Shown in pieces: positions 1 through 64,000 of a DNA stretch of 64,000 bases (positions are counted from its first letter, which is position 1; every line of letters starts with the position of its first letter). The stretch is from Allofranklinella schreckenbergeri (GTDB taxonomy: Bacteria > Pseudomonadota > Gammaproteobacteria > Burkholderiales > Burkholderiaceae_C): assembly GCF_003703475.1 (NCBI RefSeq), contig NZ_RDQM01000002.1:62001-126000 (forward strand), written 5' to 3'. The position numbers were made by a program, and so were the translations under genes. The notes beneath the pieces were generated by a model, which was not told the origin of the DNA, ran no database searches, and saw nothing but the letters and a program-made list of their open reading frames with translations.

Positions 1-1053
1 GAAGGTGCAGGGGCGCTGCCAACGGCTTCCGTGGTGAATATCAACACCAATATGGGCAACCTGCGCATGAGCAGCCGCGTGGGCGAGCACCGCGTCAAAT
101 ACGGCATCAACTTGCGCAAGCAGGAGGCCGACTCGACAACCGCCCAAGCTGCCAAGCTCGGTAGCCAGGAAAAATCCGACACTGGCTTCTACGTTGAAGG
201 CATTTGGAACCTGGCGCCCGTGACGCTGACCACCGGCCTGCGTTACGACCGCTTCAGCCTCACCTCCAACGAAGGCCAAAAGCGCTCCGACGGCAACATC
301 AACCCCAGCGTGGGGCTGATTTGGGATGTCTCCAGCAACCTCTCCTTCAACCTCAGCCACAACCGCGCCAGCCGCAGCCCGCGCTTTTACGAAGCTCTGC
401 TGGCCAGGACGCCCATCCGCTACGCGGAAAACCTCAAGGCCGAGCGCTCGCAAAACACCGAGATTGGCTTTGACTGGACGAGCGGCGGCTTTGCTGTTTC
501 CGGCAGCTACTTCCAGCAAAAAATCAAGGACTTGCAAAACTTCCAGGGGATGAACTGCCAGGGCCGCAATTGCGCCTATCGCCTGGTGCGCAACAACGGC
601 GAGCTGCGCAACCGTGGCTATGAGCTGAGCAGCAGCTACCGCTGGCAAGGCTTGACCGCCCGCCTGGGCGTGGCGCACAGCAAGCCCAAGCTCAATGGCG
701 CAACCTACGACTCCGTGGCCACCGCCGTGCCCATGGGCCGCCAGTGGACCACCGGCCTGGCCTACCAGTTCAAGCCCGCGCATCTGGAGCTGGGCTGGCG
801 CGGTCGTTACGCGCAAAAGGGCAGCTACATCAACGCCACCCGTGGCAGCGGCACGCCTGTGAACCGCAGCGGCTACGGCGTGCACGACCTGTATGCAACC
901 TGGATGCCGCTGGGCAACGACAGCTTGCACGTCAACTTTGCCATCAACAACGTGGGCAACAAGCTCTACCGCAGCCACAGCCAGCGCTCGGGCAACAGCG
1001 CTTTGCCAGAGCCAGGCCGCGAGTACCGTGTCAGCGTCAACTACCGTTTCTGA
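1..1053 (+). CDS. TonB-dependent outer-membrane receptor, C-terminal part
   Basis: The reading frame is open from the first base, so the start and the plug domain lie outside the window. About 350 residues are visible. They are alternating amphipathic strands typical of the 22-strand barrel, including RYDRF, SHNRASRSPRFYEAL and a C-terminal strand ending YRVSVNYRF with the terminal Phe needed for Bam-mediated insertion. A loop with the pair CQGRNC may form a disulfide. Such receptors import iron-siderophore, heme, copper or cobalamin complexes with TonB energy. The ligand cannot be told from this part. An intrinsic terminator follows about 110 bp later. Confidence 0.85.
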   Translation, partial: EGAGALPTASVVNINTNMGNLRMSSRVGEHRVKYGINLRKQEADSTTAQAAKLGSQEKSDTGFYVEGIWNLAPVTLTTGLRYDRFSLTSNEGQKRSDGNINPSVGLIWDVSSNLSFNLSHNRASRSPRFYEALLARTPIRYAENLKAERSQNTEIGFDWTSGGFAVSGSYFQQKIKDLQNFQGMNCQGRNCAYRLVRNNGELRNRGYELSSSYRWQGLTARLGVAHSKPKLNGATYDSVATAVPMGRQWTTGLAYQFKPAHLELGWRGRYAQKGSYINATRGSGTPVNRSGYGVHDLYATWMPLGNDSLHVNFAINNVGNKLYRSHSQRSGNSALPEPGREYRVSVNYRF

Positions 1054-1160
1054 TCGAGCTGTTGATCGCGCTTGCGAGCGGGGCCGCTGATGGGGTGGTT
1101 GATGGGGCTGGGCACAGCACAGCCCCCCGCCATCGCCCCAGCATTACGCAGTGAAACAAC

Positions 1161-1194
1161 ACAAAAGGCGCTTTTCCAGGCGCCTTTTGTTTTT
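1161..1194 (+). terminator. Intrinsic terminator after the TonB receptor
   Basis: An 11 bp perfect stem (ACAAAAGGCGC / GCGCCTTTTGT) with an 8-base loop is followed by TTTT. It lies about 110 bp downstream of the receptor stop and points the same way. Confidence 0.8.
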
Positions 1195-1268
1195 GGAGGA
1201 CGATTTGTTTGCTTTTTACTTCAAAAAAGCAATAATGTCGGCTTCATTCATGCACATTGGAGTTGGAA

Positions 1269-1724
1269 ATGCCAAGGACAGCAAAAGGATCGGGTGAATT
1301 GGAGCGCGCCCTGGAAGTGATTGCACAGGCCAAAACGGTGGAGCAGTTGCGCCAGGCGCAGGCGGTGGCCTTGCCGCTGATTTGCGGGTTGAACATGCAG
1401 GAGACGGCCAAGGTCATCGGTTGCTCGGTCGGCTGGGCCAGCCGTTTGCGCAATCGCTTTCTGGCCGGTGAGATGGTGGGCGATCAACCCACGCGCGGCG
1501 GTCGCCGCCGCCAGCACATGAGCGAGGCGGAAGAGCGCCAGATTTTGCAGCCCTACCTCGACCGCGCCCGCCAGGGCACGGCTGTGGATGTGGGCCAGGT
1601 CAAGGCCGATCTGGAGAAAAAACTGGGCCGCACGATTGCCCTGTCCACGGTGTACAACTTGTTGCGCCGCCACGGCTGGCGCAGGCCGGTGGCGGAAAAG
1701 CGCACGGCGTCCAGCGAGGAATAA
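1269..1724 (+). CDS. IS630-type helix-turn-helix protein without a catalytic domain
   Basis: A 151-residue protein starting MPRTAKGSG. The ATG at 1269 is preferred over the upstream TTG at 1257 because GGAG lies 6 bases before it. The N-terminal half holds a helix-turn-helix (LNMQETAKVIGCSVGWASRLRNRF, shown here as LNMQETAK then VIGCSVGWASRL), and the C-terminal half a second winged-helix-like unit (LSTVYNLLRRHGWRRP). This two-HTH layout is that of the DNA-binding region of IS630/Tc1 transposases. No DDE catalytic domain, inverted repeats or second ORF follow, so this is either a domesticated regulator or the 5' remnant of an insertion sequence. The intact frame and good ribosome binding site favour expression. 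Confidence 0.75.
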   Translation: MPRTAKGSGELERALEVIAQAKTVEQLRQAQAVALPLICGLNMQETAKVIGCSVGWASRLRNRFLAGEMVGDQPTRGGRRRQHMSEAEERQILQPYLDRARQGTAVDVGQVKADLEKKLGRTIALSTVYNLLRRHGWRRPVAEKRTASSEE

Positions 1725-1783
1725 ACGCCTGTCCCCCAAAAGCGCTGGGCGGGCAGCGCATGGCTGGTGCCATTGGATTTTTT

Positions 1784-1853
1784 TATCAATCAATAGGAAA
1801 AATAATTGCCTTGTTTAGGCATGATGGTATTGAATCCGTTTTTCTTGTAAGAA
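1784..1853 (+). repeat. AT-rich palindromic element, copy 1
   Basis: Member of the dispersed element family described in the findings. It has the left end ATCAATCAATAGGAAAA and the core TGCCTTGTTTAGGCATGATG followed by GTATTGAA. The right end is degraded (TTTTTCTTGTAA). It lies between two convergent genes. Confidence 0.7.
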
Positions 1854-1876
1854 ATTTTGCACAAGTGGGCGCCTCG

Positions 1877-1908
1877 AACCGTGCGGTCGGACACCGCACG
1901 GTTTTTTT
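1877..1908 (+). terminator. Strong intrinsic terminator facing tsaB
   Basis: An 11 bp perfect stem (AACCGTGCGGT / ACCGCACGGTT), a 5-base loop and seven T. It stops rightward transcription from the HTH gene. The tsaB stop codon, read leftwards, sits inside the T-tract, so the two genes share this junction. Confidence 0.85.
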
Positions 1909-2656
1909 ATGGCCTGGTCTGGGCTTTTGCCTGTGCCTGGGTTTGCGCGCGCTCGCGCTCTTCCGTGGTTTGGGCCACTTTGTCGCGCACGTACAGTGGC
2001 GCCACCGCAGCGGGCGCTTGCAGCAGGCCGCGGGCGATCAGGCCGGGGGCCAGCGACAGCATGGCGAGGGCGCTGGGGCGCGCGAAGAAGGATTGGCCGG
2101 CCTTGCCGCACAGGGCATCGGCGTACACCTCCAGCGCGTTGCCGGCCAGGACGTAGCCGTCGGGCACATGCAGCTCAGCTGGCGGCAGCGCGCGGATGGG
2201 GGCTTCGCGCACCCAATGGCCGGGCGCCAGGGAGGCGGGCGCAGCAGCGGCTGATGCGGGCGCGGGCTGCCAGCGCAGCGGCGCGGCGTACACCTCGTGC
2301 ATGCGGGCATCCAGCACGGCCATGACGCGCTGCGCGCCCATCTCCAGGCGGGCGTGCTCGGCGATGGCCAGCAGCGAATCGACCGGCAATGCCTGCAATT
2401 GCGCGCCCCAAGCCAGGCCCTGCGCGGCGGCGCAAGCGGTGCGCAGGCCCGTGAAAGCGCCGGGGCCGCAGCCGTAAACAATGGCATCGAGCGCGCGCAG
2501 GCAAAGGCCCGCCCGCTCCAGCAAGGCCAGCGCTTGGGGCAAGAGCTGGCGCGAGGCTTGTGGCCCGCCCGCCTGTTCGACATGCAACTGCACAGAGCCG
2601 TTTTGCACGGCGATGGAGAGCTGATCGGTACTGGTGTCGAAGGCGAGAAGGCGCAT
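1907..2656 (-). CDS. tsaB: tRNA threonylcarbamoyladenosine biosynthesis protein TsaB
   Basis: A 249-residue protein of the ASKHA fold, starting MRLLAFDTSTDQLSIAV. The family signatures are the N-terminal phosphate-binding strand (LAFDTST), the conserved GPGAFTGLR loop near residue 67, and VDSLLAIAEHA. TsaB lacks the metal site of TsaD and acts as its partner. Together with TsaC and TsaE they make the t6A37 modification of ANN-decoding tRNAs in the cytoplasm. The last 50 or so residues (rich in Ala, Gln, Glu and Arg) are a variable tail. It stands alone here and is convergent with the HTH gene. Confidence 0.93.
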   Translation of the reverse strand: MRLLAFDTSTDQLSIAVQNGSVQLHVEQAGGPQASRQLLPQALALLERAGLCLRALDAIVYGCGPGAFTGLRTACAAAQGLAWGAQLQALPVDSLLAIAEHARLEMGAQRVMAVLDARMHEVYAAPLRWQPAPASAAAAPASLAPGHWVREAPIRALPPAELHVPDGYVLAGNALEVYADALCGKAGQSFFARPSALAMLSLAPGLIARGLLQAPAAVAPLYVRDKVAQTTEERERAQTQAQAKAQTRP

Positions 2657-2849
2657 GGCGGGAAAGTGGGCAGGGGGCCGGGCGGCCGGTTGGGCGCATG
2701 CAGCGCCTGCTCAACGCTTTTGGCTGCTCGCGCCGGGATGAAGAATGCACGACAAGGCTATGATTCTGCTGCAAGATATGGCAAGCGATGCGCAGCGCCA
2801 AGGCGTGCCCGCAGAAGGCTTGTATGTTGAACCTGAGTGAGCCAAAGCC

Positions 2850-4427
2850 GTGTGTATGTTGTTTGTAAAAAAATGGGCCGGGCAGTGTAGCGCGATTCCT
2901 TTTGCGGGCCGGGGCGCGGCCCCGGCCGTGGCGGCGGCGCTGGCGCTGCTGGCCTGTGCCTGGCCCGGGGTGGCGCTGGCGCAGGGCCGCGCGCAGGCGG
3001 CGCTGGCCCCGGCAGTGACGGCTCCAACAGCGGCGGCTGCAACGGCGACGGCTTCAATGGCGGCTGCGGGGCAGGCGGCATTGCCCAGGGGCTTTGCTTC
3101 GGCGCTAGCCAAAGCCAAGATTCCGCAGGAGGCGGTGTCGGTTTGGGTGGCCCCGGCCGATGGCAATGGCCAGCCGCGCGTGGCGCACCGCGCCGATCAT
3201 TTGATGAGTCCAGCCTCGACGATGAAGCTGGTGACGACGTATGCGGCGCTCGATCAGCTCGGCCCGGCTTACACCTGGCGCACGCGCATTTACACCGATG
3301 GCGCGATCGACAACGGCAGCTTGCGCGGCAACGTCTATATCCAGGGCGGGGGTGATCCGAAGTTGGTGATGGAACGGCTGTGGCTGCTGCTGCGCCAGTT
3401 GCAGCAGCGCGGCGTGCAGGTGATCGTGGGCGACATCGTGCTCGATCGCAGCGTGTTCGAGCTGCCTGCGCACGATGCGGCAGCGTTCGATGATGAGCCG
3501 CTGCGGCCCTACAACGCTGCGCCCGATGGGTTGCTGATCAACTTCAAATCGGTGGTCATGCGGTTTGTGCCCGATATGGGAAAGGGCGTGGCCCATGTGC
3601 AAATCTCGCCGCCGATGGCGCAATTGGAGGTGCCTGCGACGGTGCCCCTTTCCACCAACGCGAAAACCTGCCCGGCCAGTTGGCGCCAGGGGCTGCGCCT
3701 GGATGTGAGCGAGCCGGAGCGCTGGCGTTTTGCGGGCAGCTATCCGGCCGCTTGCGGCGAGTTGAACTGGCCGGTGGCTTACCCCGACCCGGAGGCGTTT
3801 GCCAACAAGGCGGTGGAGGGCATGTGGCGCGCGCTGGGCGGCAGCCTGACGGGGCGCGTGCATGCGGGCGTGACGCCTGCGGCGCTGCGGCCGATGATTG
3901 TGGAGGCCTCGCTGTCGCTGCCCGAAATCGTGCGCGATGTGAACAAATACAGCAACAACGTGATGGCCGACCACGTGTTTCTGGCGCTGGCGGGCGTGGG
4001 CGGGCAGGGCCGCAACATGCGCCCCAGCGATGCGCAGGCCAACGTGTTGCAGTGGTGGGAGCGGCGCATTGGCAATCCGCGCGCCAGCTTGGTGATGGAC
4101 AACGGCTCGGGTCTGAGCCGCACGGCGCGGGTGACGGCGCATGCACTGGGGCGCATGCTGCAAAACGCCTGGCATTCGGCCGTGATGCCGGAGCTGCTCT
4201 CCTCCATGCCCGCCGTGGGGGTGGATGGCACGATGCGGCGCAGTCGGGCTTCCGGCTCGGCGCATATCAAGACGGGCTCGCTGCGCGACGTTAACGCCAT
4301 TGCGGGCTACGTGCACGGCCACAGCGGGCGGCGCTATGTGCTGGTGGCGTTTGTGAACCACCCCAATGCTGCGGCGGTGCGGGGGGCGGCTTTTGATTCC
4401 TTGATCGATTGGGTGGCGCAGGATTGA
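2850..4427 (+). CDS. dacB: Penicillin-binding protein 4, D-alanyl-D-alanine carboxypeptidase/endopeptidase
   Basis: About 525 residues with an N-terminal signal peptide (hydrophobic stretch about 24-44 ending VALAQG). It contains all three active-site motifs of the S13 peptidase family: STMK at 123-126 (nucleophile Ser123, Lys126), SNN at 368-370 and KTG at 474-476. The insert between the first two motifs has the usual S13 length. The enzyme trims or cleaves peptidoglycan cross-links in the periplasm. The start is uncertain: GTG 2850 or ATG 2856, with no clear Shine-Dalgarno site. An AT-rich palindromic element begins 11 bp after the stop. Confidence 0.92.
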   Translation: MCMLFVKKWAGQCSAIPFAGRGAAPAVAAALALLACAWPGVALAQGRAQAALAPAVTAPTAAAATATASMAAAGQAALPRGFASALAKAKIPQEAVSVWVAPADGNGQPRVAHRADHLMSPASTMKLVTTYAALDQLGPAYTWRTRIYTDGAIDNGSLRGNVYIQGGGDPKLVMERLWLLLRQLQQRGVQVIVGDIVLDRSVFELPAHDAAAFDDEPLRPYNAAPDGLLINFKSVVMRFVPDMGKGVAHVQISPPMAQLEVPATVPLSTNAKTCPASWRQGLRLDVSEPERWRFAGSYPAACGELNWPVAYPDPEAFANKAVEGMWRALGGSLTGRVHAGVTPAALRPMIVEASLSLPEIVRDVNKYSNNVMADHVFLALAGVGGQGRNMRPSDAQANVLQWWERRIGNPRASLVMDNGSGLSRTARVTAHALGRMLQNAWHSAVMPELLSSMPAVGVDGTMRRSRASGSAHIKTGSLRDVNAIAGYVHGHSGRRYVLVAFVNHPNAAAVRGAAFDSLIDWVAQD

Positions 4428-4438
4428 CAGGTTATTTT

Positions 4439-4509
4439 ACAAATCAAAAGGATAAAAAATTGCCTTGTTTTGGCATGATGATATTGAAATCTATTTTCTT
4501 TTGATTTGT
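4439..4509 (+). repeat. AT-rich palindromic element, copy 2 (best consensus copy)
   Basis: A 71 bp element that begins ACAAATCAAAAGGAT and ends CTTTTGATTTGT. The outer 11 bases pair perfectly. The core reads TTGCCTTGTTTTGGCATGATG and ATATTGAA. It lies between dacB and the iron-related operon. Confidence 0.85.
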
Positions 4510-4568
4510 TATAAAGAGCGGATTTGCAGATGGGGTCGGTCTGAAAAACCCCTGAAAATTTATAGCGA

Positions 4569-4585
4569 ATAAGAACAATTCTTAT
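4569..4585 (+). promoter_or_regulatory. Candidate Fur box ahead of the DUF3649-PepSY-DUF3325 operon
   Basis: A 7-3-7 palindrome ATAAGAA-CAA-TTCTTAT in an AT-rich context. It resembles the GATAATNATTATC-type Fur operator, and TTATAT overlapping its right arm could be a -10 box. From here to the first start codon at 4784 there is about 200 bp of high-GC leader in which no convincing gene is seen. Function is inferred from position in front of iron-associated genes. Confidence 0.55.
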
Positions 4586-4783
4586 ATCATCTCGGGTGGC
4601 CGTGTCAGCCTGTGGCGTTGACACGCTTTTTTTCGTCCCGGCTGATCCCCTGGCGCCCCTGTGGCGAGCGCCCATTGCCTTTGCCAAGCCCAGCGCCCTG
4701 TGTGGCATGCGGGGCGGGCTGGCCTTGGCGCAGGTCACGGCGCTGGCCATTGCGCCAAGGGGGCGGCAAGCAAAACACCCACT

Positions 4784-5128
4784 ATGGCAGGCAAGCCTTC
4801 AACCTCTGCACCTTCACCCGCAGCGCCCGCTTTGCCCGGGCGTTACCGACTGGCCGTGGCCGCGCGCGCGCTGGCAGGCGTGGGCCTGGGCTACGCTTTG
4901 GCGAGCTTGGCCGCTTCATTGCTGGCGCTGCTGCTGCCCAAGCTGGGCATGCATCGCGCTGATGCCGTCACCCTGGCAACCATGCTGGCGTTCCTCTTGC
5001 ATGCCGGTGTGGTGCTGTGGGCTTTCGCCAGCGCCAGCGGTTGGCGCGTTTGGCGTGGCTTGGGCGCGGGCGTGCTGGTGTGCGCCGGGCTGTTATGGTG
5101 GGTGCAAACTTGGGGAGGCGCCGCATGA
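4784..5128 (+). CDS. DUF3649 family small membrane protein of an iron-uptake module
   Basis: A 114-residue protein starting MAGKPSTSAP. This ATG is preferred because residues after it (GRYRLAVAARALAGVGLGYALASL) begin the conserved part, while earlier in-frame codons look non-coding. Three hydrophobic segments are visible (about 33-55, 63-82, 87-107), each long enough to cross the inner membrane. In related bacteria this family sits next to PepSY and DUF3325 membrane proteins beside TonB-dependent siderophore receptors. The biochemical role is unknown. The stop overlaps the next start (ATGA), indicating translational coupling. Confidence 0.75.
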   Translation: MAGKPSTSAPSPAAPALPGRYRLAVAARALAGVGLGYALASLAASLLALLLPKLGMHRADAVTLATMLAFLLHAGVVLWAFASASGWRVWRGLGAGVLVCAGLLWWVQTWGGAA

Positions 5129-6894
5129 GGCCGGATGGAAAGCCCGAGGGTCTGCGCCAGGCCATGGCCTGGCTGCACACCTGGAGCAGCTTGCTGCTGG
5201 GGTGGCTGCTGTTTGCTGTCTTTCTGACGGGCACGTTCAGCTTTATGCGCAGCGAGATCGACGATTGGATGCGGCCCGAGCTGCACGCTTCATCGCCCGC
5301 CACGCCGCCCGCGCAAGCTGCGGCGAATGCCTTGCAAGCCTTGCAGCGCCTGGCCCCGCAGGCCGATAGCTGGACGATTGCCTTGCCCAGCGCCCGCCAG
5401 ACGGCGCTGGCCGTGAGCTGGCGCGTTGCCAGCCCCGGCGCGGCCGCTGGCGGGGCTGGCAACGCGCCGCCCGGGCGGGCAGGGCAGGCGACCCGCTATC
5501 TGGACGCCGCCACGGGCGAGCCGCTGACGCCGCGCCAGACGCGCGGGGGCAGTTTTTTCTATCGTTTCCACTTCGAGTTGTACGGCCTGCCGCGCGTCTG
5601 GACGCGCTGGCTCATCGGCATCGCCACCATGATGATGTTCGTGGCCATCATCAGCGGCGTCATCACGCACAAGAAAATCTTTAGCGACTTTTTCACCTTC
5701 CGTCCCGGCAAAGGCCAGCGCTCCTGGCTGGATGCGCACAACGCCAGTGCCGTGCTGGCTTTGCCGTTTCATTTCGTCATCACCCTCAGCGGGCTGCTGT
5801 TGCTGGTCAACACGCTCATGCCGTGGCCGGTCGATGCGGTGTACCGTGGCGATCGCATGGCGTATTTCATGGAGTCGAGCGGCCTCACCGCCGCAGCCGG
5901 CAATGCCCGCCCGTCTGGCGGCCGCGCAGCGAATGCCTCGCCCGCAAGCCGCCCAGGCCGCGCGGCAGCAGACGACGCCAGCGAGCCAGCGCACCGCCCA
6001 AGCCATCCCGCCGTAGGCGAGGCCAGGTTGCAAGAGCTGATTCAGCACGCCCAGGCGCAATGGCCCAGGCATGGCGTGGGCCGCATCACCATTCAGGCCC
6101 CTTATTCGCCCAAAGCCACGGTCGAGCTGCGCGAAGGCGGCGGCGACCATCTCAGCGAACGCGGCGATGCCCGCCGCCTGCGCTTTGATGCCAGCGGCGC
6201 GGCGTTGCCAGCGCCCCCTGCCGCCCAGCCTTCCTGGGTGCGCGCCACCTACAACGTCCTGGTAACGACGCACCTGGGCCGTTTTGCTGAACCGGCCGTG
6301 CGCTGGCTGCTGTTTCTCTCCGGCCTGTTGGGCAGCCTGATGGTGGCCAGCGGCATGGTGCTCTGGGTCGTCAAACGCCTGCCGCAGCGCGCCAAGCAGG
6401 GCTACACCCCGCGCGGGCATCGGCTGGTCGAGCGGCTCAACGTCGCCGCCATCGCCGGGCTGTGCGTGGCAGTGGCCAGCTACTTCTGGTGCAACCGCTT
6501 GCTGCCCGCCGCCCTGGCCGATCGTGCTTTGTGGGAAATACGCGGCTTTTTCCTGATCTGGCTGCTGTGCGCCCTGCATCCCTGGCTGCGCAGCCACCGC
6601 CGCGCGTGGCAGGAGCAAATGGCGTTCGCCGCCGGGCTATGGGCTTTGCTGCCTCTGCTCAACCCGTTGACGGGCGGTGCAGCCTGGCCTGCCGCCTTGG
6701 CGCGCCAGCAGTGGAGCGTGGCGAACATGGATGCCGTGGCGCTGCTGATGGCTGCGGCTTGCGGCGCCGTTTTCTGGTGGCTGCGTCGCGCTCAGGCGCA
6801 GCCGGTGAAAGCCAGGCAGCGCCAGGGCGCAGCAGCGGGCACGGCTGCCAGCCACCCTGCCGCAGGCCAAGCCGCCCGTGTTTCCCAAGGATGA
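5125..6894 (+). CDS. PepSY-associated transmembrane protein, probable ferric-siderophore reductase type
   Basis: 589 residues from ATG 5125, which overlaps the previous stop and has GGGGAGG about 7 bases upstream. A longer frame opens further left but lacks such support. It starts with a TM helix (about 13-37, WLHTWSSLLLGWLLFAVFLTGTF), then a periplasmic PepSY-like region, a helix pair around 165-190 with ITHKKIFSDFFTFRPGKGQ, another at about 210-235, a second large loop, and several C-terminal helices. Conserved His residues in helices (LHTW, FHFVI) suggest heme ligation, as in inner-membrane reductases that release iron from siderophores. That role is inferred from family and context. Confidence 0.82.
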   Translation: MRPDGKPEGLRQAMAWLHTWSSLLLGWLLFAVFLTGTFSFMRSEIDDWMRPELHASSPATPPAQAAANALQALQRLAPQADSWTIALPSARQTALAVSWRVASPGAAAGGAGNAPPGRAGQATRYLDAATGEPLTPRQTRGGSFFYRFHFELYGLPRVWTRWLIGIATMMMFVAIISGVITHKKIFSDFFTFRPGKGQRSWLDAHNASAVLALPFHFVITLSGLLLLVNTLMPWPVDAVYRGDRMAYFMESSGLTAAAGNARPSGGRAANASPASRPGRAAADDASEPAHRPSHPAVGEARLQELIQHAQAQWPRHGVGRITIQAPYSPKATVELREGGGDHLSERGDARRLRFDASGAALPAPPAAQPSWVRATYNVLVTTHLGRFAEPAVRWLLFLSGLLGSLMVASGMVLWVVKRLPQRAKQGYTPRGHRLVERLNVAAIAGLCVAVASYFWCNRLLPAALADRALWEIRGFFLIWLLCALHPWLRSHRRAWQEQMAFAAGLWALLPLLNPLTGGAAWPAALARQQWSVANMDAVALLMAAACGAVFWWLRRAQAQPVKARQRQGAAAGTAASHPAAGQAARVSQG

Positions 6895-6931
6895 GAACAG
6901 GCGCTGACCCCCGAGAGAAGGAGCAAATCGC

Positions 6932-7294
6932 ATGAACAACGCTTGGCATGGCATGCCACTGGTGTGGGCTTTGAGCTTTACAGGCTGTGTGTTGCTGGCC
7001 AGCGCCATGGAGCGCCACCGCGATGATTTCGCCCTCAGCCCTTGGCTAGGCAGCCCGGGCCGCCGCATGGGGCAGGGCGCAGCAGGGTTGGCGCTGGCGG
7101 GGCTGCTTTGCCTGAGTTACTGGCCGCCCGCGCTGGCCGTGTTGATTGGGCTGGGTTTAATGACTTTCGCTGCGCTGGCTTTGGGGTTGTTGCTGACCTA
7201 CGCGCCCCGCCAGGCCAACCGCTTTCTTCTCTGGGGCATAGCCGCCAGCGTGTTGGGGGCGCTCGGGCCGTTGGTATTGCGGTGGTTTGTATAA
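6932..7294 (+). CDS. DUF3325 family membrane protein of an iron-uptake module
   Basis: A 120-residue protein with AAGGAG placed 7 bases before its ATG. Four hydrophobic helices are visible (about 5-22, 48-66, 67-87, 96-118). The MERHRDD segment after the first helix is typical of the family. It is third in the DUF3649-PepSY-DUF3325 set and separated from the PepSY gene by only 37 bp, so it is probably cotranscribed and Fur-controlled. No catalytic residues can be named. The stop codon overlaps the edge of a small palindrome. Confidence 0.78.
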   Translation: MNNAWHGMPLVWALSFTGCVLLASAMERHRDDFALSPWLGSPGRRMGQGAAGLALAGLLCLSYWPPALAVLIGLGLMTFAALALGLLLTYAPRQANRFLLWGIAASVLGALGPLVLRWFV

Positions 7295-7341
7295 AATCAA
7301 AAAACTTCAATATCTATTTGGTTTTGCGGGTTTTTGATTTT
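7293..7341. repeat. Short palindrome, possible degraded member of the AT-rich element family
   Basis: Perfect 11 bp arms AAAATCAAAAA (7293-7303) and TTTTTGATTTT (7331-7341) flank TTCAATATC and TTTGG. This resembles an internally shortened element in reverse orientation. It could also act as a terminator for the iron module. Membership in the family is uncertain. Confidence 0.4.
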
Positions 7342-7351
7342 GGAGGGATTG

Positions 7352-7957
7352 ATGGATTTTCCTGCAAAGAATTTGTGGAATATTCTGTGTATTTCTTTTT
7401 TCGCCTGGATAGTGGCCGCTTGCGATTTGGGGTATGGGGTTGCTGGCGCCAGTCAAGACAGTGCGGCGCTCGTCAGGGAAGCAGAAGCATTTACAGGCTT
7501 TTGGGATCAGCGATATATTGAGGAAGTGACCATCAATGCGCCATGCGGAGAAATTGCATGGGTTGGCGCCGATCGCAAACTGCAAGGGTTTGATGCTGTT
7601 TTCAATACGGATGAAAAAGCCGTTTTTGCCAATCAGGCATTTTCTTTAACGGCTGATGGGCATTTGAAAATTGCAGTGGATGGATATGAACGCATCGCAA
7701 GGCCCCTTCCCGGGGTTTTTCAAGGCAGAGGGTGGCATATTGGTTTCTCCGGAAGCGGAAAATACCTGCTTGTTTTGATCCGATCAAGGGCGGCAACTGC
7801 GAAATACTATGTTTTGCTGGCCAGTCTCGCTGGTGATGTTCTTTATGAGAGAGTCTTGGAAAAAAGCGAGGTATATGGCGCTATCGAATCCACGGGAAAT
7901 GCCATCCATATCAACGGCAAGTGTGGAGTGCGGAAGGTATGGGTAAGAACCGGTTAG
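7352..7957 (+). CDS. Orphan lipoprotein of unknown function
   Basis: A 201-residue protein starting MDFPAKNLW, with TGGAGGG 5 bases before the ATG. A short signal peptide (hydrophobic about 9-21) ends in a lipobox IVAAC, so Cys22 would be lipidated. No known domain was recognised. The rest looks like a soluble beta-rich protein, and cysteines at the CGEIAW and GKCGV segments may pair. By eye the GC content is about 45-50 percent, clearly below that of neighbouring genes, and codon choice is less GC-biased, suggesting recent transfer. It is flanked by a palindrome on the left and a repeat fragment on the right. Confidence 0.75.
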   Translation: MDFPAKNLWNILCISFFAWIVAACDLGYGVAGASQDSAALVREAEAFTGFWDQRYIEEVTINAPCGEIAWVGADRKLQGFDAVFNTDEKAVFANQAFSLTADGHLKIAVDGYERIARPLPGVFQGRGWHIGFSGSGKYLLVLIRSRAATAKYYVLLASLAGDVLYERVLEKSEVYGAIESTGNAIHINGKCGVRKVWVRTG

Positions 7958-7976
7958 AAATCCCTGCGCGGCAGGC

Positions 7977-8013
7977 AAGCGGATTGGGGCGGTCTGCTGC
8001 CGTTGCAAAGCCT
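7977..8013 (+). repeat. Fragment of the 163 bp palindromic element found near bamD
   Basis: The 37 bases match 33554-33589 apart from about three differences: both read AAGCGGATT, GGGCGGTCTGC and GTTGCAAAGCCT in the same order. The fragment lies in the gap between the convergent lipoprotein and Nudix genes. Confidence 0.6.
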
Positions 8014-8024
8014 GGGACCCAACT

Positions 8025-9017
8025 TTAAGCAAACAACGCTTCAAAACCTTGCTCAGGCTCAAAGCGCTTGTTGCGCAGCACCAGTCGCGTGGGGCCGGGG
8101 GTGCGGGGCTGTGTTTGTTCGTGCAGCGGATCGCCGGGAAAGCACACGATGCGCTGGCCTTCCTGGTCGATGCTGACCGGCTCAATCGGAAGGATGGGCT
8201 GCTGGCTGGCGTAGGCCGATAGGCTGGCGCTGTCGGCAAAGCGGCACAGGTGCGCCAGGGTCATGATTTGTGGCGGTGCCAGCAGGATTTCGCCCTGCGC
8301 GTAACGCGTCAGCAATTGGCGTGGCGAGGCCCATAGCAGGTGCTGGGCCTCGCTGCCATCGGCGCTGGCCTGTTGGCCTGGCGGCAGGGAGGCGAGGAAA
8401 AACCACGTATCAAAGCGCTTGGCGCTCATATTGGTGATTTTGGGCGTGATCCAGCGTGAAAACGGTCGCAAGGCTTGCACGCTGGGGGCGTAGGGCGTAG
8501 CCGCTGGCGCTGCTGCACGCAGTGCGTTCAGGGCGGCATCCCAGGTTTGCCCTTGCGCCAGCGCGCCCCGCGCTGCGGCCAGCGCATTGGCAGGGGCGGG
8601 GAAGGCCGCTGCTGGAGCGGGCGGGGTGTCGGCAGAGCCGCACGTTGCCAGCCAGAGCAGGCCGACTTCTTCCAGGGTTTCGCGCAAGGCCGCACCGTAC
8701 AGGCTGGCCAGCGCCTGCTGGTCGGGCGTCTGTGGGTCTTGCGGCAGGCGCGGCATCAGTTGGGGCCATTGCTCGGTAAAGCCGCTTTGCAGGGCGATGG
8801 CATCGTCCCCGGGTTCGACCTTGCCGCCTGGAAAGACCAATGCGCCGCCGAAATTGCGCGCCTGGCTGGCGCGTTCCATCAGCAAGACTTCAATGCCGCT
8901 GGCGCCGTAGGCATCGCCGTGCGCGTTGGCATGGGGCGCTTCCCGCATGACGATGATGCTGGCCGATGGCAAAGGGGCGTCAGGAGCGCAGGATGGGGCG
9001 GGGCAGGTCATGGGCAT
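8025..9017 (-). CDS. Nudix hydrolase with split Nudix box (NUDT7/NUDT19-like)
   Basis: 330 residues. The Nudix box is present but interrupted: GGKVEPGDD at about 64-72 and, after an insert of about 36 residues, RETLEEVGLL at about 112-121, which carries the catalytic RE-EE-G residues. This wide spacing is typical of the coenzyme A/acyl-CoA hydrolase branch (NUDT7, NUDT19) and unlike MutT. The likely reaction is pyrophosphate-bond cleavage of a nucleotide-linked substrate in the cytosol; the substrate is not determinable. The gene lies 9 bp downstream of fis on the same strand, so the two are probably cotranscribed. Confidence 0.82.
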   Translation of the reverse strand: MPMTCPAPSCAPDAPLPSASIIVMREAPHANAHGDAYGASGIEVLLMERASQARNFGGALVFPGGKVEPGDDAIALQSGFTEQWPQLMPRLPQDPQTPDQQALASLYGAALRETLEEVGLLWLATCGSADTPPAPAAAFPAPANALAAARGALAQGQTWDAALNALRAAAPAATPYAPSVQALRPFSRWITPKITNMSAKRFDTWFFLASLPPGQQASADGSEAQHLLWASPRQLLTRYAQGEILLAPPQIMTLAHLCRFADSASLSAYASQQPILPIEPVSIDQEGQRIVCFPGDPLHEQTQPRTPGPTRLVLRNKRFEPEQGFEALFA

Positions 9018-9026
9018 GGCAAGAAC

Positions 9027-9281
9027 TCAGGAAGGCGTTTGCGCATCGGTATCCAGCAGGCCGTGCGCTTGCAGCTTTTTGCGCAAGGTGTTGCGGTTCA
9101 GCCCCAGCCACTGGGCGGCGCGGGATTGGTTGTGCTGGGCGCGTTGCATGACTTCTTCCAGCACGGGGCGCTCCACCAAGTGAATCACCATGGCATAGAC
9201 GTTGGTGGGGTCTTGCCCGTCCAGGTCAGCAAAGTATTGCTGCAGGTTGATTCGAACGCATTCGTCGATACTGAGGGGCAT
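9027..9281 (-). CDS. fis: Fis family nucleoid-associated DNA-binding protein
   Basis: An 84-residue protein, MPLSIDECVRINLQQYFADLDG, with the Fis core: N-terminal beta-arm region, the dimer helices (VYAMVIHLVERPVLEEVMQ) and a C-terminal helix-turn-helix (NQSRAAQWLGLNRNTLRKKL). A further in-frame ATG lies 27 bases upstream; the shorter form is chosen because it matches usual Fis length. Fis bends DNA and modulates rRNA promoters and recombination. In many proteobacteria fis follows dusB, but here it precedes a Nudix gene instead. Confidence 0.9.
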   Translation of the reverse strand: MPLSIDECVRINLQQYFADLDGQDPTNVYAMVIHLVERPVLEEVMQRAQHNQSRAAQWLGLNRNTLRKKLQAHGLLDTDAQTPS

Positions 9282-9338
9282 GATGGTTACGGGCGGGGTA
9301 AGTGGCAAAAAGGCGGCGACTATAGCGCAGCCACCGCA

Positions 9339-10019
9339 TCACGGCGCCAGCCGCTCACGCAACCACGGGCTTTGGGCATCGGCGCGGGTGTAGAGCAGGC
9401 GGTCGTGCAGGCGGCTGGCGCGGCCTTGCCAGAATTCCCAACGCTCGGGCAGGAGGCGGTAACCGCCCCAATGCGGCGGGCGCTCGGGGCCAGCGCCGGG
9501 GGGCAGGCTGGCTTGCAGGCGGGCATAGGCTTGTTCCAGCACGGCGCGGCCCTCGATGGGGCGGCTTTGCGGGCTGACGACGGCCCCCAGGCGAGAGGCC
9601 AGCGGGCGGGAATGGAAGTACGCCTCGCTCTCGGCTTCGGTAGTGGGCGTCACGCGGCCTTCAATGCGCACGGTGCGTTGCAGGGGCAGCCAGAAAAACT
9701 GCAAGGCGGCGCAGGGATTGCCTGCCAATTCCACACCTTTGCGGCTTTGGTAATTGGTGAACCACACCAGCCCTTTTTCGTCGTGCCCCTTGAGCAGCAC
9801 GACGCGCAGGCTGGGGCGCATATCGCTGCCGACGGTGGCCAGCGTCATGGCGTTGGCCTCTGGCACGCCGTGCTGCACCGCTTCGGCCAGCCAGGCGCCA
9901 AACAAGGCGTGGGGATCGGCGCTGGCTTGTTGCTCGCAGAGTTCGCCCAATGCGTAGTTTTCCCGCATGGAGGGCAAGTCGATGCCGGGTGTGGCGCTGT
10001 CGGTGTTTGGGGGATTCAT
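9339..10019 (-). CDS. pdxH: Pyridoxamine/pyridoxine 5'-phosphate oxidase
   Basis: 226 residues with the full PNPOx pattern: the N-terminal [13 protein letters not shown]-binding [11 protein letters not shown] (about 68-78) and YQSRKGVEL (about 90-98), and the C-terminal [19 protein letters not shown] signature that contacts PLP. It oxidises PNP or PMP to pyridoxal 5'-phosphate with FMN and oxygen in the cytosol, the last step of B6 synthesis and salvage. Its ATG overlaps the gloA stop by 4 bp, so the two are translationally coupled. No defect is seen. Confidence 0.95.
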
Positions 10020-10432
10020 CGCAGGCCTCCGCCAGCGGCTTGGGCATTTTTGCGCTCGATCAATTCCACTTTGTAGCCATCGGGATCCTCGACGAAGGCG
10101 ATCACGGTGGTGCCGCCTTTGACAGGCCCAGGCTCGCGCGTGATCTTGCCGCCCGCCTGGCGGATGCGCTCGCAGGCGGCGTAGGCATCGGGCACGCCCA
10201 GGGCAATGTGGCCATAGGCCGTGCCCATTTCGTAGCTCTCGGTGCCCCAGTTGTACGTCAGCTCCAGCTCGGCCTGGGCGGGGTTGCCGCCGTCAAAGCC
10301 GAGAAAAGCCAGCGTGTAGCGGTATTCGGGGTTCTCGGAGGTGCGCAGCAACTGCATGCCCATGACTTGGGTGTAGAAGTCGATGGAGCGTTGCAGATTG
10401 CCGACGCGCAGCATGGTGTGCAGAAATTGCAT
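10016..10432 (-). CDS. gloA: Lactoylglutathione lyase (glyoxalase I)
   Basis: 138 residues of the vicinal-oxygen-chelate fold. Metal ligands expected for the Ni/Co-type enzyme are present: His5, Glu57 (ELTYNWG), His75 (GHIALGV) and Glu123 (YKVELIER). It converts the methylglyoxal-glutathione hemithioacetal to S-lactoylglutathione. The C-terminal tail AQAAGGGLR is longer than in E. coli and may exist only because of the 4 bp overlap with pdxH. An intrinsic terminator between yggT and gloA suggests its own promoter in the 78 bp gap. Confidence 0.95.
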
Positions 10433-10458
10433 GTGGGGTTCTTTCTGGGAACAGAGAA

Positions 10459-10490
10459 AAGCAAAAGCCCCGGCTGCGCGGCCAGGGCGG
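10459..10490 (-). terminator. Intrinsic terminator after yggT
   Basis: Read leftwards: an 8 bp stem (GCCCTGGC / GCCGGGGC, one G-T pair) with a 6-base loop, followed by TTTTGCTTTT. It lies 20 bp past the yggT stop. Confidence 0.65.
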
Positions 10491-10510
10491 AAGCGAAATT
10501 GTGGGGCAGA

Positions 10511-11095
10511 TCAGGGCAAGGGCAGGTATCGCACGAGGATTTCGGCCTCGATGTGCTCCAGCACCATCAGCACGATATACAGCGCCATGACGGCCAGCAT
10601 GGGCGCAAAGTCGATGCCGCCCAAGGTTGGCAGCCTGCGCTGCAGGGGCTGTAGCAACGGGGCGCATAGGCGCGCCAGCAGGCTATACAGCCAATGCTGG
10701 GGCGCGATCCAGGACAGGACGACATAAGCCAGCACCCCGGCTACCGCCAACCCGGCAGCGCTGGTGGCCAGCTCAAAAAAGCCCTGCACGACGGACGCGC
10801 TCAGCGACCAGGGCTGGAGCATGGCCCGCAGCAGCGCCACTTTGACAATACAGAGCAACAGCGCAATGAACAGCGCCACCCAGTCCCAGCGGCCCTTGGG
10901 GCGCAAAGCGCTGTGGCGCTTGCGCAGCGGCAGCAGCAGCCAATCGGTAAAGCCCAGCACCAGTTGCCCCAGAGGGTTGGAAAAGCTCAGGCGCATGCCT
11001 TGCATGTAAATGCGCAGCAGCAGTGCGCCCACCAAAATGCCGACAGCGGTGTTGAGTAAAAAAGCCAGGATTTTGTAAAGCAGCATGAGAGCCAT
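10511..11095 (-). CDS. YggT family inner-membrane protein
   Basis: 194 residues containing two YggT repeats. Each repeat has a hydrophobic helix pair separated by a short amphipathic stretch: about 7-28 with LLLRIYMQ, then FTDWLLLPLRK, and in the second half about 118-140 with SWIAPQHW, then LLQPLQRRLP-GGIDFAPM. Members are small integral membrane proteins implicated in osmotic and potassium homeostasis or in division, with no agreed biochemical activity. It is encoded alone, divergent from nnr with about 90 bp between start codons. Confidence 0.88.
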   Translation of the reverse strand: MALMLLYKILAFLLNTAVGILVGALLLRIYMQGMRLSFSNPLGQLVLGFTDWLLLPLRKRHSALRPKGRWDWVALFIALLLCIVKVALLRAMLQPWSLSASVVQGFFELATSAAGLAVAGVLAYVVLSWIAPQHWLYSLLARLCAPLLQPLQRRLPTLGGIDFAPMLAVMALYIVLMVLEHIEAEILVRYLPLP

Positions 11096-11186
11096 TCAAT
11101 AATCGATTGCACAAAGGTGTAAACCAAAGCCGGGCCATCGTAACAAAAAGCGCCCAGGCTTTAACTAGTATCGAAAGGACATTGCC

Positions 11187-12797
11187 ATGCTGGATAGCCA
11201 TTGCATTTGCACCCTGGGTCAAAGTGTGCAGGCGCTGCTGACCCCGGCCCAAATGGAGCAGGCCGATGCCGCCGCCATCGCCTCGGGCGTGCCCGGTGTG
11301 GCTTTGATGGCCCGCGCGGGCGAGGCCGTGGCGCTGGCTGTTGCCAGGCGCTGGCAGCCTTGCCGCGTAGCCGTGTTATGCGGGCCAGGCAACAACGGCG
11401 GCGATGGCTTTGTCGCTGCGCAATGGCTGCGCCAGCGCGGCTGGCCGGTGCGGCTGTTCCTGCTGGGCGAGCTGGCCAAGCTGCGCGGCGACGCTGCCTG
11501 GGCTGCCAGCCAATGGCAAGGCGCGACGGAGGATGCCGCGGCATTCGACCCCGCTGCATGCGACATTGCCATCGACGCCCTGTTCGGCGCGGGCCTGTGC
11601 CGCCCGCTGGACGGGCAGGCCGCAGCGCTGGTGCAGGCGCTCAACGCCAGCGGCCTGCCCGTGTGCGCGGTGGACGTGCCCAGCGGCCTGGATGGCGCGA
11701 CGGGCGCTCCCCCGGCCGATGAAACCGCCCCCGTAGTGCAAGCCGCGCTGACGGTGACTTTCTTCCGCACCAAGCCTGGGCATTGGCTGCTGCCGGGGCG
11801 CAAGTTATGCGGCGAGCTGGTGCTGGCCGACATTGGCATCCCCGAAAGCGTGCTCAAGAGCCTGGAGCCACCATTGGCTACCTGGCTCAACACCCCCGCG
11901 TTGTGGCGTCACGCCCTGCCGCAGCCGGGGCCACAGAGCCACAAATACCAGCGCGGCCATGTGCTGGTGTGGGGCGGCGCCATGCTCACAGGCGCGGCGC
12001 GGCTGGCGGCGCAGGCGGCCCAGCGCGCGGGCGCGGGGCTGGTGACGCTGGCCGTGCCGCAAGCCGTCTGGCCCGTTTATGCGCAAAGCCTGCAAGGCTG
12101 CATGGTGCAGGCGCTGCCGGAAGGCGACGGCGAGGCGGCCGCCCATGCCAATACCAATACGCAAGGTGCGACCCTTGATGCAGCCTCAGCCGCCTGGGCT
12201 GAGGGCTGGCAGCAACTGCTGGCCAATGGGCGGCGCAACGTGTGCCTGATTGGCCCCGGCGCGGGGGTGAACTGGCGCACCCGCGCGGCGGTGCTGGCGG
12301 CGCTGCACCGCGGCAAGCATGTGGTGCTGGATGCCGATGCGCTCAGCGTATTTGCCCCGGCAGAGCCAGGCGGCGCAGTGGCCGATGTGTTCGAGGCCCT
12401 GGCCGCCAGCAGCGCTCAGGCGATCTTGACGCCGCATGAGGGCGAATTCGCCCGCCTGTTTGGCGACTTGTCTGCCGCCCTGGCAGGCGACAAACGCGCC
12501 CGTGCCGCTGCGGCCGCCCGTCGCGCAGGCGCAGTGGTGGTGCTCAAGGGGGCCGACACGGTGGTGGCCGCGCCCGACGGGCGCTGCGCCATCAACGCCA
12601 ACGCCCCGGCCTGGCTGGCCACCGGCGGCACGGGCGATGTGCTGGCAGGGCTGGCCGCGGGCTGGCTGGCCCAGGGCGTGCCCGCGTTTGAAGCCGCCTG
12701 CGCAGCCGTGTGGCAGCACGGCGAGGCGGCGCAGCGCCTGGGCGCAGGCATGGTGGCCGACGATTTGCTGCTGGCGCTCAAGGGGAGCTGGGGGTGA
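11187..12797 (+). CDS. nnr: Bifunctional NAD(P)H-hydrate epimerase / ADP-dependent dehydratase
   Basis: 536 residues fusing two repair enzymes. The N-terminal YjeF_N domain (about 15-225) has the epimerase signature GPGNNGGDGFVAA (about 65-77) and VDVPSGLDG. The C-terminal ribokinase-like domain (about 245-536) has WGGAMLTGAA, GPGAG, DADAL, LTPHEGEF and the anion-hole motif TGGTGDVLAG. Together they convert damaged R- and S-NAD(P)HX back to NAD(P)H in the cytosol. ATG 11187 has an AAAGGA site about 10 bases upstream. Its stop overlaps the next start (GTGA). Confidence 0.94.
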   Translation: MLDSHCICTLGQSVQALLTPAQMEQADAAAIASGVPGVALMARAGEAVALAVARRWQPCRVAVLCGPGNNGGDGFVAAQWLRQRGWPVRLFLLGELAKLRGDAAWAASQWQGATEDAAAFDPAACDIAIDALFGAGLCRPLDGQAAALVQALNASGLPVCAVDVPSGLDGATGAPPADETAPVVQAALTVTFFRTKPGHWLLPGRKLCGELVLADIGIPESVLKSLEPPLATWLNTPALWRHALPQPGPQSHKYQRGHVLVWGGAMLTGAARLAAQAAQRAGAGLVTLAVPQAVWPVYAQSLQGCMVQALPEGDGEAAAHANTNTQGATLDAASAAWAEGWQQLLANGRRNVCLIGPGAGVNWRTRAAVLAALHRGKHVVLDADALSVFAPAEPGGAVADVFEALAASSAQAILTPHEGEFARLFGDLSAALAGDKRARAAAAARRAGAVVVLKGADTVVAAPDGRCAINANAPAWLATGGTGDVLAGLAAGWLAQGVPAFEAACAAVWQHGEAAQRLGAGMVADDLLLALKGSWG

Positions 12798-13333
12798 TAG
12801 GCGCTAGTGGCTTGCGTGATTGCACCAGGGCTTCAAATCATGGATTGGCTCGGGCCCTGTTTGGCAAATGGCTGATGGCTTTGGTCATGGCGGCTGTCTT
12901 GCATGGCTGCGCGCTTGTTCGCTATTCCCAATCGGTGCGGTTAATGGAGTTTGAGCAAGGGTCTCACAGCGTGTCATTGCACCATGATGGGCTGTACCGG
13001 GGCGAGCAGCAATTGCTGTTTGTATTCAAGAGCCATGATTGCACGCAAACTCCGAAAGGCGAGGTTTGGGTGCAGCTTGCCGATCGGCAGGGCCTTGTTT
13101 TCGCAGAGGAAAAATTCGGCTTTGCCGATCTGGTCTGGGTGCAGGCTCAGCGGTGCACGCCCATCGCTTTTTTGCGCAATGAAAAAGGGCATCCCTTGAG
13201 CTTTTTCTCGAATGACGGGTTTTTGCAAATTTCTGTAGCTGTTTCCGGTTTTGAGGCAGAAGAAGGGGTTTCCCTGGTGATCTGGAGTGCGGCCAGCTCC
13301 CTGTTGCATCCGCAGTGGGCGGTGCGGGAGTGA
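12794..13333 (+). CDS. Probable lipoprotein of unknown function coupled to nnr
   Basis: 179 residues if started at GTG 12794, which overlaps the nnr stop and follows a G-rich ribosome-binding stretch; a TTG at 12844 is an alternative. A hydrophobic stretch ends in AVLHGC, a plausible lipobox, followed by ALVRYSQSV. No family was recognised. Two later Cys residues (HDCTQTPKGEVWVQ and RCTPIAF) could form a disulfide in the periplasm. GC content drops after the signal region and is lower than in nnr. The pairing with nnr is probably positional rather than functional. Confidence 0.65.
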   Translation: MIGASGLRDCTRASNHGLARALFGKWLMALVMAAVLHGCALVRYSQSVRLMEFEQGSHSVSLHHDGLYRGEQQLLFVFKSHDCTQTPKGEVWVQLADRQGLVFAEEKFGFADLVWVQAQRCTPIAFLRNEKGHPLSFFSNDGFLQISVAVSGFEAEEGVSLVIWSAASSLLHPQWAVRE

Positions 13334-13359
13334 AATTTGCCATTTCGAGGAATGAAGTC

Positions 13360-13575
13360 ATGAAACGCCAATTCGCAAAAAACATGCAGGCCAGATGCCT
13401 GGCTGCAATCGAATTGCTTGGGGCGATTGTGGGGGAGCTGGAAAACTCCGGGTGCGATGCGGCCGGTCAGGAAAAAATCAAGCGTGCGGCTGGGGTCTTG
13501 ATTGGAGAGATTGAAGTCGGTTCGCTTTCAATCATTTATGAAAACCATCCGGATTTGGATGGCTTGGGTTCATGA
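13360..13575 (+). CDS. Small hypothetical protein
   Basis: 71 residues from ATG 13360 (MKRQFAKNMQARCLAAIEL), with CGAGGA about 8 bases upstream. It is mostly helical and acidic in the middle (GELENSGCDAAGQEKIKRAAGVLIGEIE, listed as two segments GELENSGCDAA and GQEKIKRAAGVLIGEIE), with no signal peptide or TM segment. It follows the lipoprotein by 26 bp on the same strand and shares its lower GC. No function can be assigned. It could be a chance frame, but the ribosome-binding site and lack of stops favour a gene. Confidence 0.5.
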   Translation: MKRQFAKNMQARCLAAIELLGAIVGELENSGCDAAGQEKIKRAAGVLIGEIEVGSLSIIYENHPDLDGLGS

Positions 13576-13594
13576 CTCGATGGATTGAATATCC

Positions 13595-13934
13595 TGGGGT
13601 GAGGCGTTTTCCCGATAACCCTGCGGCCATTGCGGGGCGCAGCCCCAGTGGCGTTGGCGGCTGGTGTGGCCAATGCCGGGGTTGAAGCTGTTGGTGAGGT
13701 CAAGCGCGCGGTAGTGGGAGGCCAGGGCGGGTTTGCGGCACGCGCCATTGCTCTTCAGCAGGGGGCACGGTGCCCGGCTGCACCACGGCCAGCACCCGGC
13801 CCTCGCCCGCCGGTGCGGTGGCCTTTGCGAAAGCGGCGTGTGTCCTGCTCGCCGGTCAGGGCGTGTTGCGGGCCGACGATGGTGCTCAACCGGGCCAGCA
13901 GCGTGGCGGCATCGGGCTGGGAGGCGGCAATCAT
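13595..13934 (-). pseudogene. Decayed FAD-linked oxidase (GlcD/D-lactate dehydrogenase type)
   Basis: Reading leftwards from ATG 13934, the frame gives MIAASQPDAATLLARLSTIV and then HALTGEQDTRRFRKGHRTG, the usual start of this family. After a frameshift, the next frame gives GEGRVLAVVQPGTV, the first FAD_binding_4 strand. Then the frame breaks again, and only a stretch resembling the extreme C-terminus (YRALDLTNSFNPGIGHTS) is left. Almost all of the roughly 450-residue enzyme is gone, so this is an internal-deletion remnant. No product is expected. The remainder of the 460 bp gap here holds one AT-rich element. Confidence 0.6.
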
Positions 13935-13954
13935 GGTGGCTGCCCTGTTGTTTT

Positions 13955-14025
13955 ACAATCCAAAAGTAAAATTTATTATATTTATATCATGCCTAAAAAG
14001 GTTGTTTTTATTCCTTTTGATTTGT
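13955..14025 (-). repeat. AT-rich palindromic element, copy 3
   Basis: A 71 bp copy in reverse orientation. Read leftwards it starts ACAAATCAAAAGGAATAAAA, has the core CTTTTTAGGCATGATATAAAT, and ends CTTTTGGATTGT. It lies 10 bp downstream of the moeA stop. Confidence 0.8.
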
Positions 14026-14035
14026 AATTTTAGGG

Positions 14036-15295
14036 TCAGAAACGCTCTGTCAGCGGATAAACCGTGAGCATTTGCCCCGGCTCAATGCGCATGCCGGGCG
14101 GGATTTCGGCCAGCGCCTGGGCAAAGGCTGCGCCGCTGAGCATGGCCGAGCCTTGTCGGCCCAGCGGCTGGGCGTGGTAGCCATCGGCCTGGCTTTGCAG
14201 GTTCACGCGCAGGAATTCGCGGCGCGGCTCGGCTTTGTGGCGGGTGAAGGCGGCTTTGGCCTGCAATTGCCAGGGGCGGGCCTGGGCTTGGGGCAGGCCC
14301 GCCAGGCGTTGCAGTGCGGGCAGGGCCAGTTGCTGGAAGGTCACGAGGCTGGAGACGGGGTTGCCCGGCAGCATGAACACGCGGCACAGGCGGCCGCCTT
14401 CTTGCGGGATGTGGCCCCAGGTGAAGGGTTTGCCGGGTTTGATGAACAGCCGCCAGTGGATCAGCTCGCCCACGGCGGTGAGGGCGGTTTTGAGGTGATC
14501 TTCCTCCCCCACGGAGACGCCGCCCGAGCACAGGATGGCATCGGCCGTGCGCGCCGCTTGCGCCAGCGCCTGCTGCGTGGGGGCGAGGCGGTCGGGCAGG
14601 ATGCCGCCGTCGGTGACGGCAAAGCCCAGCGTGCGCAGCCAGTTCAGCAGCATGAGGCGGTTGCTGTCGTAAATCTGGCCTTCGCGCAGGGGCTGGCCTG
14701 GCTCGGCCAGTTCGTTGCCGCTGGAGAACACCGTCACGCGCAATTGCGGCACGCACGGGGCCTGGGCATAGCCCTGGGCGGCGAGCAGGCCGATGGCGGC
14801 GGGGGTGAGGCGCTGGTGGGCGGCCAGCAGCGGCTCGCCGGCGCGCAGCTCCTCGGCCTGGCGGCGGATGTTTTGCCCTTCGGCCACTGCGGGGCGTGTG
14901 CCATCGGCGCCGGGGCGCAGGCGGATGCAAGGCGGCGCGCCCGCGGCTTCCTCGCGCTCGACATGCTCTTGCATCAGCACGGCGGTAGCGCCTTGCGGCA
15001 CGGGTGCGCCGGTGAAGATGCGCGCGGCCTGGCCGGGTTCGAGCCGCAACTGCGCGCCCGCATCACCTGCGGCAATGCGTTGCACCACTTGCCAGCTTGG
15101 GCAGTCGTTGCCGCAAATGGCGTAGCCATCCATGGCGCTGTTGTCGAAGGCGGGCACGTCGTGCACCACCCGCACTTCGCGCGCCAGCACGCGTTGGTGC
15201 AAATGCGCCAGCGGCACGGCGTCTTCGCCCGGCAGGGGCGTGTGGGTTTGCAGCAGGGTGGCCAGAGCGTCGTGGTAGTCGAGGAGGTCGGACAT
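14036..15295 (-). CDS. moeA: Molybdopterin molybdotransferase MoeA
   Basis: 419 residues with the MoeA landmarks: the N-terminal domain motif VPAFDNSAMDGYAI (about 47-60), the substrate-binding stretch FTGAPVPQGATAVLMQE, the MogA-like central domain with FSSGNEL, YDSNR, DAILCSGGVSVGEEDHLK and KPGKPFTWG, and PGNPVSSLVTF in the active site. It inserts molybdate into adenylylated molybdopterin. It is third in a leftward cluster after moaD and the moaE-mobA fusion, with a 140 bp gap that holds an AT-rich element. Its product is needed for NarG. Confidence 0.95.
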   Translation of the reverse strand: MSDLLDYHDALATLLQTHTPLPGEDAVPLAHLHQRVLAREVRVVHDVPAFDNSAMDGYAICGNDCPSWQVVQRIAAGDAGAQLRLEPGQAARIFTGAPVPQGATAVLMQEHVEREEAAGAPPCIRLRPGADGTRPAVAEGQNIRRQAEELRAGEPLLAAHQRLTPAAIGLLAAQGYAQAPCVPQLRVTVFSSGNELAEPGQPLREGQIYDSNRLMLLNWLRTLGFAVTDGGILPDRLAPTQQALAQAARTADAILCSGGVSVGEEDHLKTALTAVGELIHWRLFIKPGKPFTWGHIPQEGGRLCRVFMLPGNPVSSLVTFQQLALPALQRLAGLPQAQARPWQLQAKAAFTRHKAEPRREFLRVNLQSQADGYHAQPLGRQGSAMLSGAAFAQALAEIPPGMRIEPGQMLTVYPLTERF

Positions 15296-15360
15296 GGGCG
15301 GATACGCGAAAGGGTTGCAAAAAGGCGGCGCAAGGGCAGAGCGTGCGTGGCGCGATTGAT

Positions 15361-15433
15361 TTCAAATCATGGAAAAATCCATTTGATTTCCATGTTGCCG
15401 AAATGGCGTGATTTTGTTTCTTTTTGATTGGTA
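15361..15433 (-). repeat. AT-rich palindromic element, copy 4
   Basis: Reverse orientation. The left boundary reads TTCAAATCATGG, the core (read leftwards) CGCCATTTCGGCAACATG, and the right end CTTTTTGATTGG. It separates moeA from the upstream moaE-mobA gene, whose stop codon is directly adjacent. Confidence 0.75.
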
Positions 15434-15435
15434 AT

Positions 15436-16581
15436 TCAAGCCTCTGCGCGGTGCAATTGCGCCAGCGCTTGCCGGTCGTTGACGTTGACGAAGGCCGCAT
15501 CGTCGTCGAAATGGACGGTGGCGCAGCCGTGTGCAGACAGCCAGGCGCGCAGGCTCAAGCCCGCCTTGCTTGCATGCTGTGCCTTGAGGTGCTGTAGCAG
15601 GCTGATATACAGCCCCGGGCGGAACAGGAGGATGCTGGGGTGCAGGCTGCTTGCTGTGGCGGCCATGGCGGCAGGGGGGGCGCCGGGGGCGAACAGGGCC
15701 TGGGCCAGCCGGTGCGTCAAATCGGCCGGCAGGCGCGGCGTGTCGCAGGGCACGACGAGGATGGCATCCAGATCGGGCGGCAGGTGTGGCGTGGCGCTGG
15801 CAATGCCTGCCAGTGGGCCTAGCCCCTGGTATTCGGGCGCATCGGTCACAACGGCAAAGCCCAGGGCGCGGTAGGCGTCCAGATCGTGGTTGGCGCTGAT
15901 GGCCAGGGCTTGCACTTGCGGGCGCAGGGCGTCGATGACGTGCTGCACCAGCGGGCGGCCATCAAGCGGTTGCAGGCCCTTGTTGACGTAGCCCATGCGG
16001 CTGCCCTGGCCGCCGGCGAGCACCAGCGCGCCCATGCGGCGCTGGGCCAGCAGGGCAGCGGGGGCGGCATCGCCGCGCTGCGCCCAGCGCTGCTGCGCCT
16101 GCTGGTCGCTGGCCTTGGCCTGCACCCAATGGGCGCTGCCGTCGGCAAAGCATTCCTGCTTCCAGAAGGGAGCCTCGGTCTTGAGGTAATCCATGATGAA
16201 GACGTTGGCTTCGTACGCATCGCGGCGGTGCGCGCTGTGGGTGGTGACCATCACGATGTCTTCCCCCGCCGCAATGGGGCCAACGCGGTGGGTGACGTGC
16301 GCGCCCTGCAAGGCCCAGCGCTGGCGCGCCAGGGCGATGATGCGTTCGATTTCGCTTTCGGTCACGCCGGGGAAGTGCTCCAGCACCAGATGGCTGAGCG
16401 CGGTGGCATTGCGTGCGTCGTTGCGCACTTTGCCGATAAAGCGCACTTCGGCGCCGCTGGCGTGGCCGGGCAGGGCAGGGCGGTGGGCGGCGGGGTCGAG
16501 CGGCTCGGTCTGGATGCGCACGCTGAAGGGCTGTGCCAGGGAGGGGGCCAAGGGGGCTGTCAAGGGCTGCTGTGCAGGCAT
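15436..16581 (-). CDS. MoaE-MobA fusion: molybdopterin synthase large subunit plus Mo-cofactor guanylyltransferase
   Basis: 381 residues. Residues about 17-156 form MoaE, with the RNDARNATALSHLVLEHFPG motif broken as RNDARNATAL and LVLEHFPG, HRVGPIAAGE, and the active-site lysines in KTEAPFWKQE (Lys134, Lys141). A linker of about 25 residues leads to MobA (183-381), with the nucleotide-binding LAGGQGSRMG at about 188-197, Lys201, and VVPCDTPRLP. MobA normally has GVDKG; here it reads YVNKG, an Asp to Asn change. The fusion would thio-transfer sulfur from MoaD and later add GMP to form MGD, the cofactor used by NarG. moaD lies 4 bp upstream. Confidence 0.88.
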   Translation of the reverse strand: MPAQQPLTAPLAPSLAQPFSVRIQTEPLDPAAHRPALPGHASGAEVRFIGKVRNDARNATALSHLVLEHFPGVTESEIERIIALARQRWALQGAHVTHRVGPIAAGEDIVMVTTHSAHRRDAYEANVFIMDYLKTEAPFWKQECFADGSAHWVQAKASDQQAQQRWAQRGDAAPAALLAQRRMGALVLAGGQGSRMGYVNKGLQPLDGRPLVQHVIDALRPQVQALAISANHDLDAYRALGFAVVTDAPEYQGLGPLAGIASATPHLPPDLDAILVVPCDTPRLPADLTHRLAQALFAPGAPPAAMAATASSLHPSILLFRPGLYISLLQHLKAQHASKAGLSLRAWLSAHGCATVHFDDDAAFVNVNDRQALAQLHRAEA

Positions 16582-16585
16582 GCCA

Positions 16586-16834
16586 TCACCCCCCGGTCAC
16601 TGGCGGCAGGATGGCGATTTGGTCGCCGTCCGCAATGGGCGCGCACGCGTGCATCAATTGCTGGTTGATGGCGATCTTGAAGATGCGCTGCGGTTGCAGG
16701 GCCTGCTGCCAGTCGGGGCCGCGCTCGCGCAGCAGGGCCAGCAAATCGTCGGTGGTGCCGCCGCTCCAGGGCAGGGTTTCCGTGCCTGCGGGCTGCAATT
16801 GTTTCAAAGCGCCAAAGTATTGGATGGTAATCAT
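16586..16834 (-). CDS. moaD: Molybdopterin synthase small subunit MoaD
   Basis: 82 residues of the beta-grasp fold, MITIQYFGALKQL, ending in the required Gly-Gly (LPPVTGG), which is thiocarboxylated and donates sulfur to precursor Z. The conserved VNQQ-like stretch (IAINQQLMHA) and DGDQIAILPPVTGG are present. It lies 4 bp upstream of the moaE-mobA fusion, so both synthase subunits are made together. The start at 16834 is chosen over longer in-frame options because they add a tail not seen in the family. It is divergent from narK1, with a 185 bp shared promoter region. Confidence 0.93.
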   Translation of the reverse strand: MITIQYFGALKQLQPAGTETLPWSGGTTDDLLALLRERGPDWQQALQPQRIFKIAINQQLMHACAPIADGDQIAILPPVTGG

Positions 16835-16920
16835 GGGGATATCCGGGGGTGGGCCAATGGCGCGGCAGTGTAACAAGCGGCCTTGGAGTGGCCTGCGCAC
16901 CTCGCCTTGTGCAGTGTGAC

Positions 16921-16939
16921 TAGCTAATCTGGCGGGGCG
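16921..16939 (+). promoter_or_regulatory. Motif shared by the narK1 and narG upstream regions
   Basis: TAGCTAATCTGGCGGGGCG, preceded by GTGAC. A near match, TAGCTAGTCACTCTGGCGGGGCG, lies upstream of narG at 49529. This copy is about 80-100 bp before the narK1 start. A role as a common regulator site or promoter part is inferred only from the shared position. Confidence 0.35.
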
Positions 16940-17019
16940 CTTATCCATCAGACGGGCAATTGGCAGTGTGGTTGCAAAAGCCTACCCTTGGTAACGTTTT
17001 TCAACTACAAGGAGCCGCG

Positions 17020-18306
17020 ATGGCCGAAACCCCAATCAGAGATCCAGGCAATGCCAAAGCCATGAGCGTGCTGATCGCCAGCACGGTCGCGTTCACCGTC
17101 TGCTTCATGGTGTGGATGGTGTTTGCCGTGCTGGGTATTCCCATCAAGAACCAACTGAATCTGACCGAAACCCAGTTCGGCTTGCTTGCGGCCACGCCGG
17201 TGCTCACCGGCTCGCTGGTGCGTGTGCCTTTGGGGATTTGGACGGATCGCTACGGCGGGCGCATCGTCTTCTTCCTGATCATGATCGTTTCGGTCATTCC
17301 CGTGTATCTGCTGGCCTATGCCACCGAGTTCTGGCAGTTTCTGGTGCTGGGGCTGTTTGTGGGGCTGGTGGGCGGCTCGTTCTCGGTGGGCACGCCTTAT
17401 GTGGCGCGCTGGTTCTCGCGCGATCGCCAGGGTTTGGCCATGGGCGTGTTTGGTGCGGGCAATGCCGGCTCGTCGCTGACCAAAATGCTGGCCCCTTGGC
17501 TGATCGCCGTGGCGGGCGGCGCGGCGGTGGCCAATTCCTGGACCATCGTGCCCAAGGTTTATGCGGCGATTTTGCTGGGTACGGCGATCTTGTTCTGGCT
17601 GTTCTCGGCCACCAACCCCAACCACCTGGTCACGGGCAGCAAGGCGAGCTTTTCGCAGCAATTGGCTTTGCTGAAAGATCCGCGCGTGCTGCGCTACTGC
17701 CAGTATTACTCGGTGGTGTTCGGCGGCTATGTGGCCCTGGCGCTGTGGATGACCAAGTACTACATGGGCGAGTACGAGTTCTCGCTGGAGCTGGCGGCCC
17801 TGCTGGCGGTGTGCTTCTCGCTGCCCGGCGGCGTGCTGCGCGCCATTGGCGGCTGGATGTCCGACCGCTATGGCGCTTACAAGACGACGTGGTGGGTGAT
17901 GTGGGTGATCTGGGTGTGCTGCTTCATCCTCAGCTACCCGCCCACGGACTTCACCATGAAGGGCGTCAATGGCCCCATCACCATGCACATTGGCCTCAAT
18001 GCCTGGGTGTTTACGGTGCTGCTGTTCATCGTGGGTATTGCGATGGCGATTGGCAAAGCCTCGGTGTTCAAGTTCATCTCCGATGAGTTCACCGACAACA
18101 TCGGCGCGGTTTCCGGCATCGTGGGCTTGGCTGGCGGCCTGGGTGGTTTCATCCTGCCCATCATGTTCGGCGCGCTGCTGGATTGGACGGGCATTCGCTC
18201 CAGCGCCTTCATGCTGCTGTATGGCACGGTGTGCGTATCGCTGATTTGCATGCACTACAGCTTCCGTCCCGAGATCGCCAAATCCGCGGCGCAGGCTTCT
18301 GCCTGA
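17020..18306 (+). CDS. narK1: Nitrate transporter NarK1 (nitrate/proton symporter type)
   Basis: 428 residues starting MAETPIRDPGNAKAM, with AAGGAG 5 bases before the ATG. It is a 12-helix MFS carrier. The nitrate-porter signature GNAGSSLTKMLAPWL follows TM5 (about 147-161), and the second signature GLAGGLGGFILPIMFG lies near TM11. Conserved Arg residues in TM2 (LVRVPLG) and TM8 (region of GGVLRAIGGWMSDRYG) should bind the anion. The NarK1 type usually imports nitrate with protons at the start of anaerobic respiration. It is followed by a terminator and then narK2, as in narK1K2GHJI operons of relatives, but narG is about 22 kb away. Confidence 0.9.
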   Translation: MAETPIRDPGNAKAMSVLIASTVAFTVCFMVWMVFAVLGIPIKNQLNLTETQFGLLAATPVLTGSLVRVPLGIWTDRYGGRIVFFLIMIVSVIPVYLLAYATEFWQFLVLGLFVGLVGGSFSVGTPYVARWFSRDRQGLAMGVFGAGNAGSSLTKMLAPWLIAVAGGAAVANSWTIVPKVYAAILLGTAILFWLFSATNPNHLVTGSKASFSQQLALLKDPRVLRYCQYYSVVFGGYVALALWMTKYYMGEYEFSLELAALLAVCFSLPGGVLRAIGGWMSDRYGAYKTTWWVMWVIWVCCFILSYPPTDFTMKGVNGPITMHIGLNAWVFTVLLFIVGIAMAIGKASVFKFISDEFTDNIGAVSGIVGLAGGLGGFILPIMFGALLDWTGIRSSAFMLLYGTVCVSLICMHYSFRPEIAKSAAQASA

Positions 18307-18314
18307 TCGATTGG

Positions 18315-18347
18315 GCTGCCTGCGCGCACAGCAGGCAGCTTTTTTTT
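18315..18347 (+). terminator. Terminator between narK1 and narK2
   Basis: A 9 bp perfect stem (GCTGCCTGC / GCAGGCAGC), a 7-base loop and a run of eight T. Partial read-through would make narK2 less abundant than narK1 unless narK2 has its own promoter; the 64 bp gap leaves little room for one. Confidence 0.8.
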
Positions 18348-18370
18348 CTCTCCTGGAAAGAGCATTCCCC

Positions 18371-19753
18371 ATGTCCTATTTGATTCAAGACTGGCGGCCA
18401 GAAGACAAGGACTTCTGGCAAAGCACCGGCAAGAAAATCGCCAACCGCAATTTGTGGATCTCCATTCCCGCGCTGCTGCTGGCCTTTGCCATGTGGCAGG
18501 TCTGGAGCGTGGCGGTGATCAACCTGCCCAACATCGGCTTCAAATACACCGAGAACCAACTGTTCTGGCTGGCCGCGCTGCCTGCGCTCTCGGGCGCGAC
18601 GCTGCGGATTTTCTATTCCTTCATGGTGCCCATCTTCGGCGGGCGCAAGTGGACGGCGCTGTCCACTGCCAGCTTGCTGCTGCCCGCCATCGGCCTGGGC
18701 TTTGCCGTGCAAAACCCCGATACCAGCTACGTCACCATGGTCATTCTGGCCTTGTTGTGCGGCTTTGGCGGGGGCAACTTCTCCTCCAGCATGGCCAACA
18801 TCAGCTTTTTCTTCCCCAAGGCGGAGAAGGGCACGGCGCTGGGCCTGAATGCGGGCCTGGGCAACCTGGGCGTGTCCACCGTGCAGTTCGTGGTGCCGCT
18901 GATCATCACCGCAGGCGTGTTCGGCGCGCTCGGCGGCGAGGCGCAGACCTGGACCAAGGGCGATGTGACCAAGCAAATCTGGCTGCAAAACGCGGGCTTT
19001 ATCTGGGTGCCATTCATCATCCTCTCCACCCTGGCGGCCTGGTTTGGCATGAACGATCTGGCTTCGGCCAAGGCCAGCTTTGCCGAGCAGGCCGTGATCT
19101 TCAAGCGCAAGCACAACTGGATCATGTGCATTCTGTATCTGGGCACCTTCGGCTCCTTCATCGGCTTTGCGGCGGGCTTTCCCATGCTCATCAAAAGCCA
19201 GTTCACCGGCATTGACCCGGTGAAATACGCCTTCCTCGGCCCCTTGGTCGGCGCGCTGGTGCGCCCCATTGGCGGCTGGATTTCGGACAAGATCAAAAGC
19301 GGCGCCATCGTCACGCAAATCGTCTTCATGGGCATGATCGTGGCCGTTTTCGGCGTGATCTTCTTTTTGCCCAGCAACGGCCAGGGCGGCAACTTCTGGG
19401 GCTTTTTCGTGTGCTTTCTGGTGCTGTTCGCGCTCACGGGCATTGGCAACGGCTCGACCTTCATGCAAGTGCCGGTGATCTTTTTGAACATGCACCAGAA
19501 GTTTGCCGAGCAAGGCAAGGTTTCCGTGGAGCAAGCCCGTCTGGACGCCACCAAGGAAGGCGCGGCCGTGATCGGCTTCACCGCAGCGTTTGCAGCCTAC
19601 GGCGGCTTTTTCATCCCCAAGAGCTATGGCACCTCTATCGCCGCCACGGGCAGCGTCAACGCCGCGCTCTACGGCTTCATCGCCTTCTACGCCATCTGCG
19701 CCGCGCTGAACTGGTGGTACTACACCCGCAAGGGCGCCGAAGCGCGCTGCTGA
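18371..19753 (+). CDS. narK2: Nitrate/nitrite antiporter NarK2
   Basis: 460 residues, MSYLIQDWRPEDKDFW, with GGAAAG about 12 bases upstream. It is a 12-helix MFS protein of the NarK2 type. The N-terminal WRPEDKDFW segment, GATLRIFYSFMVPIFGGRKW, the signature GLNAGLGNLGVSTVQF and the late GALVRPIGGWISDK are all present, including the two conserved anion-binding Arg. It should exchange internal nitrite for external nitrate during nitrate respiration. It lies downstream of narK1 across a terminator and ends in another strong terminator. Confidence 0.92.
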   Translation: MSYLIQDWRPEDKDFWQSTGKKIANRNLWISIPALLLAFAMWQVWSVAVINLPNIGFKYTENQLFWLAALPALSGATLRIFYSFMVPIFGGRKWTALSTASLLLPAIGLGFAVQNPDTSYVTMVILALLCGFGGGNFSSSMANISFFFPKAEKGTALGLNAGLGNLGVSTVQFVVPLIITAGVFGALGGEAQTWTKGDVTKQIWLQNAGFIWVPFIILSTLAAWFGMNDLASAKASFAEQAVIFKRKHNWIMCILYLGTFGSFIGFAAGFPMLIKSQFTGIDPVKYAFLGPLVGALVRPIGGWISDKIKSGAIVTQIVFMGMIVAVFGVIFFLPSNGQGGNFWGFFVCFLVLFALTGIGNGSTFMQVPVIFLNMHQKFAEQGKVSVEQARLDATKEGAAVIGFTAAFAAYGGFFIPKSYGTSIAATGSVNAALYGFIAFYAICAALNWWYYTRKGAEARC

Positions 19754-19780
19754 TGTAGCCCCCGCAGGGCGGGAGAAAGA

Positions 19781-19813
19781 AAGCCTGGGTCTTGCAAGCC
19801 CAGGCTTTTTTTA
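19781..19813 (+). terminator. Terminator after narK2
   Basis: A 9 bp stem AAGCCTGGG / CCCAGGCTT with an inner CTTG/CAAG pair, then seven T. It closes the narK1-narK2 unit. Confidence 0.8.
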
Positions 19814-19878
19814 GTTCAAAAGAAAAAAATTTGCACATTTTTGGCAAATTATTTATGGAGTGTATTTTTCTTTGATCT
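19814..19878 (+). repeat. AT-rich palindromic element, copy 5 (diverged)
   Basis: Starts AGTTCAAAAGAAAAAAA and ends TTTTTCTTTGATCTGG, with the core TTTTTGGCAAATTATTTATGG. It follows the narK2 terminator directly. Divergence from the consensus is greater than in most copies. Confidence 0.55.
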
Positions 19879-19965
19879 GGATTGATGCCGGGGAGTCAAC
19901 CGCTTTGCCACGCCGTCTTGGCATCTTGGCGTACACTGCGCGGCTTGTTCAGTACCGCTACGCCC

Positions 19966-19988
19966 AACCGCCCCCAGGCGGTTTTTTT
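19966..19988 (+). terminator. Terminator-like hairpin just upstream of an ABC ATPase start codon
   Basis: A 7 bp perfect stem AACCGCC / GGCGGTT with loop CCCA and a T7 run, ending only 9 bases before the ATG at 19998. It occupies the place where a ribosome-binding site should be; none is visible there. It could attenuate the exporter genes or end transcription from narK2. Confidence 0.55.
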
Positions 19989-19997
19989 GTTCCCGCC

Positions 19998-20948
19998 ATG
20001 CCAGCAGCCGTTTCCTTCCAGTCTGTCAGTAAAACCTATGCCACGCCCGCCGGGCCGTTTCAGGCGTTGCGCGACATCAATCTGGAGGTGCGCGAGGGCG
20101 AGTTTCTCGGTCTGCTTGGCCCCAATGGGGCGGGCAAGACTTCGCTGATCGGCATTTTGGGCGGGCTGGTGCGGCCCAGCGCGGGGACGGTGCGGGTGCA
20201 GGGCTTTGACGTGCAGCGCGAGCCGGCGCAAACGCGCCAGCGCCTGGGTATCGTGCCGCAGGAGCTGGTGTTCGATCCGTTTTTCTCCGTGCGCGAAACG
20301 CTGCGTTTTCAGTCCGGCTATTTCGGCATCCGCCACAACGACGATTGGATCGACTCCCTGCTGCACCACCTGGGGCTGACGGACAAGGCCAATGCCAACA
20401 TGCGCCAGCTCTCGGGCGGCATGAAGCGGCGGGTGATGGTGGCGCAGGCGCTGGTGCACAAGCCGCCGGTGATCGTGCTCGATGAGCCGACGGCCGGGGT
20501 GGATGTGGAGCTGCGCCAGATGCTGTGGCACTTCATCGAGCAGCTCAACCGCGAGGGCCACACGGTGCTGCTGACCACGCATTACCTGGAGGAGGCCGAA
20601 GCGCTGTGCCAGCGCATTGCCATGCTGCGCGGCGGCCGCCTGATTGCGCTGGAGGAGACGGGCGATTTGCTCGCGCGGCTGAGCCAGAGCGTGTTGCAGT
20701 TCAAAACCCAGCAGGCGCTGCCGCCCGCGCTGGCCGCGCGCGCCAGGGTGACGGGGCGCACGGTGCAAATCCCCACCGGCCAGCCGCAGGGCAGCGCGCA
20801 GGCGGTGGAGGAGATCCTCAACCAACTGCGCCAGGCGGGCGTGCAGATTGAGGAGATGGAAATCCGCCGCGCGCATTTGGAGGATGTGTTTATCGCCTTG
20901 ATGCAGCAGGAGCGCCAGGATCAGGCTGCGCCAGCGGCACAGGGGTAA
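19998..20948 (+). CDS. ABC-2 exporter ATP-binding protein (YadG/NodI-like)
   Basis: 316 residues with all ABC motifs: Walker A GPNGAGKT (about 43-50), Q-loop (IVPQEL), signature LSGGMKRR, Walker B VIVLDEPTAGVD and switch His in TTHYLEEAEAL. The C-terminal tail after about 220 is typical of the YadG subgroup, and the partner gene downstream encodes an ABC-2 permease. The substrate is unknown. Conserved neighbours ibaG and murA suggest a cell-envelope role. ATG 19998 is used because homology-like sequence (VSFQSVSKTYATPAG) begins right after it. A terminator-like hairpin immediately precedes the start. Confidence 0.9.
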   Translation: MPAAVSFQSVSKTYATPAGPFQALRDINLEVREGEFLGLLGPNGAGKTSLIGILGGLVRPSAGTVRVQGFDVQREPAQTRQRLGIVPQELVFDPFFSVRETLRFQSGYFGIRHNDDWIDSLLHHLGLTDKANANMRQLSGGMKRRVMVAQALVHKPPVIVLDEPTAGVDVELRQMLWHFIEQLNREGHTVLLTTHYLEEAEALCQRIAMLRGGRLIALEETGDLLARLSQSVLQFKTQQALPPALAARARVTGRTVQIPTGQPQGSAQAVEEILNQLRQAGVQIEEMEIRRAHLEDVFIALMQQERQDQAAPAAQG

Positions 20949-20968
20949 GTGCAAATCCAATTTTTTCC

Positions 20969-21036
20969 ACATCAAAGGAATAAAAATAAGCCTGTTTCGG
21001 CATGATGATATTAATGCTGTATTTCTTTTGATTTGT
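20969..21036 (+). repeat. AT-rich palindromic element, copy 6, inside an operon
   Basis: Starts ACATCAAAGGAATAAAA, core AAGCCTGTTTCGGCATGATG and ATATTAA, ends TTTCTTTTGATTTGT. It separates the exporter ATPase from its permease. Further TTTGATTGGTTTTATCGG on the right is also seen beside copy 10. Confidence 0.8.
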
Positions 21037-21064
21037 TTGATTGGTTTTATCGGTTGAAATTGCT

Positions 21065-21925
21065 ATGTCTGAGCCAGTTTTGAAGGACGATGCCTCCACC
21101 GCCGCCGCCCAGCGGCAAGCCAGCCTGGCCCTTGCGCCCGGGCAGCGCGCCACCTCCTGGCGTGCCACGTTGTGGGGGTGGTACACGCTGTTTCTCAAGG
21201 AAATCCTGCGCTTTTGGCGCGTGGCGCTGCAAACCATTGCGGCGCCGGTGCTCTCCACCGTGCTGTATTTGCTGATCTTCAACCACGTGCTCGATGGCCG
21301 CGCCGATGTGTACGGCGGCATGGCCTACGCGCGTTTTCTCATCCCCGGCCTGGCGATGATGGCGATTTTGAACAACGCCTTTGCCAACAGCTCCTCCAGC
21401 CTGATTCAGAGCAAGATCACCGGCAGCCTGACGTTTTTGCTGCTCACGCCGCTGTCGCACCGCGCCTGGTTTGCCGCCTACATCGCCTCGAGCATCTTGC
21501 GCGCGCTGGTGGTGGGCGCGTGCGTGCTGCTGGTCACGCCGTTTTTCACCGAGCTGCAATTGCCCCATCCATTCTGGGCGCTGGCCTTTGCCCTCATCGG
21601 CGCGGGGCTGCTGGGCACGCTGGGGCTGATTGCCGGGCTGTGGGCGGATAAGTTCGACCAGCTCGCCGCGTTCCAGAACTTTCTCATCATGCCCATGACG
21701 TTTCTCTCCGGCGTGTTCTATTCCATCCACTCGCTGCCCGCGCTGTGGCAGCAAATCAGCCACCTCAACCCCTTCTTTTATCTGATCGACGGCTTTCGCT
21801 ACGGCTTTCTCGGGCAGGGCGATTTCTCCCCCTGGCTGAGCCTGGGCATCACGCTGGCGGTCTGGGCCGCCACGGCGGCGCTGGCCCTGGGCATGCTCAG
21901 GAATGGCTATAAGATTCGCGGCTGA
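21065..21925 (+). CDS. ABC-2 type exporter permease (YadH-like)
   Basis: 286 residues beginning MSEPVLKDDAS. After a cytosolic N-terminus of about 40 residues come six hydrophobic helices typical of ABC2_membrane permeases (about 62-80, 95-115, 140-165, 175-200, 210-230, 255-280). The family motif at the fifth helix, FLIMPMTFLSGVFYSIHSLP, is intact. It pairs with the ATPase upstream, from which it is separated by one AT-rich element. The substrate is not identifiable. Downstream ibaG follows after 34 bp. Confidence 0.9.
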   Translation: MSEPVLKDDASTAAAQRQASLALAPGQRATSWRATLWGWYTLFLKEILRFWRVALQTIAAPVLSTVLYLLIFNHVLDGRADVYGGMAYARFLIPGLAMMAILNNAFANSSSSLIQSKITGSLTFLLLTPLSHRAWFAAYIASSILRALVVGACVLLVTPFFTELQLPHPFWALAFALIGAGLLGTLGLIAGLWADKFDQLAAFQNFLIMPMTFLSGVFYSIHSLPALWQQISHLNPFFYLIDGFRYGFLGQGDFSPWLSLGITLAVWAATAALALGMLRNGYKIRG

Positions 21926-21959
21926 TTTTTGATTTCCCCCACACAGACTCTCATCCCCC

Positions 21960-22202
21960 ATGACCGCAGAAGACATCCGCGCCCTCATCGAGCAAGGCAT
22001 CGCTTGCCAGCACATCGAGCTTGAGGGCGATGGCCGCCACTGGTTTGCCACCATTGTTTCGCCCGAGTTCGAAGGGCTGATGCGCATCCAGCGGCACAAA
22101 AAGGTCTATGCCACGCTGGGCAACCGCATGCATACCGACGAGCTGCACGCCCTCTCCATGAAAACCCTCACGCCCGCCGAGTGGCAAGCCCAACAGGCCT
22201 AA
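21960..22202 (+). CDS. ibaG: BolA family protein IbaG
   Basis: 80 residues of the BolA/KH-like fold: MTAEDIRALIEQGIACQHIE, DGRHWFATIVSPEFEGLMRIQRHKKVYATLG shown in its two conserved parts (DGRHWFATIVSPEFEG and RIQRHKKVYATLG), and HTDELHALSMKTLTPAEW. The conserved His and the Cys16 position used with monothiol glutaredoxin for [2Fe-2S] binding are visible. IbaG-type BolA proteins help iron-sulfur maturation and affect acid and envelope stress. As in many proteobacteria it is directly upstream of murA (24 bp). Confidence 0.92.
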   Translation: MTAEDIRALIEQGIACQHIELEGDGRHWFATIVSPEFEGLMRIQRHKKVYATLGNRMHTDELHALSMKTLTPAEWQAQQA

Positions 22203-22226
22203 CCGCGCCCCGGGAGCAAGCGACGC

Positions 22227-23543
<1,317 letters not shown>

Positions 23544-23607
23544 CACTGCCCAAGCGCGTGGCTGCCCAAGCGCTGGATGGCCTGCAAGGCGGCAAGCCAT
23601 TGGTTTT

Positions 23608-23675
23608 CCAAATGAAGAAAATCAGCTTGATGCCCATCAAGCCGAAACAAGGCTGTTTTATTTCCTTTGATTTGT
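23608..23675 (-). repeat. AT-rich palindromic element, copy 7, abutting a start codon
   Basis: Reverse orientation. Read leftwards it starts ACAAATCAAAGGAAATAAAA, has the core AGCCTTGTTTCGGCTTGATG and ends TTTTCTTCATTTGG. The edge of the element is one base from the predicted ATG of the aminotransferase. Confidence 0.8.
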
Positions 23676-23676
23676 C

Positions 23677-24882
23677 ATGATTGCCGCCCAGCCCGCCACC
23701 CCAGCCACCCCAGCCACCTTTTCCACCCCCGCCATGGCATCGCGCCTGCCCGGCGTGGGCACGACCATTTTTTCCGTCATGTCGGCGCTGGCCGCCCAGC
23801 ACCAGGCCGTCAACCTCGGCCAGGGCTTTCCCGATTTCGATTGCGATGCGACGCTGGTCGATGCCGTGGCCCAGGCCATGCGCGCCGGGCACAACCAATA
23901 CCCGCCCATGCCCGGCGTGCCCGCCTTGCGCCAGGCCATTGCCGCGCAGTTGCAAACGCTCTACGGCCACGCGTACGACGCCGAGCGCGAAATCACCATC
24001 ACCGCCGGGGCCACGCAAGCCATCCTCACCGCCTTGCTTTGCTGCGCCGGGCCGGGCGATGAAGTCATCGTGCTGGAGCCGTGCTACGACTGTTATCTGC
24101 CCGCCATCGCCCTGGCCGGGGCCACCGCCGTGCGCGTGCCGCTCACGCCCGGGAGCTTTCGGCCCGATTTCGACCGCATCGCCGCCGCGCTGGGGCCGCG
24201 CACGCGCGCGCTCATCCTCAACACGCCGCACAACCCCAGCGGCACCGTCTGGAGCGCGGCCGACATGCAACGCCTGGCCGAGCTGCTGGCGCCCACCAAC
24301 GCGCTGCTCATCAGCGACGAGGTGTATGAGCACATGGTGTACGCCCCGCTGCGGCACGAAAGCGTGGCGCGCCACCCGGCGCTGGCCGCGCGCGCGTTCG
24401 TGATTGGCAGCTTTGGCAAGACTTTTCACGTCACCGGCTGGAAGGTGGGCTACGTCGCCGCCCCCGCGCCCCTGAGCGCCGAGCTGCGCAAGGTGCACCA
24501 GTTCAACGTCTTTACCGTCAACACCCCCATGCAGCATGGGCTGGCGGCGTATTTGCGCGATCCGGCGCCGTATCTGAACCTGCCCGCGTTTTACGCTGCC
24601 AAGCGCGATGCCTTCCGCGCCGGGCTGGCGCAAACGCGCTTTCGCCTGCTGCCTTGTGAGGGCACTTACTTCCAGTGCGCCAGCATCGCCGAGCTGGCCG
24701 TGCCCGAGCGCGATTTGCCCGAAGACCAGTTCTGCCAATGGCTGACGCGCGAAATCGGCGTAGCGGCCATCCCCCTCTCGGCCTTTTACGCCGATGGCTT
24801 CGACCAAAAGGTGGTGCGCTTTTGCTTTGCCAAGCAAGAGGCCACGCTGGCCGAGGCGCTGCGGCGGCTGGCGCGCTTGTAA
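23677..24882 (+). CDS. PLP-dependent aminotransferase class I (methionine/kynurenine type, YbdL-like)
   Basis: 401 residues from ATG 23677. The conserved protein begins at about residue 20 (MASRLPGVGTTIFSVMSALA), so ATG 23734 may be the real start; the intervening ATPATPAT stretch is low complexity, and 23677 touches an AT-rich repeat. Fold-type I landmarks are NLGQGFPDFD, ITAGATQAI, NTPHNPSG, ISDEVYEHMVY and the PLP lysine in SFGKTFHVTGWKVGY, with the carboxylate-binding Arg near KVVRFCFAK. It resembles methionine aminotransferase YbdL and kynurenine aminotransferases. The substrate is not certain. Confidence 0.88.
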   Translation: MIAAQPATPATPATFSTPAMASRLPGVGTTIFSVMSALAAQHQAVNLGQGFPDFDCDATLVDAVAQAMRAGHNQYPPMPGVPALRQAIAAQLQTLYGHAYDAEREITITAGATQAILTALLCCAGPGDEVIVLEPCYDCYLPAIALAGATAVRVPLTPGSFRPDFDRIAAALGPRTRALILNTPHNPSGTVWSAADMQRLAELLAPTNALLISDEVYEHMVYAPLRHESVARHPALAARAFVIGSFGKTFHVTGWKVGYVAAPAPLSAELRKVHQFNVFTVNTPMQHGLAAYLRDPAPYLNLPAFYAAKRDAFRAGLAQTRFRLLPCEGTYFQCASIAELAVPERDLPEDQFCQWLTREIGVAAIPLSAFYADGFDQKVVRFCFAKQEATLAEALRRLARL

Positions 24883-24906
24883 AAAGCGCAGACATGCTTT
24901 GATTTC

Positions 24907-24974
24907 TATTTCAAAAGAAATAAATCATGCCTATTTCGGCATGATGGTATTGGAATAAATTTTCCTTTGATTGG
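24907..24974 (+). repeat. AT-rich palindromic element, copy 8, at a convergent junction
   Basis: Starts ATTTCAAAAGAAATAAAT, core CATGCCTATTTCGGCATGATG with a perfect CATGCC/GGCATG stem and GTATTGGAA, ends TTTTCCTTTGATTGG. It lies between the convergent aminotransferase and glpK. Confidence 0.8.
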
Positions 24975-24998
24975 ATGATTGGCGGGCGGGGGCCACGC

Positions 24999-26495
<1,497 letters not shown>

Positions 26496-26519
26496 GCAAC
26501 GGGCGGGGGCTTGTTGGTT

Positions 26520-27062
26520 TTATTTCTTGACGGGAATGGGCATGGCGCGGTCGATGGGCACGGCGGTGACGCTGTTTTGCGGCGAGCCGTCGATCAGCTT
26601 GTCCGAATAGGTCAGATAGACCAGGGTGTTGCGATCGACATCGACCATGCGCACGACGCGCAGGCGCTTGAACAGGATGGACATGCGCTCGCTGAACACC
26701 TGCTCTTGCAGCGGCAGCTCCTTGTCGATGCGCACGGGGCCGACCTGGCGGCAGGAGATGGAGGCTTCGGCGCGGTCTTCGGCCAGGCCCAGCGAGCCTT
26801 TGATGCCGCCGGTGCGCGCGCGAGAGACGTAGCAGCTCACGCCTTGCACGGCGGGGTCGTCATAGACCTCCACCGCAATATCGTGGTCGCGCCCGATGAG
26901 GATGAAAGCGGTATCCACCGTGCCGATGAGCTGGCCCTTGGCCTGGGCGGCGGCGGGGGCGGTGAAGGTCGCTGCGCCCAGCGCAAGGCACAGTGCGCCA
27001 GCGGCCAGCGCGAAGGGGCGGCGGGAAAGCGGGGAAAGCAAGGGAAGGGCGGACAGGGGCAT
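26520..27062 (-). CDS. creA: CreA family periplasmic protein
   Basis: 180 residues from ATG 27062. A signal peptide (hydrophobic about 16-38, cleavage after AAAQA) is followed by the whole CreA core: IGTVDTAFILIGRDHDIAVEVYDDP (given in parts, IGTVDTAFILIGRDHDI and AVEVYDDP), VSCYVSRARTGGIKGSLGLAED, SISCRQVGPV and MVDVDRNTLVYLTYSDKLIDG. The two Cys probably form a disulfide. The role of CreA is unknown; in E. coli it heads the creABCD operon, but the other cre genes are absent here. The longer upstream frame is rejected because the signal peptide defines the N-terminus. Confidence 0.9.
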   Translation of the reverse strand: MPLSALPLLSPLSRRPFALAAGALCLALGAATFTAPAAAQAKGQLIGTVDTAFILIGRDHDIAVEVYDDPAVQGVSCYVSRARTGGIKGSLGLAEDRAEASISCRQVGPVRIDKELPLQEQVFSERMSILFKRLRVVRMVDVDRNTLVYLTYSDKLIDGSPQNSVTAVPIDRAMPIPVKK

Positions 27063-27126
27063 GGGGTGGGCCTTTGAAATTGCAAAGCCCGCCATCGTAG
27101 CGGCCCTGCGGGCCCGTGCCAGGCTC

Positions 27127-27744
27127 TTACGCTTCCAGGCGGCCGCAGGCACCGGTGTTGTCGTGGATGCTGTGCAGCGTCCACTGCGTGCGCCCGCCAT
27201 CTTCTGAAAAACGCATGTGGTAGGCCAGGCGGCGGGCCAGGCTGTTGTTGACGGTGAGGAGTTTTTCCACAAAGGCGGGCAGGCTGGGCGCTTCTTCGTC
27301 GAACTCCAGCCCGGCGTGCGTAAAGCTGTACACCCAGCCCGCATCATCGCCTTCCATGCGCATCAGAAAGTAATTGCCTGTGTGTGGTTCGGTGCCGATG
27401 ACGCAGCAGGCTTCGATCCAGGCTTGATCTTCTGCGCTCCAATCTTGCGCGCTCATGCCCTCGAACCCGCCGAGAAAATCGTGTTGCAGGCTTGCCCATT
27501 GCGCGGGCGAGGCGATGTAGGCGCCTGCCTCGTCGGATGCGGCGACGTGGTAGAGCGTCAGGCTGCCGATGGCGCTGTAGAACCTGCGCAGGCCGCCCAC
27601 CTCTGGCAGGTCTGAGGCGTCGCCGGTAGGTGGGGTGCAGATGTGTGTGAAAGGCAGCTTTTTGTGCTGGCTGGCTGGCGCCGAGATTTGTGCGCAGACG
27701 AAATGCCCCCGGTGGCCCAGGATGCGCTCGATCAGTTCTTGCAT
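27127..27744 (-). CDS. Hypothetical protein, possibly SMI1/KNR4 (SUKH)-like
   Basis: 205 residues from ATG 27744 (MQELIERILGHRGHFVCAQ). In-frame starts up to 27852 exist but would overlap the divergent yejE start. The central part (LPEVGGLRRFYSAIGSLTLY, then a Trp-containing stretch and a C-terminal PAFVEKLL helix) has the look of the SUKH fold used by immunity proteins and housekeeping adaptors, but no decisive motif is visible. No toxin gene is adjacent, so an immunity role is not supported by context. Confidence 0.6.
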   Translation of the reverse strand: MQELIERILGHRGHFVCAQISAPASQHKKLPFTHICTPPTGDASDLPEVGGLRRFYSAIGSLTLYHVAASDEAGAYIASPAQWASLQHDFLGGFEGMSAQDWSAEDQAWIEACCVIGTEPHTGNYFLMRMEGDDAGWVYSFTHAGLEFDEEAPSLPAFVEKLLTVNNSLARRLAYHMRFSEDGGRTQWTLHSIHDNTGACGRLEA

Positions 27745-27854
27745 ACACTTGCCGTTGTCGTTGGTGGTGGATGGATGGCGTTGCTTGTCCATCATGAAGG
27801 GCAGGGTTTTTTCAGCTCTGGCCCGTGCCTGCCCGGATGTTGTTGACTGCATTT

Positions 27855-28907
27855 ATGTCCCCGTCGCCCGATTATTCCTCTGCCTATGCCAGCCCACGCC
27901 AGCGGGCGTGGCGCCGATTCAAGCGCAACCGCCTGGGGTATGGGAGCTTTGTGCTGTTTGCCCTGATGCTGGCGCTCAGCCTGATGGCGGAGCTGCTCTC
28001 CAACGACAAGCCTTTGCTGATGCGCTATGAGGGCCAGTATTACTTCCCCGTGTTCCAGACCTACCCGGAGACGCAGTTTGGCGGGCAGTTCGATACCGAG
28101 GCCGATTACCTCGACCCCTTCATCGCGCAGCGCATCCACAGCGGCGGAAACTGGGCGATTTTTCCGCCCAACCGTTACGGCGCGGGCACCATCAACTACC
28201 ACAGCAGCGCGCCCGACCCGGCACCCCCCTCGCGCCAGAACTGGCTGGGCACGGACGACCGCGGCCGCGACTTGCTGGCGCAATTGCTCTACGGCTTTCG
28301 CATTAGCGTGCTGTTCGCCCTGGCGCTGACGGCCATTGGCGTGCTGCTCGGGGTGCTGGCCGGGGCGGTGCAGGGTTTTTTTGCGGGCAAGGTGGATTTG
28401 GCGGGGCAGCGCTTTATCGAGGTTTGGGGCTCCATGCCCGAGCTGTATTTGCTCATCACCCTCAGCGCGATTTTTCAGCCCAGCGTGGGCTTGCTGCTGC
28501 TGATCCTCAGCCTGTTTGGCTGGATGGGCTTGTCGGACTACGTGCGTGCCGAATTCTTGCGCAACCGCCAACTCGATTACGTGCGTGCGGCGCGGGCGCT
28601 GGGCGTGGGCAACTGGCGGCTCATGACGCGTCACATCCTGCCCAACAGCATGACGCCGGTGGTGACGTTTCTGCCCTTTCGCATGGGCGCGGCCATCACC
28701 TCTTTGGTGGCGCTGGATTTTCTGGGCCTGGGCGTGCCGCCGGGCACGCCGTCGCTGGGCGCGTTGCTCAACCAGGGCAAAAGCAATCTGGATGCCTGGT
28801 GGATTGGCGTTTTCACCTTCGCCGTCATGGTGCTGACGCTGCTGCTGCTGACGTTGATGGGCGATGCGCTGCGCGACGCGCTCGATCCCCGCAAGGCGCA
28901 GGCGTAA
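27855..28907 (+). CDS. yejE: Peptide ABC transporter permease YejE
   Basis: 350 residues. The N-terminal TM (about 29-47, YGSFVLFALMLALSLMAELL) is followed by a periplasmic segment matching YejE (NDKPLLMRYEGQYYFPV, FGGQFDTEADY), then SRQNWLGTDDRGRDLLAQLLYG and five more helices with the EAA loop (DYVRAARALGVGNWRLMTRHILPN shown as VRAARALGVGNW). YejABEF imports peptides such as microcin C. The usual upstream partners yejA and yejB are missing from this site: the preceding gene is an unrelated divergent ORF. yejF follows after a gap filled with two repeat copies. Confidence 0.88.
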   Translation: MSPSPDYSSAYASPRQRAWRRFKRNRLGYGSFVLFALMLALSLMAELLSNDKPLLMRYEGQYYFPVFQTYPETQFGGQFDTEADYLDPFIAQRIHSGGNWAIFPPNRYGAGTINYHSSAPDPAPPSRQNWLGTDDRGRDLLAQLLYGFRISVLFALALTAIGVLLGVLAGAVQGFFAGKVDLAGQRFIEVWGSMPELYLLITLSAIFQPSVGLLLLILSLFGWMGLSDYVRAEFLRNRQLDYVRAARALGVGNWRLMTRHILPNSMTPVVTFLPFRMGAAITSLVALDFLGLGVPPGTPSLGALLNQGKSNLDAWWIGVFTFAVMVLTLLLLTLMGDALRDALDPRKAQA

Positions 28908-28912
28908 GCTCA

Positions 28913-28986
28913 ATTACAGATCAAGGGAAAATGCAAGCAGCGCTCCTATTGCCGAAATATAGCAATATTTTTTCTTTTTGAATTAA
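28913..28986 (-). repeat. AT-rich palindromic element, copy 9a (diverged)
   Basis: Begins ATTACAGATCAAGGGAAAAT and ends TTTTTTCTTTTTGAATTAA. The reverse core is ATTGCCGAAATATAGCAAT. It is the first of two adjacent copies between yejE and yejF. Confidence 0.65.
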
Positions 28987-28991
28987 AATAT

Positions 28992-29069
28992 GATTGCACA
29001 TCAAGCGCAATTCAATGCTCCATCCATCATGCCGAAAACCGGCTTTTTTATTTCTTTTGATGTGCAATC
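28992..29069 (-). repeat. AT-rich palindromic element, copy 9b
   Basis: Perfect 12 bp terminal arms GATTGCACATCA and TGATGTGCAATC. The reverse core is CATCATGCCGAAAACCGGC. The arms differ from the family consensus at GCAC, but both differ in step so pairing is kept. Confidence 0.75.
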
Positions 29070-29120
29070 AAGCCATCCTCATCCAGGCAGGGCAGGCGAT
29101 TGGCTGGCAGTGAGGTCGGC

Positions 29121-30764
<1,644 letters not shown>

Positions 30765-30773
<9 letters not shown>

Positions 30774-31292
30774 GCCAAGCCGCTTGGCAAAGGCGTCAAC
30801 GCGCTGCCAATCGGTGAATTCCGCAGTGGTGCGCAAATCCGTCGGGCCGTTGGTCATCCACATGATGAAGCGGATGATGAGCTTGTCGGCCAGGCGATAG
30901 CGGGGGTAGTCGATCTTGCCCGCAAACACATCCGTCAATTGCGGGCGCCACGCCGTTTGGGCGAAGAACTTGCGCACGTAAGGGTTGGTCTCGGCCTGGT
31001 TTTTCTCAGGCTTGCGCGCGACGAGGTTGACGGAAAAAAACGCGCTGGGCACGCGTTCGAGCACGTCCAGATGGCGCGCAACAAACTCGAACACCGAGCG
31101 GCGGTGCTTGCCGTAGCGGATGCTGGCGGCGATGGTGATGGCGTCGAATGCGGCCAAATCCGGCAGCGGCTCGGCCGTGATGCTGGCCAGCGTGGCACTG
31201 TGCCCCTGGGCCTGGAGCTGGGCCTGGATATGGCGGCAGATGTGCAGGGTATGCCCATCAACGGTGGAGTAAAGCAAAAGAATGGCGGCCAT
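30765..31292 (-). CDS. hemG: Menaquinone-dependent protoporphyrinogen IX dehydrogenase HemG
   Basis: 175 residues starting MAAILLLYSTVDGHT. It has a flavodoxin-like fold with the FMN phosphate loop YSTVDGHT, AASIRYGKHRRSVFEFV around the flavin, and the long-chain loop PYVRKFFAQTAWRP characteristic of HemG. It oxidises protoporphyrinogen IX to protoporphyrin IX using FMN and quinone, coupled to respiration, at the inner membrane. Because the quinone pathway works without oxygen, it fits an organism that respires nitrate. In-frame codons before 31292 are rejected as non-conserved. Confidence 0.9.
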
Positions 31293-31349
31293 GCGAGAGG
31301 GGGGCGAGGCGGGGGGGGGCTGCAACAGGGCGAGCGCGTTGGTTTTTTA

Positions 31350-31419
31350 TCAATCAATAGGAAACAAAATCGCCTTGTTTTGGCAATATTTTGTTAGTTT
31401 TATTTTTCTTTTGATTGGT
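31350..31419 (+). repeat. AT-rich palindromic element, copy 10
   Basis: Begins ATCAATCAATAGGAAACAAAA, core TCGCCTTGTTTTGGCAATATT and ends TTTTTCTTTTGATTGG, followed by TTTTATCGG as in copy 6. It lies after the stop of the leftward glycosidase-like gene. Confidence 0.8.
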
Positions 31420-31439
31420 TTTATCGGGTTGTTGCCGGG

Positions 31440-33413
31440 TTACTGCCGGGCATATTCGCGGATGGCCTCGTAAAAGACGTTGGAGCCATCGGCGCTGTTG
31501 CCTGCCTCCAGGCGCATGCGCGCCACGGCGTTGGAGGTGGGGTCCTGCAAATACTGCGGCGGGATGATGGAGAAGTAATACGGGCTGAGGAAATGTGCCC
31601 CCGCGTTGTAGTGGTGGGCGATGGCGGCGCGGGCGCTGCGGGCGTCTTTCCACTGCTGGGGGTGGAACTCGGGGATGCCGTAGCCCCCCTCCTGGGGCGC
31701 CAGGCGCTGGAGGAAGTCTTGCGTCCAGGGCGACCAGGCGCCTGCGCCGTAGAGGTTGAAGCCGGGCTTCCAGGGCGTATCGGCGGCCACGCTGCCTTGC
31801 GTGGCAAAGAGGTTTTCGTTCCAGCTTGAGTTGAGCTCGGGCACGATCTGGTGCGAGAACAGCAGGCTGGCGTCGTAGCCCATCTCCACCGCCCAGTCGT
31901 AGAGCTGCTGCATGTACGCGCGCACCTGCGCCTGGCGAAAGAGGTTCCAGTCCCGCGCGGCGGGGTTGAAGGCCACTTTCATGTCCCAGGCGGGGCTGTC
32001 GAGGTAATAGCGCTTGCCGGCCTTGGCCCGCTGTGGGCAGCGCAGGGGTTTGTCGCGCATGCTGGTGAACACGCGGTGCTTGTCGCTGAAATCCAGCGGC
32101 GCATCGGCCCCGGCAGCGGGCGCAGGGCGCAGCACCTCGATCACGCGCTCGTCCATCAGGCACTCATACGCGCCCTGGGCGTGGGTGATGCTGACCATGT
32201 GCCGCCCGGCGGGCAGGCGGTCAAAGGGCAAATTCATGCGAAAGCCCACGGCTGGGGTGGCAATGTCCTCCACGGCGCGGTACACATCCAGCCGGTTCAG
32301 GCCCCATTGGGCGGGGCCGATGTATTGCCCGTCCAGGTACACGCGCAGGGCTTCGGTCGTGCCGCTGGCGTCCCAGAACCAGCCGTGCACGGGCACGCTG
32401 CCTTGGGCATAGCCGTCGTAATGGGCCAAAAGCGGCGTTTGCGGCTGGGCGCGGAAGTTGCCCGCTGGCGCGGCAATGGCGTCAAAGGATGGCAAAGCGC
32501 TGCCCCAGGCCTGGTTGAGCGCATCAATGCTGTCGTAGCGCTGGGCCAGCCAGGCGCGGAACTGCTGCTGGGAGGCGGGGCTGTAATCGGTCACCACGGG
32601 CTGGGCGAATTCGCCCATGCCATCTTCAAAGCCCTGGTAGAACTGGTGCGTTTCGCCGCCCAGAAAGATGGCGACGATCTTGCGCCGGTGCTCGGGCGCC
32701 AGCGCCTGCACCATCTGGTGGATGTGCGCCAGCGCCTGGCGTTTGTAGTGGTTGACGGCAATGGCCCCATCCGTTTGCAGGGTGTAGGGGACGATGGGGT
32801 AGGAGAAATAGCTCAGCGTGGCGGGCTTGAGGTCGGGGAACAGGGCCAGGTTGGCCGCTTCCTGACTCAGCTTCTGGGGCAGCGGGCCTTGGGTATCGAA
32901 GTGGGTGGAGGACAGGTACAAGGCCACTGGGCGGTCGAGCTTTTCCACCAGGCGCAGTTGGCAGGCAAAGCCACCCGCATCGAAAGTCCAGCCCTGGCCG
33001 TCACTTTCGGGTTTGAACAGGCTCAGCAGCTTGGTGGTAATGACATAGCCGGCCTGGATTTTTCCCTGCGCGCCGCCAGGCTCAATGGATTCGAGCAAAT
33101 GCTGGAGATGGGCGGCGTTGTCGAAGTTCTGGCGCACCAAATCGGCCTTGAGGGCATCGCTGGTGTCGTTTTCGGGGCAGTAATCCAGCCCCTCGACCGT
33201 CAGCAGCAGATACATCGGTTGCGCGCGCTCTGCCAGGGCGGGGATGGCGACGGACTGGGCTGGATTCTCTGAAACCGCAACGGGCCGCTGTGGCGCAGCA
33301 TGGCGATCGGAGGCGGGAATGACTTTCAACCAGCCCCAGGCCGACAGGCCGACCAGGGCCGATGTGGCAAGGGTGAGCAAGGAGAGGCGGCAGGCGGGGG
33401 CGCAGTGGGACAT
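31440..33413 (-). CDS. Exported glycoside-hydrolase-like protein (GH42-type TIM barrel suspected)
   Basis: 657 residues from ATG 33413 with an N-terminal signal or anchor helix (about 10-30). The middle contains FRAWLAQRYDSIDALNQAWGS (given in parts: FRAWLAQRYDSIDALN and QAWGS), a segment common in beta-galactosidase-like TIM barrels. Other conserved-looking parts are IFLGGETHQFYQGF, RYYLDSPAWDMKVAFNPAARDW and FSHQIVPELNSSWNENL, where acidic residues could be catalytic. A beta-sandwich insert (about 325-430, SVPVHGWFWDASGTTEALRVYLDG in part) interrupts the barrel. It probably acts in the periplasm on carbohydrate. The substrate and exact family are not determined. Confidence 0.7.
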   Translation of the reverse strand: MSHCAPACRLSLLTLATSALVGLSAWGWLKVIPASDRHAAPQRPVAVSENPAQSVAIPALAERAQPMYLLLTVEGLDYCPENDTSDALKADLVRQNFDNAAHLQHLLESIEPGGAQGKIQAGYVITTKLLSLFKPESDGQGWTFDAGGFACQLRLVEKLDRPVALYLSSTHFDTQGPLPQKLSQEAANLALFPDLKPATLSYFSYPIVPYTLQTDGAIAVNHYKRQALAHIHQMVQALAPEHRRKIVAIFLGGETHQFYQGFEDGMGEFAQPVVTDYSPASQQQFRAWLAQRYDSIDALNQAWGSALPSFDAIAAPAGNFRAQPQTPLLAHYDGYAQGSVPVHGWFWDASGTTEALRVYLDGQYIGPAQWGLNRLDVYRAVEDIATPAVGFRMNLPFDRLPAGRHMVSITHAQGAYECLMDERVIEVLRPAPAAGADAPLDFSDKHRVFTSMRDKPLRCPQRAKAGKRYYLDSPAWDMKVAFNPAARDWNLFRQAQVRAYMQQLYDWAVEMGYDASLLFSHQIVPELNSSWNENLFATQGSVAADTPWKPGFNLYGAGAWSPWTQDFLQRLAPQEGGYGIPEFHPQQWKDARSARAAIAHHYNAGAHFLSPYYFSIIPPQYLQDPTSNAVARMRLEAGNSADGSNVFYEAIREYARQ

Positions 33414-33518
33414 GGCAAGAGGCAGGCAAAGGGGCCGAAACGACAAGGCGGTGATTGTCCCTCCAAACACGATTGCGCCAGAGCGCGGCCAAGGCCATGG
33501 ACAGGCCCTTGGCCTCTC

Positions 33519-33681
33519 AGAGCCTGTTCAAAATCTCTGCACGGTGTTCAAGAAAGCGGATTTGGGCGGTCTGCGGCGTTGCAAAGCCTCGCCATAGCTG
33601 CGGCTATGGCTGTGTTTTGCGCCTTGCAGCCCATCCCAAACCGCTTCTTGTCCACTCGCGCCGAGATTTTGAACAGGCTCT
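33519..33681. repeat. 163 bp imperfect palindrome with 19 bp perfect ends
   Basis: The outer arms AGAGCCTGTTCAAAATCTC (33519-33537) and GAGATTTTGAACAGGCTCT (33663-33681) pair perfectly. Inside them AAGAAAGCGGATTTGGG and CCCAAACCGCTTCTTG also pair with small gaps, and GCCATAGCTGCGGCTATGGC is a palindrome at the tip. It sits in the divergent region between the glycosidase-like gene and bamD. The 380 bp gap holds nothing else apart from a TACAAT -10-like hexamer at 33704. Confidence 0.8.
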
Positions 33682-33793
33682 CAGCAACGGCAGTGGGCAT
33701 GGCTACAATGGCCGCCCATTGTTTTTTGGCCTTTTCTGCCTGCCTTTTGGGGCGTTTTCTCCCTGTTTTCCCCGGTTGCGCGGCCCTTGGTTT

Positions 33794-34591
33794 ATGCGAA
33801 TTCACACCTCACCCCTGCTTTGTGGCGCGCTGGCGCTTGTGCTTGCGGCTTGTTCCAGCACTTCCAAAGATCGCACGGAAAACTGGTCGGCCGACCGGCT
33901 CTACAGCGAAGCGCGTGGCGAACTCAATTCCGCCAATTTCGAGAAAGCCGTGCCGCTGCTTGAGCGTCTGGAAGGGCGCGCTGCGGGCACTACGCTGGCG
34001 CAGCAGGCCCAGATCGACAAGGCCTATGCCCAGTACAAGGATGGCAAGGGGGCGGAGGCGATTGCCACGCTGGATCGTTTCATGCAGTTGCACCCCACCA
34101 GCGAGGCGGTGGATTACGCGCTGTATCTCAAGGGCCTGATCAACTTCAGCGATAACCCGGGGCTGTTTTCGTGGCTGTCGCCGCAGGACCTGTCCGAGCG
34201 CGATCAGCGCGCGGCCAAGGAGTCGTTCGAGGCGTTCAAGGAGCTGACCGACCGCTACCCCCAATCGCGCTATGCGCCCGATGCGGCCCAGCGCATGCTG
34301 TATATCGTGAATGCCCTGGCAGCCTATGAGGTGCATGTGGCGCGCTATTACTACTCGCGCGGGGCCTACGTGGCGGCCATCAACCGCGCGCAGATGGCCA
34401 TTGGTGACTACAAGGAGGCCCCGGCGCTGGCCGAGGCGCTGGAGATTCTGGAAAAGTCCTATGACAAGCTGGGCATGACGGATTTGCGCGACGACACGCG
34501 CCGGGTGCGTCAGGCGTCTTTCCCGCAAGGCGGGCAGGGCGGCGCGGCAGCGCCGGAGGCTAAACCAGCTTGGTGGAAGTTCTGGAAGTAG
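33794..34591 (+). CDS. bamD: Outer-membrane assembly lipoprotein BamD
   Basis: 265 residues. The signal peptide has lipobox LAAC (Cys at about 19), followed by SSTSKDRTENWSADRLY. TPR repeats follow, including YSEARGELNSANFEKAVPLLE, YALYLKGLINFSDN, LFSWLSPQDLSERDQRA and MLYIVNALAAYEVHVARYYY, which match the BamD/ComL pattern. BamD is an essential part of the Bam complex that folds outer-membrane proteins such as the TonB receptor at the left edge. The start at 33794 is set by the signal peptide. A TACAAT hexamer at 33704 may be its -10 box, next to the 163 bp palindrome. Confidence 0.95.
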   Translation: MRIHTSPLLCGALALVLAACSSTSKDRTENWSADRLYSEARGELNSANFEKAVPLLERLEGRAAGTTLAQQAQIDKAYAQYKDGKGAEAIATLDRFMQLHPTSEAVDYALYLKGLINFSDNPGLFSWLSPQDLSERDQRAAKESFEAFKELTDRYPQSRYAPDAAQRMLYIVNALAAYEVHVARYYYSRGAYVAAINRAQMAIGDYKEAPALAEALEILEKSYDKLGMTDLRDDTRRVRQASFPQGGQGGAAAPEAKPAWWKFWK

Positions 34592-34611
34592 TGCCTGGCC
34601 GCACACCGATT

Positions 34612-34682
34612 GCAGATCAATAAAAAACACCGCTTTAGGCAAGTTATGCCGAAAGCGGTGTTTTTTATTGCGGTTGATTTGT
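34612..34682 (+). repeat. AT-rich palindromic element, copy 11, evolved into a terminator
   Basis: Left end GCAGATCAATAAAAAAC, right end TTTTTTATTGCGGTTGATTTGT, with GGCA-AGTTA-TGCC at the tip. Its interior forms a 15 bp perfect stem. It lies between the convergent bamD and map. Confidence 0.8.
34622..34669. terminator. Bidirectional terminator inside element copy 11
   Basis: The stem AAAAAACACCGCTTT / AAAGCGGTGTTTTTT is 15 bp and perfect, with A6 on one side and T6 on the other, so it can end both bamD and map transcripts. A second 4 bp stem GGCA/TGCC closes the loop. Confidence 0.85.
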
Positions 34683-34688
34683 AAGAAT

Positions 34689-35504
34689 TCAGGTCTTGGT
34701 GGCCTGCACGAAGTCGGGCAGGGCGGGCGAGCCTTGCGAGAGGGTGAGCACTTCGTAGCCCGTGGGGGTGACCAGCACCTGGTGCTCCCATTGGGCGGTG
34801 AGGCTGTGGTCTTTGGTCACGACCGTCCAGCCGTCGTGGCCAAGGTGTTTGATTTCGGGGCGGCCCAGGTTGAGCATGGGTTCGACGGTGAAGACCATGC
34901 CTGGCTCCAGCCGCTCGCCCGTGCCGGGGCGGCCGTAGTGCAGTACCTGGGGTTCTTCGTGGAAGGCGCGGCCGATGCCGTGGCCGCAGTATTCGCGCAC
35001 GACGGAGAGGCCATTGCCTTCGGCGAATTTCTGGATGGCGTGGCCCACATCGCCCAGGCGGTTGCCGGGCTTGATTTGCAAGATGCCGTGCCACATGGCC
35101 TCGAAAGTGAGGCGGCACAGCCGCCGCGCGGCGATGGAGACTGCGCCGATTTCGAACATGCGGCTGTTGTCGCCAAACCAGCCATCGGGGGTGATGACGG
35201 TGACGTCCACATTGAGGATGTCGCCTTTTTTCAGCGGCTTGTCGTTGGGGATGCCGTGGCAGACGACGTGGTTGGGCGAGGTGCAGACCGAGCCGGGGTA
35301 GGGCGGATAGCCCTCGGGCTGGTAGCCCAGCGTGGCCGAGCGCGTGCCTTGCTCGGCCATGCACTGGGCGGCGAGGCGGTCGATCTCGCGCGTGGTGATG
35401 CCGGGTTTGATGTGGGGGGTGAGGTAATCGAGAACTTCCGAAGCCAGGCGGCAGGCGTTGCGCAGGCCGGGCAAATCGGCTTCTGTTTTGAGCGTGATAG
35501 ACAT
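34689..35504 (-). CDS. map: Type I methionine aminopeptidase
   Basis: 271 residues with the five metal ligands of MetAP-I: Asp in LNVDVTVITPDGWFGDNSRMF (two Asp), His in YCGHGIGRAFHEEP, Glu in VFTVEPMLNLG and Glu in TAQWEHQVLVT. The loop SVCTSPNHVVCHGIPN with substrate-pocket Cys and His is intact. It removes the initiator Met from nascent proteins in the cytosol. It is convergent with bamD across a terminator element and has rsmA upstream reading the other way toward it on the same strand (rsmA lies further right, after copy 12). Confidence 0.96.
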   Translation of the reverse strand: MSITLKTEADLPGLRNACRLASEVLDYLTPHIKPGITTREIDRLAAQCMAEQGTRSATLGYQPEGYPPYPGSVCTSPNHVVCHGIPNDKPLKKGDILNVDVTVITPDGWFGDNSRMFEIGAVSIAARRLCRLTFEAMWHGILQIKPGNRLGDVGHAIQKFAEGNGLSVVREYCGHGIGRAFHEEPQVLHYGRPGTGERLEPGMVFTVEPMLNLGRPEIKHLGHDGWTVVTKDHSLTAQWEHQVLVTPTGYEVLTLSQGSPALPDFVQATKT

Positions 35505-35588
35505 GGCTAGGGATTATCCCTGAATTAGCCTTGGCTTAAGAGCTCCGAAAGGCTGCGGCTTGCGGGGCATGGGCTTCTTTGAATTCTA

Positions 35589-35654
35589 TTTCATTGGCAA
35601 AAAAATACCCATGTTTAGGCATGATGGGTATTGAGTTGATTTTCTTTTGATTGA
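35589..35654 (+). repeat. AT-rich palindromic element, copy 12
   Basis: Ends are degraded (TTTCATTGGCAAAA and TTTTCTTTTGATTGATGG). Its interior is a perfect 9 bp stem AATACCCAT / ATGGGTATT around GTTTAGGCATG. It lies 35 bp after the rsmA stop. Confidence 0.7.
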
Positions 35655-35688
35655 TGGGTTGTTGGCGGAGCAGGTGTGTGCCAAAGCC

Positions 35689-36513
35689 TCATGCCAGGCC
35701 TGGCGCTGCCGCATGCAGTTGCGCGGCCAGGGCGGTGTATTCATGCGTGGGGATTTCTTCGGCGCGGCGCTGGGTGTCGAAGTGGCCAGCAAAGCCGCGC
35801 GCCTCCAGCCACTTGCCCAGGGTGTGGCGCACGAGTTTGCGCTTTTGGCTGAAGGCGACTTTGACCAGCTCCTCCAGCAGTGGCTGGGGCACGCGCACCC
35901 AATCGGCCAGGGGCTGCATGCGCACGACGGCGCTATCGACTTTGGGTGGCGGATCGAAGGCCTCGGGCGGCACGTTGAGCACGCGCTCCATCGCATAGCG
36001 CCATTGCAGCATGACCGACAGGCGCCCGAAGGCGGAGCTGCCCGGCTCGGCCAGCATGCGGTCGATGACTTCTTTTTGCAGCATGAAGTGCTGGTCTTGC
36101 ACCACGTCGATGGCTTGCAGCAGGTGAAACAGCAGCGGGGTGGAGATGTTGTAGGGCAGGTTGCCCACCACGCGCAGCTTGGGGGCGGGGGCGCCTGGCT
36201 CGACACCGTGCTGCGCGGCCGGTTGTGCTGAAAGTTGTGCGGCCAGTTGCACGAAATCGACTTGCAGCACGTCGCTGGCGATGACGTGCAGGCGCGGGTT
36301 CTGGCGCAGCCGGGTGATGAGGTCGCGGTCCAGCTCGATGACGCACAGGCGATCGATGCGCTCGAGCAAGGGCGCGGTCAGGGCGGCCATGCCCGGGCCG
36401 ATTTCCACCAGCAGTTGGCCGGGGCGGGGGTCGATGGCTTTGACGATGTGCTCGATGATGGCGTCGTCCACCAGAAAATGCTGGCCGAAACGTTTGCGGG
36501 GGATGTGGCGCAC
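35689..36513 (-). CDS. rsmA: 16S rRNA (adenine1518-N6/adenine1519-N6)-dimethyltransferase
   Basis: 274 residues. The SAM-binding motif I is [11 protein letters not shown] (about 37-47). The ELDRD motif, SDVLQVDF and the catalytic [15 protein letters not shown] (motif IV NLPY) are present. The N-terminal [12 protein letters not shown] and the C-terminal [16 protein letters not shown] are typical of KsgA. It dimethylates two adenosines in helix 45 of 16S rRNA during small-subunit assembly. A 15-residue insertion before NLPY ([11 protein letters not shown]) is unusual but harmless in appearance. The PACE gene lies downstream to the right on the same strand. Confidence 0.95.
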
Positions 36514-36549
36514 GGGGGGCTTTCTGTTTCTGTGATGGGGTGAGAGGGT

Positions 36550-36981
36550 TTACCTGGCGGCGGCGCTTTGGGGCAGGCCAAAAATGCGGTCAAAGCACCA
36601 GGTGAAAACAAAGGTGTAGATGAGAAAGAAGATCAGCAGCCCGAAATCCATCACAAACGCCTGCCACAAGCTCACTTGCAACTGCCAGGCGAACAGGGGC
36701 ACGAGAAACACCAGCAAGCCGCCCTCGAAGCCGATGGCGTGGGCAATGCGGCGCTTGAGGCTGCGGCCTTTGATGGGCTGGCGCGCTTCCCAGCGCTCGA
36801 ACAAGGTGTTGAAGATGTAATTCCAGGCAATGGCCGTGGCCGATGCCAGCGTGGCGGCCACCAGCGATTGCTGCATATCGCGCCCGCTGGCGAGCATCAA
36901 GCCCAGGCCCGAGACGGCGATGGCGATCAATTCGTAAATGGTGACGTACACAATCCGGCGGCGGATGCCTTGTAACTTCAT
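36550..36981 (-). CDS. PACE family multidrug efflux transporter (AceI-like)
   Basis: 143 residues, four TM helices arranged as two bacterial transmembrane pair domains. The first carries RRIVYVTIYELIAIAVSG with the membrane Glu needed for proton coupling; the second has RRIAHAIGFEGGLLVFLVPLF. NYIFNTLFERWEARQP in the middle is the PACE signature. Family members export chlorhexidine, acriflavine and other cationic compounds from the inner membrane. The ATG at 36981 is set by homology to family length. It lies just upstream of rsmA on the same strand (37 bp). Confidence 0.88.
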   Translation of the reverse strand: MKLQGIRRRIVYVTIYELIAIAVSGLGLMLASGRDMQQSLVAATLASATAIAWNYIFNTLFERWEARQPIKGRSLKRRIAHAIGFEGGLLVFLVPLFAWQLQVSLWQAFVMDFGLLIFFLIYTFVFTWCFDRIFGLPQSAAAR

Positions 36982-37137
36982 GGGCGAGGGTGGTTGGCGG
37001 CAAAGCCCGCGAGTGTAGCGCCCGCCTGCGGCGGTATGCGCCCGCTGGCGGACTGCTGGCGCTCTGCTGGCGCGCTGTGGGCGAAAATGCCGACCCGCGC
37101 GGCCGCCCTGGCCGCAGCCCGATTGCCATTGCTTTGT

Positions 37138-38106
37138 ATGCCCCGCCAAGATTCCCCATCGCGTCCGCCGCCTCGCTCCAACCCTCGCCGCGCCGAGTCT
37201 GCCGCCAGCACCCCAGCCGACAAGGCCCGCCAAGCCCTGGCCGAGCTGGGGCTGGCGCAAGACGTTTCTGTCGAACTGCTGCAAGCGCTGCACATCCTCA
37301 CTCGCGAAGGACGGCTCAACCAGGATTCGCGCCGCAAGCTCAAGCAGGTGCTGCATTTGGTGCAATTCATCGAGCCGCTGATTCAGGAGGCGGCCCGGGC
37401 CATGCCCGCCGATGGCGCGCCGCCCGATGCAGGCCCCGTGCTGGTGGACCACGGCGCGGGCAAGTCCTACCTGGGCTTTGTGCTGTACGACCTGGTGTTG
37501 CGCCCGTTGGGGCGCGGGCGTGTGGTGAGCGTGGAGTGGCGGCCCGAGCTGATCGCCCGCTCGCAAGCGCTGGCCCAGCGCCTGGGCTTTGCGCGCATGG
37601 CGTTTTTGCCCATGGCCGTGGCCGATGCGCAAAACGCCCCCGAGTTGCCCGCGCGGGTGGACATCGTCACAGCCTTGCACGCCTGTGATAGCGCCACCGA
37701 CGATGCCATCGCCTTCGGCCTGGCCAAACGTGCACGGGCGATGGCGCTGGTGCCTTGCTGCCAGGCCGAGGTTGCCGCCCATCTGCGCATGCACAAAGCC
37801 CTGGCGCTGGCGCGCACGCCCCTGGCCGAGCTGTGGCGCCACCCGCTGCACACGCGCGAGCTGGGCAGCCACCTCACCAACGTCATGCGCTGCCTGTATC
37901 TGGAGGCCCAGGGCTACCAGGTCAGCGTGACCGAACTCACCGGCTGGGAGCACAGCATGAAAAACGAACTCATCATCGCCCGCTACACCGGCCACAAAAA
38001 ACGCAGCGCGCGCCAGCGGCTGGAGGCCATCGCCGCTGAAATGGGCTTGCAGGAGCTGCTGGCGCTGCGCTTTCCCGTGCGCAACGATGGGGGGCGCAGC
38101 CTTTAA
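37138..38106 (+). CDS. SAM-dependent methyltransferase of the Methyltransf_32/TRM13-like group
   Basis: 322 residues from ATG 37138 (MPRQDSPSRPPPRSN). A basic, Pro-rich N-terminus precedes a helical region and the SAM-binding strand VDHGAGKSYLGFVLYDL (about 101-117, DHGAGKSYLG). Later DIVTALHACDSATDDAIAF and ALVPCCQAEVA are characteristic of this group, where the Cys pair may take part in catalysis or metal binding. A tRNA or RNA substrate is suspected but not shown. The longer upstream frame looks non-coding. It is divergent from the PACE gene. Confidence 0.82.
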   Translation: MPRQDSPSRPPPRSNPRRAESAASTPADKARQALAELGLAQDVSVELLQALHILTREGRLNQDSRRKLKQVLHLVQFIEPLIQEAARAMPADGAPPDAGPVLVDHGAGKSYLGFVLYDLVLRPLGRGRVVSVEWRPELIARSQALAQRLGFARMAFLPMAVADAQNAPELPARVDIVTALHACDSATDDAIAFGLAKRARAMALVPCCQAEVAAHLRMHKALALARTPLAELWRHPLHTRELGSHLTNVMRCLYLEAQGYQVSVTELTGWEHSMKNELIIARYTGHKKRSARQRLEAIAAEMGLQELLALRFPVRNDGGRSL

Positions 38107-38196
38107 CACTAGCCTTTAACACTAAGGGTTAATGCTAATATCGCCGCCTTTTCGCACTGCCCCCGTTTACCCTTTCCCCCTCCCACGGCAACCATC

Positions 38197-39423
38197 ATGA
38201 GCAAGACATCGCTGGACAAAAGCAAGATCAAATTCGTTCTGTTCGAAGGCATCCACCCCTCTGCGGTGCAGGTGCTGGAGCAGGATGGTTACACCAATGT
38301 GGAAGTGCTGCCCGGCGCCATGCAGGGCCAGGAGCTGGCGGAGAAAATCGCCGATGCGCACTTTGTGGGCATTCGCTCGCGCACGCAGGTGACGGCCGAG
38401 GTGCTGGAGTCAGCCAAGAAACTGGTGGCCGTGGGCTGCTTTTGCATTGGCACCAACCAGATCGATCTGGAAGCGGCGCGCCGCAAGGGCGTGGCGGTGT
38501 TCAACGCGCCGTATTCCAACACCCGCTCGGTCGCCGAGCTGGTGCTGGGCGAGGCGATTTTGCTGCTGCGCGGCATCCCCGAGAAAAACGCCGTGGCGCA
38601 CCGCGGCGGTTGGCTGAAATCGGCCACCAATGCGTATGAAACGCGCGGCAAGACGCTGGGCATCATCGGCTACGGCTCCATCGGTTCGCAGTTGTCGGTG
38701 CTGGCCGAGTCGCTGGGCATGCATGTGCTGTTTTCCGATGTGGTCACCAAGCTGCCGCTGGGCAACGCCCAGCAGGTGGGCATGGATGAGCTGCTGGCCA
38801 AGAGCGATATCGTGACGTTGCACGTGCCCGAGCTGCCCTCGACCAAGTGGATGATTGGCGCCAAGCAAATCGCGGCGATGAAGGATGGCGCCATCCTCAT
38901 CAACGCCTCGCGCGGCACGGTGGTCGATATCGATGCCCTGGCCGAAGCCTTGCGCAGCAAGAAATTGCTGGGCGCGGCGGTGGATGTGTTCCCGATCGAG
39001 CCCAAGTCCAACAATGAGGAATTCCTCTCGCCCTTGCGCGGCATGGACAACGTCATCATCACCCCGCACATCGGCGGCTCGACGATGGAGGCGCAGGCCA
39101 ATATCGGCCTGGAGGTGGCGGAAAAGCTGGTGCGCTACTCGGACAACGGCACGACGACGACTTCGGTCAACTTCCCCGAGGCTGCACTGCCCGCCCACCC
39201 GGGGCGCGACCGCATCTTGCACATCCACCAGAATGTGCCGGGCGTGATGTCGGCCATCAACCAGGTGTTTTCGGACGCCCAAATCAACGTGGCCGCGCAA
39301 TATCTGCAAACCGACGAGGCGGTGGGCTATGTGGTGATCGATACGGAGGCTGGCGCTGCCGCCAAGGTGATTGAGCCGCTGCGCCAGGTGCCCGGCACCA
39401 TCCGCGCGCGCGTGCTGTTCTGA
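38197..39423 (+). CDS. serA: D-3-phosphoglycerate dehydrogenase
   Basis: 408 residues with the E. coli-type architecture: the substrate domain, a Rossmann domain (GIIGYGSIGSQLSVLAES, given as GIIGYGSIGS, about 150-159), the catalytic Arg in INASRGTVVD, Glu in AVDVFPIEP, His in ITPHIGGSTMEAQANIG, and a C-terminal ACT domain (about 335-408, HIHQNVPGVMSAINQVFSD in its first part). The ACT domain gives feedback inhibition by serine. It oxidises 3-phosphoglycerate to start serine synthesis. The upstream 90 bp contains a tandem repeat of CCTTTAACACTA followed by TAATAT, possibly a -10 box. Confidence 0.96.
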   Translation: MSKTSLDKSKIKFVLFEGIHPSAVQVLEQDGYTNVEVLPGAMQGQELAEKIADAHFVGIRSRTQVTAEVLESAKKLVAVGCFCIGTNQIDLEAARRKGVAVFNAPYSNTRSVAELVLGEAILLLRGIPEKNAVAHRGGWLKSATNAYETRGKTLGIIGYGSIGSQLSVLAESLGMHVLFSDVVTKLPLGNAQQVGMDELLAKSDIVTLHVPELPSTKWMIGAKQIAAMKDGAILINASRGTVVDIDALAEALRSKKLLGAAVDVFPIEPKSNNEEFLSPLRGMDNVIITPHIGGSTMEAQANIGLEVAEKLVRYSDNGTTTTSVNFPEAALPAHPGRDRILHIHQNVPGVMSAINQVFSDAQINVAAQYLQTDEAVGYVVIDTEAGAAAKVIEPLRQVPGTIRARVLF

Positions 39424-39442
39424 TGGCCTGAGATAAAAATCC

Positions 39443-39510
39443 ATTTCAAAAGGATAAAAAAACCGCCTATCATGGCTTGATAGGCGGTTTTTTTGTTTTC
39501 CTTTGAATGA
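39443..39510 (+). repeat. AT-rich palindromic element, copy 13, evolved into a terminator
   Basis: Begins TTTCAAAAGGATAAAAAAAC and ends GTTTTCCTTTGAATGAAA. The family core is replaced by a 17 bp perfect stem. It lies between the convergent serA and can. Confidence 0.75.
39456..39494. terminator. Bidirectional terminator inside element copy 13
   Basis: A 17 bp perfect stem (AAAAAAACCGCCTATCA / TGATAGGCGGTTTTTTT) and a 5-base loop TGGCT, with A7 and T7 on the outer sides. It can end both serA and can transcripts. Confidence 0.88.
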
Positions 39511-39562
39511 AATATTGAAGGAATTGGGGTGACCGGGAGTTGGCGAAGCGATGACGACCCGA

Positions 39563-40222
39563 TTACGATCCGATGGGGCAGAACAGGGGCAGAAAGGCGT
39601 CGGCGCGATCGGAGTAGGCCAGCAGGCTGCCTGTGTGCAGGTCGAAGTACCAGCCGTGCAGGGTGAGGGAGCCGTTATCGAGCCGTTCCTTGACGCAGGC
39701 CATTTTTTCCAGATTCTTGAGCGAGATGAGGATGGAGGCTTGCTCGCAGGCGTGCAGGCGCTCTTCCTCGGTGTGTAGCGAGGGGCTTTTCATCACCAGT
39801 TCGCGGGCGGGCCAGGCCACGTCCATCCAGCGGCGCACATGGTCGTCTTCGGCGATGTCGCCCTGATTGGGTTCGGCCTGCATCAGGGCGCGGATGCCGC
39901 CGCAACTGGCGTGGCCGAGGATGATGATGCGATCGACTTGCAGCACTTGCACGGCGTATTGCACGGCGGCGAGCACAGCTTGCGGCCCCATGCCACTGGA
40001 AGGGGGCACGAGGTTGGCGATGTTGCGCACGGTGAAGATGTCACCGGGGTCGCAGTCCAGCAGCAGGGCCGGATCCACGCGCGAATCGCAGCAGCCAATG
40101 AGCAAGGTGCTGGGGTGCTGGCCTTCTTGCAGATCGCTGTAGAGCTGGGGCGATTCCTCAAAGTAGCGTTGCTGAAAGCGCGCAAAACCGTTGATGAGGT
40201 TGGCAATGTCTTCGATGGGCAT
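39563..40222 (-). CDS. can: Beta-class carbonic anhydrase
   Basis: 219 residues. Zinc ligands are Cys44 (CCDSRVDP, with Asp46 and Arg48), His104 and Cys107 (LGHASCGGI). It follows the E. coli Can layout, with the N-terminal helix FARFQQRYFEESPQLY and the FTVRNIANLVPP segment. It interconverts CO2 and bicarbonate for carboxylation reactions in the cytosol. The C-terminal HGWYFDLHTGSLLAY hairpin is intact. It is convergent with serA and lies 135 bp downstream of moaA on the same strand, with no visible terminator between. Confidence 0.94.
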   Translation of the reverse strand: MPIEDIANLINGFARFQQRYFEESPQLYSDLQEGQHPSTLLIGCCDSRVDPALLLDCDPGDIFTVRNIANLVPPSSGMGPQAVLAAVQYAVQVLQVDRIIILGHASCGGIRALMQAEPNQGDIAEDDHVRRWMDVAWPARELVMKSPSLHTEEERLHACEQASILISLKNLEKMACVKERLDNGSLTLHGWYFDLHTGSLLAYSDRADAFLPLFCPIGS

Positions 40223-40357
40223 AAGAGGCTCACTCCTGTAGAGATCAATGCAGAGGTGCGGCTTTTTCTGCGCGCAGGACAGCCCGCAACGACCCTGGAG
40301 AGGCGCGGGGTCGCCGTCAAAAGCAGCAGCAAGTCGAGATGGGGGGCTTAACTGGCC

Positions 40358-41356
40358 TTAACCGCCTGTTTGGGACATGAAGCGCACGATGCGCTCAGGC
40401 GCGGTGTTGAATTCGTGGCGCTCGGGCTTGGCGGCGATGCCGGCGAGGATGTGCTGGCGCAGGGTGTCGTCGTCAGCGCCTTCGCGCAGGTATTGGCCCA
40501 GGGGGATGCGATCTTCCTGGCCCAGGCACAGATGCAGGGTGCCATCCACAGTCAGGCGCACGCGGTTGCAGCTTTCGCAAAAGTGCTGCGACATGGGGGT
40601 GATGACGCCTAGGGCGGGTGCGCCTTTGCCCGCCGTCCAGTAGCGTGCGGGGCCGCTGTCGCTGGTGTCCAAGGCAGGGACGAGGCCGAAGCGCTCGGCA
40701 ATGCGCGCGCCCATTTGGGTGAGGTTGGCGGCCTGGAACTGGCGCCCGGCGCTGCCCATGGGCATGGTTTCGATCAGGCGCAGGATGAAGCCGCTGGCCA
40801 GCGAGTAGCTCAAGAGGCGTGCCAGCTCGGCCTCGCTGGTTTCGCTGTTGACGACGCAGTTGAGCTTGATGGGGGCAAAGCCGACGCGGCGTGCTTCGGC
40901 CAGGCCGTCGAGCACGTCTTGCAGGCGGTCGCGGCCGGTGATTTCCCGGAATTTGATGGCGTCGATGGTGTCCAGGCTGACGTTGAGGCGTTTGACGCCT
41001 GCGGCTTTGAGGCCAGCGGCATGGCGCGCCAGCATGGTGCCGTTGGTGGACAGGGAGATGTCTTGCACGCCGGGCATGGAGGTGATGCGCCCGACAAGTT
41101 CGGCCAGGTTGCGGCGTGTGAGCGGCTCGCCGCCGGTCAGGCGCACTTTTTTCACGCCCATGTCAACGAACAGGCCAACCAAACGCGCCATTTCTGCATG
41201 GGTGAGCCAGTTGGCTGGCTCCTCAAAGCCTTTGAAGTCTTTGGGCATGCAGTAGGTGCAGCGCAGATCGCAGCGGTCGGTGACCGAGACGCGCAAATAG
41301 CTGATGCGACGATTGAAGCTGTCGATCAGTTGGGATGGGTGGCCTTGTTCTTTCAT
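40358..41356 (-). CDS. moaA: GTP 3',8-cyclase MoaA
   Basis: 332 residues. The radical-SAM cluster motif is C29-x3-C33-x2-C36 (DRCDLRCTYC), and the second [4Fe-4S] cluster is bound by FCESCNRVRLTVDGTLHLC. The C-terminus ends in the Gly-Gly (SQTGG) needed for catalysis. It converts GTP to 3',8-cH2GTP, the first molybdopterin step. Its ATG shares one base with the stop of the parvulin gene upstream, placing it as last gene of the narG operon. No moaC is in this window. Confidence 0.96.
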   Translation of the reverse strand: MKEQGHPSQLIDSFNRRISYLRVSVTDRCDLRCTYCMPKDFKGFEEPANWLTHAEMARLVGLFVDMGVKKVRLTGGEPLTRRNLAELVGRITSMPGVQDISLSTNGTMLARHAAGLKAAGVKRLNVSLDTIDAIKFREITGRDRLQDVLDGLAEARRVGFAPIKLNCVVNSETSEAELARLLSYSLASGFILRLIETMPMGSAGRQFQAANLTQMGARIAERFGLVPALDTSDSGPARYWTAGKGAPALGVITPMSQHFCESCNRVRLTVDGTLHLCLGQEDRIPLGQYLREGADDDTLRQHILAGIAAKPERHEFNTAPERIVRFMSQTGG

Positions 41357-42213
41357 CAGTTTCCTCCTGCGCAGGTGCAGACGTGCCCGTCGCTGCCACA
41401 GCCGCTGCCTGCGGGTTCTGGCAGCGGTTGTGCAGGGGCGCTGGCGCGTTTGCCCTCGTTGGGGTCTAACAGCAAACGGTCGGCGTTGTCGTCATCCAGG
41501 TCGATGCCGGTGATGTCGGCGCGCGAAACCAGCACTTTGGCATATTGGCGCCAGGCCGTATCGCGGCCCAGCGCGCCCAGTGCCTGGGCGATTTCGCCTG
41601 CGATATCTTCATAGGGGCGTAGCTTGCCTTCGCTGCGGCGGTTGACGCGGATGATGTGCAGCCCGTGGCGGCTGTGCACCAGTTTGGGGTGAATGGTACC
41701 TGCGGCAATGCCGAATGCGACGCGCTCGAACTCGGGCACGGTGTCGCCGCGGCTGATTTGGCCCAGATTGCCACCCAGGGCAGAGGAGGGGCAATTGGAG
41801 TAGTGGCGGGCGAATTCGGCAAAGCGCTCGGGTTGCTCTTGCAGGCGCGCGAGCACGTCTTCGGCTTGCAGGATCAGCCCTTGCAGGTTAACGCCAGGGG
41901 TGACCTGGAACAGGATGTGGTCGGCTTCGATGCATTCACCGACCACGTAGCGGGCCTGGTTGGCGGCATAGAAGCGGCGGCAGGCGTCGTCATCGGGGGT
42001 GGGGTAGGGCGCTTGTTGTTCGAGCAGGTCGGAGACGGCTTGCTCCTCATCGGCGGTATCGATGCCCAGGCGGGCGGCTTCATCAAGCATGACGCGCCGC
42101 AGAATGCGCGCGATGACGGCCTGGTGCAGGGGGTTATCGGCATCCTGGTGCTTGGGCAGTTCCTGCTCGACTTCGGCATCGCACAGCTCTACGCCGTTGA
42201 CTGTGATGGGCAT
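41356..42213 (-). CDS. Parvulin-type peptidyl-prolyl isomerase of the nar operon
   Basis: 285 residues without a signal peptide. An N-terminal helical region (about 1-90) precedes a parvulin domain (about 95-200) with the markers HILFQVTP, FAEFARHYSNCPSSALGGNLG and HSRHGLHIIRVNRR. Such NifM-like isomerases recur between narI and moaA in betaproteobacteria and pseudomonads and are thought to help fold or mature nitrate reductase. The C-terminal tail is Cys-rich (GCGSDGHVCTCAGG) and could bind a metal. Translation is coupled to moaA by a one-base overlap. Confidence 0.88.
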   Translation of the reverse strand: MPITVNGVELCDAEVEQELPKHQDADNPLHQAVIARILRRVMLDEAARLGIDTADEEQAVSDLLEQQAPYPTPDDDACRRFYAANQARYVVGECIEADHILFQVTPGVNLQGLILQAEDVLARLQEQPERFAEFARHYSNCPSSALGGNLGQISRGDTVPEFERVAFGIAAGTIHPKLVHSRHGLHIIRVNRRSEGKLRPYEDIAGEIAQALGALGRDTAWRQYAKVLVSRADITGIDLDDDNADRLLLDPNEGKRASAPAQPLPEPAGSGCGSDGHVCTCAGGN

Positions 42214-42296
42214 GGGTTATTCCTCCGTCCTCATGGCTTGGATGGGGCGCCGCGCGCAAGGCTGGGGGGCCGCTGCGCGCGGGCGCCGGGGGGACA

Positions 42297-42983
42297 TCAG
42301 GCGCGTGGGCGCACCAGTTGCCATGCGCGGGTGACGTAGGCGGCGCTGGCAAAGCCGCTCCAGACGTGCACCATGCGGGTGAAGGGGAAGATCAGGAAGA
42401 AGGTCATGCCCATGAAGATGTGCAGCTTGAACAGCAGGTGCGTATCTTTCAGGAATTCAGCCGCGCCGCCACGGAAGGTGACGATGTGCTGCGCCCACTC
42501 CATGAACAGCACCATTTCATGGCCGTCGAGGTGGCCCATGCTCACGAAGATGGTGGACAGGCCCAGCAGCAAGGTGATGAGCAGCCACACCAGCACGAGC
42601 TTGTCGCGCCATGTGCTGTTGACGTGGATGCGGCTGATGGTGAAGCGGCGGTGGATCAGGATGAGCAAGCCCACCAGCGCCATGGTGCCGAAGATGCCGC
42701 CCATGACCATGGCGAAGATTTGCTTGGCGCCGTGGCTGACGCCCAGCACGTGCCAGAACCACAGCGGCGTGAGCAGGCCAACCAGGTGACCAAAGAACAC
42801 GGCCAGCACGCCAACGTGAAAGAGGATGCTGCCGATACGCAATTGGCCGCGGTGCAGCAGCTCGCTGGAATCGGCCTTCCAGGAATACTGTTCGCGGTCG
42901 AAACGCACCAAGCTGCCAAAGAGGAAGATCGAGAGGCAAATATAGGGATAGATGCCGAAGAAGAATTGGTTGAAGGTGTTCAT
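42297..42983 (-). CDS. narI: Respiratory nitrate reductase gamma subunit (cytochrome b)
   Basis: 228 residues, five TM helices. The four heme-b ligand histidines are present: one in ILFHVGVLAVFFGHLVG (two His, about 56 and 66) and two in the C-terminal TLLFKLHIFMGMTFFLIFPFTRMVHVW stretch, given as LLFKLHIFMGM and FTRMVHVW. The N-terminus FFFGIYPYICLSIFLFGSLVR is typical of NarI. It takes electrons from quinol at the inner membrane and passes them to NarH. It starts 12 bp after narJ. Confidence 0.96.
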   Translation of the reverse strand: MNTFNQFFFGIYPYICLSIFLFGSLVRFDREQYSWKADSSELLHRGQLRIGSILFHVGVLAVFFGHLVGLLTPLWFWHVLGVSHGAKQIFAMVMGGIFGTMALVGLLILIHRRFTISRIHVNSTWRDKLVLVWLLITLLLGLSTIFVSMGHLDGHEMVLFMEWAQHIVTFRGGAAEFLKDTHLLFKLHIFMGMTFFLIFPFTRMVHVWSGFASAAYVTRAWQLVRPRA

Positions 42984-42995
42984 GGTGGGGCTTCC

Positions 42996-43658
42996 TTACT
43001 GTGATGCGGGCAGGCTTGCCTTGGGGTAGAACTTGATGACGTTTTCCAGGCTGGGCTTGAGCAGCGGCTCCAGACCGGCGAGGTCGGGGCCAAAGGTTTC
43101 CATGGCTTCGTCCATGTCGCGCACGGGCGGCACGCTCAGCGGCTGCGGCTGCACGGGGCTGAGCGCTACCACCGCATGGAGTACGGCGGCGTAGGGCGAT
43201 TGGGCCTGTTCGAGCTGCCGGGCGATGTGGGCGATGACATGCACGGCATCGCCAAGCAGCTTTTGCGCTTGCTCTGGGGGGATGTGGGCAAAAAACTCCA
43301 GCAGCGCGGGCAGATAGTCGGGCAATTCGCCGTCGCCCAGTTCGTAGCCGTATTTGCGGTATTCCTGGAGCAAGTCCACCATGGCGGAGCCGCGGTCGCG
43401 GTCCTCGCCATAGACGTGCTCAAAGATATACATGGCGTTGGTGCGGCTGCGGTCGAAGGTCAGGACGTACTTCTCTTGCAGGGTGCGCAGGCTTTGGCTT
43501 TGCAGGTAGTCCAGAAAGCCTTGCAGGCTCTGGCGGCTGCTGGCCAGCTCGGGCCATTGGTGCAGTGCGGCCTCGAATTCGGGCAGCGCTTGCAGCAAAT
43601 CGGCCTCTGGATAGCACAGCAGCGCCGATAGCCATTTGTAAACGGGGCGGCCTTGCAT
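42996..43658 (-). CDS. narJ: Nitrate reductase assembly chaperone NarJ
   Basis: 220 residues from ATG 43658. All-helical TorD-family fold with the NarJ landmarks KWLSALLCYPEADLL near the start, YVLTFDRSRTNAMYIFEHVYGEDRDRGSAM, given as YVLTFDRS and LFEHVYGEDRDRG-like YIFEHVYGEDRDRG, and PDYLPALLEFFAH. It holds apo-NarG until the molybdenum cofactor and FS0 cluster are in. Its start overlaps the narH stop by one base (TGATG). A longer frame to 43796 lies inside narH and is rejected. Confidence 0.94.
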   Translation of the reverse strand: MQGRPVYKWLSALLCYPEADLLQALPEFEAALHQWPELASSRQSLQGFLDYLQSQSLRTLQEKYVLTFDRSRTNAMYIFEHVYGEDRDRGSAMVDLLQEYRKYGYELGDGELPDYLPALLEFFAHIPPEQAQKLLGDAVHVIAHIARQLEQAQSPYAAVLHAVVALSPVQPQPLSVPPVRDMDEAMETFGPDLAGLEPLLKPSLENVIKFYPKASLPASQ

Positions 43659-45217
43659 CAGTGCACCCCTTTTTCCCGGTTGGCCCGGATGTCCTTGCGG
43701 CGCTCGAAGAAGATGACAGGGGACTCCTTGCGCTTGCCAAACAGGTTTTCTGTTGTGGCGCCGCCTGAGCAGCCATTGCCGAAGGTGAAGCCGCAAGCGC
43801 CTTTTTCGTCAAAGCTGTTTTCCACCATCTCTTTATGGCTGGAGGGGATCACGAAGCGGTCTTCATAGTTGGCGATGGCCATGATTTGGTACATGTCCTC
43901 CACCATGGCGGGCGTGAGCCCCGTACCTGCAAGCACTTCTTCCTGCTGCTGGCCGTGCACGACTTCGCCGCGCTTGAAGCGGCGCATGGCGATCATGCGC
44001 TCCAGGGCAAGCTTGATCGGCTCGACCTTGCCTGCGGTCAGCAAGTTGGCCAGATAGCGCAGCGGGATGCGCATTTCGTCCACGTTGGGGATGATGCCGT
44101 TGGCGCCGATGCGCCCGCTCTCCAGCGCCGATTGGATGGGCGAGAGTGGCGGGATGTACCAGACCATGGGCAGCGTGCGGTACTCAGGGTGCAAGGGGAA
44201 GGCGACCTTCCACTCCATCGCCATTTTGTAGATGGGCGACTGCTTGGCCGCATCCAGCCAGGATTGGCTGATGCCTTGCTTGAGGGCTTCGCGCTGCACC
44301 GCAGGGTCGTGCGGGTTCAGGAAGATGTCGAGCTGGGCTTCGTACAGGTCTTGCGGGTTTTCAATGGCCGCAGCGGCTTCGATCTTGTCTGCGTCGTAAA
44401 GCAGCACGCCCAGATAGCGGATGCGGCCCACGCAGGTTTCAGAGCAGACGGTGGGCTGGCCCGATTCGATACGCGGATAGCAGAAGATGCATTTCTCGGC
44501 TTTGCCGGATGTCCAGTTGTAGTAAATCTTTTTGTAAGGGCAGCCAGAGATGCACATGCGCCAGCCGCGGCATTTGTCCTGGTCGATGAGGACGATGCCG
44601 TCGTCTTCGCGCTTGTAGATGCTGCCCGAGGGGCAGGAGGCAACGCAGGCGGGGTTGAGGCAGTGCTCGCACAGGCGCGGCAGATACATCATGAAGGTGT
44701 TTTCAAAGGCGGCGAGCATTTCTTTCTGCACGCCTTCAAACAGCATGTCCTTGCTGCGTTTTTCAAATTCGCCAGCGAGGTCGTCTTCCCAGTTGGGGCC
44801 CCATTCGACCTTGTCCATCTTTTGGCCTGTGAGCACGGAGATGGGGCGCGCGGTCGGCGCAGTTTTCATGCGCGGGGCGTTTTGCAGGTGCTCGTAGTCG
44901 TAGGTGAACGGCTCGTAGTAATCGTCGATTTGCGGCAGGTTGGGGTTGGCAAAGATATTGGCCAGGATTTGCAGCTTGCCGCCTTGTTTGGGCACGAGCT
45001 TGCCGTTGGCTTTGCGTACCCAGCCGCCTTTCCATTTGTCCTGGTTTTCCCACTCCTTGGGGTAACCGATGCCGGGCTTGGTTTCCACGTTGTTGAACCA
45101 GGCGTACTCCACGCCATCGCGCGAAGTCCAAACGTTTTTGCAGGTCACGGAACAGGTGTGGCAGCCAATGCATTTGTCCAGGTTCAGAACCATGCCGACT
45201 TGTGCTCTGATTTTCAT
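43658..45217 (-). CDS. narH: Respiratory nitrate reductase beta subunit (iron-sulfur protein)
   Basis: 519 residues. Four Cys clusters bind three [4Fe-4S] and one [3Fe-4S]: CIGCHTCSVTCKNVW at about 16-30, CEHCLNPACVASCPSG at about 184-199, CRGWRMCISGCPYKK at about 217-231 (Trp in the second position marks the [3Fe-4S] cluster) and CIFCYPRIESGQPTVCSETC later. It transfers electrons from NarI heme to NarG. The layout matches E. coli NarH throughout. It lies 58 bp downstream of the cupin gene, which separates it from narG. Confidence 0.97.
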   Translation of the reverse strand: MKIRAQVGMVLNLDKCIGCHTCSVTCKNVWTSRDGVEYAWFNNVETKPGIGYPKEWENQDKWKGGWVRKANGKLVPKQGGKLQILANIFANPNLPQIDDYYEPFTYDYEHLQNAPRMKTAPTARPISVLTGQKMDKVEWGPNWEDDLAGEFEKRSKDMLFEGVQKEMLAAFENTFMMYLPRLCEHCLNPACVASCPSGSIYKREDDGIVLIDQDKCRGWRMCISGCPYKKIYYNWTSGKAEKCIFCYPRIESGQPTVCSETCVGRIRYLGVLLYDADKIEAAAAIENPQDLYEAQLDIFLNPHDPAVQREALKQGISQSWLDAAKQSPIYKMAMEWKVAFPLHPEYRTLPMVWYIPPLSPIQSALESGRIGANGIIPNVDEMRIPLRYLANLLTAGKVEPIKLALERMIAMRRFKRGEVVHGQQQEEVLAGTGLTPAMVEDMYQIMAIANYEDRFVIPSSHKEMVENSFDEKGACGFTFGNGCSGGATTENLFGKRKESPVIFFERRKDIRANREKGVH

Positions 45218-45275
45218 GGGGGTGTTCCTTTTGGTGGTTATCTGGGGGATTGACGAAATCGCTTGAGTGAGGGCC

Positions 45276-45638
45276 TCAACTCAATGGCTCAAAGCCTGCA
45301 CTGACTGGGATCACGGACACCAGCACGCAGTCTTGCTGGGCTGTGTTGCGCACGCCGTGGCACTGGTGGCGTCCAATGAGGACGATGTGCCCGGCATGCA
45401 CGGTGCGGTGGCTTTGAGCGTCGTCGAGCAGCTCGGCGCTGCCTTGCAGCACAAACCAGATGTCTGTGCCGTGTGGGTGGCGGTGCGGCGGCAGACTGGC
45501 CCCAGGGGGGATCTGCCACAGCACCAGGTTGATGCCATCCACGGTTTGCAGCAAGGTGCGCACCGACTGTTGGGGCTGGGCCTGAAGATGGGCCGCAATG
45601 TCCAGCACATGAGGCAGGGCAGGTATTGGGTGATCCAT
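45276..45638 (-). CDS. Cupin-domain protein inserted between narG and narH
   Basis: 120 residues from ATG 45638; AAGGA lies 8 bases upstream, while the in-frame ATG at 45647 overlaps it. The single cupin barrel has motif 1 PPHRHPHGTDIWFVLQG (about 50-66, His-rich) and motif 2 GHIVLIGRHQCHGVRN (about 85-100), which supplies metal-binding His residues. No signal peptide. Cupins of this size act as small-molecule sensors or metalloenzymes. Position between narG and narH on the same strand implies coexpression with nitrate reductase. The function is unknown. Confidence 0.85.
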   Translation of the reverse strand: MDHPIPALPHVLDIAAHLQAQPQQSVRTLLQTVDGINLVLWQIPPGASLPPHRHPHGTDIWFVLQGSAELLDDAQSHRTVHAGHIVLIGRHQCHGVRNTAQQDCVLVSVIPVSAGFEPLS

Positions 45639-45691
45639 GGCGTGCATCCTTGTCAGTCGGCTCTCAAGCAATCTGTCTTTCGCGGTGCTTG

Positions 45692-48600
45692 TCAGTGTTG
45701 GCTGGAGTGTTCGACGTGCTTGGGCGCGTCGGCAGGCTCGTCCATCCAGTCGATCTTGCTCATCTTGCGAACGATCACCCACTCGTCACGGTTGCAGCCC
45801 ACCGTGCCGTAGTAGTTGAAGCCGTAAGCAAGCTGGGCATAGCCGCCAATCATGTGGGTGGGGTTGAGCACGGCTTTGGTGACGGAGTTGTGAATACCGC
45901 CACGGATGCCGGTGCTTTCGGCTACCGGGGTGTGCACCAGTTTTTCCTGTGCGTGGTACATCAGGATCATGGTTTCAGGGATGCGCTGGCTGACGATCAC
46001 ACGGCAGGCGATGGCGCCGTTGGTGTTGAACACCTCTACCCAGTCGTTATCCACCAAACCGGCTCTTTGTGCATCGGCTTCGGAGATCCACACGTGCGGG
46101 CCGCCGCGCGAGAGCGTGAGCATGCGCAGGTTTTCCGAGTACGTGCTGTGGATGCCCCATTTCTGGTGCGGGGTGAGGAAGTTGAGCGTGATTTCGGGGT
46201 TGCCGTTGGGCTTTTTGCCCAGCAGTTTTTGCGTCGTCTTGGTGTCCACCGCAGGGCGGTACACGCAGAAGTCGGCGCCGAAATCGCGCATCCACTTGTG
46301 GTCTTGGTAGAACTGTTGGCGGCCTGTGAGCGTGCGCCATGGGATCAGCTCATGCACGTTGGTGTAACCGGCGTTGTAGCAAACGGTTTCGCTCTCCACG
46401 CCCGACCAGATGGGCGAGGTGACGATCTTGCGTGGCTGGGCCACGATGTCGTGGAAGCGAATTTGCGTGTGCTCGCTGGAAGCAATCAAATGCGTATGGT
46501 CGCGTCCGGTGGCTTTGCCCAGCGCTTGCCAGGCTTTCATGGCCACGTGGCCGTTGGTTTCCGGCGCCAGCGTCAAAATCATTTCGGCAGCGTCAATGGC
46601 TGTGTCGATTTTGGGCTGGCCTTTGCCTGCGCCTTCGGGCTGCACGCCGTTGAGTTTGCGCAGGTATTCCACCTCATGCTTGGTATCCCAAGCCATGCCT
46701 TTGCCGTTGTTGTTGACTTTTTCCAGCAACGGGCCGACAGAGGTGAATTTTTCGTAGATGGCGCCATAGTCGCGTTCGACCACCGTCATGGCAGGCATGG
46801 TCTTGCCGGGGATGGGGTCGCACTCGCCGAGCTTCCAGTCCTTGGGGTCGAAGGGCTGGCCCATTTCCTGCGGACTGTCGTGCATCAGCGGGGTCAGCAC
46901 CAGGTCTTTGCGTACACCAAGGTAATCCTTGGCCAACTCGCTGAATTTCTTGGCCAGGCCCTTGTAAATCTCCCAGTCCGAACGGCTCTGCCACAGCGGC
47001 TGCACGGCTTCGGTGAGCGGGTGGATGAAGGGGTGCATGTCGGAGGTGTTGAGATCGTCTTTCTCGTACCAGGTAGCGGTGGGGAAGATCACGTCCGCAT
47101 ACAGGCAGGTGGTGTTCATGCGGAAGTCCAGCAGCGTGAACAAGTCCAGCTTGCCTTCGACGGCAGGGCGCACCTTGACTTCGACTGGCTTGATGCAATC
47201 GGCCTCATCGCTCATTAGGCCGCTTTGCGTGCCCAGCAGGTACTTGAGCAGGTATTCCGTGCCTTTGCCCGAAGAACCCAACAGGTTGGAGCGCCAGATG
47301 AACATGTTGCGCGGGAAGTTCTTGGGGTTGTCCGGGTCTTCGCACGACATGTGCAGCGAGCCCTCTTTCAGCCCCTTGACCACGTATTCCACGGGATCCA
47401 TGCCAGCGGCGGCGGCCTGGTCGGTCAAATCCAGTGGGTTGGTTTCCAACTGCGGCGCACTGGGCAACCAGCCCATGCGCTCGGCCTTGGCGTTGTAGTC
47501 GATCATGGCCATGCGGCGCATGCTGTTGTCCGCATTGCGGTTGAGCAACTCATCGGCGCTGAGCTTTTCGTGGCGCCACTGACTGGAGTGGGCGTACCAG
47601 AACGAGGTGCCGTTCATCTGCCGCACGGGGCGATGCCAGTCGGTGGCAAACGCCAGCGGCAACCAGCCCGATTGAGGGCGCAGCTTTTCCTGGCCCACGT
47701 AATGGCACCAGCCGCCGCCGGATTTGCCGATGGAGCCGACCATCATCAGCATGTTGATGATGCCGCGGTAGTTCATGTCCAGGTAATACCAGTGGTTCAC
47801 GCCAGCGCCCAGGATCACCATGCTGCGGCCCTGTGTGTCGTGTGCGTTCTGGGCGAACTCGCGCGCCACCTGAATCACCAGCTCGGGTTTGACGCCAGTG
47901 TGCTTTTCCTGCCACTTGGGCGTGTAGGGCTTGTCGTCGTAGTAATCCTTGGCGACGTTGTCGTCGTCCAGGCCGTGGTCAACGCCGTATTGCGCCACCA
48001 GCAAGTCGAACACGGTGGCCACCAGTTGTTCGCTGCCATCAGCGAGCCTGACGCGTTTGACGGGCACCTTGCGGTAGAGCATTTCGTCGTGCTCGCCGCC
48101 GTAATAGCCAAAGCCCACGCGCACGATGTCATCGGCGCGGCCTTTGAGCGTCATGGCTGCGCGCACGTCCTTGTCTTGCGCGCGCGTCTCCAGGTTCCAT
48201 TTGCCGCTGCCATCCCAGCGAAAGCCCACGGAGCCGTTGGCGACGGCCAGGCTTTCGGCCAGCTCGTCCCAAATCAGCGTTTTCCATTCCGCATTCTTTT
48301 CTTCGCCCTGGTTGCCTTCCAGTTGCGAGGCGCGCAGGGTGTATTCGGGCACATAGCCTTTTTCATCGGACTTGAGGCACACCAGCACGGGCATATCCGT
48401 GAGGCGGCGGCAGTAGTCCTGGAAGTAGTCCGAGGGGTTGTCGATGTGGAATTCCTTGAGGATCACATGCCCCATGGCCATTGCCAGTGCAGCATCCGTG
48501 CCTTGGCGCGGGGCCAGCCAGATGTCGCCAAACTTGGCCATTTCGCCAAAGTCGGAGGACACGGCCACCGTCTTCGTGCCTTTGTAGCGAACCTCTGTAT

Positions 48601-49399
48601 AGAAGTGGGCGTCGGGCGTGCGGGTCATGGGCACGTTCGAGCCCCAGACCAGCAGGTAGTTGGAGTTGTACCAATCGGCCGCTTCGGCCACGTCGGTCTG
48701 CTCGCCCCAAGTCTGCGGGCTGGCGGGCGGCAAGTCGCAATACCAGTCGTAGAACGACAGCGGCACACCGCCGATCAGCCCCAGATAGCGCGCGCCCGAG
48801 GCGTAGCTGACCATGGACATGGCCGGAATGGGCGAGAAGCCGATCACACGGTCAGGCCCGTAATTCTTGATGGTGTAGGCGTTGGCAGCGGCCACCATTT
48901 CATAGGCTTCGTCCCAGTTGGTGCGCACGAAGCCGCCCATGCCGCGCTGCGTCTTGTAGGACTTGGCGCGTTCGGGGTCTTCCACAATCCAGGCCCAGGC
49001 CTCAATGGGGGACATGGTTTTGCGCGCCTGGCGCCACAGTTCGGCCAGTGCGCCGCGCATCATGGGGTATTTGATGCGCTGGGCGGAATAGACGTACCAG
49101 CTATAAGAGGCCCCGCGTGGGCAGCCGCGCGGCTCGTGGTTGGGCAGATCGGGGCGCGTGCGCGGGTAGTCGGTCTGCTGGGTTTCCCAAGTGATGATGC
49201 CGTTCTTGACGTAAATCTTCCAACTGCACGAGCCGGTGCAGTTCACGCCGTGGGTGGAGCGGGCCACCTTGTCGTGCTGCCAGCGGCTGCGGTAGGCGTT
49301 CTCCCATTGCCGATCCTCGCCGACGAGCACGCCGTGGCCGTCGGAAAAGGGTTCATGTCGTCTTTTGAAAAACGTGAGGCGGTCCAGAAAGTGACTCAT
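45692..49399 (-). CDS. narG: Respiratory nitrate reductase alpha subunit NarG
   Basis: 1235 residues from ATG 49399 (MSHFLDRLTFFKRR). The N-terminal FS0 cluster is bound by one His and three Cys: HGVNCTGSCSWKIYVKNG, then RGCPRGASYSW. The molybdenum ligand Asp lies in the WYCDLPPASPQTWGEQTD region, and the Mo-bis-MGD binding motifs follow (VWGSNVPMTRTPDAHF; GAGVNHWYY). The C-terminal half aligns with NarG around AMKAWQALGKATGRDHTHLI. It reduces nitrate to nitrite on the cytoplasmic face. No Tat leader is present, only the vestigial one of the family. First gene of a seven-gene leftward operon. Confidence 0.97.
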   Translation of the reverse strand: MSHFLDRLTFFKRRHEPFSDGHGVLVGEDRQWENAYRSRWQHDKVARSTHGVNCTGSCSWKIYVKNGIITWETQQTDYPRTRPDLPNHEPRGCPRGASYSWYVYSAQRIKYPMMRGALAELWRQARKTMSPIEAWAWIVEDPERAKSYKTQRGMGGFVRTNWDEAYEMVAAANAYTIKNYGPDRVIGFSPIPAMSMVSYASGARYLGLIGGVPLSFYDWYCDLPPASPQTWGEQTDVAEAADWYNSNYLLVWGSNVPMTRTPDAHFYTEVRYKGTKTVAVSSDFGEMAKFGDIWLAPRQGTDAALAMAMGHVILKEFHIDNPSDYFQDYCRRLTDMPVLVCLKSDEKGYVPEYTLRASQLEGNQGEEKNAEWKTLIWDELAESLAVANGSVGFRWDGSGKWNLETRAQDKDVRAAMTLKGRADDIVRVGFGYYGGEHDEMLYRKVPVKRVRLADGSEQLVATVFDLLVAQYGVDHGLDDDNVAKDYYDDKPYTPKWQEKHTGVKPELVIQVAREFAQNAHDTQGRSMVILGAGVNHWYYLDMNYRGIINMLMMVGSIGKSGGGWCHYVGQEKLRPQSGWLPLAFATDWHRPVRQMNGTSFWYAHSSQWRHEKLSADELLNRNADNSMRRMAMIDYNAKAERMGWLPSAPQLETNPLDLTDQAAAAGMDPVEYVVKGLKEGSLHMSCEDPDNPKNFPRNMFIWRSNLLGSSGKGTEYLLKYLLGTQSGLMSDEADCIKPVEVKVRPAVEGKLDLFTLLDFRMNTTCLYADVIFPTATWYEKDDLNTSDMHPFIHPLTEAVQPLWQSRSDWEIYKGLAKKFSELAKDYLGVRKDLVLTPLMHDSPQEMGQPFDPKDWKLGECDPIPGKTMPAMTVVERDYGAIYEKFTSVGPLLEKVNNNGKGMAWDTKHEVEYLRKLNGVQPEGAGKGQPKIDTAIDAAEMILTLAPETNGHVAMKAWQALGKATGRDHTHLIASSEHTQIRFHDIVAQPRKIVTSPIWSGVESETVCYNAGYTNVHELIPWRTLTGRQQFYQDHKWMRDFGADFCVYRPAVDTKTTQKLLGKKPNGNPEITLNFLTPHQKWGIHSTYSENLRMLTLSRGGPHVWISEADAQRAGLVDNDWVEVFNTNGAIACRVIVSQRIPETMILMYHAQEKLVHTPVAESTGIRGGIHNSVTKAVLNPTHMIGGYAQLAYGFNYYGTVGCNRDEWVIVRKMSKIDWMDEPADAPKHVEHSSQH

Positions 49400-49528
49400 T
49401 GTGTTTTCTCCATGCACGCCAGAAGATCTGGCTTGGGGCTGCTCTGATGGCTATTGAAGCAAGGTGGACTGTAGAAGCCTTGCTCGCAACAAACCATTGC
49501 CCAGTGGCACAGGTTGCGGCAATCAAAG

Positions 49529-49551
49529 TAGCTAGTCACTCTGGCGGGGCG
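49529..49551 (-). promoter_or_regulatory. Motif shared with the narK1 upstream region
   Basis: TAGCTAGTCAC then TCTGGCGGGGCG, about 130 bp before the narG start. The same two blocks, with a different spacer, occur before narK1 at 16921. A common regulatory site is inferred from position. Confidence 0.35.
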
Positions 49552-49656
49552 TGCGCATACCAGCGCCGCGATGCAGTTGGCGCATGCACTTCATGTCGAC
49601 CTGCCCGCCAAGGTCGTCATTCAAGCTTTGCAGCTCTGTAGTGCGTCCGAGATGAT

Positions 49657-49728
49657 TTGCACATCAAAGGAAAATTGATCGTCTGATAGACATGCCTAAA
49701 AGGATAGATTTCTTTTCCTTTGATTAGT
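49657..49728 (-). repeat. AT-rich palindromic element, copy 14a
   Basis: Starts GCACATCAAAGGAAAATTG and ends TTTCTTTTCCTTTGATTAG. The reverse core reads CTTTTAGGCATGTC. The ends pair over CAAAGGAAAA / TTTTCCTTTG. First of a neighbouring pair between narG and the ABC binding protein. Confidence 0.75.
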
Positions 49729-49745
49729 TTTTTTCGGAAGTCTTT

Positions 49746-49821
49746 GAATTTCCGGCAAAGGAAATTCCACTACTTGACTGCGTTGCCGAAAAGTGCAGAT
49801 TTTCTTTCCTTTGATTTGGAA
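49746..49821 (-). repeat. AT-rich palindromic element, copy 14b
   Basis: Left end TTTCCGGCAAAGGAAATTCC and right end TTTTCTTTCCTTTGATTTGG. The reverse core reads CACTTTTCGGCAACG. It lies 18 bp from copy 14a in the same orientation. Confidence 0.7.
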
Positions 49822-49969
49822 TTTGGGTGTGGGTGAGGTTGTGGGGCGCTTTTGCCCTGCGGCCGGGTAAGCCCATCAGCGGCGATAGCGGCTTTTACGC
49901 TCTTCTGGTTGTGTTTTCAGTTACGATCCGCCTCTTTGCCCCACAGACCCACAGCCCAAGGAGCTCTAC

Positions 49970-50947
49970 ATGCACGCATCATCCACCCGTCGCCATTTGC
50001 TCAACGCCACTGCGGCCGCCCTGTTGGGGTTTGGCTTGTTGGCAGGCGCGCAGGCGCAAGTCAAATCCGTGGCCGTGACGGCCATCGTTGAACACCCTTC
50101 GCTGGATGCGATCCGCGATGGCGTGAAGGCGGTACTGGAGGAAAACGGCTTCAAGGGCGACAAGCTCAAGTGGCAATACCAAAGCGCCCAGGGCAACACC
50201 GCCACGGCTGCGCAAATCGCGCGCAAATTCATTGGCGAAAAACCTGATGTGATCGTGCCCATCGCCACGCCTTCGGCCCAAGCTGTTGTCTCGGCCACCA
50301 AAGAGATTGCCGTGGTGTATTCGGGCGTGACCGACCCTGTCGCGGCGCAACTGGTGAAAAGCATGGACGCCAGCGGCACCAACGTCACCGGCGTGTCGGA
50401 CGCCGTGGCCTTGGCCGACCAAATCGAGCTGATCAAGAAAATCGTGCCCAATGCCAAGCGCGTGGGCATGGTTTACAACCCAGGCGAGGCCAATTCGGTT
50501 TCCGTGGCGCAAGAACTCAAGCGCCTGCTGCCCCAGTACGGCCTGGAGCTGGTGGAGTCCAACGCGCCGCGCACGGTGGACATCACCGCCGCCACACGCA
50601 ACTTGGTGGGCAAGGTCGATGTGATCTACACCAACTCCGACAACAACGTTTTCTCCGCGCTGGAGGCGCTGATCAAGGTCGCCAACGAGGCCAAGATCCC
50701 CGTGATCTCCTCGGTGACGGACGCCGTCAAGCGCGGCGCCACAGCAGCGCTAGGAATTGACTATTACGACCTGGGCCGCCAAAGCGGCCAGATGGTGGTG
50801 CGCATCCTCAACGGTGAGAAACCCGGCGCCATCCCCTCTGAAACGGGCAAGAAGCTGGAGCTGTTCATCAACCCGGGCGCAGCCAAGAACCAGGGCGCGA
50901 CCCTGCCTGAAGACTTGGTCAAGTCGGCCAAGGAAGTGGTGCAGTAA
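49970..50947 (+). CDS. TrpX-type ABC transporter substrate-binding protein, first copy
   Basis: 325 residues. A twin-arginine-free signal peptide (about 1-28, ending AQAQV) leads to a type I periplasmic-binding fold of the ABC_sub_bind family, with VAVTAIVEHPSLDAIRDG, QGNTATAAQIARKFIGEKPD, ATPSAQAVVSATKEIAVVYSGVTDP (given in parts) and MVYNPGEANS. Family members are linked to tryptophan or other hydrophobic amino acid and nucleoside uptake. AAGGAG lies 6 bases before the ATG. A second, closely similar copy follows after 30 bp, and the permease and ATPase lie downstream. Confidence 0.9.
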   Translation: MHASSTRRHLLNATAAALLGFGLLAGAQAQVKSVAVTAIVEHPSLDAIRDGVKAVLEENGFKGDKLKWQYQSAQGNTATAAQIARKFIGEKPDVIVPIATPSAQAVVSATKEIAVVYSGVTDPVAAQLVKSMDASGTNVTGVSDAVALADQIELIKKIVPNAKRVGMVYNPGEANSVSVAQELKRLLPQYGLELVESNAPRTVDITAATRNLVGKVDVIYTNSDNNVFSALEALIKVANEAKIPVISSVTDAVKRGATAALGIDYYDLGRQSGQMVVRILNGEKPGAIPSETGKKLELFINPGAAKNQGATLPEDLVKSAKEVVQ

Positions 50948-50977
50948 GCCCATCAAGGGCAACAAGGAGACAACACG

Positions 50978-51967
50978 ATGATTCAAAAGACTTTTCTGAC
51001 CTCGGTCACGCGCCGCGCCGTGCTGTGCACGGCTGCTGCGGCTGCATTGCTGGGCACCACGGCGACGGCCTACGCGCAAAGCCACTCCGTGGCCGTTACG
51101 GCAATCGTGGAACATCCCGCGCTGGATGCCGTTCGCGATGGTGCCAAGGCGGCGCTGGAGGCTGCTGGCTTTTCCGGCGATCAGCTCAAGTGGCAGTACC
51201 AAAGCGCCCAAGGCAACACCGCTACGGCTGCGCAGATTGCGCGCAAATTCATTGGTGAAAAGCCCAGCGCCATCATCGCCATCGCCACGCCGTCGGCCCA
51301 GGCGGTCGTTGCCGCGACGAAGGACATTCCTGTGGTGTACGCCGCCGTGACCGATCCCGTGGCAGCGCAACTGGTCAAGAGCTGGGAGCCTGCCGGCGGC
51401 AACGTCACCGGCGTGTCGGACGCCCTGGAGCTGGAAGACCAGATCGCGCTGATCAAGAAAATCGTGCCCAATGCCAAGCGCGTGGGCATTGTCTACAACC
51501 CCGGCGAAGCCAACTCCAACGCCGTGGCCGAACAGCTCAAGCAAGTGCTGCCCAAGCACGGCATGGAACTGGTGGAGTCCAGCGCGCCGCGCACGGTGGA
51601 TGTGACCTCGGCCGCGCGCAAGCTCGCTGGTAAGGTGGACGTGATTTACACCAACACGGACAACAACGTGATCTCTGCCTACGAGGCCCTGGCCAAGGTT
51701 GCCAACGAAGCCAAGATCCCCCTGATCGCCTCCGATACCGAGGCGGTGCGCCGTGGTGCGATTGCCGCTTTGGGCGTGGACTACAAAGTCATTGGCCGCC
51801 AAACGGGCGAGTTGGTGGCCCGCATCCTCAAGGGTGAAAAGCCTGGCGACATCGCTTCGCAGCGCGCGGCCAGCCTGGAGCTGTTTGTCAGCACCAAGGC
51901 CGCAGCGGCGCAAGGCGTGACTTTGTCCCAGGAGCTGATCCAGTCTGCCAAGGAAGTGATCCAGTAA
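50978..51967 (+). CDS. TrpX-type ABC transporter substrate-binding protein, second copy
   Basis: 329 residues, a tandem paralogue of the previous gene with the same motifs and long identical stretches (LKWQYQSAQGNTATAAQIAR, IKKIVPNAKRVG, YNPGEAN). The signal peptide ends TATAYAQSH, preceded by RRAVLCTAAAAALLG. Differences cluster in the ligand-facing segments, for example WEPAGG for MDASGT and DTEAVRRGAIAALGVDYK for VTDAVKRGATAALGIDYY, so the two may bind different ligands or affinities. AAGGAG lies before its ATG. It is cotranscribed with the permease. Confidence 0.9.
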   Translation: MIQKTFLTSVTRRAVLCTAAAAALLGTTATAYAQSHSVAVTAIVEHPALDAVRDGAKAALEAAGFSGDQLKWQYQSAQGNTATAAQIARKFIGEKPSAIIAIATPSAQAVVAATKDIPVVYAAVTDPVAAQLVKSWEPAGGNVTGVSDALELEDQIALIKKIVPNAKRVGIVYNPGEANSNAVAEQLKQVLPKHGMELVESSAPRTVDVTSAARKLAGKVDVIYTNTDNNVISAYEALAKVANEAKIPLIASDTEAVRRGAIAALGVDYKVIGRQTGELVARILKGEKPGDIASQRAASLELFVSTKAAAAQGVTLSQELIQSAKEVIQ

Positions 51968-52016
51968 TGGCTTGCTTGGCCCCGCTTCCCGGCACAAGGG
52001 GATAGTGGGTCGTGTT

Positions 52017-52037
52017 GCGGGCGCGTTGAGCGCCCGC
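52017..52037 (+). other. GC-rich hairpin between the second binding protein and its permease
   Basis: A perfect 8 bp stem GCGGGCGC / GCGCCCGC with loop GTTGA and no T-run. In the 167 bp gap it may stabilise the upstream mRNA and allow more binding protein than permease. Confidence 0.4.
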
Positions 52038-52134
52038 TGGCGCATGCGCGCCGTCCCAGGGTGGGGCTTGAGAGCAATCACCGCCTCCCCCCTGTTTCCG
52101 TTTTCAGACGTCATCGTTTTCATCACACCGCGAC

Positions 52135-53022
52135 ATGTCCTTCTACGCATTCATGGGCGCCATGGAAATCGGGCTGATTTTTGGCCTGGTCGCCCTGGGC
52201 GTGTTGATTTCCTTCCGAATCCTCAACTTCCCCGACCTCACGGTAGATGGCTCCTTCCCGCTGGGCGGCGCCGTGGCGGCGATCCTGATTGCCAATGGGC
52301 GAGATCCCTTCATTGCCACGGCCCTTGCGGCTGCAGCGGGGGCGGCTGCGGGGTTTATCACGGGATGGCTGAACGTACGCTTGAAGATCATGGATCTGCT
52401 CGCGGGCATTTTGATGATGGGGGCGCTGTACTCCATCAACCTGCGCGTGATGGGGCGGCCCAACGTCCCGCTGATCAGCGAGCCGACGGTTTTCAGCGTG
52501 CTGATGCCGGGCTGGCAGCCCGAATACATTGAAAAACCGCTGATCCTCCTGGTCATCGTGCTGCTGTGCAAGTTGCTGCTGGATGCGTATTTCTCCACCG
52601 AGCGCGGTCTGGCCATGCGCGCCACAGGTGCCAACGCCCGCATGGCCAGCGCCCAGGGCGTGGCCACCAACCGGGCCAAGCTGGTGGGGCTGGCTATTTC
52701 CAACGCGCTGGTGGCTTTGGGCGGGGCCTTGTTTGCGCAAAGCCAAGGCGGGGCCGATATCTCCATGGGGATTGGCACCATCGTGATTGGCTTGGCTGCC
52801 GTCATCATCGGCGAGAGCGTACTGCCCTCGCGGCGCATCCTCTGGGCGACCCTGGCGGTGGTGATTGGCGCGGTGCTCTACCGCTTGTTCATCGCCTTGG
52901 CGCTGGAGAGTGGAGAGTGGACGGGCCTGCAATCGCAGGACTTGAACCTGATTGCCTCTGCCTTGGTAGTGCTGGTGCTGGTGCTGCCGCTGATCAAGCG
53001 CGGCCTGCGCTCGCGCAAGTGA
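52135..53022 (+). CDS. TrpY-type ABC transporter permease
   Basis: 295 residues, about nine hydrophobic helices of the branched-chain/ribose-type permease fold. Recognisable parts are FRILNFPDLTVDGSFPLGGAVAA near the N-terminus, ILMMGALYSINLRVMGRPNVPL, the EAA-like RATGANARMASAQGVATNRAK loop that contacts the ATPase (given as ATGANARMASAQG), and a C-terminal SQDLNLIASALVVLVLVLPL helix. The gene is third in the operon. ATG at 52135 has no strong ribosome-binding site. The substrate follows that of the binding proteins. Confidence 0.88.
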   Translation: MSFYAFMGAMEIGLIFGLVALGVLISFRILNFPDLTVDGSFPLGGAVAAILIANGRDPFIATALAAAAGAAAGFITGWLNVRLKIMDLLAGILMMGALYSINLRVMGRPNVPLISEPTVFSVLMPGWQPEYIEKPLILLVIVLLCKLLLDAYFSTERGLAMRATGANARMASAQGVATNRAKLVGLAISNALVALGGALFAQSQGGADISMGIGTIVIGLAAVIIGESVLPSRRILWATLAVVIGAVLYRLFIALALESGEWTGLQSQDLNLIASALVVLVLVLPLIKRGLRSRK

Positions 53023-53073
53023 CGCAGGCCGCCGAGAACCCTTGTTGAGAAGTCGAACGAGAAGTCGCCAACG

Positions 53074-53868
53074 ATGCTCAAAGCCACCGACCTGCACATC
53101 ACCTTCAACCCCGGCACCCCGATCGAAAACCCCGCCTTGCGCGGGGCGGGGCTGGAAATCCCCTCGGGCCAGTTCGTCTCCGTCATCGGCTCCAACGGCG
53201 CGGGCAAATCCACCTTTCTCAACGCCATCGCAGGCGATGTGATGGTCGATAGCGGGCGCATTGAAATCGATGGCGTGGATGTCACCCACAAACCCGCCTG
53301 GCAGCGCGCCAACATGGTGGCGCGCGTATTCCAAGACCCCATGGCGGGCACTTGCGAAGCCTTGACCATCGAGGAAAACATGGCCCTGGCCATGCGCCGG
53401 GGGCATAAGCGCGGCTTGGCGATGGCTCTGAAGCGCGCTGACCGCGAGCTGTTTCGCGAGCGCCTGGCCAGCCTGGGCCTGGGGCTGGAGAAACGCTTGA
53501 CCGATCGCATCGGCTTGCTCTCTGGCGGCCAACGCCAGGCTGTCAGCCTGCTCATGGCGGCGTTGCAGCCCTCGCGCATCCTGCTGCTTGATGAGCACAC
53601 CGCCGCGCTGGACCCCAAAACCGCTTCCTTCGTGATGGAGCTGACCGCCCGCATCGTGGAGGAAAACCGCCTCACCACCATGATGGTTACGCACAGCATG
53701 CGCCAGGCGCTGGATTACGGCAGCCGCACCGTCATGCTGCACCAGGGCCGCGTGGTGCTCGACGTCAGTGGTCAGCAGCGCCAGGGTATGGACGTGCCGG
53801 ATTTGCTGCATCTGTTCGAGCGCACGCGCGGCGAAGTGCTGGCCGACGATGCCCTGCTGCTCAGTTAA
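53074..53868 (+). CDS. TrpZ-type ABC transporter ATP-binding protein
   Basis: 264 residues. Walker A GSNGAGKS (about 39-46), signature LSGGQRQAVSLLMA, Walker B ILLLDEHTAALD, and switch His in MMVTHSMRQALDYG. The DEHTAALD form (His for Pro) is typical of this TrpZ group. It energises uptake together with the permease and two binding proteins upstream, from which it is separated by 51 bp. After it comes a 165 bp gap with a GC-rich hairpin (GCGGCCT / AGGCCGC) and then yggS. Confidence 0.9.
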   Translation: MLKATDLHITFNPGTPIENPALRGAGLEIPSGQFVSVIGSNGAGKSTFLNAIAGDVMVDSGRIEIDGVDVTHKPAWQRANMVARVFQDPMAGTCEALTIEENMALAMRRGHKRGLAMALKRADRELFRERLASLGLGLEKRLTDRIGLLSGGQRQAVSLLMAALQPSRILLLDEHTAALDPKTASFVMELTARIVEENRLTTMMVTHSMRQALDYGSRTVMLHQGRVVLDVSGQQRQGMDVPDLLHLFERTRGEVLADDALLLS

Positions 53869-54033
53869 GGCGTGGCACGCATCGCAGGGTCCACGCTGCG
53901 CCGGATGCTCGCCGGGCGCATTTCCGGGCCAAGCGGCGGCCTGGCGAAAAGGCCGCGTTGCGATAGCCGCAGGCTTTGCGCCGGTTTTCACGCTTGGCCG
54001 CCTGCCCCATCCCGCTTTCCTTCCCCCTGAGCC

Positions 54034-54801
54034 ATGACTGCGTTCCAGCCCGCCTTGACCGAAGAAGACCTGCGCCGCAACCTGGCGGCCATTCGCGCGC
54101 GCATTGATGCGGCCTGCGCCCGCAGCGGGCGCGACCCGCAGGAAGTGCGCTTGTTGCCCGTGAGCAAAACGGTGGAAGTCGAGCGCCTGCGCCTGGCTTA
54201 TGCCGCCGGTGTGCGCGAGATGGGTGAAAACAAAGTGCAGGAAGCCCACGGCAAATGGCAGGCCATGCGCGAAGCCATGCCCGATTTGCGCTGGTGCCTG
54301 ATTGGCCATTTGCAAACCAACAAAGCCAAGTTCGTGGCCGAATTTGCCAGCGAATTCCACGCGCTCGACAGCCTGCGCGTGGCCCAGGCGCTGGATACGC
54401 GCTTGCAGGCGCTGGGGCGCAGCCTGGACGTGCTGGTGCAGGTCAACACCTCGGGCGAGGCCAGCAAATTCGGCTTGGAGCCGGCCGAAGTGGTGCCATT
54501 TGTGCAGGCCCTGCCGGCGTTTGGCGCGCTCAAGGTGCGCGGGCTGATGACGCTGGCCATGCACACCACCGAAGAGGCCCAGGTGCGCCGCTGCTTCGTG
54601 CTGCTGCGCCAATTGCGCGAACGCTTGCAGCAAGAGACGGCTTATGGCGGCGCCATTGCGCAGCTCTCCATGGGCATGTCGGGCGATTTCGAGTGGGCGG
54701 TGGAAGAAGGCTCGACCACTGTGCGCGTGGGCCAGGCCATCTTCGGCGCGCGCGCACTGCCCGATTCGCATTACTGGCCCGAAGGCAGCGCGCCAGCCTG
54801 A
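54034..54801 (+). CDS. yggS: YggS family pyridoxal-phosphate homeostasis protein
   Basis: 255 residues of the alanine-racemase-like TIM barrel without the second domain. The PLP-binding Lys lies in VRLLPVSKTVEVERLR (about 38-53). Other landmarks are GENKVQEA, WCLIGHLQTNKAKF, VQVNTSGEASKFGL, GLMTLAMHT and SMGMSGDFEWAVEEGSTTVRVG, all intact. It binds PLP without known catalysis and keeps free PLP and amino acid pools balanced. A few residues at the N-terminus are longer than usual. An AT-rich element follows 25 bp after its stop. Confidence 0.94.
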   Translation: MTAFQPALTEEDLRRNLAAIRARIDAACARSGRDPQEVRLLPVSKTVEVERLRLAYAAGVREMGENKVQEAHGKWQAMREAMPDLRWCLIGHLQTNKAKFVAEFASEFHALDSLRVAQALDTRLQALGRSLDVLVQVNTSGEASKFGLEPAEVVPFVQALPAFGALKVRGLMTLAMHTTEEAQVRRCFVLLRQLRERLQQETAYGGAIAQLSMGMSGDFEWAVEEGSTTVRVGQAIFGARALPDSHYWPEGSAPA

Positions 54802-54826
54802 GCAAAAAGGCCTTTGCATGCTTGTA

Positions 54827-54905
54827 ATTACAATTCAAAAAGAAATAAAACAACCATTTTTCGGCATGATGGTATTGAAGTTGAATTCATATTGATATGT
54901 AATTT
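54827..54905 (+). repeat. AT-rich palindromic element, copy 15
   Basis: Begins ATTACAATTCAAAAAGAAATAAAA, core ACCATTTTTCGGCATGATG with GTATTGAAG, ends ATATTGATATGTAAT. The outermost ATTACA/TGTAAT pair extends the terminal arms beyond those of other copies. Confidence 0.8.
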
Positions 54906-54940
54906 GCTGCATTGACCAATGCCGCCGACAACCCGATGCC

Positions 54941-56260
54941 ATGAACGCCCCCAGCTCCCAATACCTCAGCCCCGCAGCCACCGTGCGCGTGTTCTGCGTG
55001 TTTGCGCTGGTGTACTTCCTCTCCACCATGGTGCGGGCCATCATGGCTACGCTGGCGCCCGAACTCACCGCCGCTTTCGCGCTCGACGATGCGCAACTGG
55101 GCCTGCTGGCGGGCAGCTATTTCGTCGGCTTTTCGCTGATGCAAATCCCGCTGGGCATGGCGCTCGATCGCTTTGGCCCGCCGCGCACCGCCGTCGTGTT
55201 CCTGTTGGTGGCCCTGGCGGGCGGGGTGTTGACCGCCACCGCCCAATCCTTTGCCGCCATGCTGGCTGGCCGCACCTTGTTGGGGCTGGGCCTGGCTGCC
55301 GGGCTGATGGCGCCCATGGCGGCCTACCGCCGCTGGTTTCGCCCCGCCGCGCAGGTGCGCTCCAACGCCTGGATGCTCACCGTCGGCTCGCTGGGCATGC
55401 TGGCCTCCACCGTGCCGGTGCAATGGCTGCTGCCCCAAATCGGCTGGCGCGGCGTGTTCTGGTTGTGGACGGGGCTGGCGCTGCTGGCCTGGCTGGGCTT
55501 GCTGCTGTGGATTCCGCGTTGGCAGCACAACGCAGCGGCAGACCACGCAGCAGCGGGCAATGGGGCAGGGCAGGGCGGCGCTGCGGCAGGCCAGGCCACG
55601 CCGCCTGCTGCGCCACGCCCGCCCACGCTGCGCGCCATCCTCAAAGGCTATGGCACGGTGCTGTTGGACAAACGCTTTCTCAGCGTCGCGCCAGTGGGTT
55701 TTTTTGGCTACGGCGCGATGTTCGCCATGCTGACGCTGTGGATCGGCCCCTGGCTGCGCGAGGTGCATGGCGCCAATGCGCAGCAAGTGGCCTCCGGCCT
55801 GTTTGCGATCAATATGGGCATGATGGCGGCCTTTTTCCTCTGGGGCGTCGTGGCGCCCAGGCTGGAGCGGCGCGGCTTGCAACTGGAGCCGCTGGTTCTG
55901 GTGACCATGCTCACCGGGCTGGCGCTGTTGCCGCTGGTGCTGTGGCAGGGCGAGCGCGCGGGCTGGCTGCATTGGGCGGTGTATTGCATGAGCCTGTCGG
56001 GCTTTTCGCTGGTGCAGCCCAAGCTGGCCCAGCACTTTCCCAGCCATTTGGCGGGCCGGGCGCTGACGGCGTTCAATCTGACGATTTTTGCTGGCGGCTT
56101 TTTCCTGCAATGGGGCGTGGGCGCAGCCATCAATGCCTTTGGCCAGGCAGGGTTTGAGCGCGTGGCCGCGTTCCAAATCGCGCTGATGCTGATGTGGGCG
56201 TGCAAGCTGGCCGCGCTGGGGTGGTTTTTGCGTTTTCGCCATGCGCCAGCGCCGCAATAA
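54941..56260 (+). CDS. Major facilitator superfamily transporter of unknown substrate
   Basis: 439 residues with 12 predicted helices. Motif A between TM2 and TM3 reads GMALDRFGPPRTAVVF, and the N-terminus has a short cytosolic tail then VRVFCVFALVYFLSTMVRAIM. A charged Ala/Gly-rich loop of about 35 residues (AADHAAAGNGAGQGG) joins the two halves. It resembles the NarK/CynX-like nitrate-cyanate branch only loosely, so the substrate is left open. It lies 36 bp after a repeat and ends 9 bp before the EIIA gene. Confidence 0.85.
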   Translation: MNAPSSQYLSPAATVRVFCVFALVYFLSTMVRAIMATLAPELTAAFALDDAQLGLLAGSYFVGFSLMQIPLGMALDRFGPPRTAVVFLLVALAGGVLTATAQSFAAMLAGRTLLGLGLAAGLMAPMAAYRRWFRPAAQVRSNAWMLTVGSLGMLASTVPVQWLLPQIGWRGVFWLWTGLALLAWLGLLLWIPRWQHNAAADHAAAGNGAGQGGAAAGQATPPAAPRPPTLRAILKGYGTVLLDKRFLSVAPVGFFGYGAMFAMLTLWIGPWLREVHGANAQQVASGLFAINMGMMAAFFLWGVVAPRLERRGLQLEPLVLVTMLTGLALLPLVLWQGERAGWLHWAVYCMSLSGFSLVQPKLAQHFPSHLAGRALTAFNLTIFAGGFFLQWGVGAAINAFGQAGFERVAAFQIALMLMWACKLAALGWFLRFRHAPAPQ

Positions 56261-56269
56261 TCGCCCGCT

Positions 56270-56704
56270 ATGACCCTTTGCCGCATTTTCATCGTCGCCC
56301 ACGCACCGCTGGCCTCGGCCCTCAAAGCCTGCGCAGAGCATGTGTTTGCCGATGCCGCCGCCGATGTGCAGGTGTTGGATGTGCTGCCTGAGCACGACAG
56401 CGCTTTCTGGCATGCGCAGGCTGATGCGCTGCTGCTGGCGCCACGGCCAGGCTCTGCCGCAGATGCTGCGGCGCCCCCGGCCCCGGTGCTGCTGCTCACC
56501 GACATCATTGGCGCCACCCCGTACAACGTGGCGTGCGCCTTGGCGGCGCATGCGGCTCAGGCGGGCCTGCCTGCCTGCGTGCTCACGGGCGCGAACCTGC
56601 CCATGCTGCTGCGCGCCATCACCTATCGGCACGAAAGCCTGCCTGACTTGGCCGAGCGCGCCAGCAGCGGGGCCGTGCAATCCATCACCTGCATTCAGCC
56701 ATGA
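56270..56704 (+). CDS. PTS EIIA component of the mannose/fructose type
   Basis: 144 residues. The phosphoacceptor His11 lies in IFIVAHAPLASALKACAEHVF, given as IVAHAPLASALKAC. LLLTDIIGATPYNVAC (about 76-90) is the EIIA-Man core near the active site. This cytosolic protein takes a phosphate from HPr. Its stop overlaps ptsH by 4 bp. No EIIB or EIIC follows in the window, so it is probably part of a regulatory phosphorelay rather than a sugar uptake system, as in other betaproteobacteria. Confidence 0.9.
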   Translation: MTLCRIFIVAHAPLASALKACAEHVFADAAADVQVLDVLPEHDSAFWHAQADALLLAPRPGSAADAAAPPAPVLLLTDIIGATPYNVACALAAHAAQAGLPACVLTGANLPMLLRAITYRHESLPDLAERASSGAVQSITCIQP

Positions 56705-56970
56705 TCCAAACTCAAACCACCATCGTCAACAAACTGGGCCTGCACGCGCGCGCTTCGGCCAAGCTGACCAAACTGGCGGGCAGCTTCGAGAGCCAGGTGT
56801 GGATGAGCCGCAATGGCCGTCGCGTCAATGCCAAAAGCATCATGGGCGTAATGATGTTGGCCGCAGGCAAGGGCGCTGAAGTCGGGCTGGAAACCGATGG
56901 CCCCGACGAGGCCCAGGCCATGCAGGCGCTGCTGGAGCTGATTGCCGACCGCTTTGGGGAGGGCGAATGA
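56701..56970 (+). CDS. ptsH: Phosphocarrier protein HPr
   Basis: 89 residues with His15 in NKLGLHARASAKL, and Ser46 in RVNAKSIMGVMMLAAGKG as the site of a regulatory HPr kinase. It carries phosphate from enzyme I to EIIA proteins. Its start overlaps the EIIA stop (ATGA). The gap to ptsI is 127 bp and contains an 18 bp-arm palindrome that may affect transcription or mRNA processing. Confidence 0.96.
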   Translation: MIQTQTTIVNKLGLHARASAKLTKLAGSFESQVWMSRNGRRVNAKSIMGVMMLAAGKGAEVGLETDGPDEAQAMQALLELIADRFGEGE

Positions 56971-57030
56971 TGGCGGCCCCCAACCGTTGCCTTGTCCCCT
57001 TCGGGCGGCCTGCGTGCGGCACAGGCTCTA

Positions 57031-57085
57031 GAGCGTGTCATGCACTTTTCGCTCTAGAGAGCGGTGGAAAGTGCATGACACGCTC
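57031..57085. repeat. 18 bp perfect inverted repeat between ptsH and ptsI
   Basis: Arms GAGCGTGTCATGCACTTT (57031-57048) and AAAGTGCATGACACGCTC (57068-57085) are exact inverse complements with a 19-base spacer that repeats GCTCTAGAG, also found just before the left arm at 57025. There is no T-run. It ends 12 bases before the ptsI ATG, so the ribosome-binding site (AAGG, 57087-57090) abuts it. Confidence 0.85.
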
Positions 57086-57097
57086 CAAGGGATTGCC

Positions 57098-58891
57098 ATG
57101 AGTGCGCACAACATCCACCTGGCAGGCATTGCCGTTTCGCGTGGCATCGTCATTGGCCGCGCGTTGACGCTGGCGCGCGCGCCCTTGCAGGTTGAGCACC
57201 ACATCATCCCCGGCGCGCAGGTGCCTGCCGAGCTGGAGCGCTTGCAGCGCGGCTTTGACCTGGCCATTGGCGAGTTGCGGCGCGTGCAGCAGGGGCTTGC
57301 CGATGAGGCCGCCTACGCCGATTTGCACACCTTGCTGGACGCCCACGCCATGCTGCTCGAGGACGAAGCCTTGCAGCAAGGCGCGGCCCACTACGTGCGC
57401 GAACGCCACTACAACGCCGAATGGGCCTTGATGGAGCAATTGGCCGAACTCTCGCGCGATTTCGACGCCATGGATGACAGCTATCTGCGCGAGCGCAAGG
57501 CCGATCTGGAGCAGCTCGTGGCGCGCGTGCTGCAATGCATGCGCCTGGCCCCCGGCGTGGCGCCACCACCCATGACGGTGTTGCCCAGCGGTGCCGATGC
57601 CAGCCTGGATGTCACCAGCTTGCCGCCCCGGCCGCGCGATGCGCTGCCGCAAATCGTCGTCGCCCACGATTTGGCCCCTGCGGACATGCTGCACTTTCGC
57701 CGGGGCATGTTTGCAGGCTTTGTCACCGATGCGGGCAGCAAAGCCTCGCACACCGCCATCGTGGCGCGCAGCCTGGATATTCCCGCCGTCGTCGGCATGA
57801 AAGATGCCAGCGCGCGCATCGCCCACAACGATTTGCTCATCGTGCATGCCGATGCGGGCCTGGTCATCCTCAACCCCGATGAGGCCACCCTGCAAACCTA
57901 CCGCGGCTTGCAGGCGCAGATGCTCCAGGCGCGCCAGCGCCAGCAGCGCTTGCGCTACACCCCCGCCATCACCCGCGATGGCTGCCAGATCGAGCTGCTG
58001 GCCAACGTCGAGCTGCCCGCCGACTGCGAAGCCGCCGTGGCTGCCGGAGCCGTGGGCGTGGGGCTGTTTCGCAGCGAGTTTCTCTTTCTGGGCCGCCACG
58101 ACAGCCTGCCCGGTGAGGAGGAGCAATACCGCGCCTACCGCGCAGCCATCCAGGCCATGCAGGGCCTGCCGGTCACCATCCGCACCATCGATATTGGCGC
58201 GGACAAGTTGCTGGAGGTTTGCGGCCACGCGCTGCCCAGCCAGGAGCAATCGGCGCTCGGGCTGCGCGCCATCCGCTGGAGCCTGGCCAATCCCGAGCTG
58301 TTTTGCACCCAGTTGCGCGCTCTGTTGCGCGCCGCCGTGCATGGGCCGTTGAACATCTTGTTTCCCATGCTGTCCCAAATGGGTGAAGTGCGCCAAACGC
58401 TGGAGTTGCTGGAGCAAGCCCGCGAGGAGCTGCGCGCGCGCAACGTGGAATTTGGCCCCGTGCGCCTGGGCGCGATGGTGGAGGTGCCCGCTGCCGCCCT
58501 GATGCTGCGGCAGTTTTTGCCGCACTTCGATTTCATCTCCATCGGCAGCAACGACCTGGCCCAATACACCCTCGCGGTTGATCGCGCCCAGGCCAGCGTG
58601 GCGCATTTGTTCGATGCCACCCACCCCGCCGTGCTGCATTTGATCGCCAACGTCATTGCCCAATGCAAGGCCCAGGGCAAATCCGTCTGCCTGTGCGGCG
58701 AAATCGCAGGCGATCCGCACATCACCCACTTGCTGCTGGGCCTGGGCTTGCAATCTTTTTCCATGAACCCGGCCCAATTGCTGGCCGTCAAGGAGCGCAT
58801 TCTCCAGGCCGACACCGGCGTGCTCGCGCCCTGGGCACAGCAGGTGCTGGAGTTGGAGGACACCCAGGCGGCGCTGGAGCCATCTGGCTAG
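57098..58891 (+). CDS. ptsI: PTS enzyme I, phosphoenolpyruvate-protein phosphotransferase
   Basis: 597 residues from ATG 57098. The N-terminal domain carries His218 in DAGSKASHTAIVARSLDIPAV, given as AGSKASHTAIVARS, with LAGIAVSRGIVIGRAL at the start. The C-terminal PEP-binding TIM barrel has GVGLFRSEFLFLGR, RTIDIGADK, PMLSQMGEVR, SIGSNDLAQYTLAVDR and the catalytic Cys in CLCGEIAGD. It is a full-length generic enzyme I that starts the phosphorelay with PEP. A hairpin lies in front, and an AT-rich element follows its stop. Confidence 0.96.
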   Translation: MSAHNIHLAGIAVSRGIVIGRALTLARAPLQVEHHIIPGAQVPAELERLQRGFDLAIGELRRVQQGLADEAAYADLHTLLDAHAMLLEDEALQQGAAHYVRERHYNAEWALMEQLAELSRDFDAMDDSYLRERKADLEQLVARVLQCMRLAPGVAPPPMTVLPSGADASLDVTSLPPRPRDALPQIVVAHDLAPADMLHFRRGMFAGFVTDAGSKASHTAIVARSLDIPAVVGMKDASARIAHNDLLIVHADAGLVILNPDEATLQTYRGLQAQMLQARQRQQRLRYTPAITRDGCQIELLANVELPADCEAAVAAGAVGVGLFRSEFLFLGRHDSLPGEEEQYRAYRAAIQAMQGLPVTIRTIDIGADKLLEVCGHALPSQEQSALGLRAIRWSLANPELFCTQLRALLRAAVHGPLNILFPMLSQMGEVRQTLELLEQAREELRARNVEFGPVRLGAMVEVPAAALMLRQFLPHFDFISIGSNDLAQYTLAVDRAQASVAHLFDATHPAVLHLIANVIAQCKAQGKSVCLCGEIAGDPHITHLLLGLGLQSFSMNPAQLLAVKERILQADTGVLAPWAQQVLELEDTQAALEPSG

Positions 58892-58916
58892 CGGGAAGCT
58901 TTTGGAGGCATTTTTT

Positions 58917-58988
58917 ACCAATCAATAGGCAAAAAATAACCTTGTTTCGGCATGTCGGCTAATAAGACAGTTTTATATTGATTTGTAA
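58917..58988 (+). repeat. AT-rich palindromic element, copy 16
   Basis: Begins ACCAATCAATAGGCAAAAAAT, core ACCTTGTTTCGGCATGTCGG, ends TTTTATATTGATTTGTAAAT. It lies between convergent ptsI and pabB. Confidence 0.75.
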
Positions 58989-59014
58989 ATGATGAGGGCG
59001 TCCTTTGGCGGAGC

Positions 59015-60922
59015 CTAGAGCGTGGCATGTTGGCCGGGCGTGCACTGCGCGGGTAGCAGCCCTTGGAAGGCGTTGCTGACGGCGATGGCTTCGGCGCGGG
59101 CCAGGTCCTGGCGGGTCAGGCGCGCGCTGCGGACGCTGTGGGCGCCCAGATAGGCGGCGGGATCGGCCAGGATGGCGCGGCGCATCACGCCCTCGAGGAT
59201 GTCCAGCTCCAGCGCGGGCGTGTGCCATTGGCCATCCAGGCGCACAAAGACGTTGCAAATGCCGCCTTCAAGCAGATGGCCGCTGGTGTTGAAAAACAGG
59301 CTGTCGAAAGCGCCCTGGGCCGTGGCGTTTTGGCGGCCCTGGTCGTAGTGGGCGCGGTGGGAGGTTTTGAAGCGGCGCAAGAAATCGCGCTCGGGCAGCG
59401 GTTCGGGGGCGATCAGCAGGCGTACGGGGCGTTGCGTGCTGGCGCTGGCCAGGGTGGCGGGGCGAAAGCGCAGCTCGTAGCGGCCATCAGGGAAGTATTC
59501 GATACGCAGGGCTTGCGGCGTTTGCGGCGCGGGCGCGCTGGCGGCGAGGCTTTGGGCTTGTTCCCACAGTTGCGGCGGCACAGGGGGGAACCGCAGGGCG
59601 CGGGCGCTGTCCTCCAGCCGCTGGCGGTGCAGGGGCAGCAGGGGGCAGTGGCCGTGCTCGGCGCGCAGGGTTTCAATCAGGCTGAACTGGGGCGGCAGCT
59701 CGCGCAGAAAGCGGCTTTTCCATTGGCATTCGCGCCATTCGTCGGCGGGGTCGCTGTCGGCGACGATGCCGCTGCCAACGCCGAAATCGCCTTCATGCAG
59801 GCCATCGGCGCGCGGGTGCAGTTGCAAGGTGCGGATGGCGACGTTGAGCGCGCCCTGGCAGCCCAGCGGGTTATCGGCAGGGGCCAGATGCCCGACGCTG
59901 CCGGTGTAAATGCCGCGCGGGGCGGCTTCGAGGTCGCGGATTTTCTCCATGCTCATGCGCTTGGGCGCGCCGGTGATGGAGCCACAGGGGAAGGTGGCGC
60001 GCAACAGCTCGGCCAAGCGCGTGCCGGGGCGCGGGCGGGCCTGGATACGGCTGGTCATTTGCCAGACGGAGCCGTAGGGGGCGACATGAAAGAGCCGGGG
60101 CACGGCGACGCTGCCGTATTCGGCGATGCGGCCCAGGTCGTTGCGCAGCAAGTCCACGATCATGACGTTTTCGGCGCGGTTTTTGAGATCTTGTGCCAGG
60201 GCCTGGGCGCGTTGCCGGTCGCGCTCGGGGTTGTGCAAATCGCGCGCGGCCGTGCCTTTCATCGGCTCGGTTTCGATCAGGCCATCGGGCTGGATGCGCA
60301 GAAACAGCTCGGGGGAAAAGCCCAGCGTCCACACCGGCGGGGCAGGCTGTAAGGGGGCTTGTGCGCAGGCTTGCGCAGCGCCGGGCAGGCGGGCCAGCAG
60401 CCCGTAGGGCACGGGTTGCTGTTGGCGCAGGCGGCGGTAGAGGGCGGCGGGGTGGCCGTAGCTGCGCACCTGGGCGCGGGTGGTGTAGTTGATTTGATAA
60501 ACCTCGCCGCGCGCAATGGCGGCTTGCACCTGGGCGACGTGGGCGCGATAGCTGGCTTCGTCGATGCCATCGGCCCAGGCGCACAGGCCCGCCGGGGCAT
60601 GGCCGCCAGCTTGCTCCAGCCATTGCGCGAGGGCGGCATGCTGAAGCGGGCTGGCCTGGGCGAACCAGTGGAGCTGGGCGCAGACGCGGCTGTCTGGCAG
60701 GTGTTGCAGGGCCTGGCCCCATTCGTAGGGCAGCCAGAGAAAGGCGTGCCAGCCTTGCGCCCAGCCGTGGTGCAGTTGGGCGTCCAAGCCGTCCAGCTCT
60801 GCCGCGCCGAAGGTGTGCGTGCTGCGCCAATCCCATAGCAGGCGGGCCTGGTTGCAGGTGGCGTCGTCGAGCAAAACGAAGGGGGTGGCCTCGGGCAGAG
60901 CCGGGGCTTGCAGATTTTCCAT
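59015..60922 (-). CDS. pabB: Aminodeoxychorismate synthase component I fused to 4-amino-4-deoxychorismate lyase
   Basis: 635 residues. Residues about 1-400 are PabB-like, with GEVYQINYT, SPELFLRI, TEPMKGTAARD, VMIVDLLRNDLGRIA, GSVWQMTSRI and the chorismate-binding end FPCGSITGAPKRMSMEKI plus RGIYTGSVGH. From about 415 a second unit is an aminotransferase-IV PabC domain, with DSLFFNTSGHLLEGGICNVFV and the PLP Lys in FKTSHRAHYDQGR. It makes p-aminobenzoate for folate from chorismate; PabA (glutaminase) is not encoded nearby. Its final codons coincide with a 15-base stretch resembling the ptsHI palindrome. Confidence 0.94.
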   Translation of the reverse strand: MENLQAPALPEATPFVLLDDATCNQARLLWDWRSTHTFGAAELDGLDAQLHHGWAQGWHAFLWLPYEWGQALQHLPDSRVCAQLHWFAQASPLQHAALAQWLEQAGGHAPAGLCAWADGIDEASYRAHVAQVQAAIARGEVYQINYTTRAQVRSYGHPAALYRRLRQQQPVPYGLLARLPGAAQACAQAPLQPAPPVWTLGFSPELFLRIQPDGLIETEPMKGTAARDLHNPERDRQRAQALAQDLKNRAENVMIVDLLRNDLGRIAEYGSVAVPRLFHVAPYGSVWQMTSRIQARPRPGTRLAELLRATFPCGSITGAPKRMSMEKIRDLEAAPRGIYTGSVGHLAPADNPLGCQGALNVAIRTLQLHPRADGLHEGDFGVGSGIVADSDPADEWRECQWKSRFLRELPPQFSLIETLRAEHGHCPLLPLHRQRLEDSARALRFPPVPPQLWEQAQSLAASAPAPQTPQALRIEYFPDGRYELRFRPATLASASTQRPVRLLIAPEPLPERDFLRRFKTSHRAHYDQGRQNATAQGAFDSLFFNTSGHLLEGGICNVFVRLDGQWHTPALELDILEGVMRRAILADPAAYLGAHSVRSARLTRQDLARAEAIAVSNAFQGLLPAQCTPGQHATL

Positions 60923-60991
60923 TTCAATGTATTTTGGGTTTTATTTGTATGTTGCCGAAATGGGTGGATTTCGTTTCTTTTGATTGGTTAT
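60923..60991 (-). repeat. AT-rich palindromic element, copy 17, adjoining the pabB start
   Basis: Reverse orientation. Read leftwards it begins ACCAATCAAAAGAAACGAAAT, has the core CACCCATTTCGGCAACATAC and ends AAAATACATTGAAA. Its left edge is right at the pabB ATG. A terminator for yidC follows on its right. Confidence 0.75.
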
Positions 60992-60997
60992 TTGTAG

Positions 60998-61022
60998 AAA
61001 AAAGCCGCCTGGCAGGCGGCTT
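60998..61022 (-). terminator. Intrinsic terminator after yidC
   Basis: Read leftwards: an 8 bp stem AAGCCGCC / GGCGGCTT with a 5-base loop, then six T. It lies 20 bp beyond the yidC stop. Confidence 0.75.
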
Positions 61023-61041
61023 CGGGTAGGGCGTAGGGTGT

Positions 61042-62718
61042 TTATTTGAACTTGGGCAGGTTGAACTGCGGCGGCACGCCCATGCGGGTGTTGATGATCC
61101 ACTGCTGCACGATGGAGAGGATGTTGTTGGTCAACCAGTACAGCACCAGGCCCGCCGGGAAGAAGAAGAACATCACGCTGAAGGCCAGCGGCATGAACCA
61201 CATCATCTTGGCTTGCATGGGGTCTGGCGGCGCCGGGTTCAGGGCCACTTGCAGCAGGGACGAGACTGTCATGAGAAGCGGCAAGATGAAGTACGGATCG
61301 GGCGCGGCCAAATCGTTCACCCAGCCAATCCAGGGCGCATGGCGCATTTCCACGCTGGAAAGCAGCACCCAGTACAGGGCGATGAAGAAGGGCATCTGGA
61401 TGAGGATGGGCAGACAGCCGCCGAAGGGGTTGACCTTCTCCTCGCGGTAGATGCGCATCATCTCCAGCTGCATCTGCTGGGGGTTGTCCTTGTGGCGTTC
61501 GCGCAGTTGCTGGATGCGCGGGTTGATGGCCTTCATCTTGGCCATGCTGGCGTAAGCCTTGGCGTTGAGCCAGTAGAAGGCGACTTTGAGCAGCACCACC
61601 AGCGCGACGATGGCCCAACCCCAGTTGCCCAGCAGGTTGTGCAACTGATCGAGCAACCAGTACAGCGGCTTGGCCAGCACTTTGAACATGCCGTAGTCCT
61701 TGACCAACTCCAGGCCGGGGGTGATGCCTTCGAGGTTTTTCTCGATCTGCGGGCCAGCGTAGAAGATGGATTCAACCGCTTGCGATTGGCCGGGCGCAAC
61801 GGTGGCAAAGGGGGTGGTTTGCCCGACGGAATACAAATTCGGGCCCAGGCGGTTGACGTAGTTGGTGCGCTGGATGCCGTCGCGCAAGATCCAGGCAGAG
61901 GCAAAGTAGTGCTGCACCATGGCCACGTAGCCCGTGTCGGTGGTTTTCTCGAAGTTGTCCTTCTTGTTGTTGATGTCTTCGAAGCTGACTTTCTGGAACT
62001 TCTCCGCATCGCTGTAAACCGCCGGCCCGGTGTAGGTGCCCGCAAACATCACGCCGCCATCGACCAGGCCGCCATCGCGGGTGATCTGCTCGTAAAGCTG
62101 GGTGGAGACGGGCGCTTGGCTATGGTTGATGACTTCATGGCGCACATGCGCGTCGTAATGGCCGCGCTTGAATGTCCAGATCTTCACGAGCTGGACGCCG
62201 TTTTGCACGGGCGATTCAAAGCGCACTTGCAGCTCGTTTTGCCCGTCCGCCAGGCTCAAAGGGCCTTCAGCCAGCGTCATCAAAGTCTGATGGTTGGGCA
62301 GGCTGCCGCCAGTCAAGCCGGTCTCGGCCACATAAGTGTGGTCGCCACGGCGGTCGAGCAACACGACATTGCCATCACGCGCATCGTTGTCGTATTGCAG
62401 CAATTGCACGCGGTTGAGCGAGCCGCCTTGGGTGCTGAACGTCAAGCGCAGCACATCGGTGGTCACCACCACATCTTCCGCGCCCGCCACGGGCGCTTGG
62501 GCGCTGGCAGGCGGGGCGCTTGTGGAAGTTGCGGCAGGCACGCCAGCGGGAACAGCGCCTTCAGAGGCGGCCGGAGTGGCTTCGGCGCTGGCGGAGACCG
62601 GGGTTGGCTGCGGGAAAAACAGCGCCGGATTGCCGTTATGGATTTGCCAGCGATCCCACAGCATGATGAGGGAGAAGACAAAAACCACCCACAAAATGGA
62701 GCGACGGATATCGTTCAT
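61042..62718 (-). CDS. yidC: Membrane protein insertase YidC
   Basis: 558 residues from ATG 62718 ([20 protein letters not shown]). After the first TM helix (about 6-23) comes a low-complexity Ala/Pro-rich linker and the large periplasmic P1 beta domain (to about 340), then five TM helices in the C-terminal conserved region. The hydrophilic groove Arg and motifs [41 protein letters not shown] ([14 protein letters not shown]) and [13 protein letters not shown] are present. It inserts and folds inner-membrane proteins with or after SecYEG. The long upstream frame is rejected because yidD occupies it; the start overlaps the yidD stop by 4 bp. Confidence 0.96.
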
Positions 62719-63050
62719 GAAGACTTCTCGGACGAGGGGGAAGAAGGGGGGCAATCGTTGCTCTCGGAGGCGAGCAAGCGCGTAAACAAGCCTTGGCGCT
62801 CTCCAGCAGGTGGCGTTGCGGGCGGAGGGACAGGATCGCAACCGCCTTCGCACCAAGGATGACAGCGCGCCAGACGGCACACGGTCAGCCAACTGCCACG
62901 CGCTGCGCCGTGCTGTTGCAAAGCGTCAATGGCGTACAGCGAGCAAGTGGGCTCAAACCGGCAGCCACTACCCAGCCAAGGGCTGAGCAGCAGGCGATAG
63001 AGCTTGACCAAGCCGATCAGCCCATCGCGGAAGAAGGCGTTAAGCGTCAT
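62715..63050 (-). CDS. yidD: Membrane protein insertion efficiency factor YidD
   Basis: 111 residues. The amphipathic N-terminus ([25 protein letters not shown]) precedes the Cys-rich core [46 protein letters not shown], given here as [30 protein letters not shown] roughly 35-residue tail after DPVP is not conserved. It assists YidC-dependent insertion at the inner membrane. Its start and stop overlap rnpA and yidC by 4 bp each, so three proteins are translated in tight coupling. Confidence 0.93.
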
Positions 63051-63640
63051 GGCAGGGGAGGAGCGGTGTGCTGGCTAGGGTCTGCACCAGCTTGAGGCAC
63101 ATTTGGGAAAGCGGCAGGAGCCGCAGCTGCGAAAGCGCGCGCGAACAGCCGCTGCAATTGCCCCCGCACTTGCAAGCGCAGCGCATCAGAGGCGGCGCTG
63201 CGCAAAGGAGCGGGTGTTTGGCGGGCTGTGCCAGTTGCTGCTTGCAGGAGGACGGAGCTGGCTGCTGGTTGGCGGTGCCGCTGGCGCGGGGTATGCGCAG
63301 GCTTGCGCGGGGCATGAAACCCCCCGCGCAATCGCACCAAAATGGCTTGGGCCGGGATAGAGCCAGCGCCATCATTGCGGCAGTGCTCCAGCGCCACCGC
63401 ATAGACCTGCCGACGAATCAAGTTGCGAGTGACTGCGTGGCGCGCCCAGCGCTTGGGCAATAAAACCCCCACCCAAAGCGCATCGCGATGTGCCGGCGCA
63501 ACCCCTGCCAACTGTGCGGCGGGCAAGCTGTGCAGGCAGAAGTGAGAGGTCTTGGCCACAGGAAAAACAGCCAGCAGTTGTTGAAACTGCTGGCGTTTTT
63601 TCAAATGGCGCAGGGCCTTGGGCTGTGATGCCTGCGGCAT
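63047..63640 (-). CDS. rnpA: Ribonuclease P protein component
   Basis: 197 residues, longer than the usual 110-130. The conserved RNR region is present: [28 protein letters not shown] around 60-85 with Arg72 and Asn73 in RNLIRR. The last helix ([19 protein letters not shown]) comes after an insert of about 35 residues rich in Ala, Gln, Pro and Arg that separates it from the LVRLRGG strand. It binds RNase P RNA and improves pre-tRNA 5' processing. It starts 84 bp downstream of rpmH. Confidence 0.9.
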
Positions 63641-63724
63641 GCGGTAGCACCTCTCCCTGCGTCACCCTGTGGATGCGATGCGGAATGCGCGCGGCAGGGG
63701 CAACAAGGGCAACGGGGCGAAGGC

Positions 63725-63862
63725 TTATGCCAGGCCCAGACGCTTGCGGCCTTTGGCGCGGCGAGCGTTGATAACGGCGCGGCCGCCCCGTGTTTTCATG
63801 CGCACGAGAAAGCCATGGGTGCGGGCGCGGCGGATTTTGGAGGGCTGGTAGGTGCGTTTCAT
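63725..63862 (-). CDS. rpmH: 50S ribosomal protein L34
   Basis: 45 residues: [20 protein letters not shown] at the N-terminus and [19 protein letters not shown] at the C-terminus, both characteristic. The stop is TAA at 63725. AGAGGT lies 9 bases before the ATG. L34 is a small basic protein of the large subunit. Its position at the head of rpmH-rnpA-yidD-yidC is the standard arrangement beside dnaA; that gene would lie to the right of this window. Confidence 0.97.
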
Positions 63863-64000
63863 AGCAATGACCTCTGGGAAGGTTTGGATAAATCTGCGGA
63901 GTTTCGACGGGCTGTAAATAAGAGCCTTTGCACAGGCTTTAAGCCAGGCCGACGAGGCGAGAAGGCGAAAGTCCGCAAAACCGAGCATGGGGTTGTGCTT
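63863..64000 (-). promoter_or_regulatory. rpmH upstream region, possible start of the origin area
   Basis: 138 bp without a gene. Read leftwards it holds TTATCCAAA at 63883-63891, one base off the DnaA box TTATCCACA, as a single site. A clear promoter could not be fixed by eye. Whether the origin lies here or beyond the window cannot be judged. Confidence 0.3.

What the first reader, a model, noticed from the sequence alone, without database searches (positions are those of the whole stretch)
1784..60991. Dense family of AT-rich palindromic elements, at least 19 intergenic copies in 64 kb
Seen directly: about 65-80 bp elements with ends like ACAAATCAAAAGGA and the inverse TTTCTTTTGATTTGT, and a core like GCC-TTGTTT-CGGCATGATG-ATATTGAA. 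Copies lie near 1784, 4439, 13955, 15361, 19814, 20969, 23608, 24907, 28913, 28992, 31350, 34612, 35589, 39443, 49657, 49746, 54827, 58917 and 60923, plus a possible short one at 7293. All are between genes and in both orientations; none is inside a gene, and none occurs in the 40-49.4 kb nar operon interior. Known families (REP, BIME, REPIN, MITE) share the small-palindrome concept, but this AT-rich sequence is not one I recognise. Mobilised non-autonomous element versus a structural or terminator repeat is inference.
Basis: partly seen in the sequence, partly recalled or inferred. Interest (0 to 1): 0.8.

Follow-up and report, generated by a model that had tools for sequence, protein, structure and literature searches.

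The report
Extinct mini-transposon burst at gene ends
About 600 copies of a 75-base AT-rich repeat with inverted ends lie between genes in this bacterium, with a similar load in one close relative, mostly just after the ends of genes, and they look like the frozen remains of one ancient burst of a small mobile element that has since stopped moving.

Summary
All 19 named copies share one ~75-bp element: inverted ends (~TTACAAATCAAAAGGAAA) and a core (GCCTTGTTTCGGCATGATG), GC 0.29 in a 0.64 GC window. The doubtful copy at 7293 is not found by the model. In 864 kb sampled of the 2.82-Mb genome there are 183 copies, hence ~600 genome-wide. Of 10 genomes of the genus, only the own one and its sister (MAG S17M_Sa_44_sub) are loaded; G086 has two copies, on DNA exchanged from this lineage, and G206 one. 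Seven element-bearing gaps that could be traced in other congeners are empty there. All 48 own and 50 sister copies inside aligned blocks sit at the same places, and among 150 copies no two paralogues exceed 86% identity: movement ended before the species split. Elements now drift at about the intergenic rate. In the sample they occupy 60 of 94 convergent gaps (0 of 20,000 random placements reach this) but 14 of 100 divergent ones. I read them as an extinct MITE-like family, targeted to or retained at transcript 3' ends. No target duplication, RAYT or matching insertion sequence was found. A terminator role is possible but not shown.

The parts
1782..1858 (+). element copy, convergent gap
   Evidence: R1 65.7 bits; context
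4436..4512 (+). element copy, best window match, near-perfect inverted ends
   Evidence: R1 82.1 bits; fold
13952..14029 (-). element copy, shared with sister species
   Evidence: R1 61.2 bits; orthologue 75/79 identical
15359..15435 (-). element copy; sister has a strongly diverged element at the same site
   Evidence: R1 71.2 bits; 58/82 identical
19807..19883 (+). element copy directly after a hairpin plus T run that looks like a canonical terminator (by eye)
   Evidence: R1 60.9 bits; sequence
20963..21039 (+). element copy between an ABC-transporter ATPase gene and an ABC-2 permease gene on the same strand; no element in the congeners traced
   Evidence: R1 74.9 bits; genes; relatives
23603..23679 (-). 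element copy
   Evidence: R1 64.1 bits
24902..24978 (+). element copy, convergent gap
   Evidence: R1 75 bits; context
28913..28989 (-). element copy, first of a pair between a BPD-type permease gene and an ABC ATPase gene on the same strand; no element in the congeners traced
   Evidence: R1 60.8 bits; genes; relatives
28993..29068 (-). element copy, second of the pair (gap 3 nt); not a close duplicate of the first
   Evidence: R1 60.5 bits; identity 0.61, 46 of 149 other copies are closer
31346..31422 (+). element copy
   Evidence: R1 69 bits
34609..34686 (-). element copy whose inside forms a strong GC-rich hairpin
   Evidence: R1 55.5 bits; inner MFE -26.0
35582..35655 (+). element copy with inner hairpin
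   Evidence: R1 74.5 bits; inner MFE -12.7
39438..39514 (+). element copy whose inside forms a terminator-like hairpin plus T run; by eye one stem pair changed on both sides in the sister
   Evidence: R1 55.8 bits; inner MFE -26.5; alignment
49656..49732 (-). element copy, one of two in a divergent gap; sister has one element plus an extra gene here
   Evidence: R1 55.4 bits
49747..49823 (-). element copy, second in the divergent gap
   Evidence: R1 64 bits
54827..54903 (+). element copy, conserved in sister
   Evidence: R1 76.5 bits; orthologue 72/77
58913..58989 (+). element copy, convergent gap, conserved in sister
   Evidence: R1 63.7 bits; orthologue 65/80
60916..60992 (-). element copy, degenerate right end, conserved in sister
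   Evidence: R1 48.2 bits; orthologue 73/77

Best explanation
These are copies of a non-autonomous, MITE-like mobile element of about 75 bp: two inverted ends of about 18-20 bp around a short asymmetric core. An unidentified transposase, probably now lost, moved it in one burst in the common ancestor of the window's species and its sister, after the split from the other congeners (inferred). Insertions are seen only between genes, and preferentially just behind stop codons (shown in the sample); whether by target choice or by selection is open. It then stopped moving, and the copies have since drifted at about the intergenic rate (shown in the aligned sample). In transcripts the copies can fold, and a minority have gained strong inner hairpins, so some may now serve as 3' ends or stabilisers of mRNAs (inferred).
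For: Copy number about 600, extrapolated from 183 copies in 864 kb. Shared asymmetric core and inverted ends. Empty gaps: 8 element-bearing gene ends (7 gaps) could be traced in at least one of five congeners, and none shows an element downstream (read by eye over 220 nt); the model finds none in the 17 congener loci, 171 kb. High copy number in 2 of 10 genus genomes; of 150 family genomes only the own one and G086 have hits (stricter filters). 48 of 48 own and 50 of 50 sister copies lying inside 203 kb of aligned blocks are at the same place. Best paralogue pair 0.857 identical and mean 0.616 among the 150 best copies, against an orthologue mean of 0.874 without gaps: no sign of recent transposition. 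Elements 0.862, intergenic 0.879, coding 0.959 identical between the species, gaps as mismatches. G086's two copies lie on tracts much more like this lineage than the rest of G086: from about position 313 of one locus 0.89-1.00 identical per 150 nt to the own genome, and 1.87 kb of the other 98% identical to G205, where window genes are 70-84% identical to G086: passive transfer, with no further spread there.
Against: No target-site duplication beyond chance among 97 copies, and again among 167 anchored of 195. No Y1 or DDE_3 transposase match in the own genome; the multicopy IS5-like DDE_1 element has unrelated ends. Other transposase families were not searched. In 1.32 Mb of the two species no inward pair of end-like sequences 120-4000 nt apart at the strict threshold; at a looser one 3 pairs at 2 places, not examined. 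Over-even filling of convergent gaps is more than passive fossils of random insertion would give. G206's single copy is not explained by exchange from these two genomes.
Confidence: 0.68

Rival explanations
1. The repeat is first of all a functional 3'-end module: a bidirectional, Rho-independent-like terminator or mRNA stabiliser, kept by selection, one per transcript end.
For: Elements in 60 of 94 convergent gaps, over-evenly (0 of 20,000 simulations); 14 of 100 divergent gaps; median 15.5 nt behind the upstream stop in same-strand gaps. Own halves fold better together than chimeric halves (97 copies, z -7.4, 0 of 60 permutations); inner parts z -3.8 and outer arms z -2.8, also 0 of 60 each. 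15 of 164 copies with inner hairpins at -12 kcal/mol or lower against 6.8 (at most 13) in 40 chimera sets.
Against: Not slower to change than other intergenic DNA. Other hairpin-plus-T terminators are not depleted beside elements once masking is matched, if anything commoner (18 of 108 against about 5 of 80). 20 of 168 same-strand pairs with under 30 nt of other gap carry one, so likely inside operons. Column by column the outer arms pair no better than expected. Site-recombinant test weak (p 0.02 and 0.055).
Confidence: 0.2
2. A REP/REPIN-type repeat moved by a RAYT (Y1) transposase.
For: Small, palindromic, extragenic, hundreds of copies, 3'-biased.
Against: No Y1_Tnp match in a genome rated 99.3% complete; full-length 18-20 bp inverted ends and a 75-bp unit.
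Confidence: 0.06
3. Protein-binding or DNA-uptake sites spread by selection for a short motif.
For: Conserved short core; interspecies DNA exchange at loci carrying elements.
Against: Whole 75-bp unit is homologous; 1 of 195 inside a called gene, unlike uptake signals (recalled); IHF consensus (recalled) at chance level, 3 of 195.
Confidence: 0.04
4. Unrelated AT-rich terminators that look alike by chance.
For: AT-rich palindromes at gene ends.
Against: 102 core hits against 0 for the reversed pattern; 78 new copies in 400 kb.
Confidence: 0.01

Closest known systems
Bacterial MITEs in general (review PMC10969869: first of six parts and passages read)
   Same: Under 500 bp, inverted ends of 4-30 bp, AT-rich, intergenic, foldable; direct repeats said to fade with age.
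   Different: No direct repeats and no parent insertion sequence found; strong preference for transcript 3' ends.
Correia elements (CREE) of Neisseria (PMC2649163, passages read)
   Same: Inverted ends with a conserved core; 71-157 bp; most sites conserved between strains.
   Different: Most CREE lie 5' of genes (71 of 113 in FA1090), can form promoters and sometimes hold IHF sites; here the bias is 3' and the IHF consensus is at chance. No sequence comparison with CREE was made.
ERIC (review PMC10969869, passages read)
   Same: Comparable top copy number (711 reported in Photorhabdus luminescens); intergenic.
   Different: Different length (ERIC about 127 bp, recalled); no sequence comparison was made.
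REP/BIME and REPINs (PMC3116915, passages read; PMC2817692, search listing only)
   Same: Extragenic palindromes, hundreds of copies; 3' placement (recalled for E. coli REP).
   Different: Tied to RAYT transposases; no Y1 match in the own genome.

Membership tests
MITE | Length under 500 bp | tested here: met
   about 75-77 bp
MITE | Terminal inverted repeats of 4-30 bp | tested here: met
   mirror-image end profiles, about TTACAAATCA and TGATTTGTAA (82 of 97 copies anchored)
MITE | Flanking direct repeats (fade with age) | tested here: inconclusive
   none beyond chance; copies are old, so loss is expected
MITE | Related autonomous insertion sequence with the same ends | tested here: inconclusive
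   multicopy DDE_1 element has other ends, no DDE_3 in own or sister; no strict inward end pair in 1.32 Mb, 3 loose pairs not examined; other families not searched
MITE | Dispersed by insertion (empty sites in relatives) | tested here: met
   7 gaps traced in congeners, none with an element; exact junctions not resolvable, flanks too diverged
REP/REPIN | RAYT (Y1) transposase in the genome | tested here: not met
   PF01797: 0 matches; 5 of 14 control genomes ring
Intrinsic terminator | GC-rich hairpin followed by T run | tested here: inconclusive
   element-bearing convergent ends: 41 of 108 with elements counted, 18 of 108 outside them; element-free ends 30 of 80
Known Rfam family | Match at gathering score | tested here: not met
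   0 matches in the window
Correia-like | IHF binding site (in some copies of that family) | tested here: not met
   generic IHF consensus (recalled) in 3 of 195, shuffles 2.7

The most novel reading that the evidence does not exclude
The element is a mobile family whose insertion machinery aimed at transcript ends, or whose copies were domesticated there: one ancient burst gave two species a near one-per-gap set of boundary elements, now present between about two thirds of all convergent gene pairs, and partly taking over the native 3'-end architecture of the whole genome.
Probability: 0.25. Interest if true: 0.75.

Novelty: new member of a known kind. Interest (0 to 1): 0.5.

Why it matters
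It is a repeat family not seen in my literature searches, with about 600 copies in a 2.8-Mb genome, at high copy number in only two sister species among those searched. Its start (after the split from congeners) and stop (before the sister split) can be bracketed. That makes it a natural experiment: how one burst of tiny mobile elements reshapes gene ends genome-wide, and whether such fossils are kept as terminators or only tolerated. The element-poor congeners give a before-and-after comparison.

Tried and rejected
Covariation of the outer arms: not above shuffles on 19 copies nor above column expectation on 82, although whole-arm duplexes were slightly better in own than in swapped pairs (z -2.8). 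Orthologue fold test against random mutants looked strong (p 4e-8), but its null is biased because it adds mutations to a sequence that already carries its own; I replaced it by the site-recombinant test, which is weak (diff -0.48 kcal/mol, 30 of 48, p 0.02 forward; 29 of 48, p 0.055 reverse; 150 control segments -0.17, p 0.06). A first small comparison (elements 88%, flanks 81%) suggested conservation; the larger one does not and supersedes it. Terminator replacement: first count 17% against 38% vanished, slightly reversing, after matched masking (convergent 18 of 108 against 2-9 of 80, p 0.04; same-strand 9 of 93 against 11-14 of 264, p 0.13). The chimera tests may partly reflect subfamilies.

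Tandem pairs as duplications: not supported; in the five pairs that could be compared identity is 0.53-0.64, with 9 to 126 of 149 other copies closer. End-like sequences outside the listed elements: 57 hits in 1.32 Mb, by eye mostly further diverged copies, some without an element-like inside; inward pairs at kb distance. IS5-like element: ends AGAACCTGTTCAAAATC, unrelated. Plasmids and phages: no BLAST match to one window copy. Viral contigs: 8 stretches with an exact core match, none supported by the model. Named loci of Comamonadaceae and others: 0 hits in 79 loci, 1.32 Mb. Literature: no paper seen on this repeat in the listings (open-licence full texts only).

Full report
WHAT IS THERE. 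Aligned in one orientation, they share a unit of about 75 bp: an inverted end close to TTACAAATCAAAAGGAAA, a core GCC-TTGTTTC-GGC-ATGATG in which TTT and GGC are among the most constant letters (97 copies), a variable stretch, and the mirror-image end, about TTTTCCTTTTGATTTGTAA. Element GC is 0.287, window GC 0.635. The item at 7293 is a small palindrome without core and is not reported by the model at E <= 1.

HOW MANY. The window is C12:62001-126000 of a 2.82-Mb draft genome in 30 contigs rated 99.3% complete. The core pattern with up to 3 mismatches hits 102 times, its reversed control 0 times. In 20 stretches of 20 kb plus the window it found 97 copies at 39 bits or more, 78 of them outside the window. 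In 864 kb (40 stretches plus window) it listed 184 hits, one a reverse-strand duplicate, so 183 copies, or about 600 per genome by extrapolation. Fourteen more diverged copies, seen at lower scores or with an end-profile scan, were added as 'weak' in the placement count.

WHERE IN THE TREE. The core at up to 2 mismatches: 92 hits in the own genome, 1 or 2 in 20 others of 200 family genomes and none in the rest. Of 150 family genomes only own and G086 have hits (stricter filters; its table names no hit in any other genome). No hit in 79 named loci, 1.32 Mb, of Hydrogenophaga, Polaromonas, Comamonas and others, none in plasmids or phages by BLAST with one copy, none supported in viral contigs. 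G205 is the MAG 'Comamonadaceae bacterium S17M_Sa_44_sub', 94-97% identical in DNA to the window. It has 106 copies in 453 kb (107 hits, one a reverse-strand duplicate).

INSERTED, NOT ANCESTRAL. I looked for the 3' ends of 11 window genes in loci of G086, G200, G201, G202 and G206. Eight of those found in at least one congener have an element behind them in the window (7 gaps: 13952, 15359, 19807, 20963, 23603, 24902 from both sides, 28913/28993); none has one in any congener read, over 220 nt by eye. One G206 stretch is partly masked, and the same next gene is visible in only some cases. The model finds nothing in the 17 congener loci, 171 kb. In three congeners a GC-rich hairpin stands behind the gene at 22227-23543. 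Two gaps lie between same-strand transporter genes: ABC ATPase and ABC-2 permease (20963), BPD permease and ABC ATPase (28913/28993) (genes). The flanks are too diverged to read exact junctions.

NO LONGER MOVING. In 203 kb of aligned blocks between the two loaded species, 48 own copies and 50 sister copies lie wholly inside a block, and all have a counterpart at the same place (own list 164 of the 183, weaker ones left out; block ends excluded). At block ends there are changes of another kind: the window's pair 49656/49747 faces one element plus a 531-aa gene in the sister, and in the sister a deletion of an azlCD-like gene pair (by eye) begins inside an element. Site 15359 carries strongly different elements in the two species (58 of 82 identical), perhaps by replacement. 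Among the 150 best copies the closest paralogue pair is 0.857 identical and the mean is 0.616, while orthologues average 0.874 without gaps. So the last insertions are about as old as, or older than, the species split. With gaps as mismatches, elements are 0.862, other intergenic DNA 0.879 and coding DNA 0.959 identical between the species.

PASSIVE TRANSFER. G086's two copies stand on DNA exchanged from the loaded lineage. At the prp/acnD locus (gene names by eye), identity to the own genome jumps from about 0.77 to 0.96 around position 313 of L147 and stays at 0.89-1.00 per 150 nt. G200 has about 0.79 identity upstream and no element between the genes, though the acnD part is 97.5% identical in G200 too. 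At the other locus 1.87 kb is 98% identical to G205. Window genes are otherwise 70-84% identical to G086. The elements therefore cross species inside flanking DNA and have not multiplied in G086. G206's single copy has no such high-identity flank in the genomes compared and stays unexplained.

PLACEMENT. With a home-made gene caller over 864 kb (short called ORFs overlapping an element were dropped first), 190 of 195 elements (181 of the 183 plus 14 weak) fall in called gaps: 65 in 94 convergent gaps (60 occupied), 110 in 518 same-strand gaps (105 occupied), 15 in 100 divergent gaps (14 occupied). By intergenic length one would expect 24.6, 115.1 and 50.3 (chi-square p 1e-20). One lies inside a called gene, near its start, likely a start error; four are at stretch edges or unassigned. 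In same-strand gaps the median distance is 15.5 nt to the upstream stop and 70 nt to the downstream start, 76 of 110 nearer the stop. Orientation is random (53 to 57). Convergent gaps are filled over-evenly: 60 occupied against 47.1 expected, 0 of 20,000 simulations reaching it; same-strand gaps weakly so (105 against 99.2, P 0.025), divergent gaps not (14 against 14.0). In same-strand gaps occupation rises with gap size, from 20 of 168 under 30 nt to 66 of 244 at 80 nt or more. The 3' bias is strong but not exclusive; some copies lie where operons would continue.

STRUCTURE AND FUNCTION. Own halves fold better than chimeric halves (97 copies, -16.4 against -14.4 kcal/mol, 0 of 60 permutations), and 15 of 164 copies have inner hairpins at -12 or lower against 6.8 expected; 34609 and 39438 are the clearest. 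But the inverted ends do not covary column by column, the site-recombinant test is weak, and other terminators are not depleted beside elements. I conclude that the ends were recognition sequences of a transposition enzyme (inferred), and that hairpin function is at most a later gain in some copies.

MOBILISER. No Y1 (RAYT or IS200/IS605 type) match in the own genome, no DDE_3 in own or sister. DDE_1 matches are present in both loaded species (12 and 5) and absent in G086 and G206, but the multicopy element has unrelated ends. Outside the listed elements no strict inward pair of end-like sequences 120-4000 nt apart was found in 1.32 Mb; three loose pairs at two places were not examined. No target duplication beyond chance.

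CLASSIFICATION. Size, inverted ends, AT-richness, intergenic placement and empty sites meet the description of MITEs in the review PMC10969869 (first of six parts and passages read). Direct repeats and parent element were tested without result, which that review allows for old copies. The RAYT that marks REPINs (passages of PMC3116915) is missing, and the family differs from Correia elements in lying 3' rather than 5' of genes (passages of PMC2649163). I file it as a new family of the MITE-like kind.

Noticed in passing
G000 loci L220, L222, L224, L226, L228 (e.g. L220:1140-1992): An ~853-bp IS5-like insertion sequence (DDE_Tnp_1; 'IS5-like' recalled) in at least five copies 94-99% alike, with ends AGAACCTGTTCAAAATC; DDE_1 matches occur in both element-rich species and not in G086 or G206.
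   Followed up: partly
L147:313-3078 (G086) against L234 (own genome): Mosaic prp/acnD-like locus: sharp rise to 89-100% identity between species whose window genes are 70-84% identical, pointing to interspecies DNA exchange.
   Followed up: partly
L145:278-2149 (G086) against G205: 98% identical tract; the gene before the element ends like a type IV pilin (by eye, not tested).
   Followed up: partly
L063:1147-2742 against window 49544-49951: The sister carries a 531-aa gene with an IPTL-CTERM-like tail (recalled) where the window has only two elements; Pfam gives only sub-threshold matches.
   Followed up: partly
G205 locus L161:5311-7949 against window 38082-38191: AT-rich insertion in the sister with a small Cys-containing peptide ORF and larger ORFs, by eye like a peptide-modification cluster; not tested.
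   Followed up: no
L202:5600-6823 against L194:4916: Sister lacks an azlCD-like gene pair (by eye); the deletion starts inside an element.
   Followed up: partly
window 49970-50947 and 50978-51967: Neighbouring paralogous ABC substrate-binding protein genes (PF04392), 78% identical over 300 nt.
   Followed up: partly
L147 about 1400-1480: By eye, a GC-richer, strongly diverged copy of the element lies just before the good copy in G086, own and G205.
   Followed up: partly
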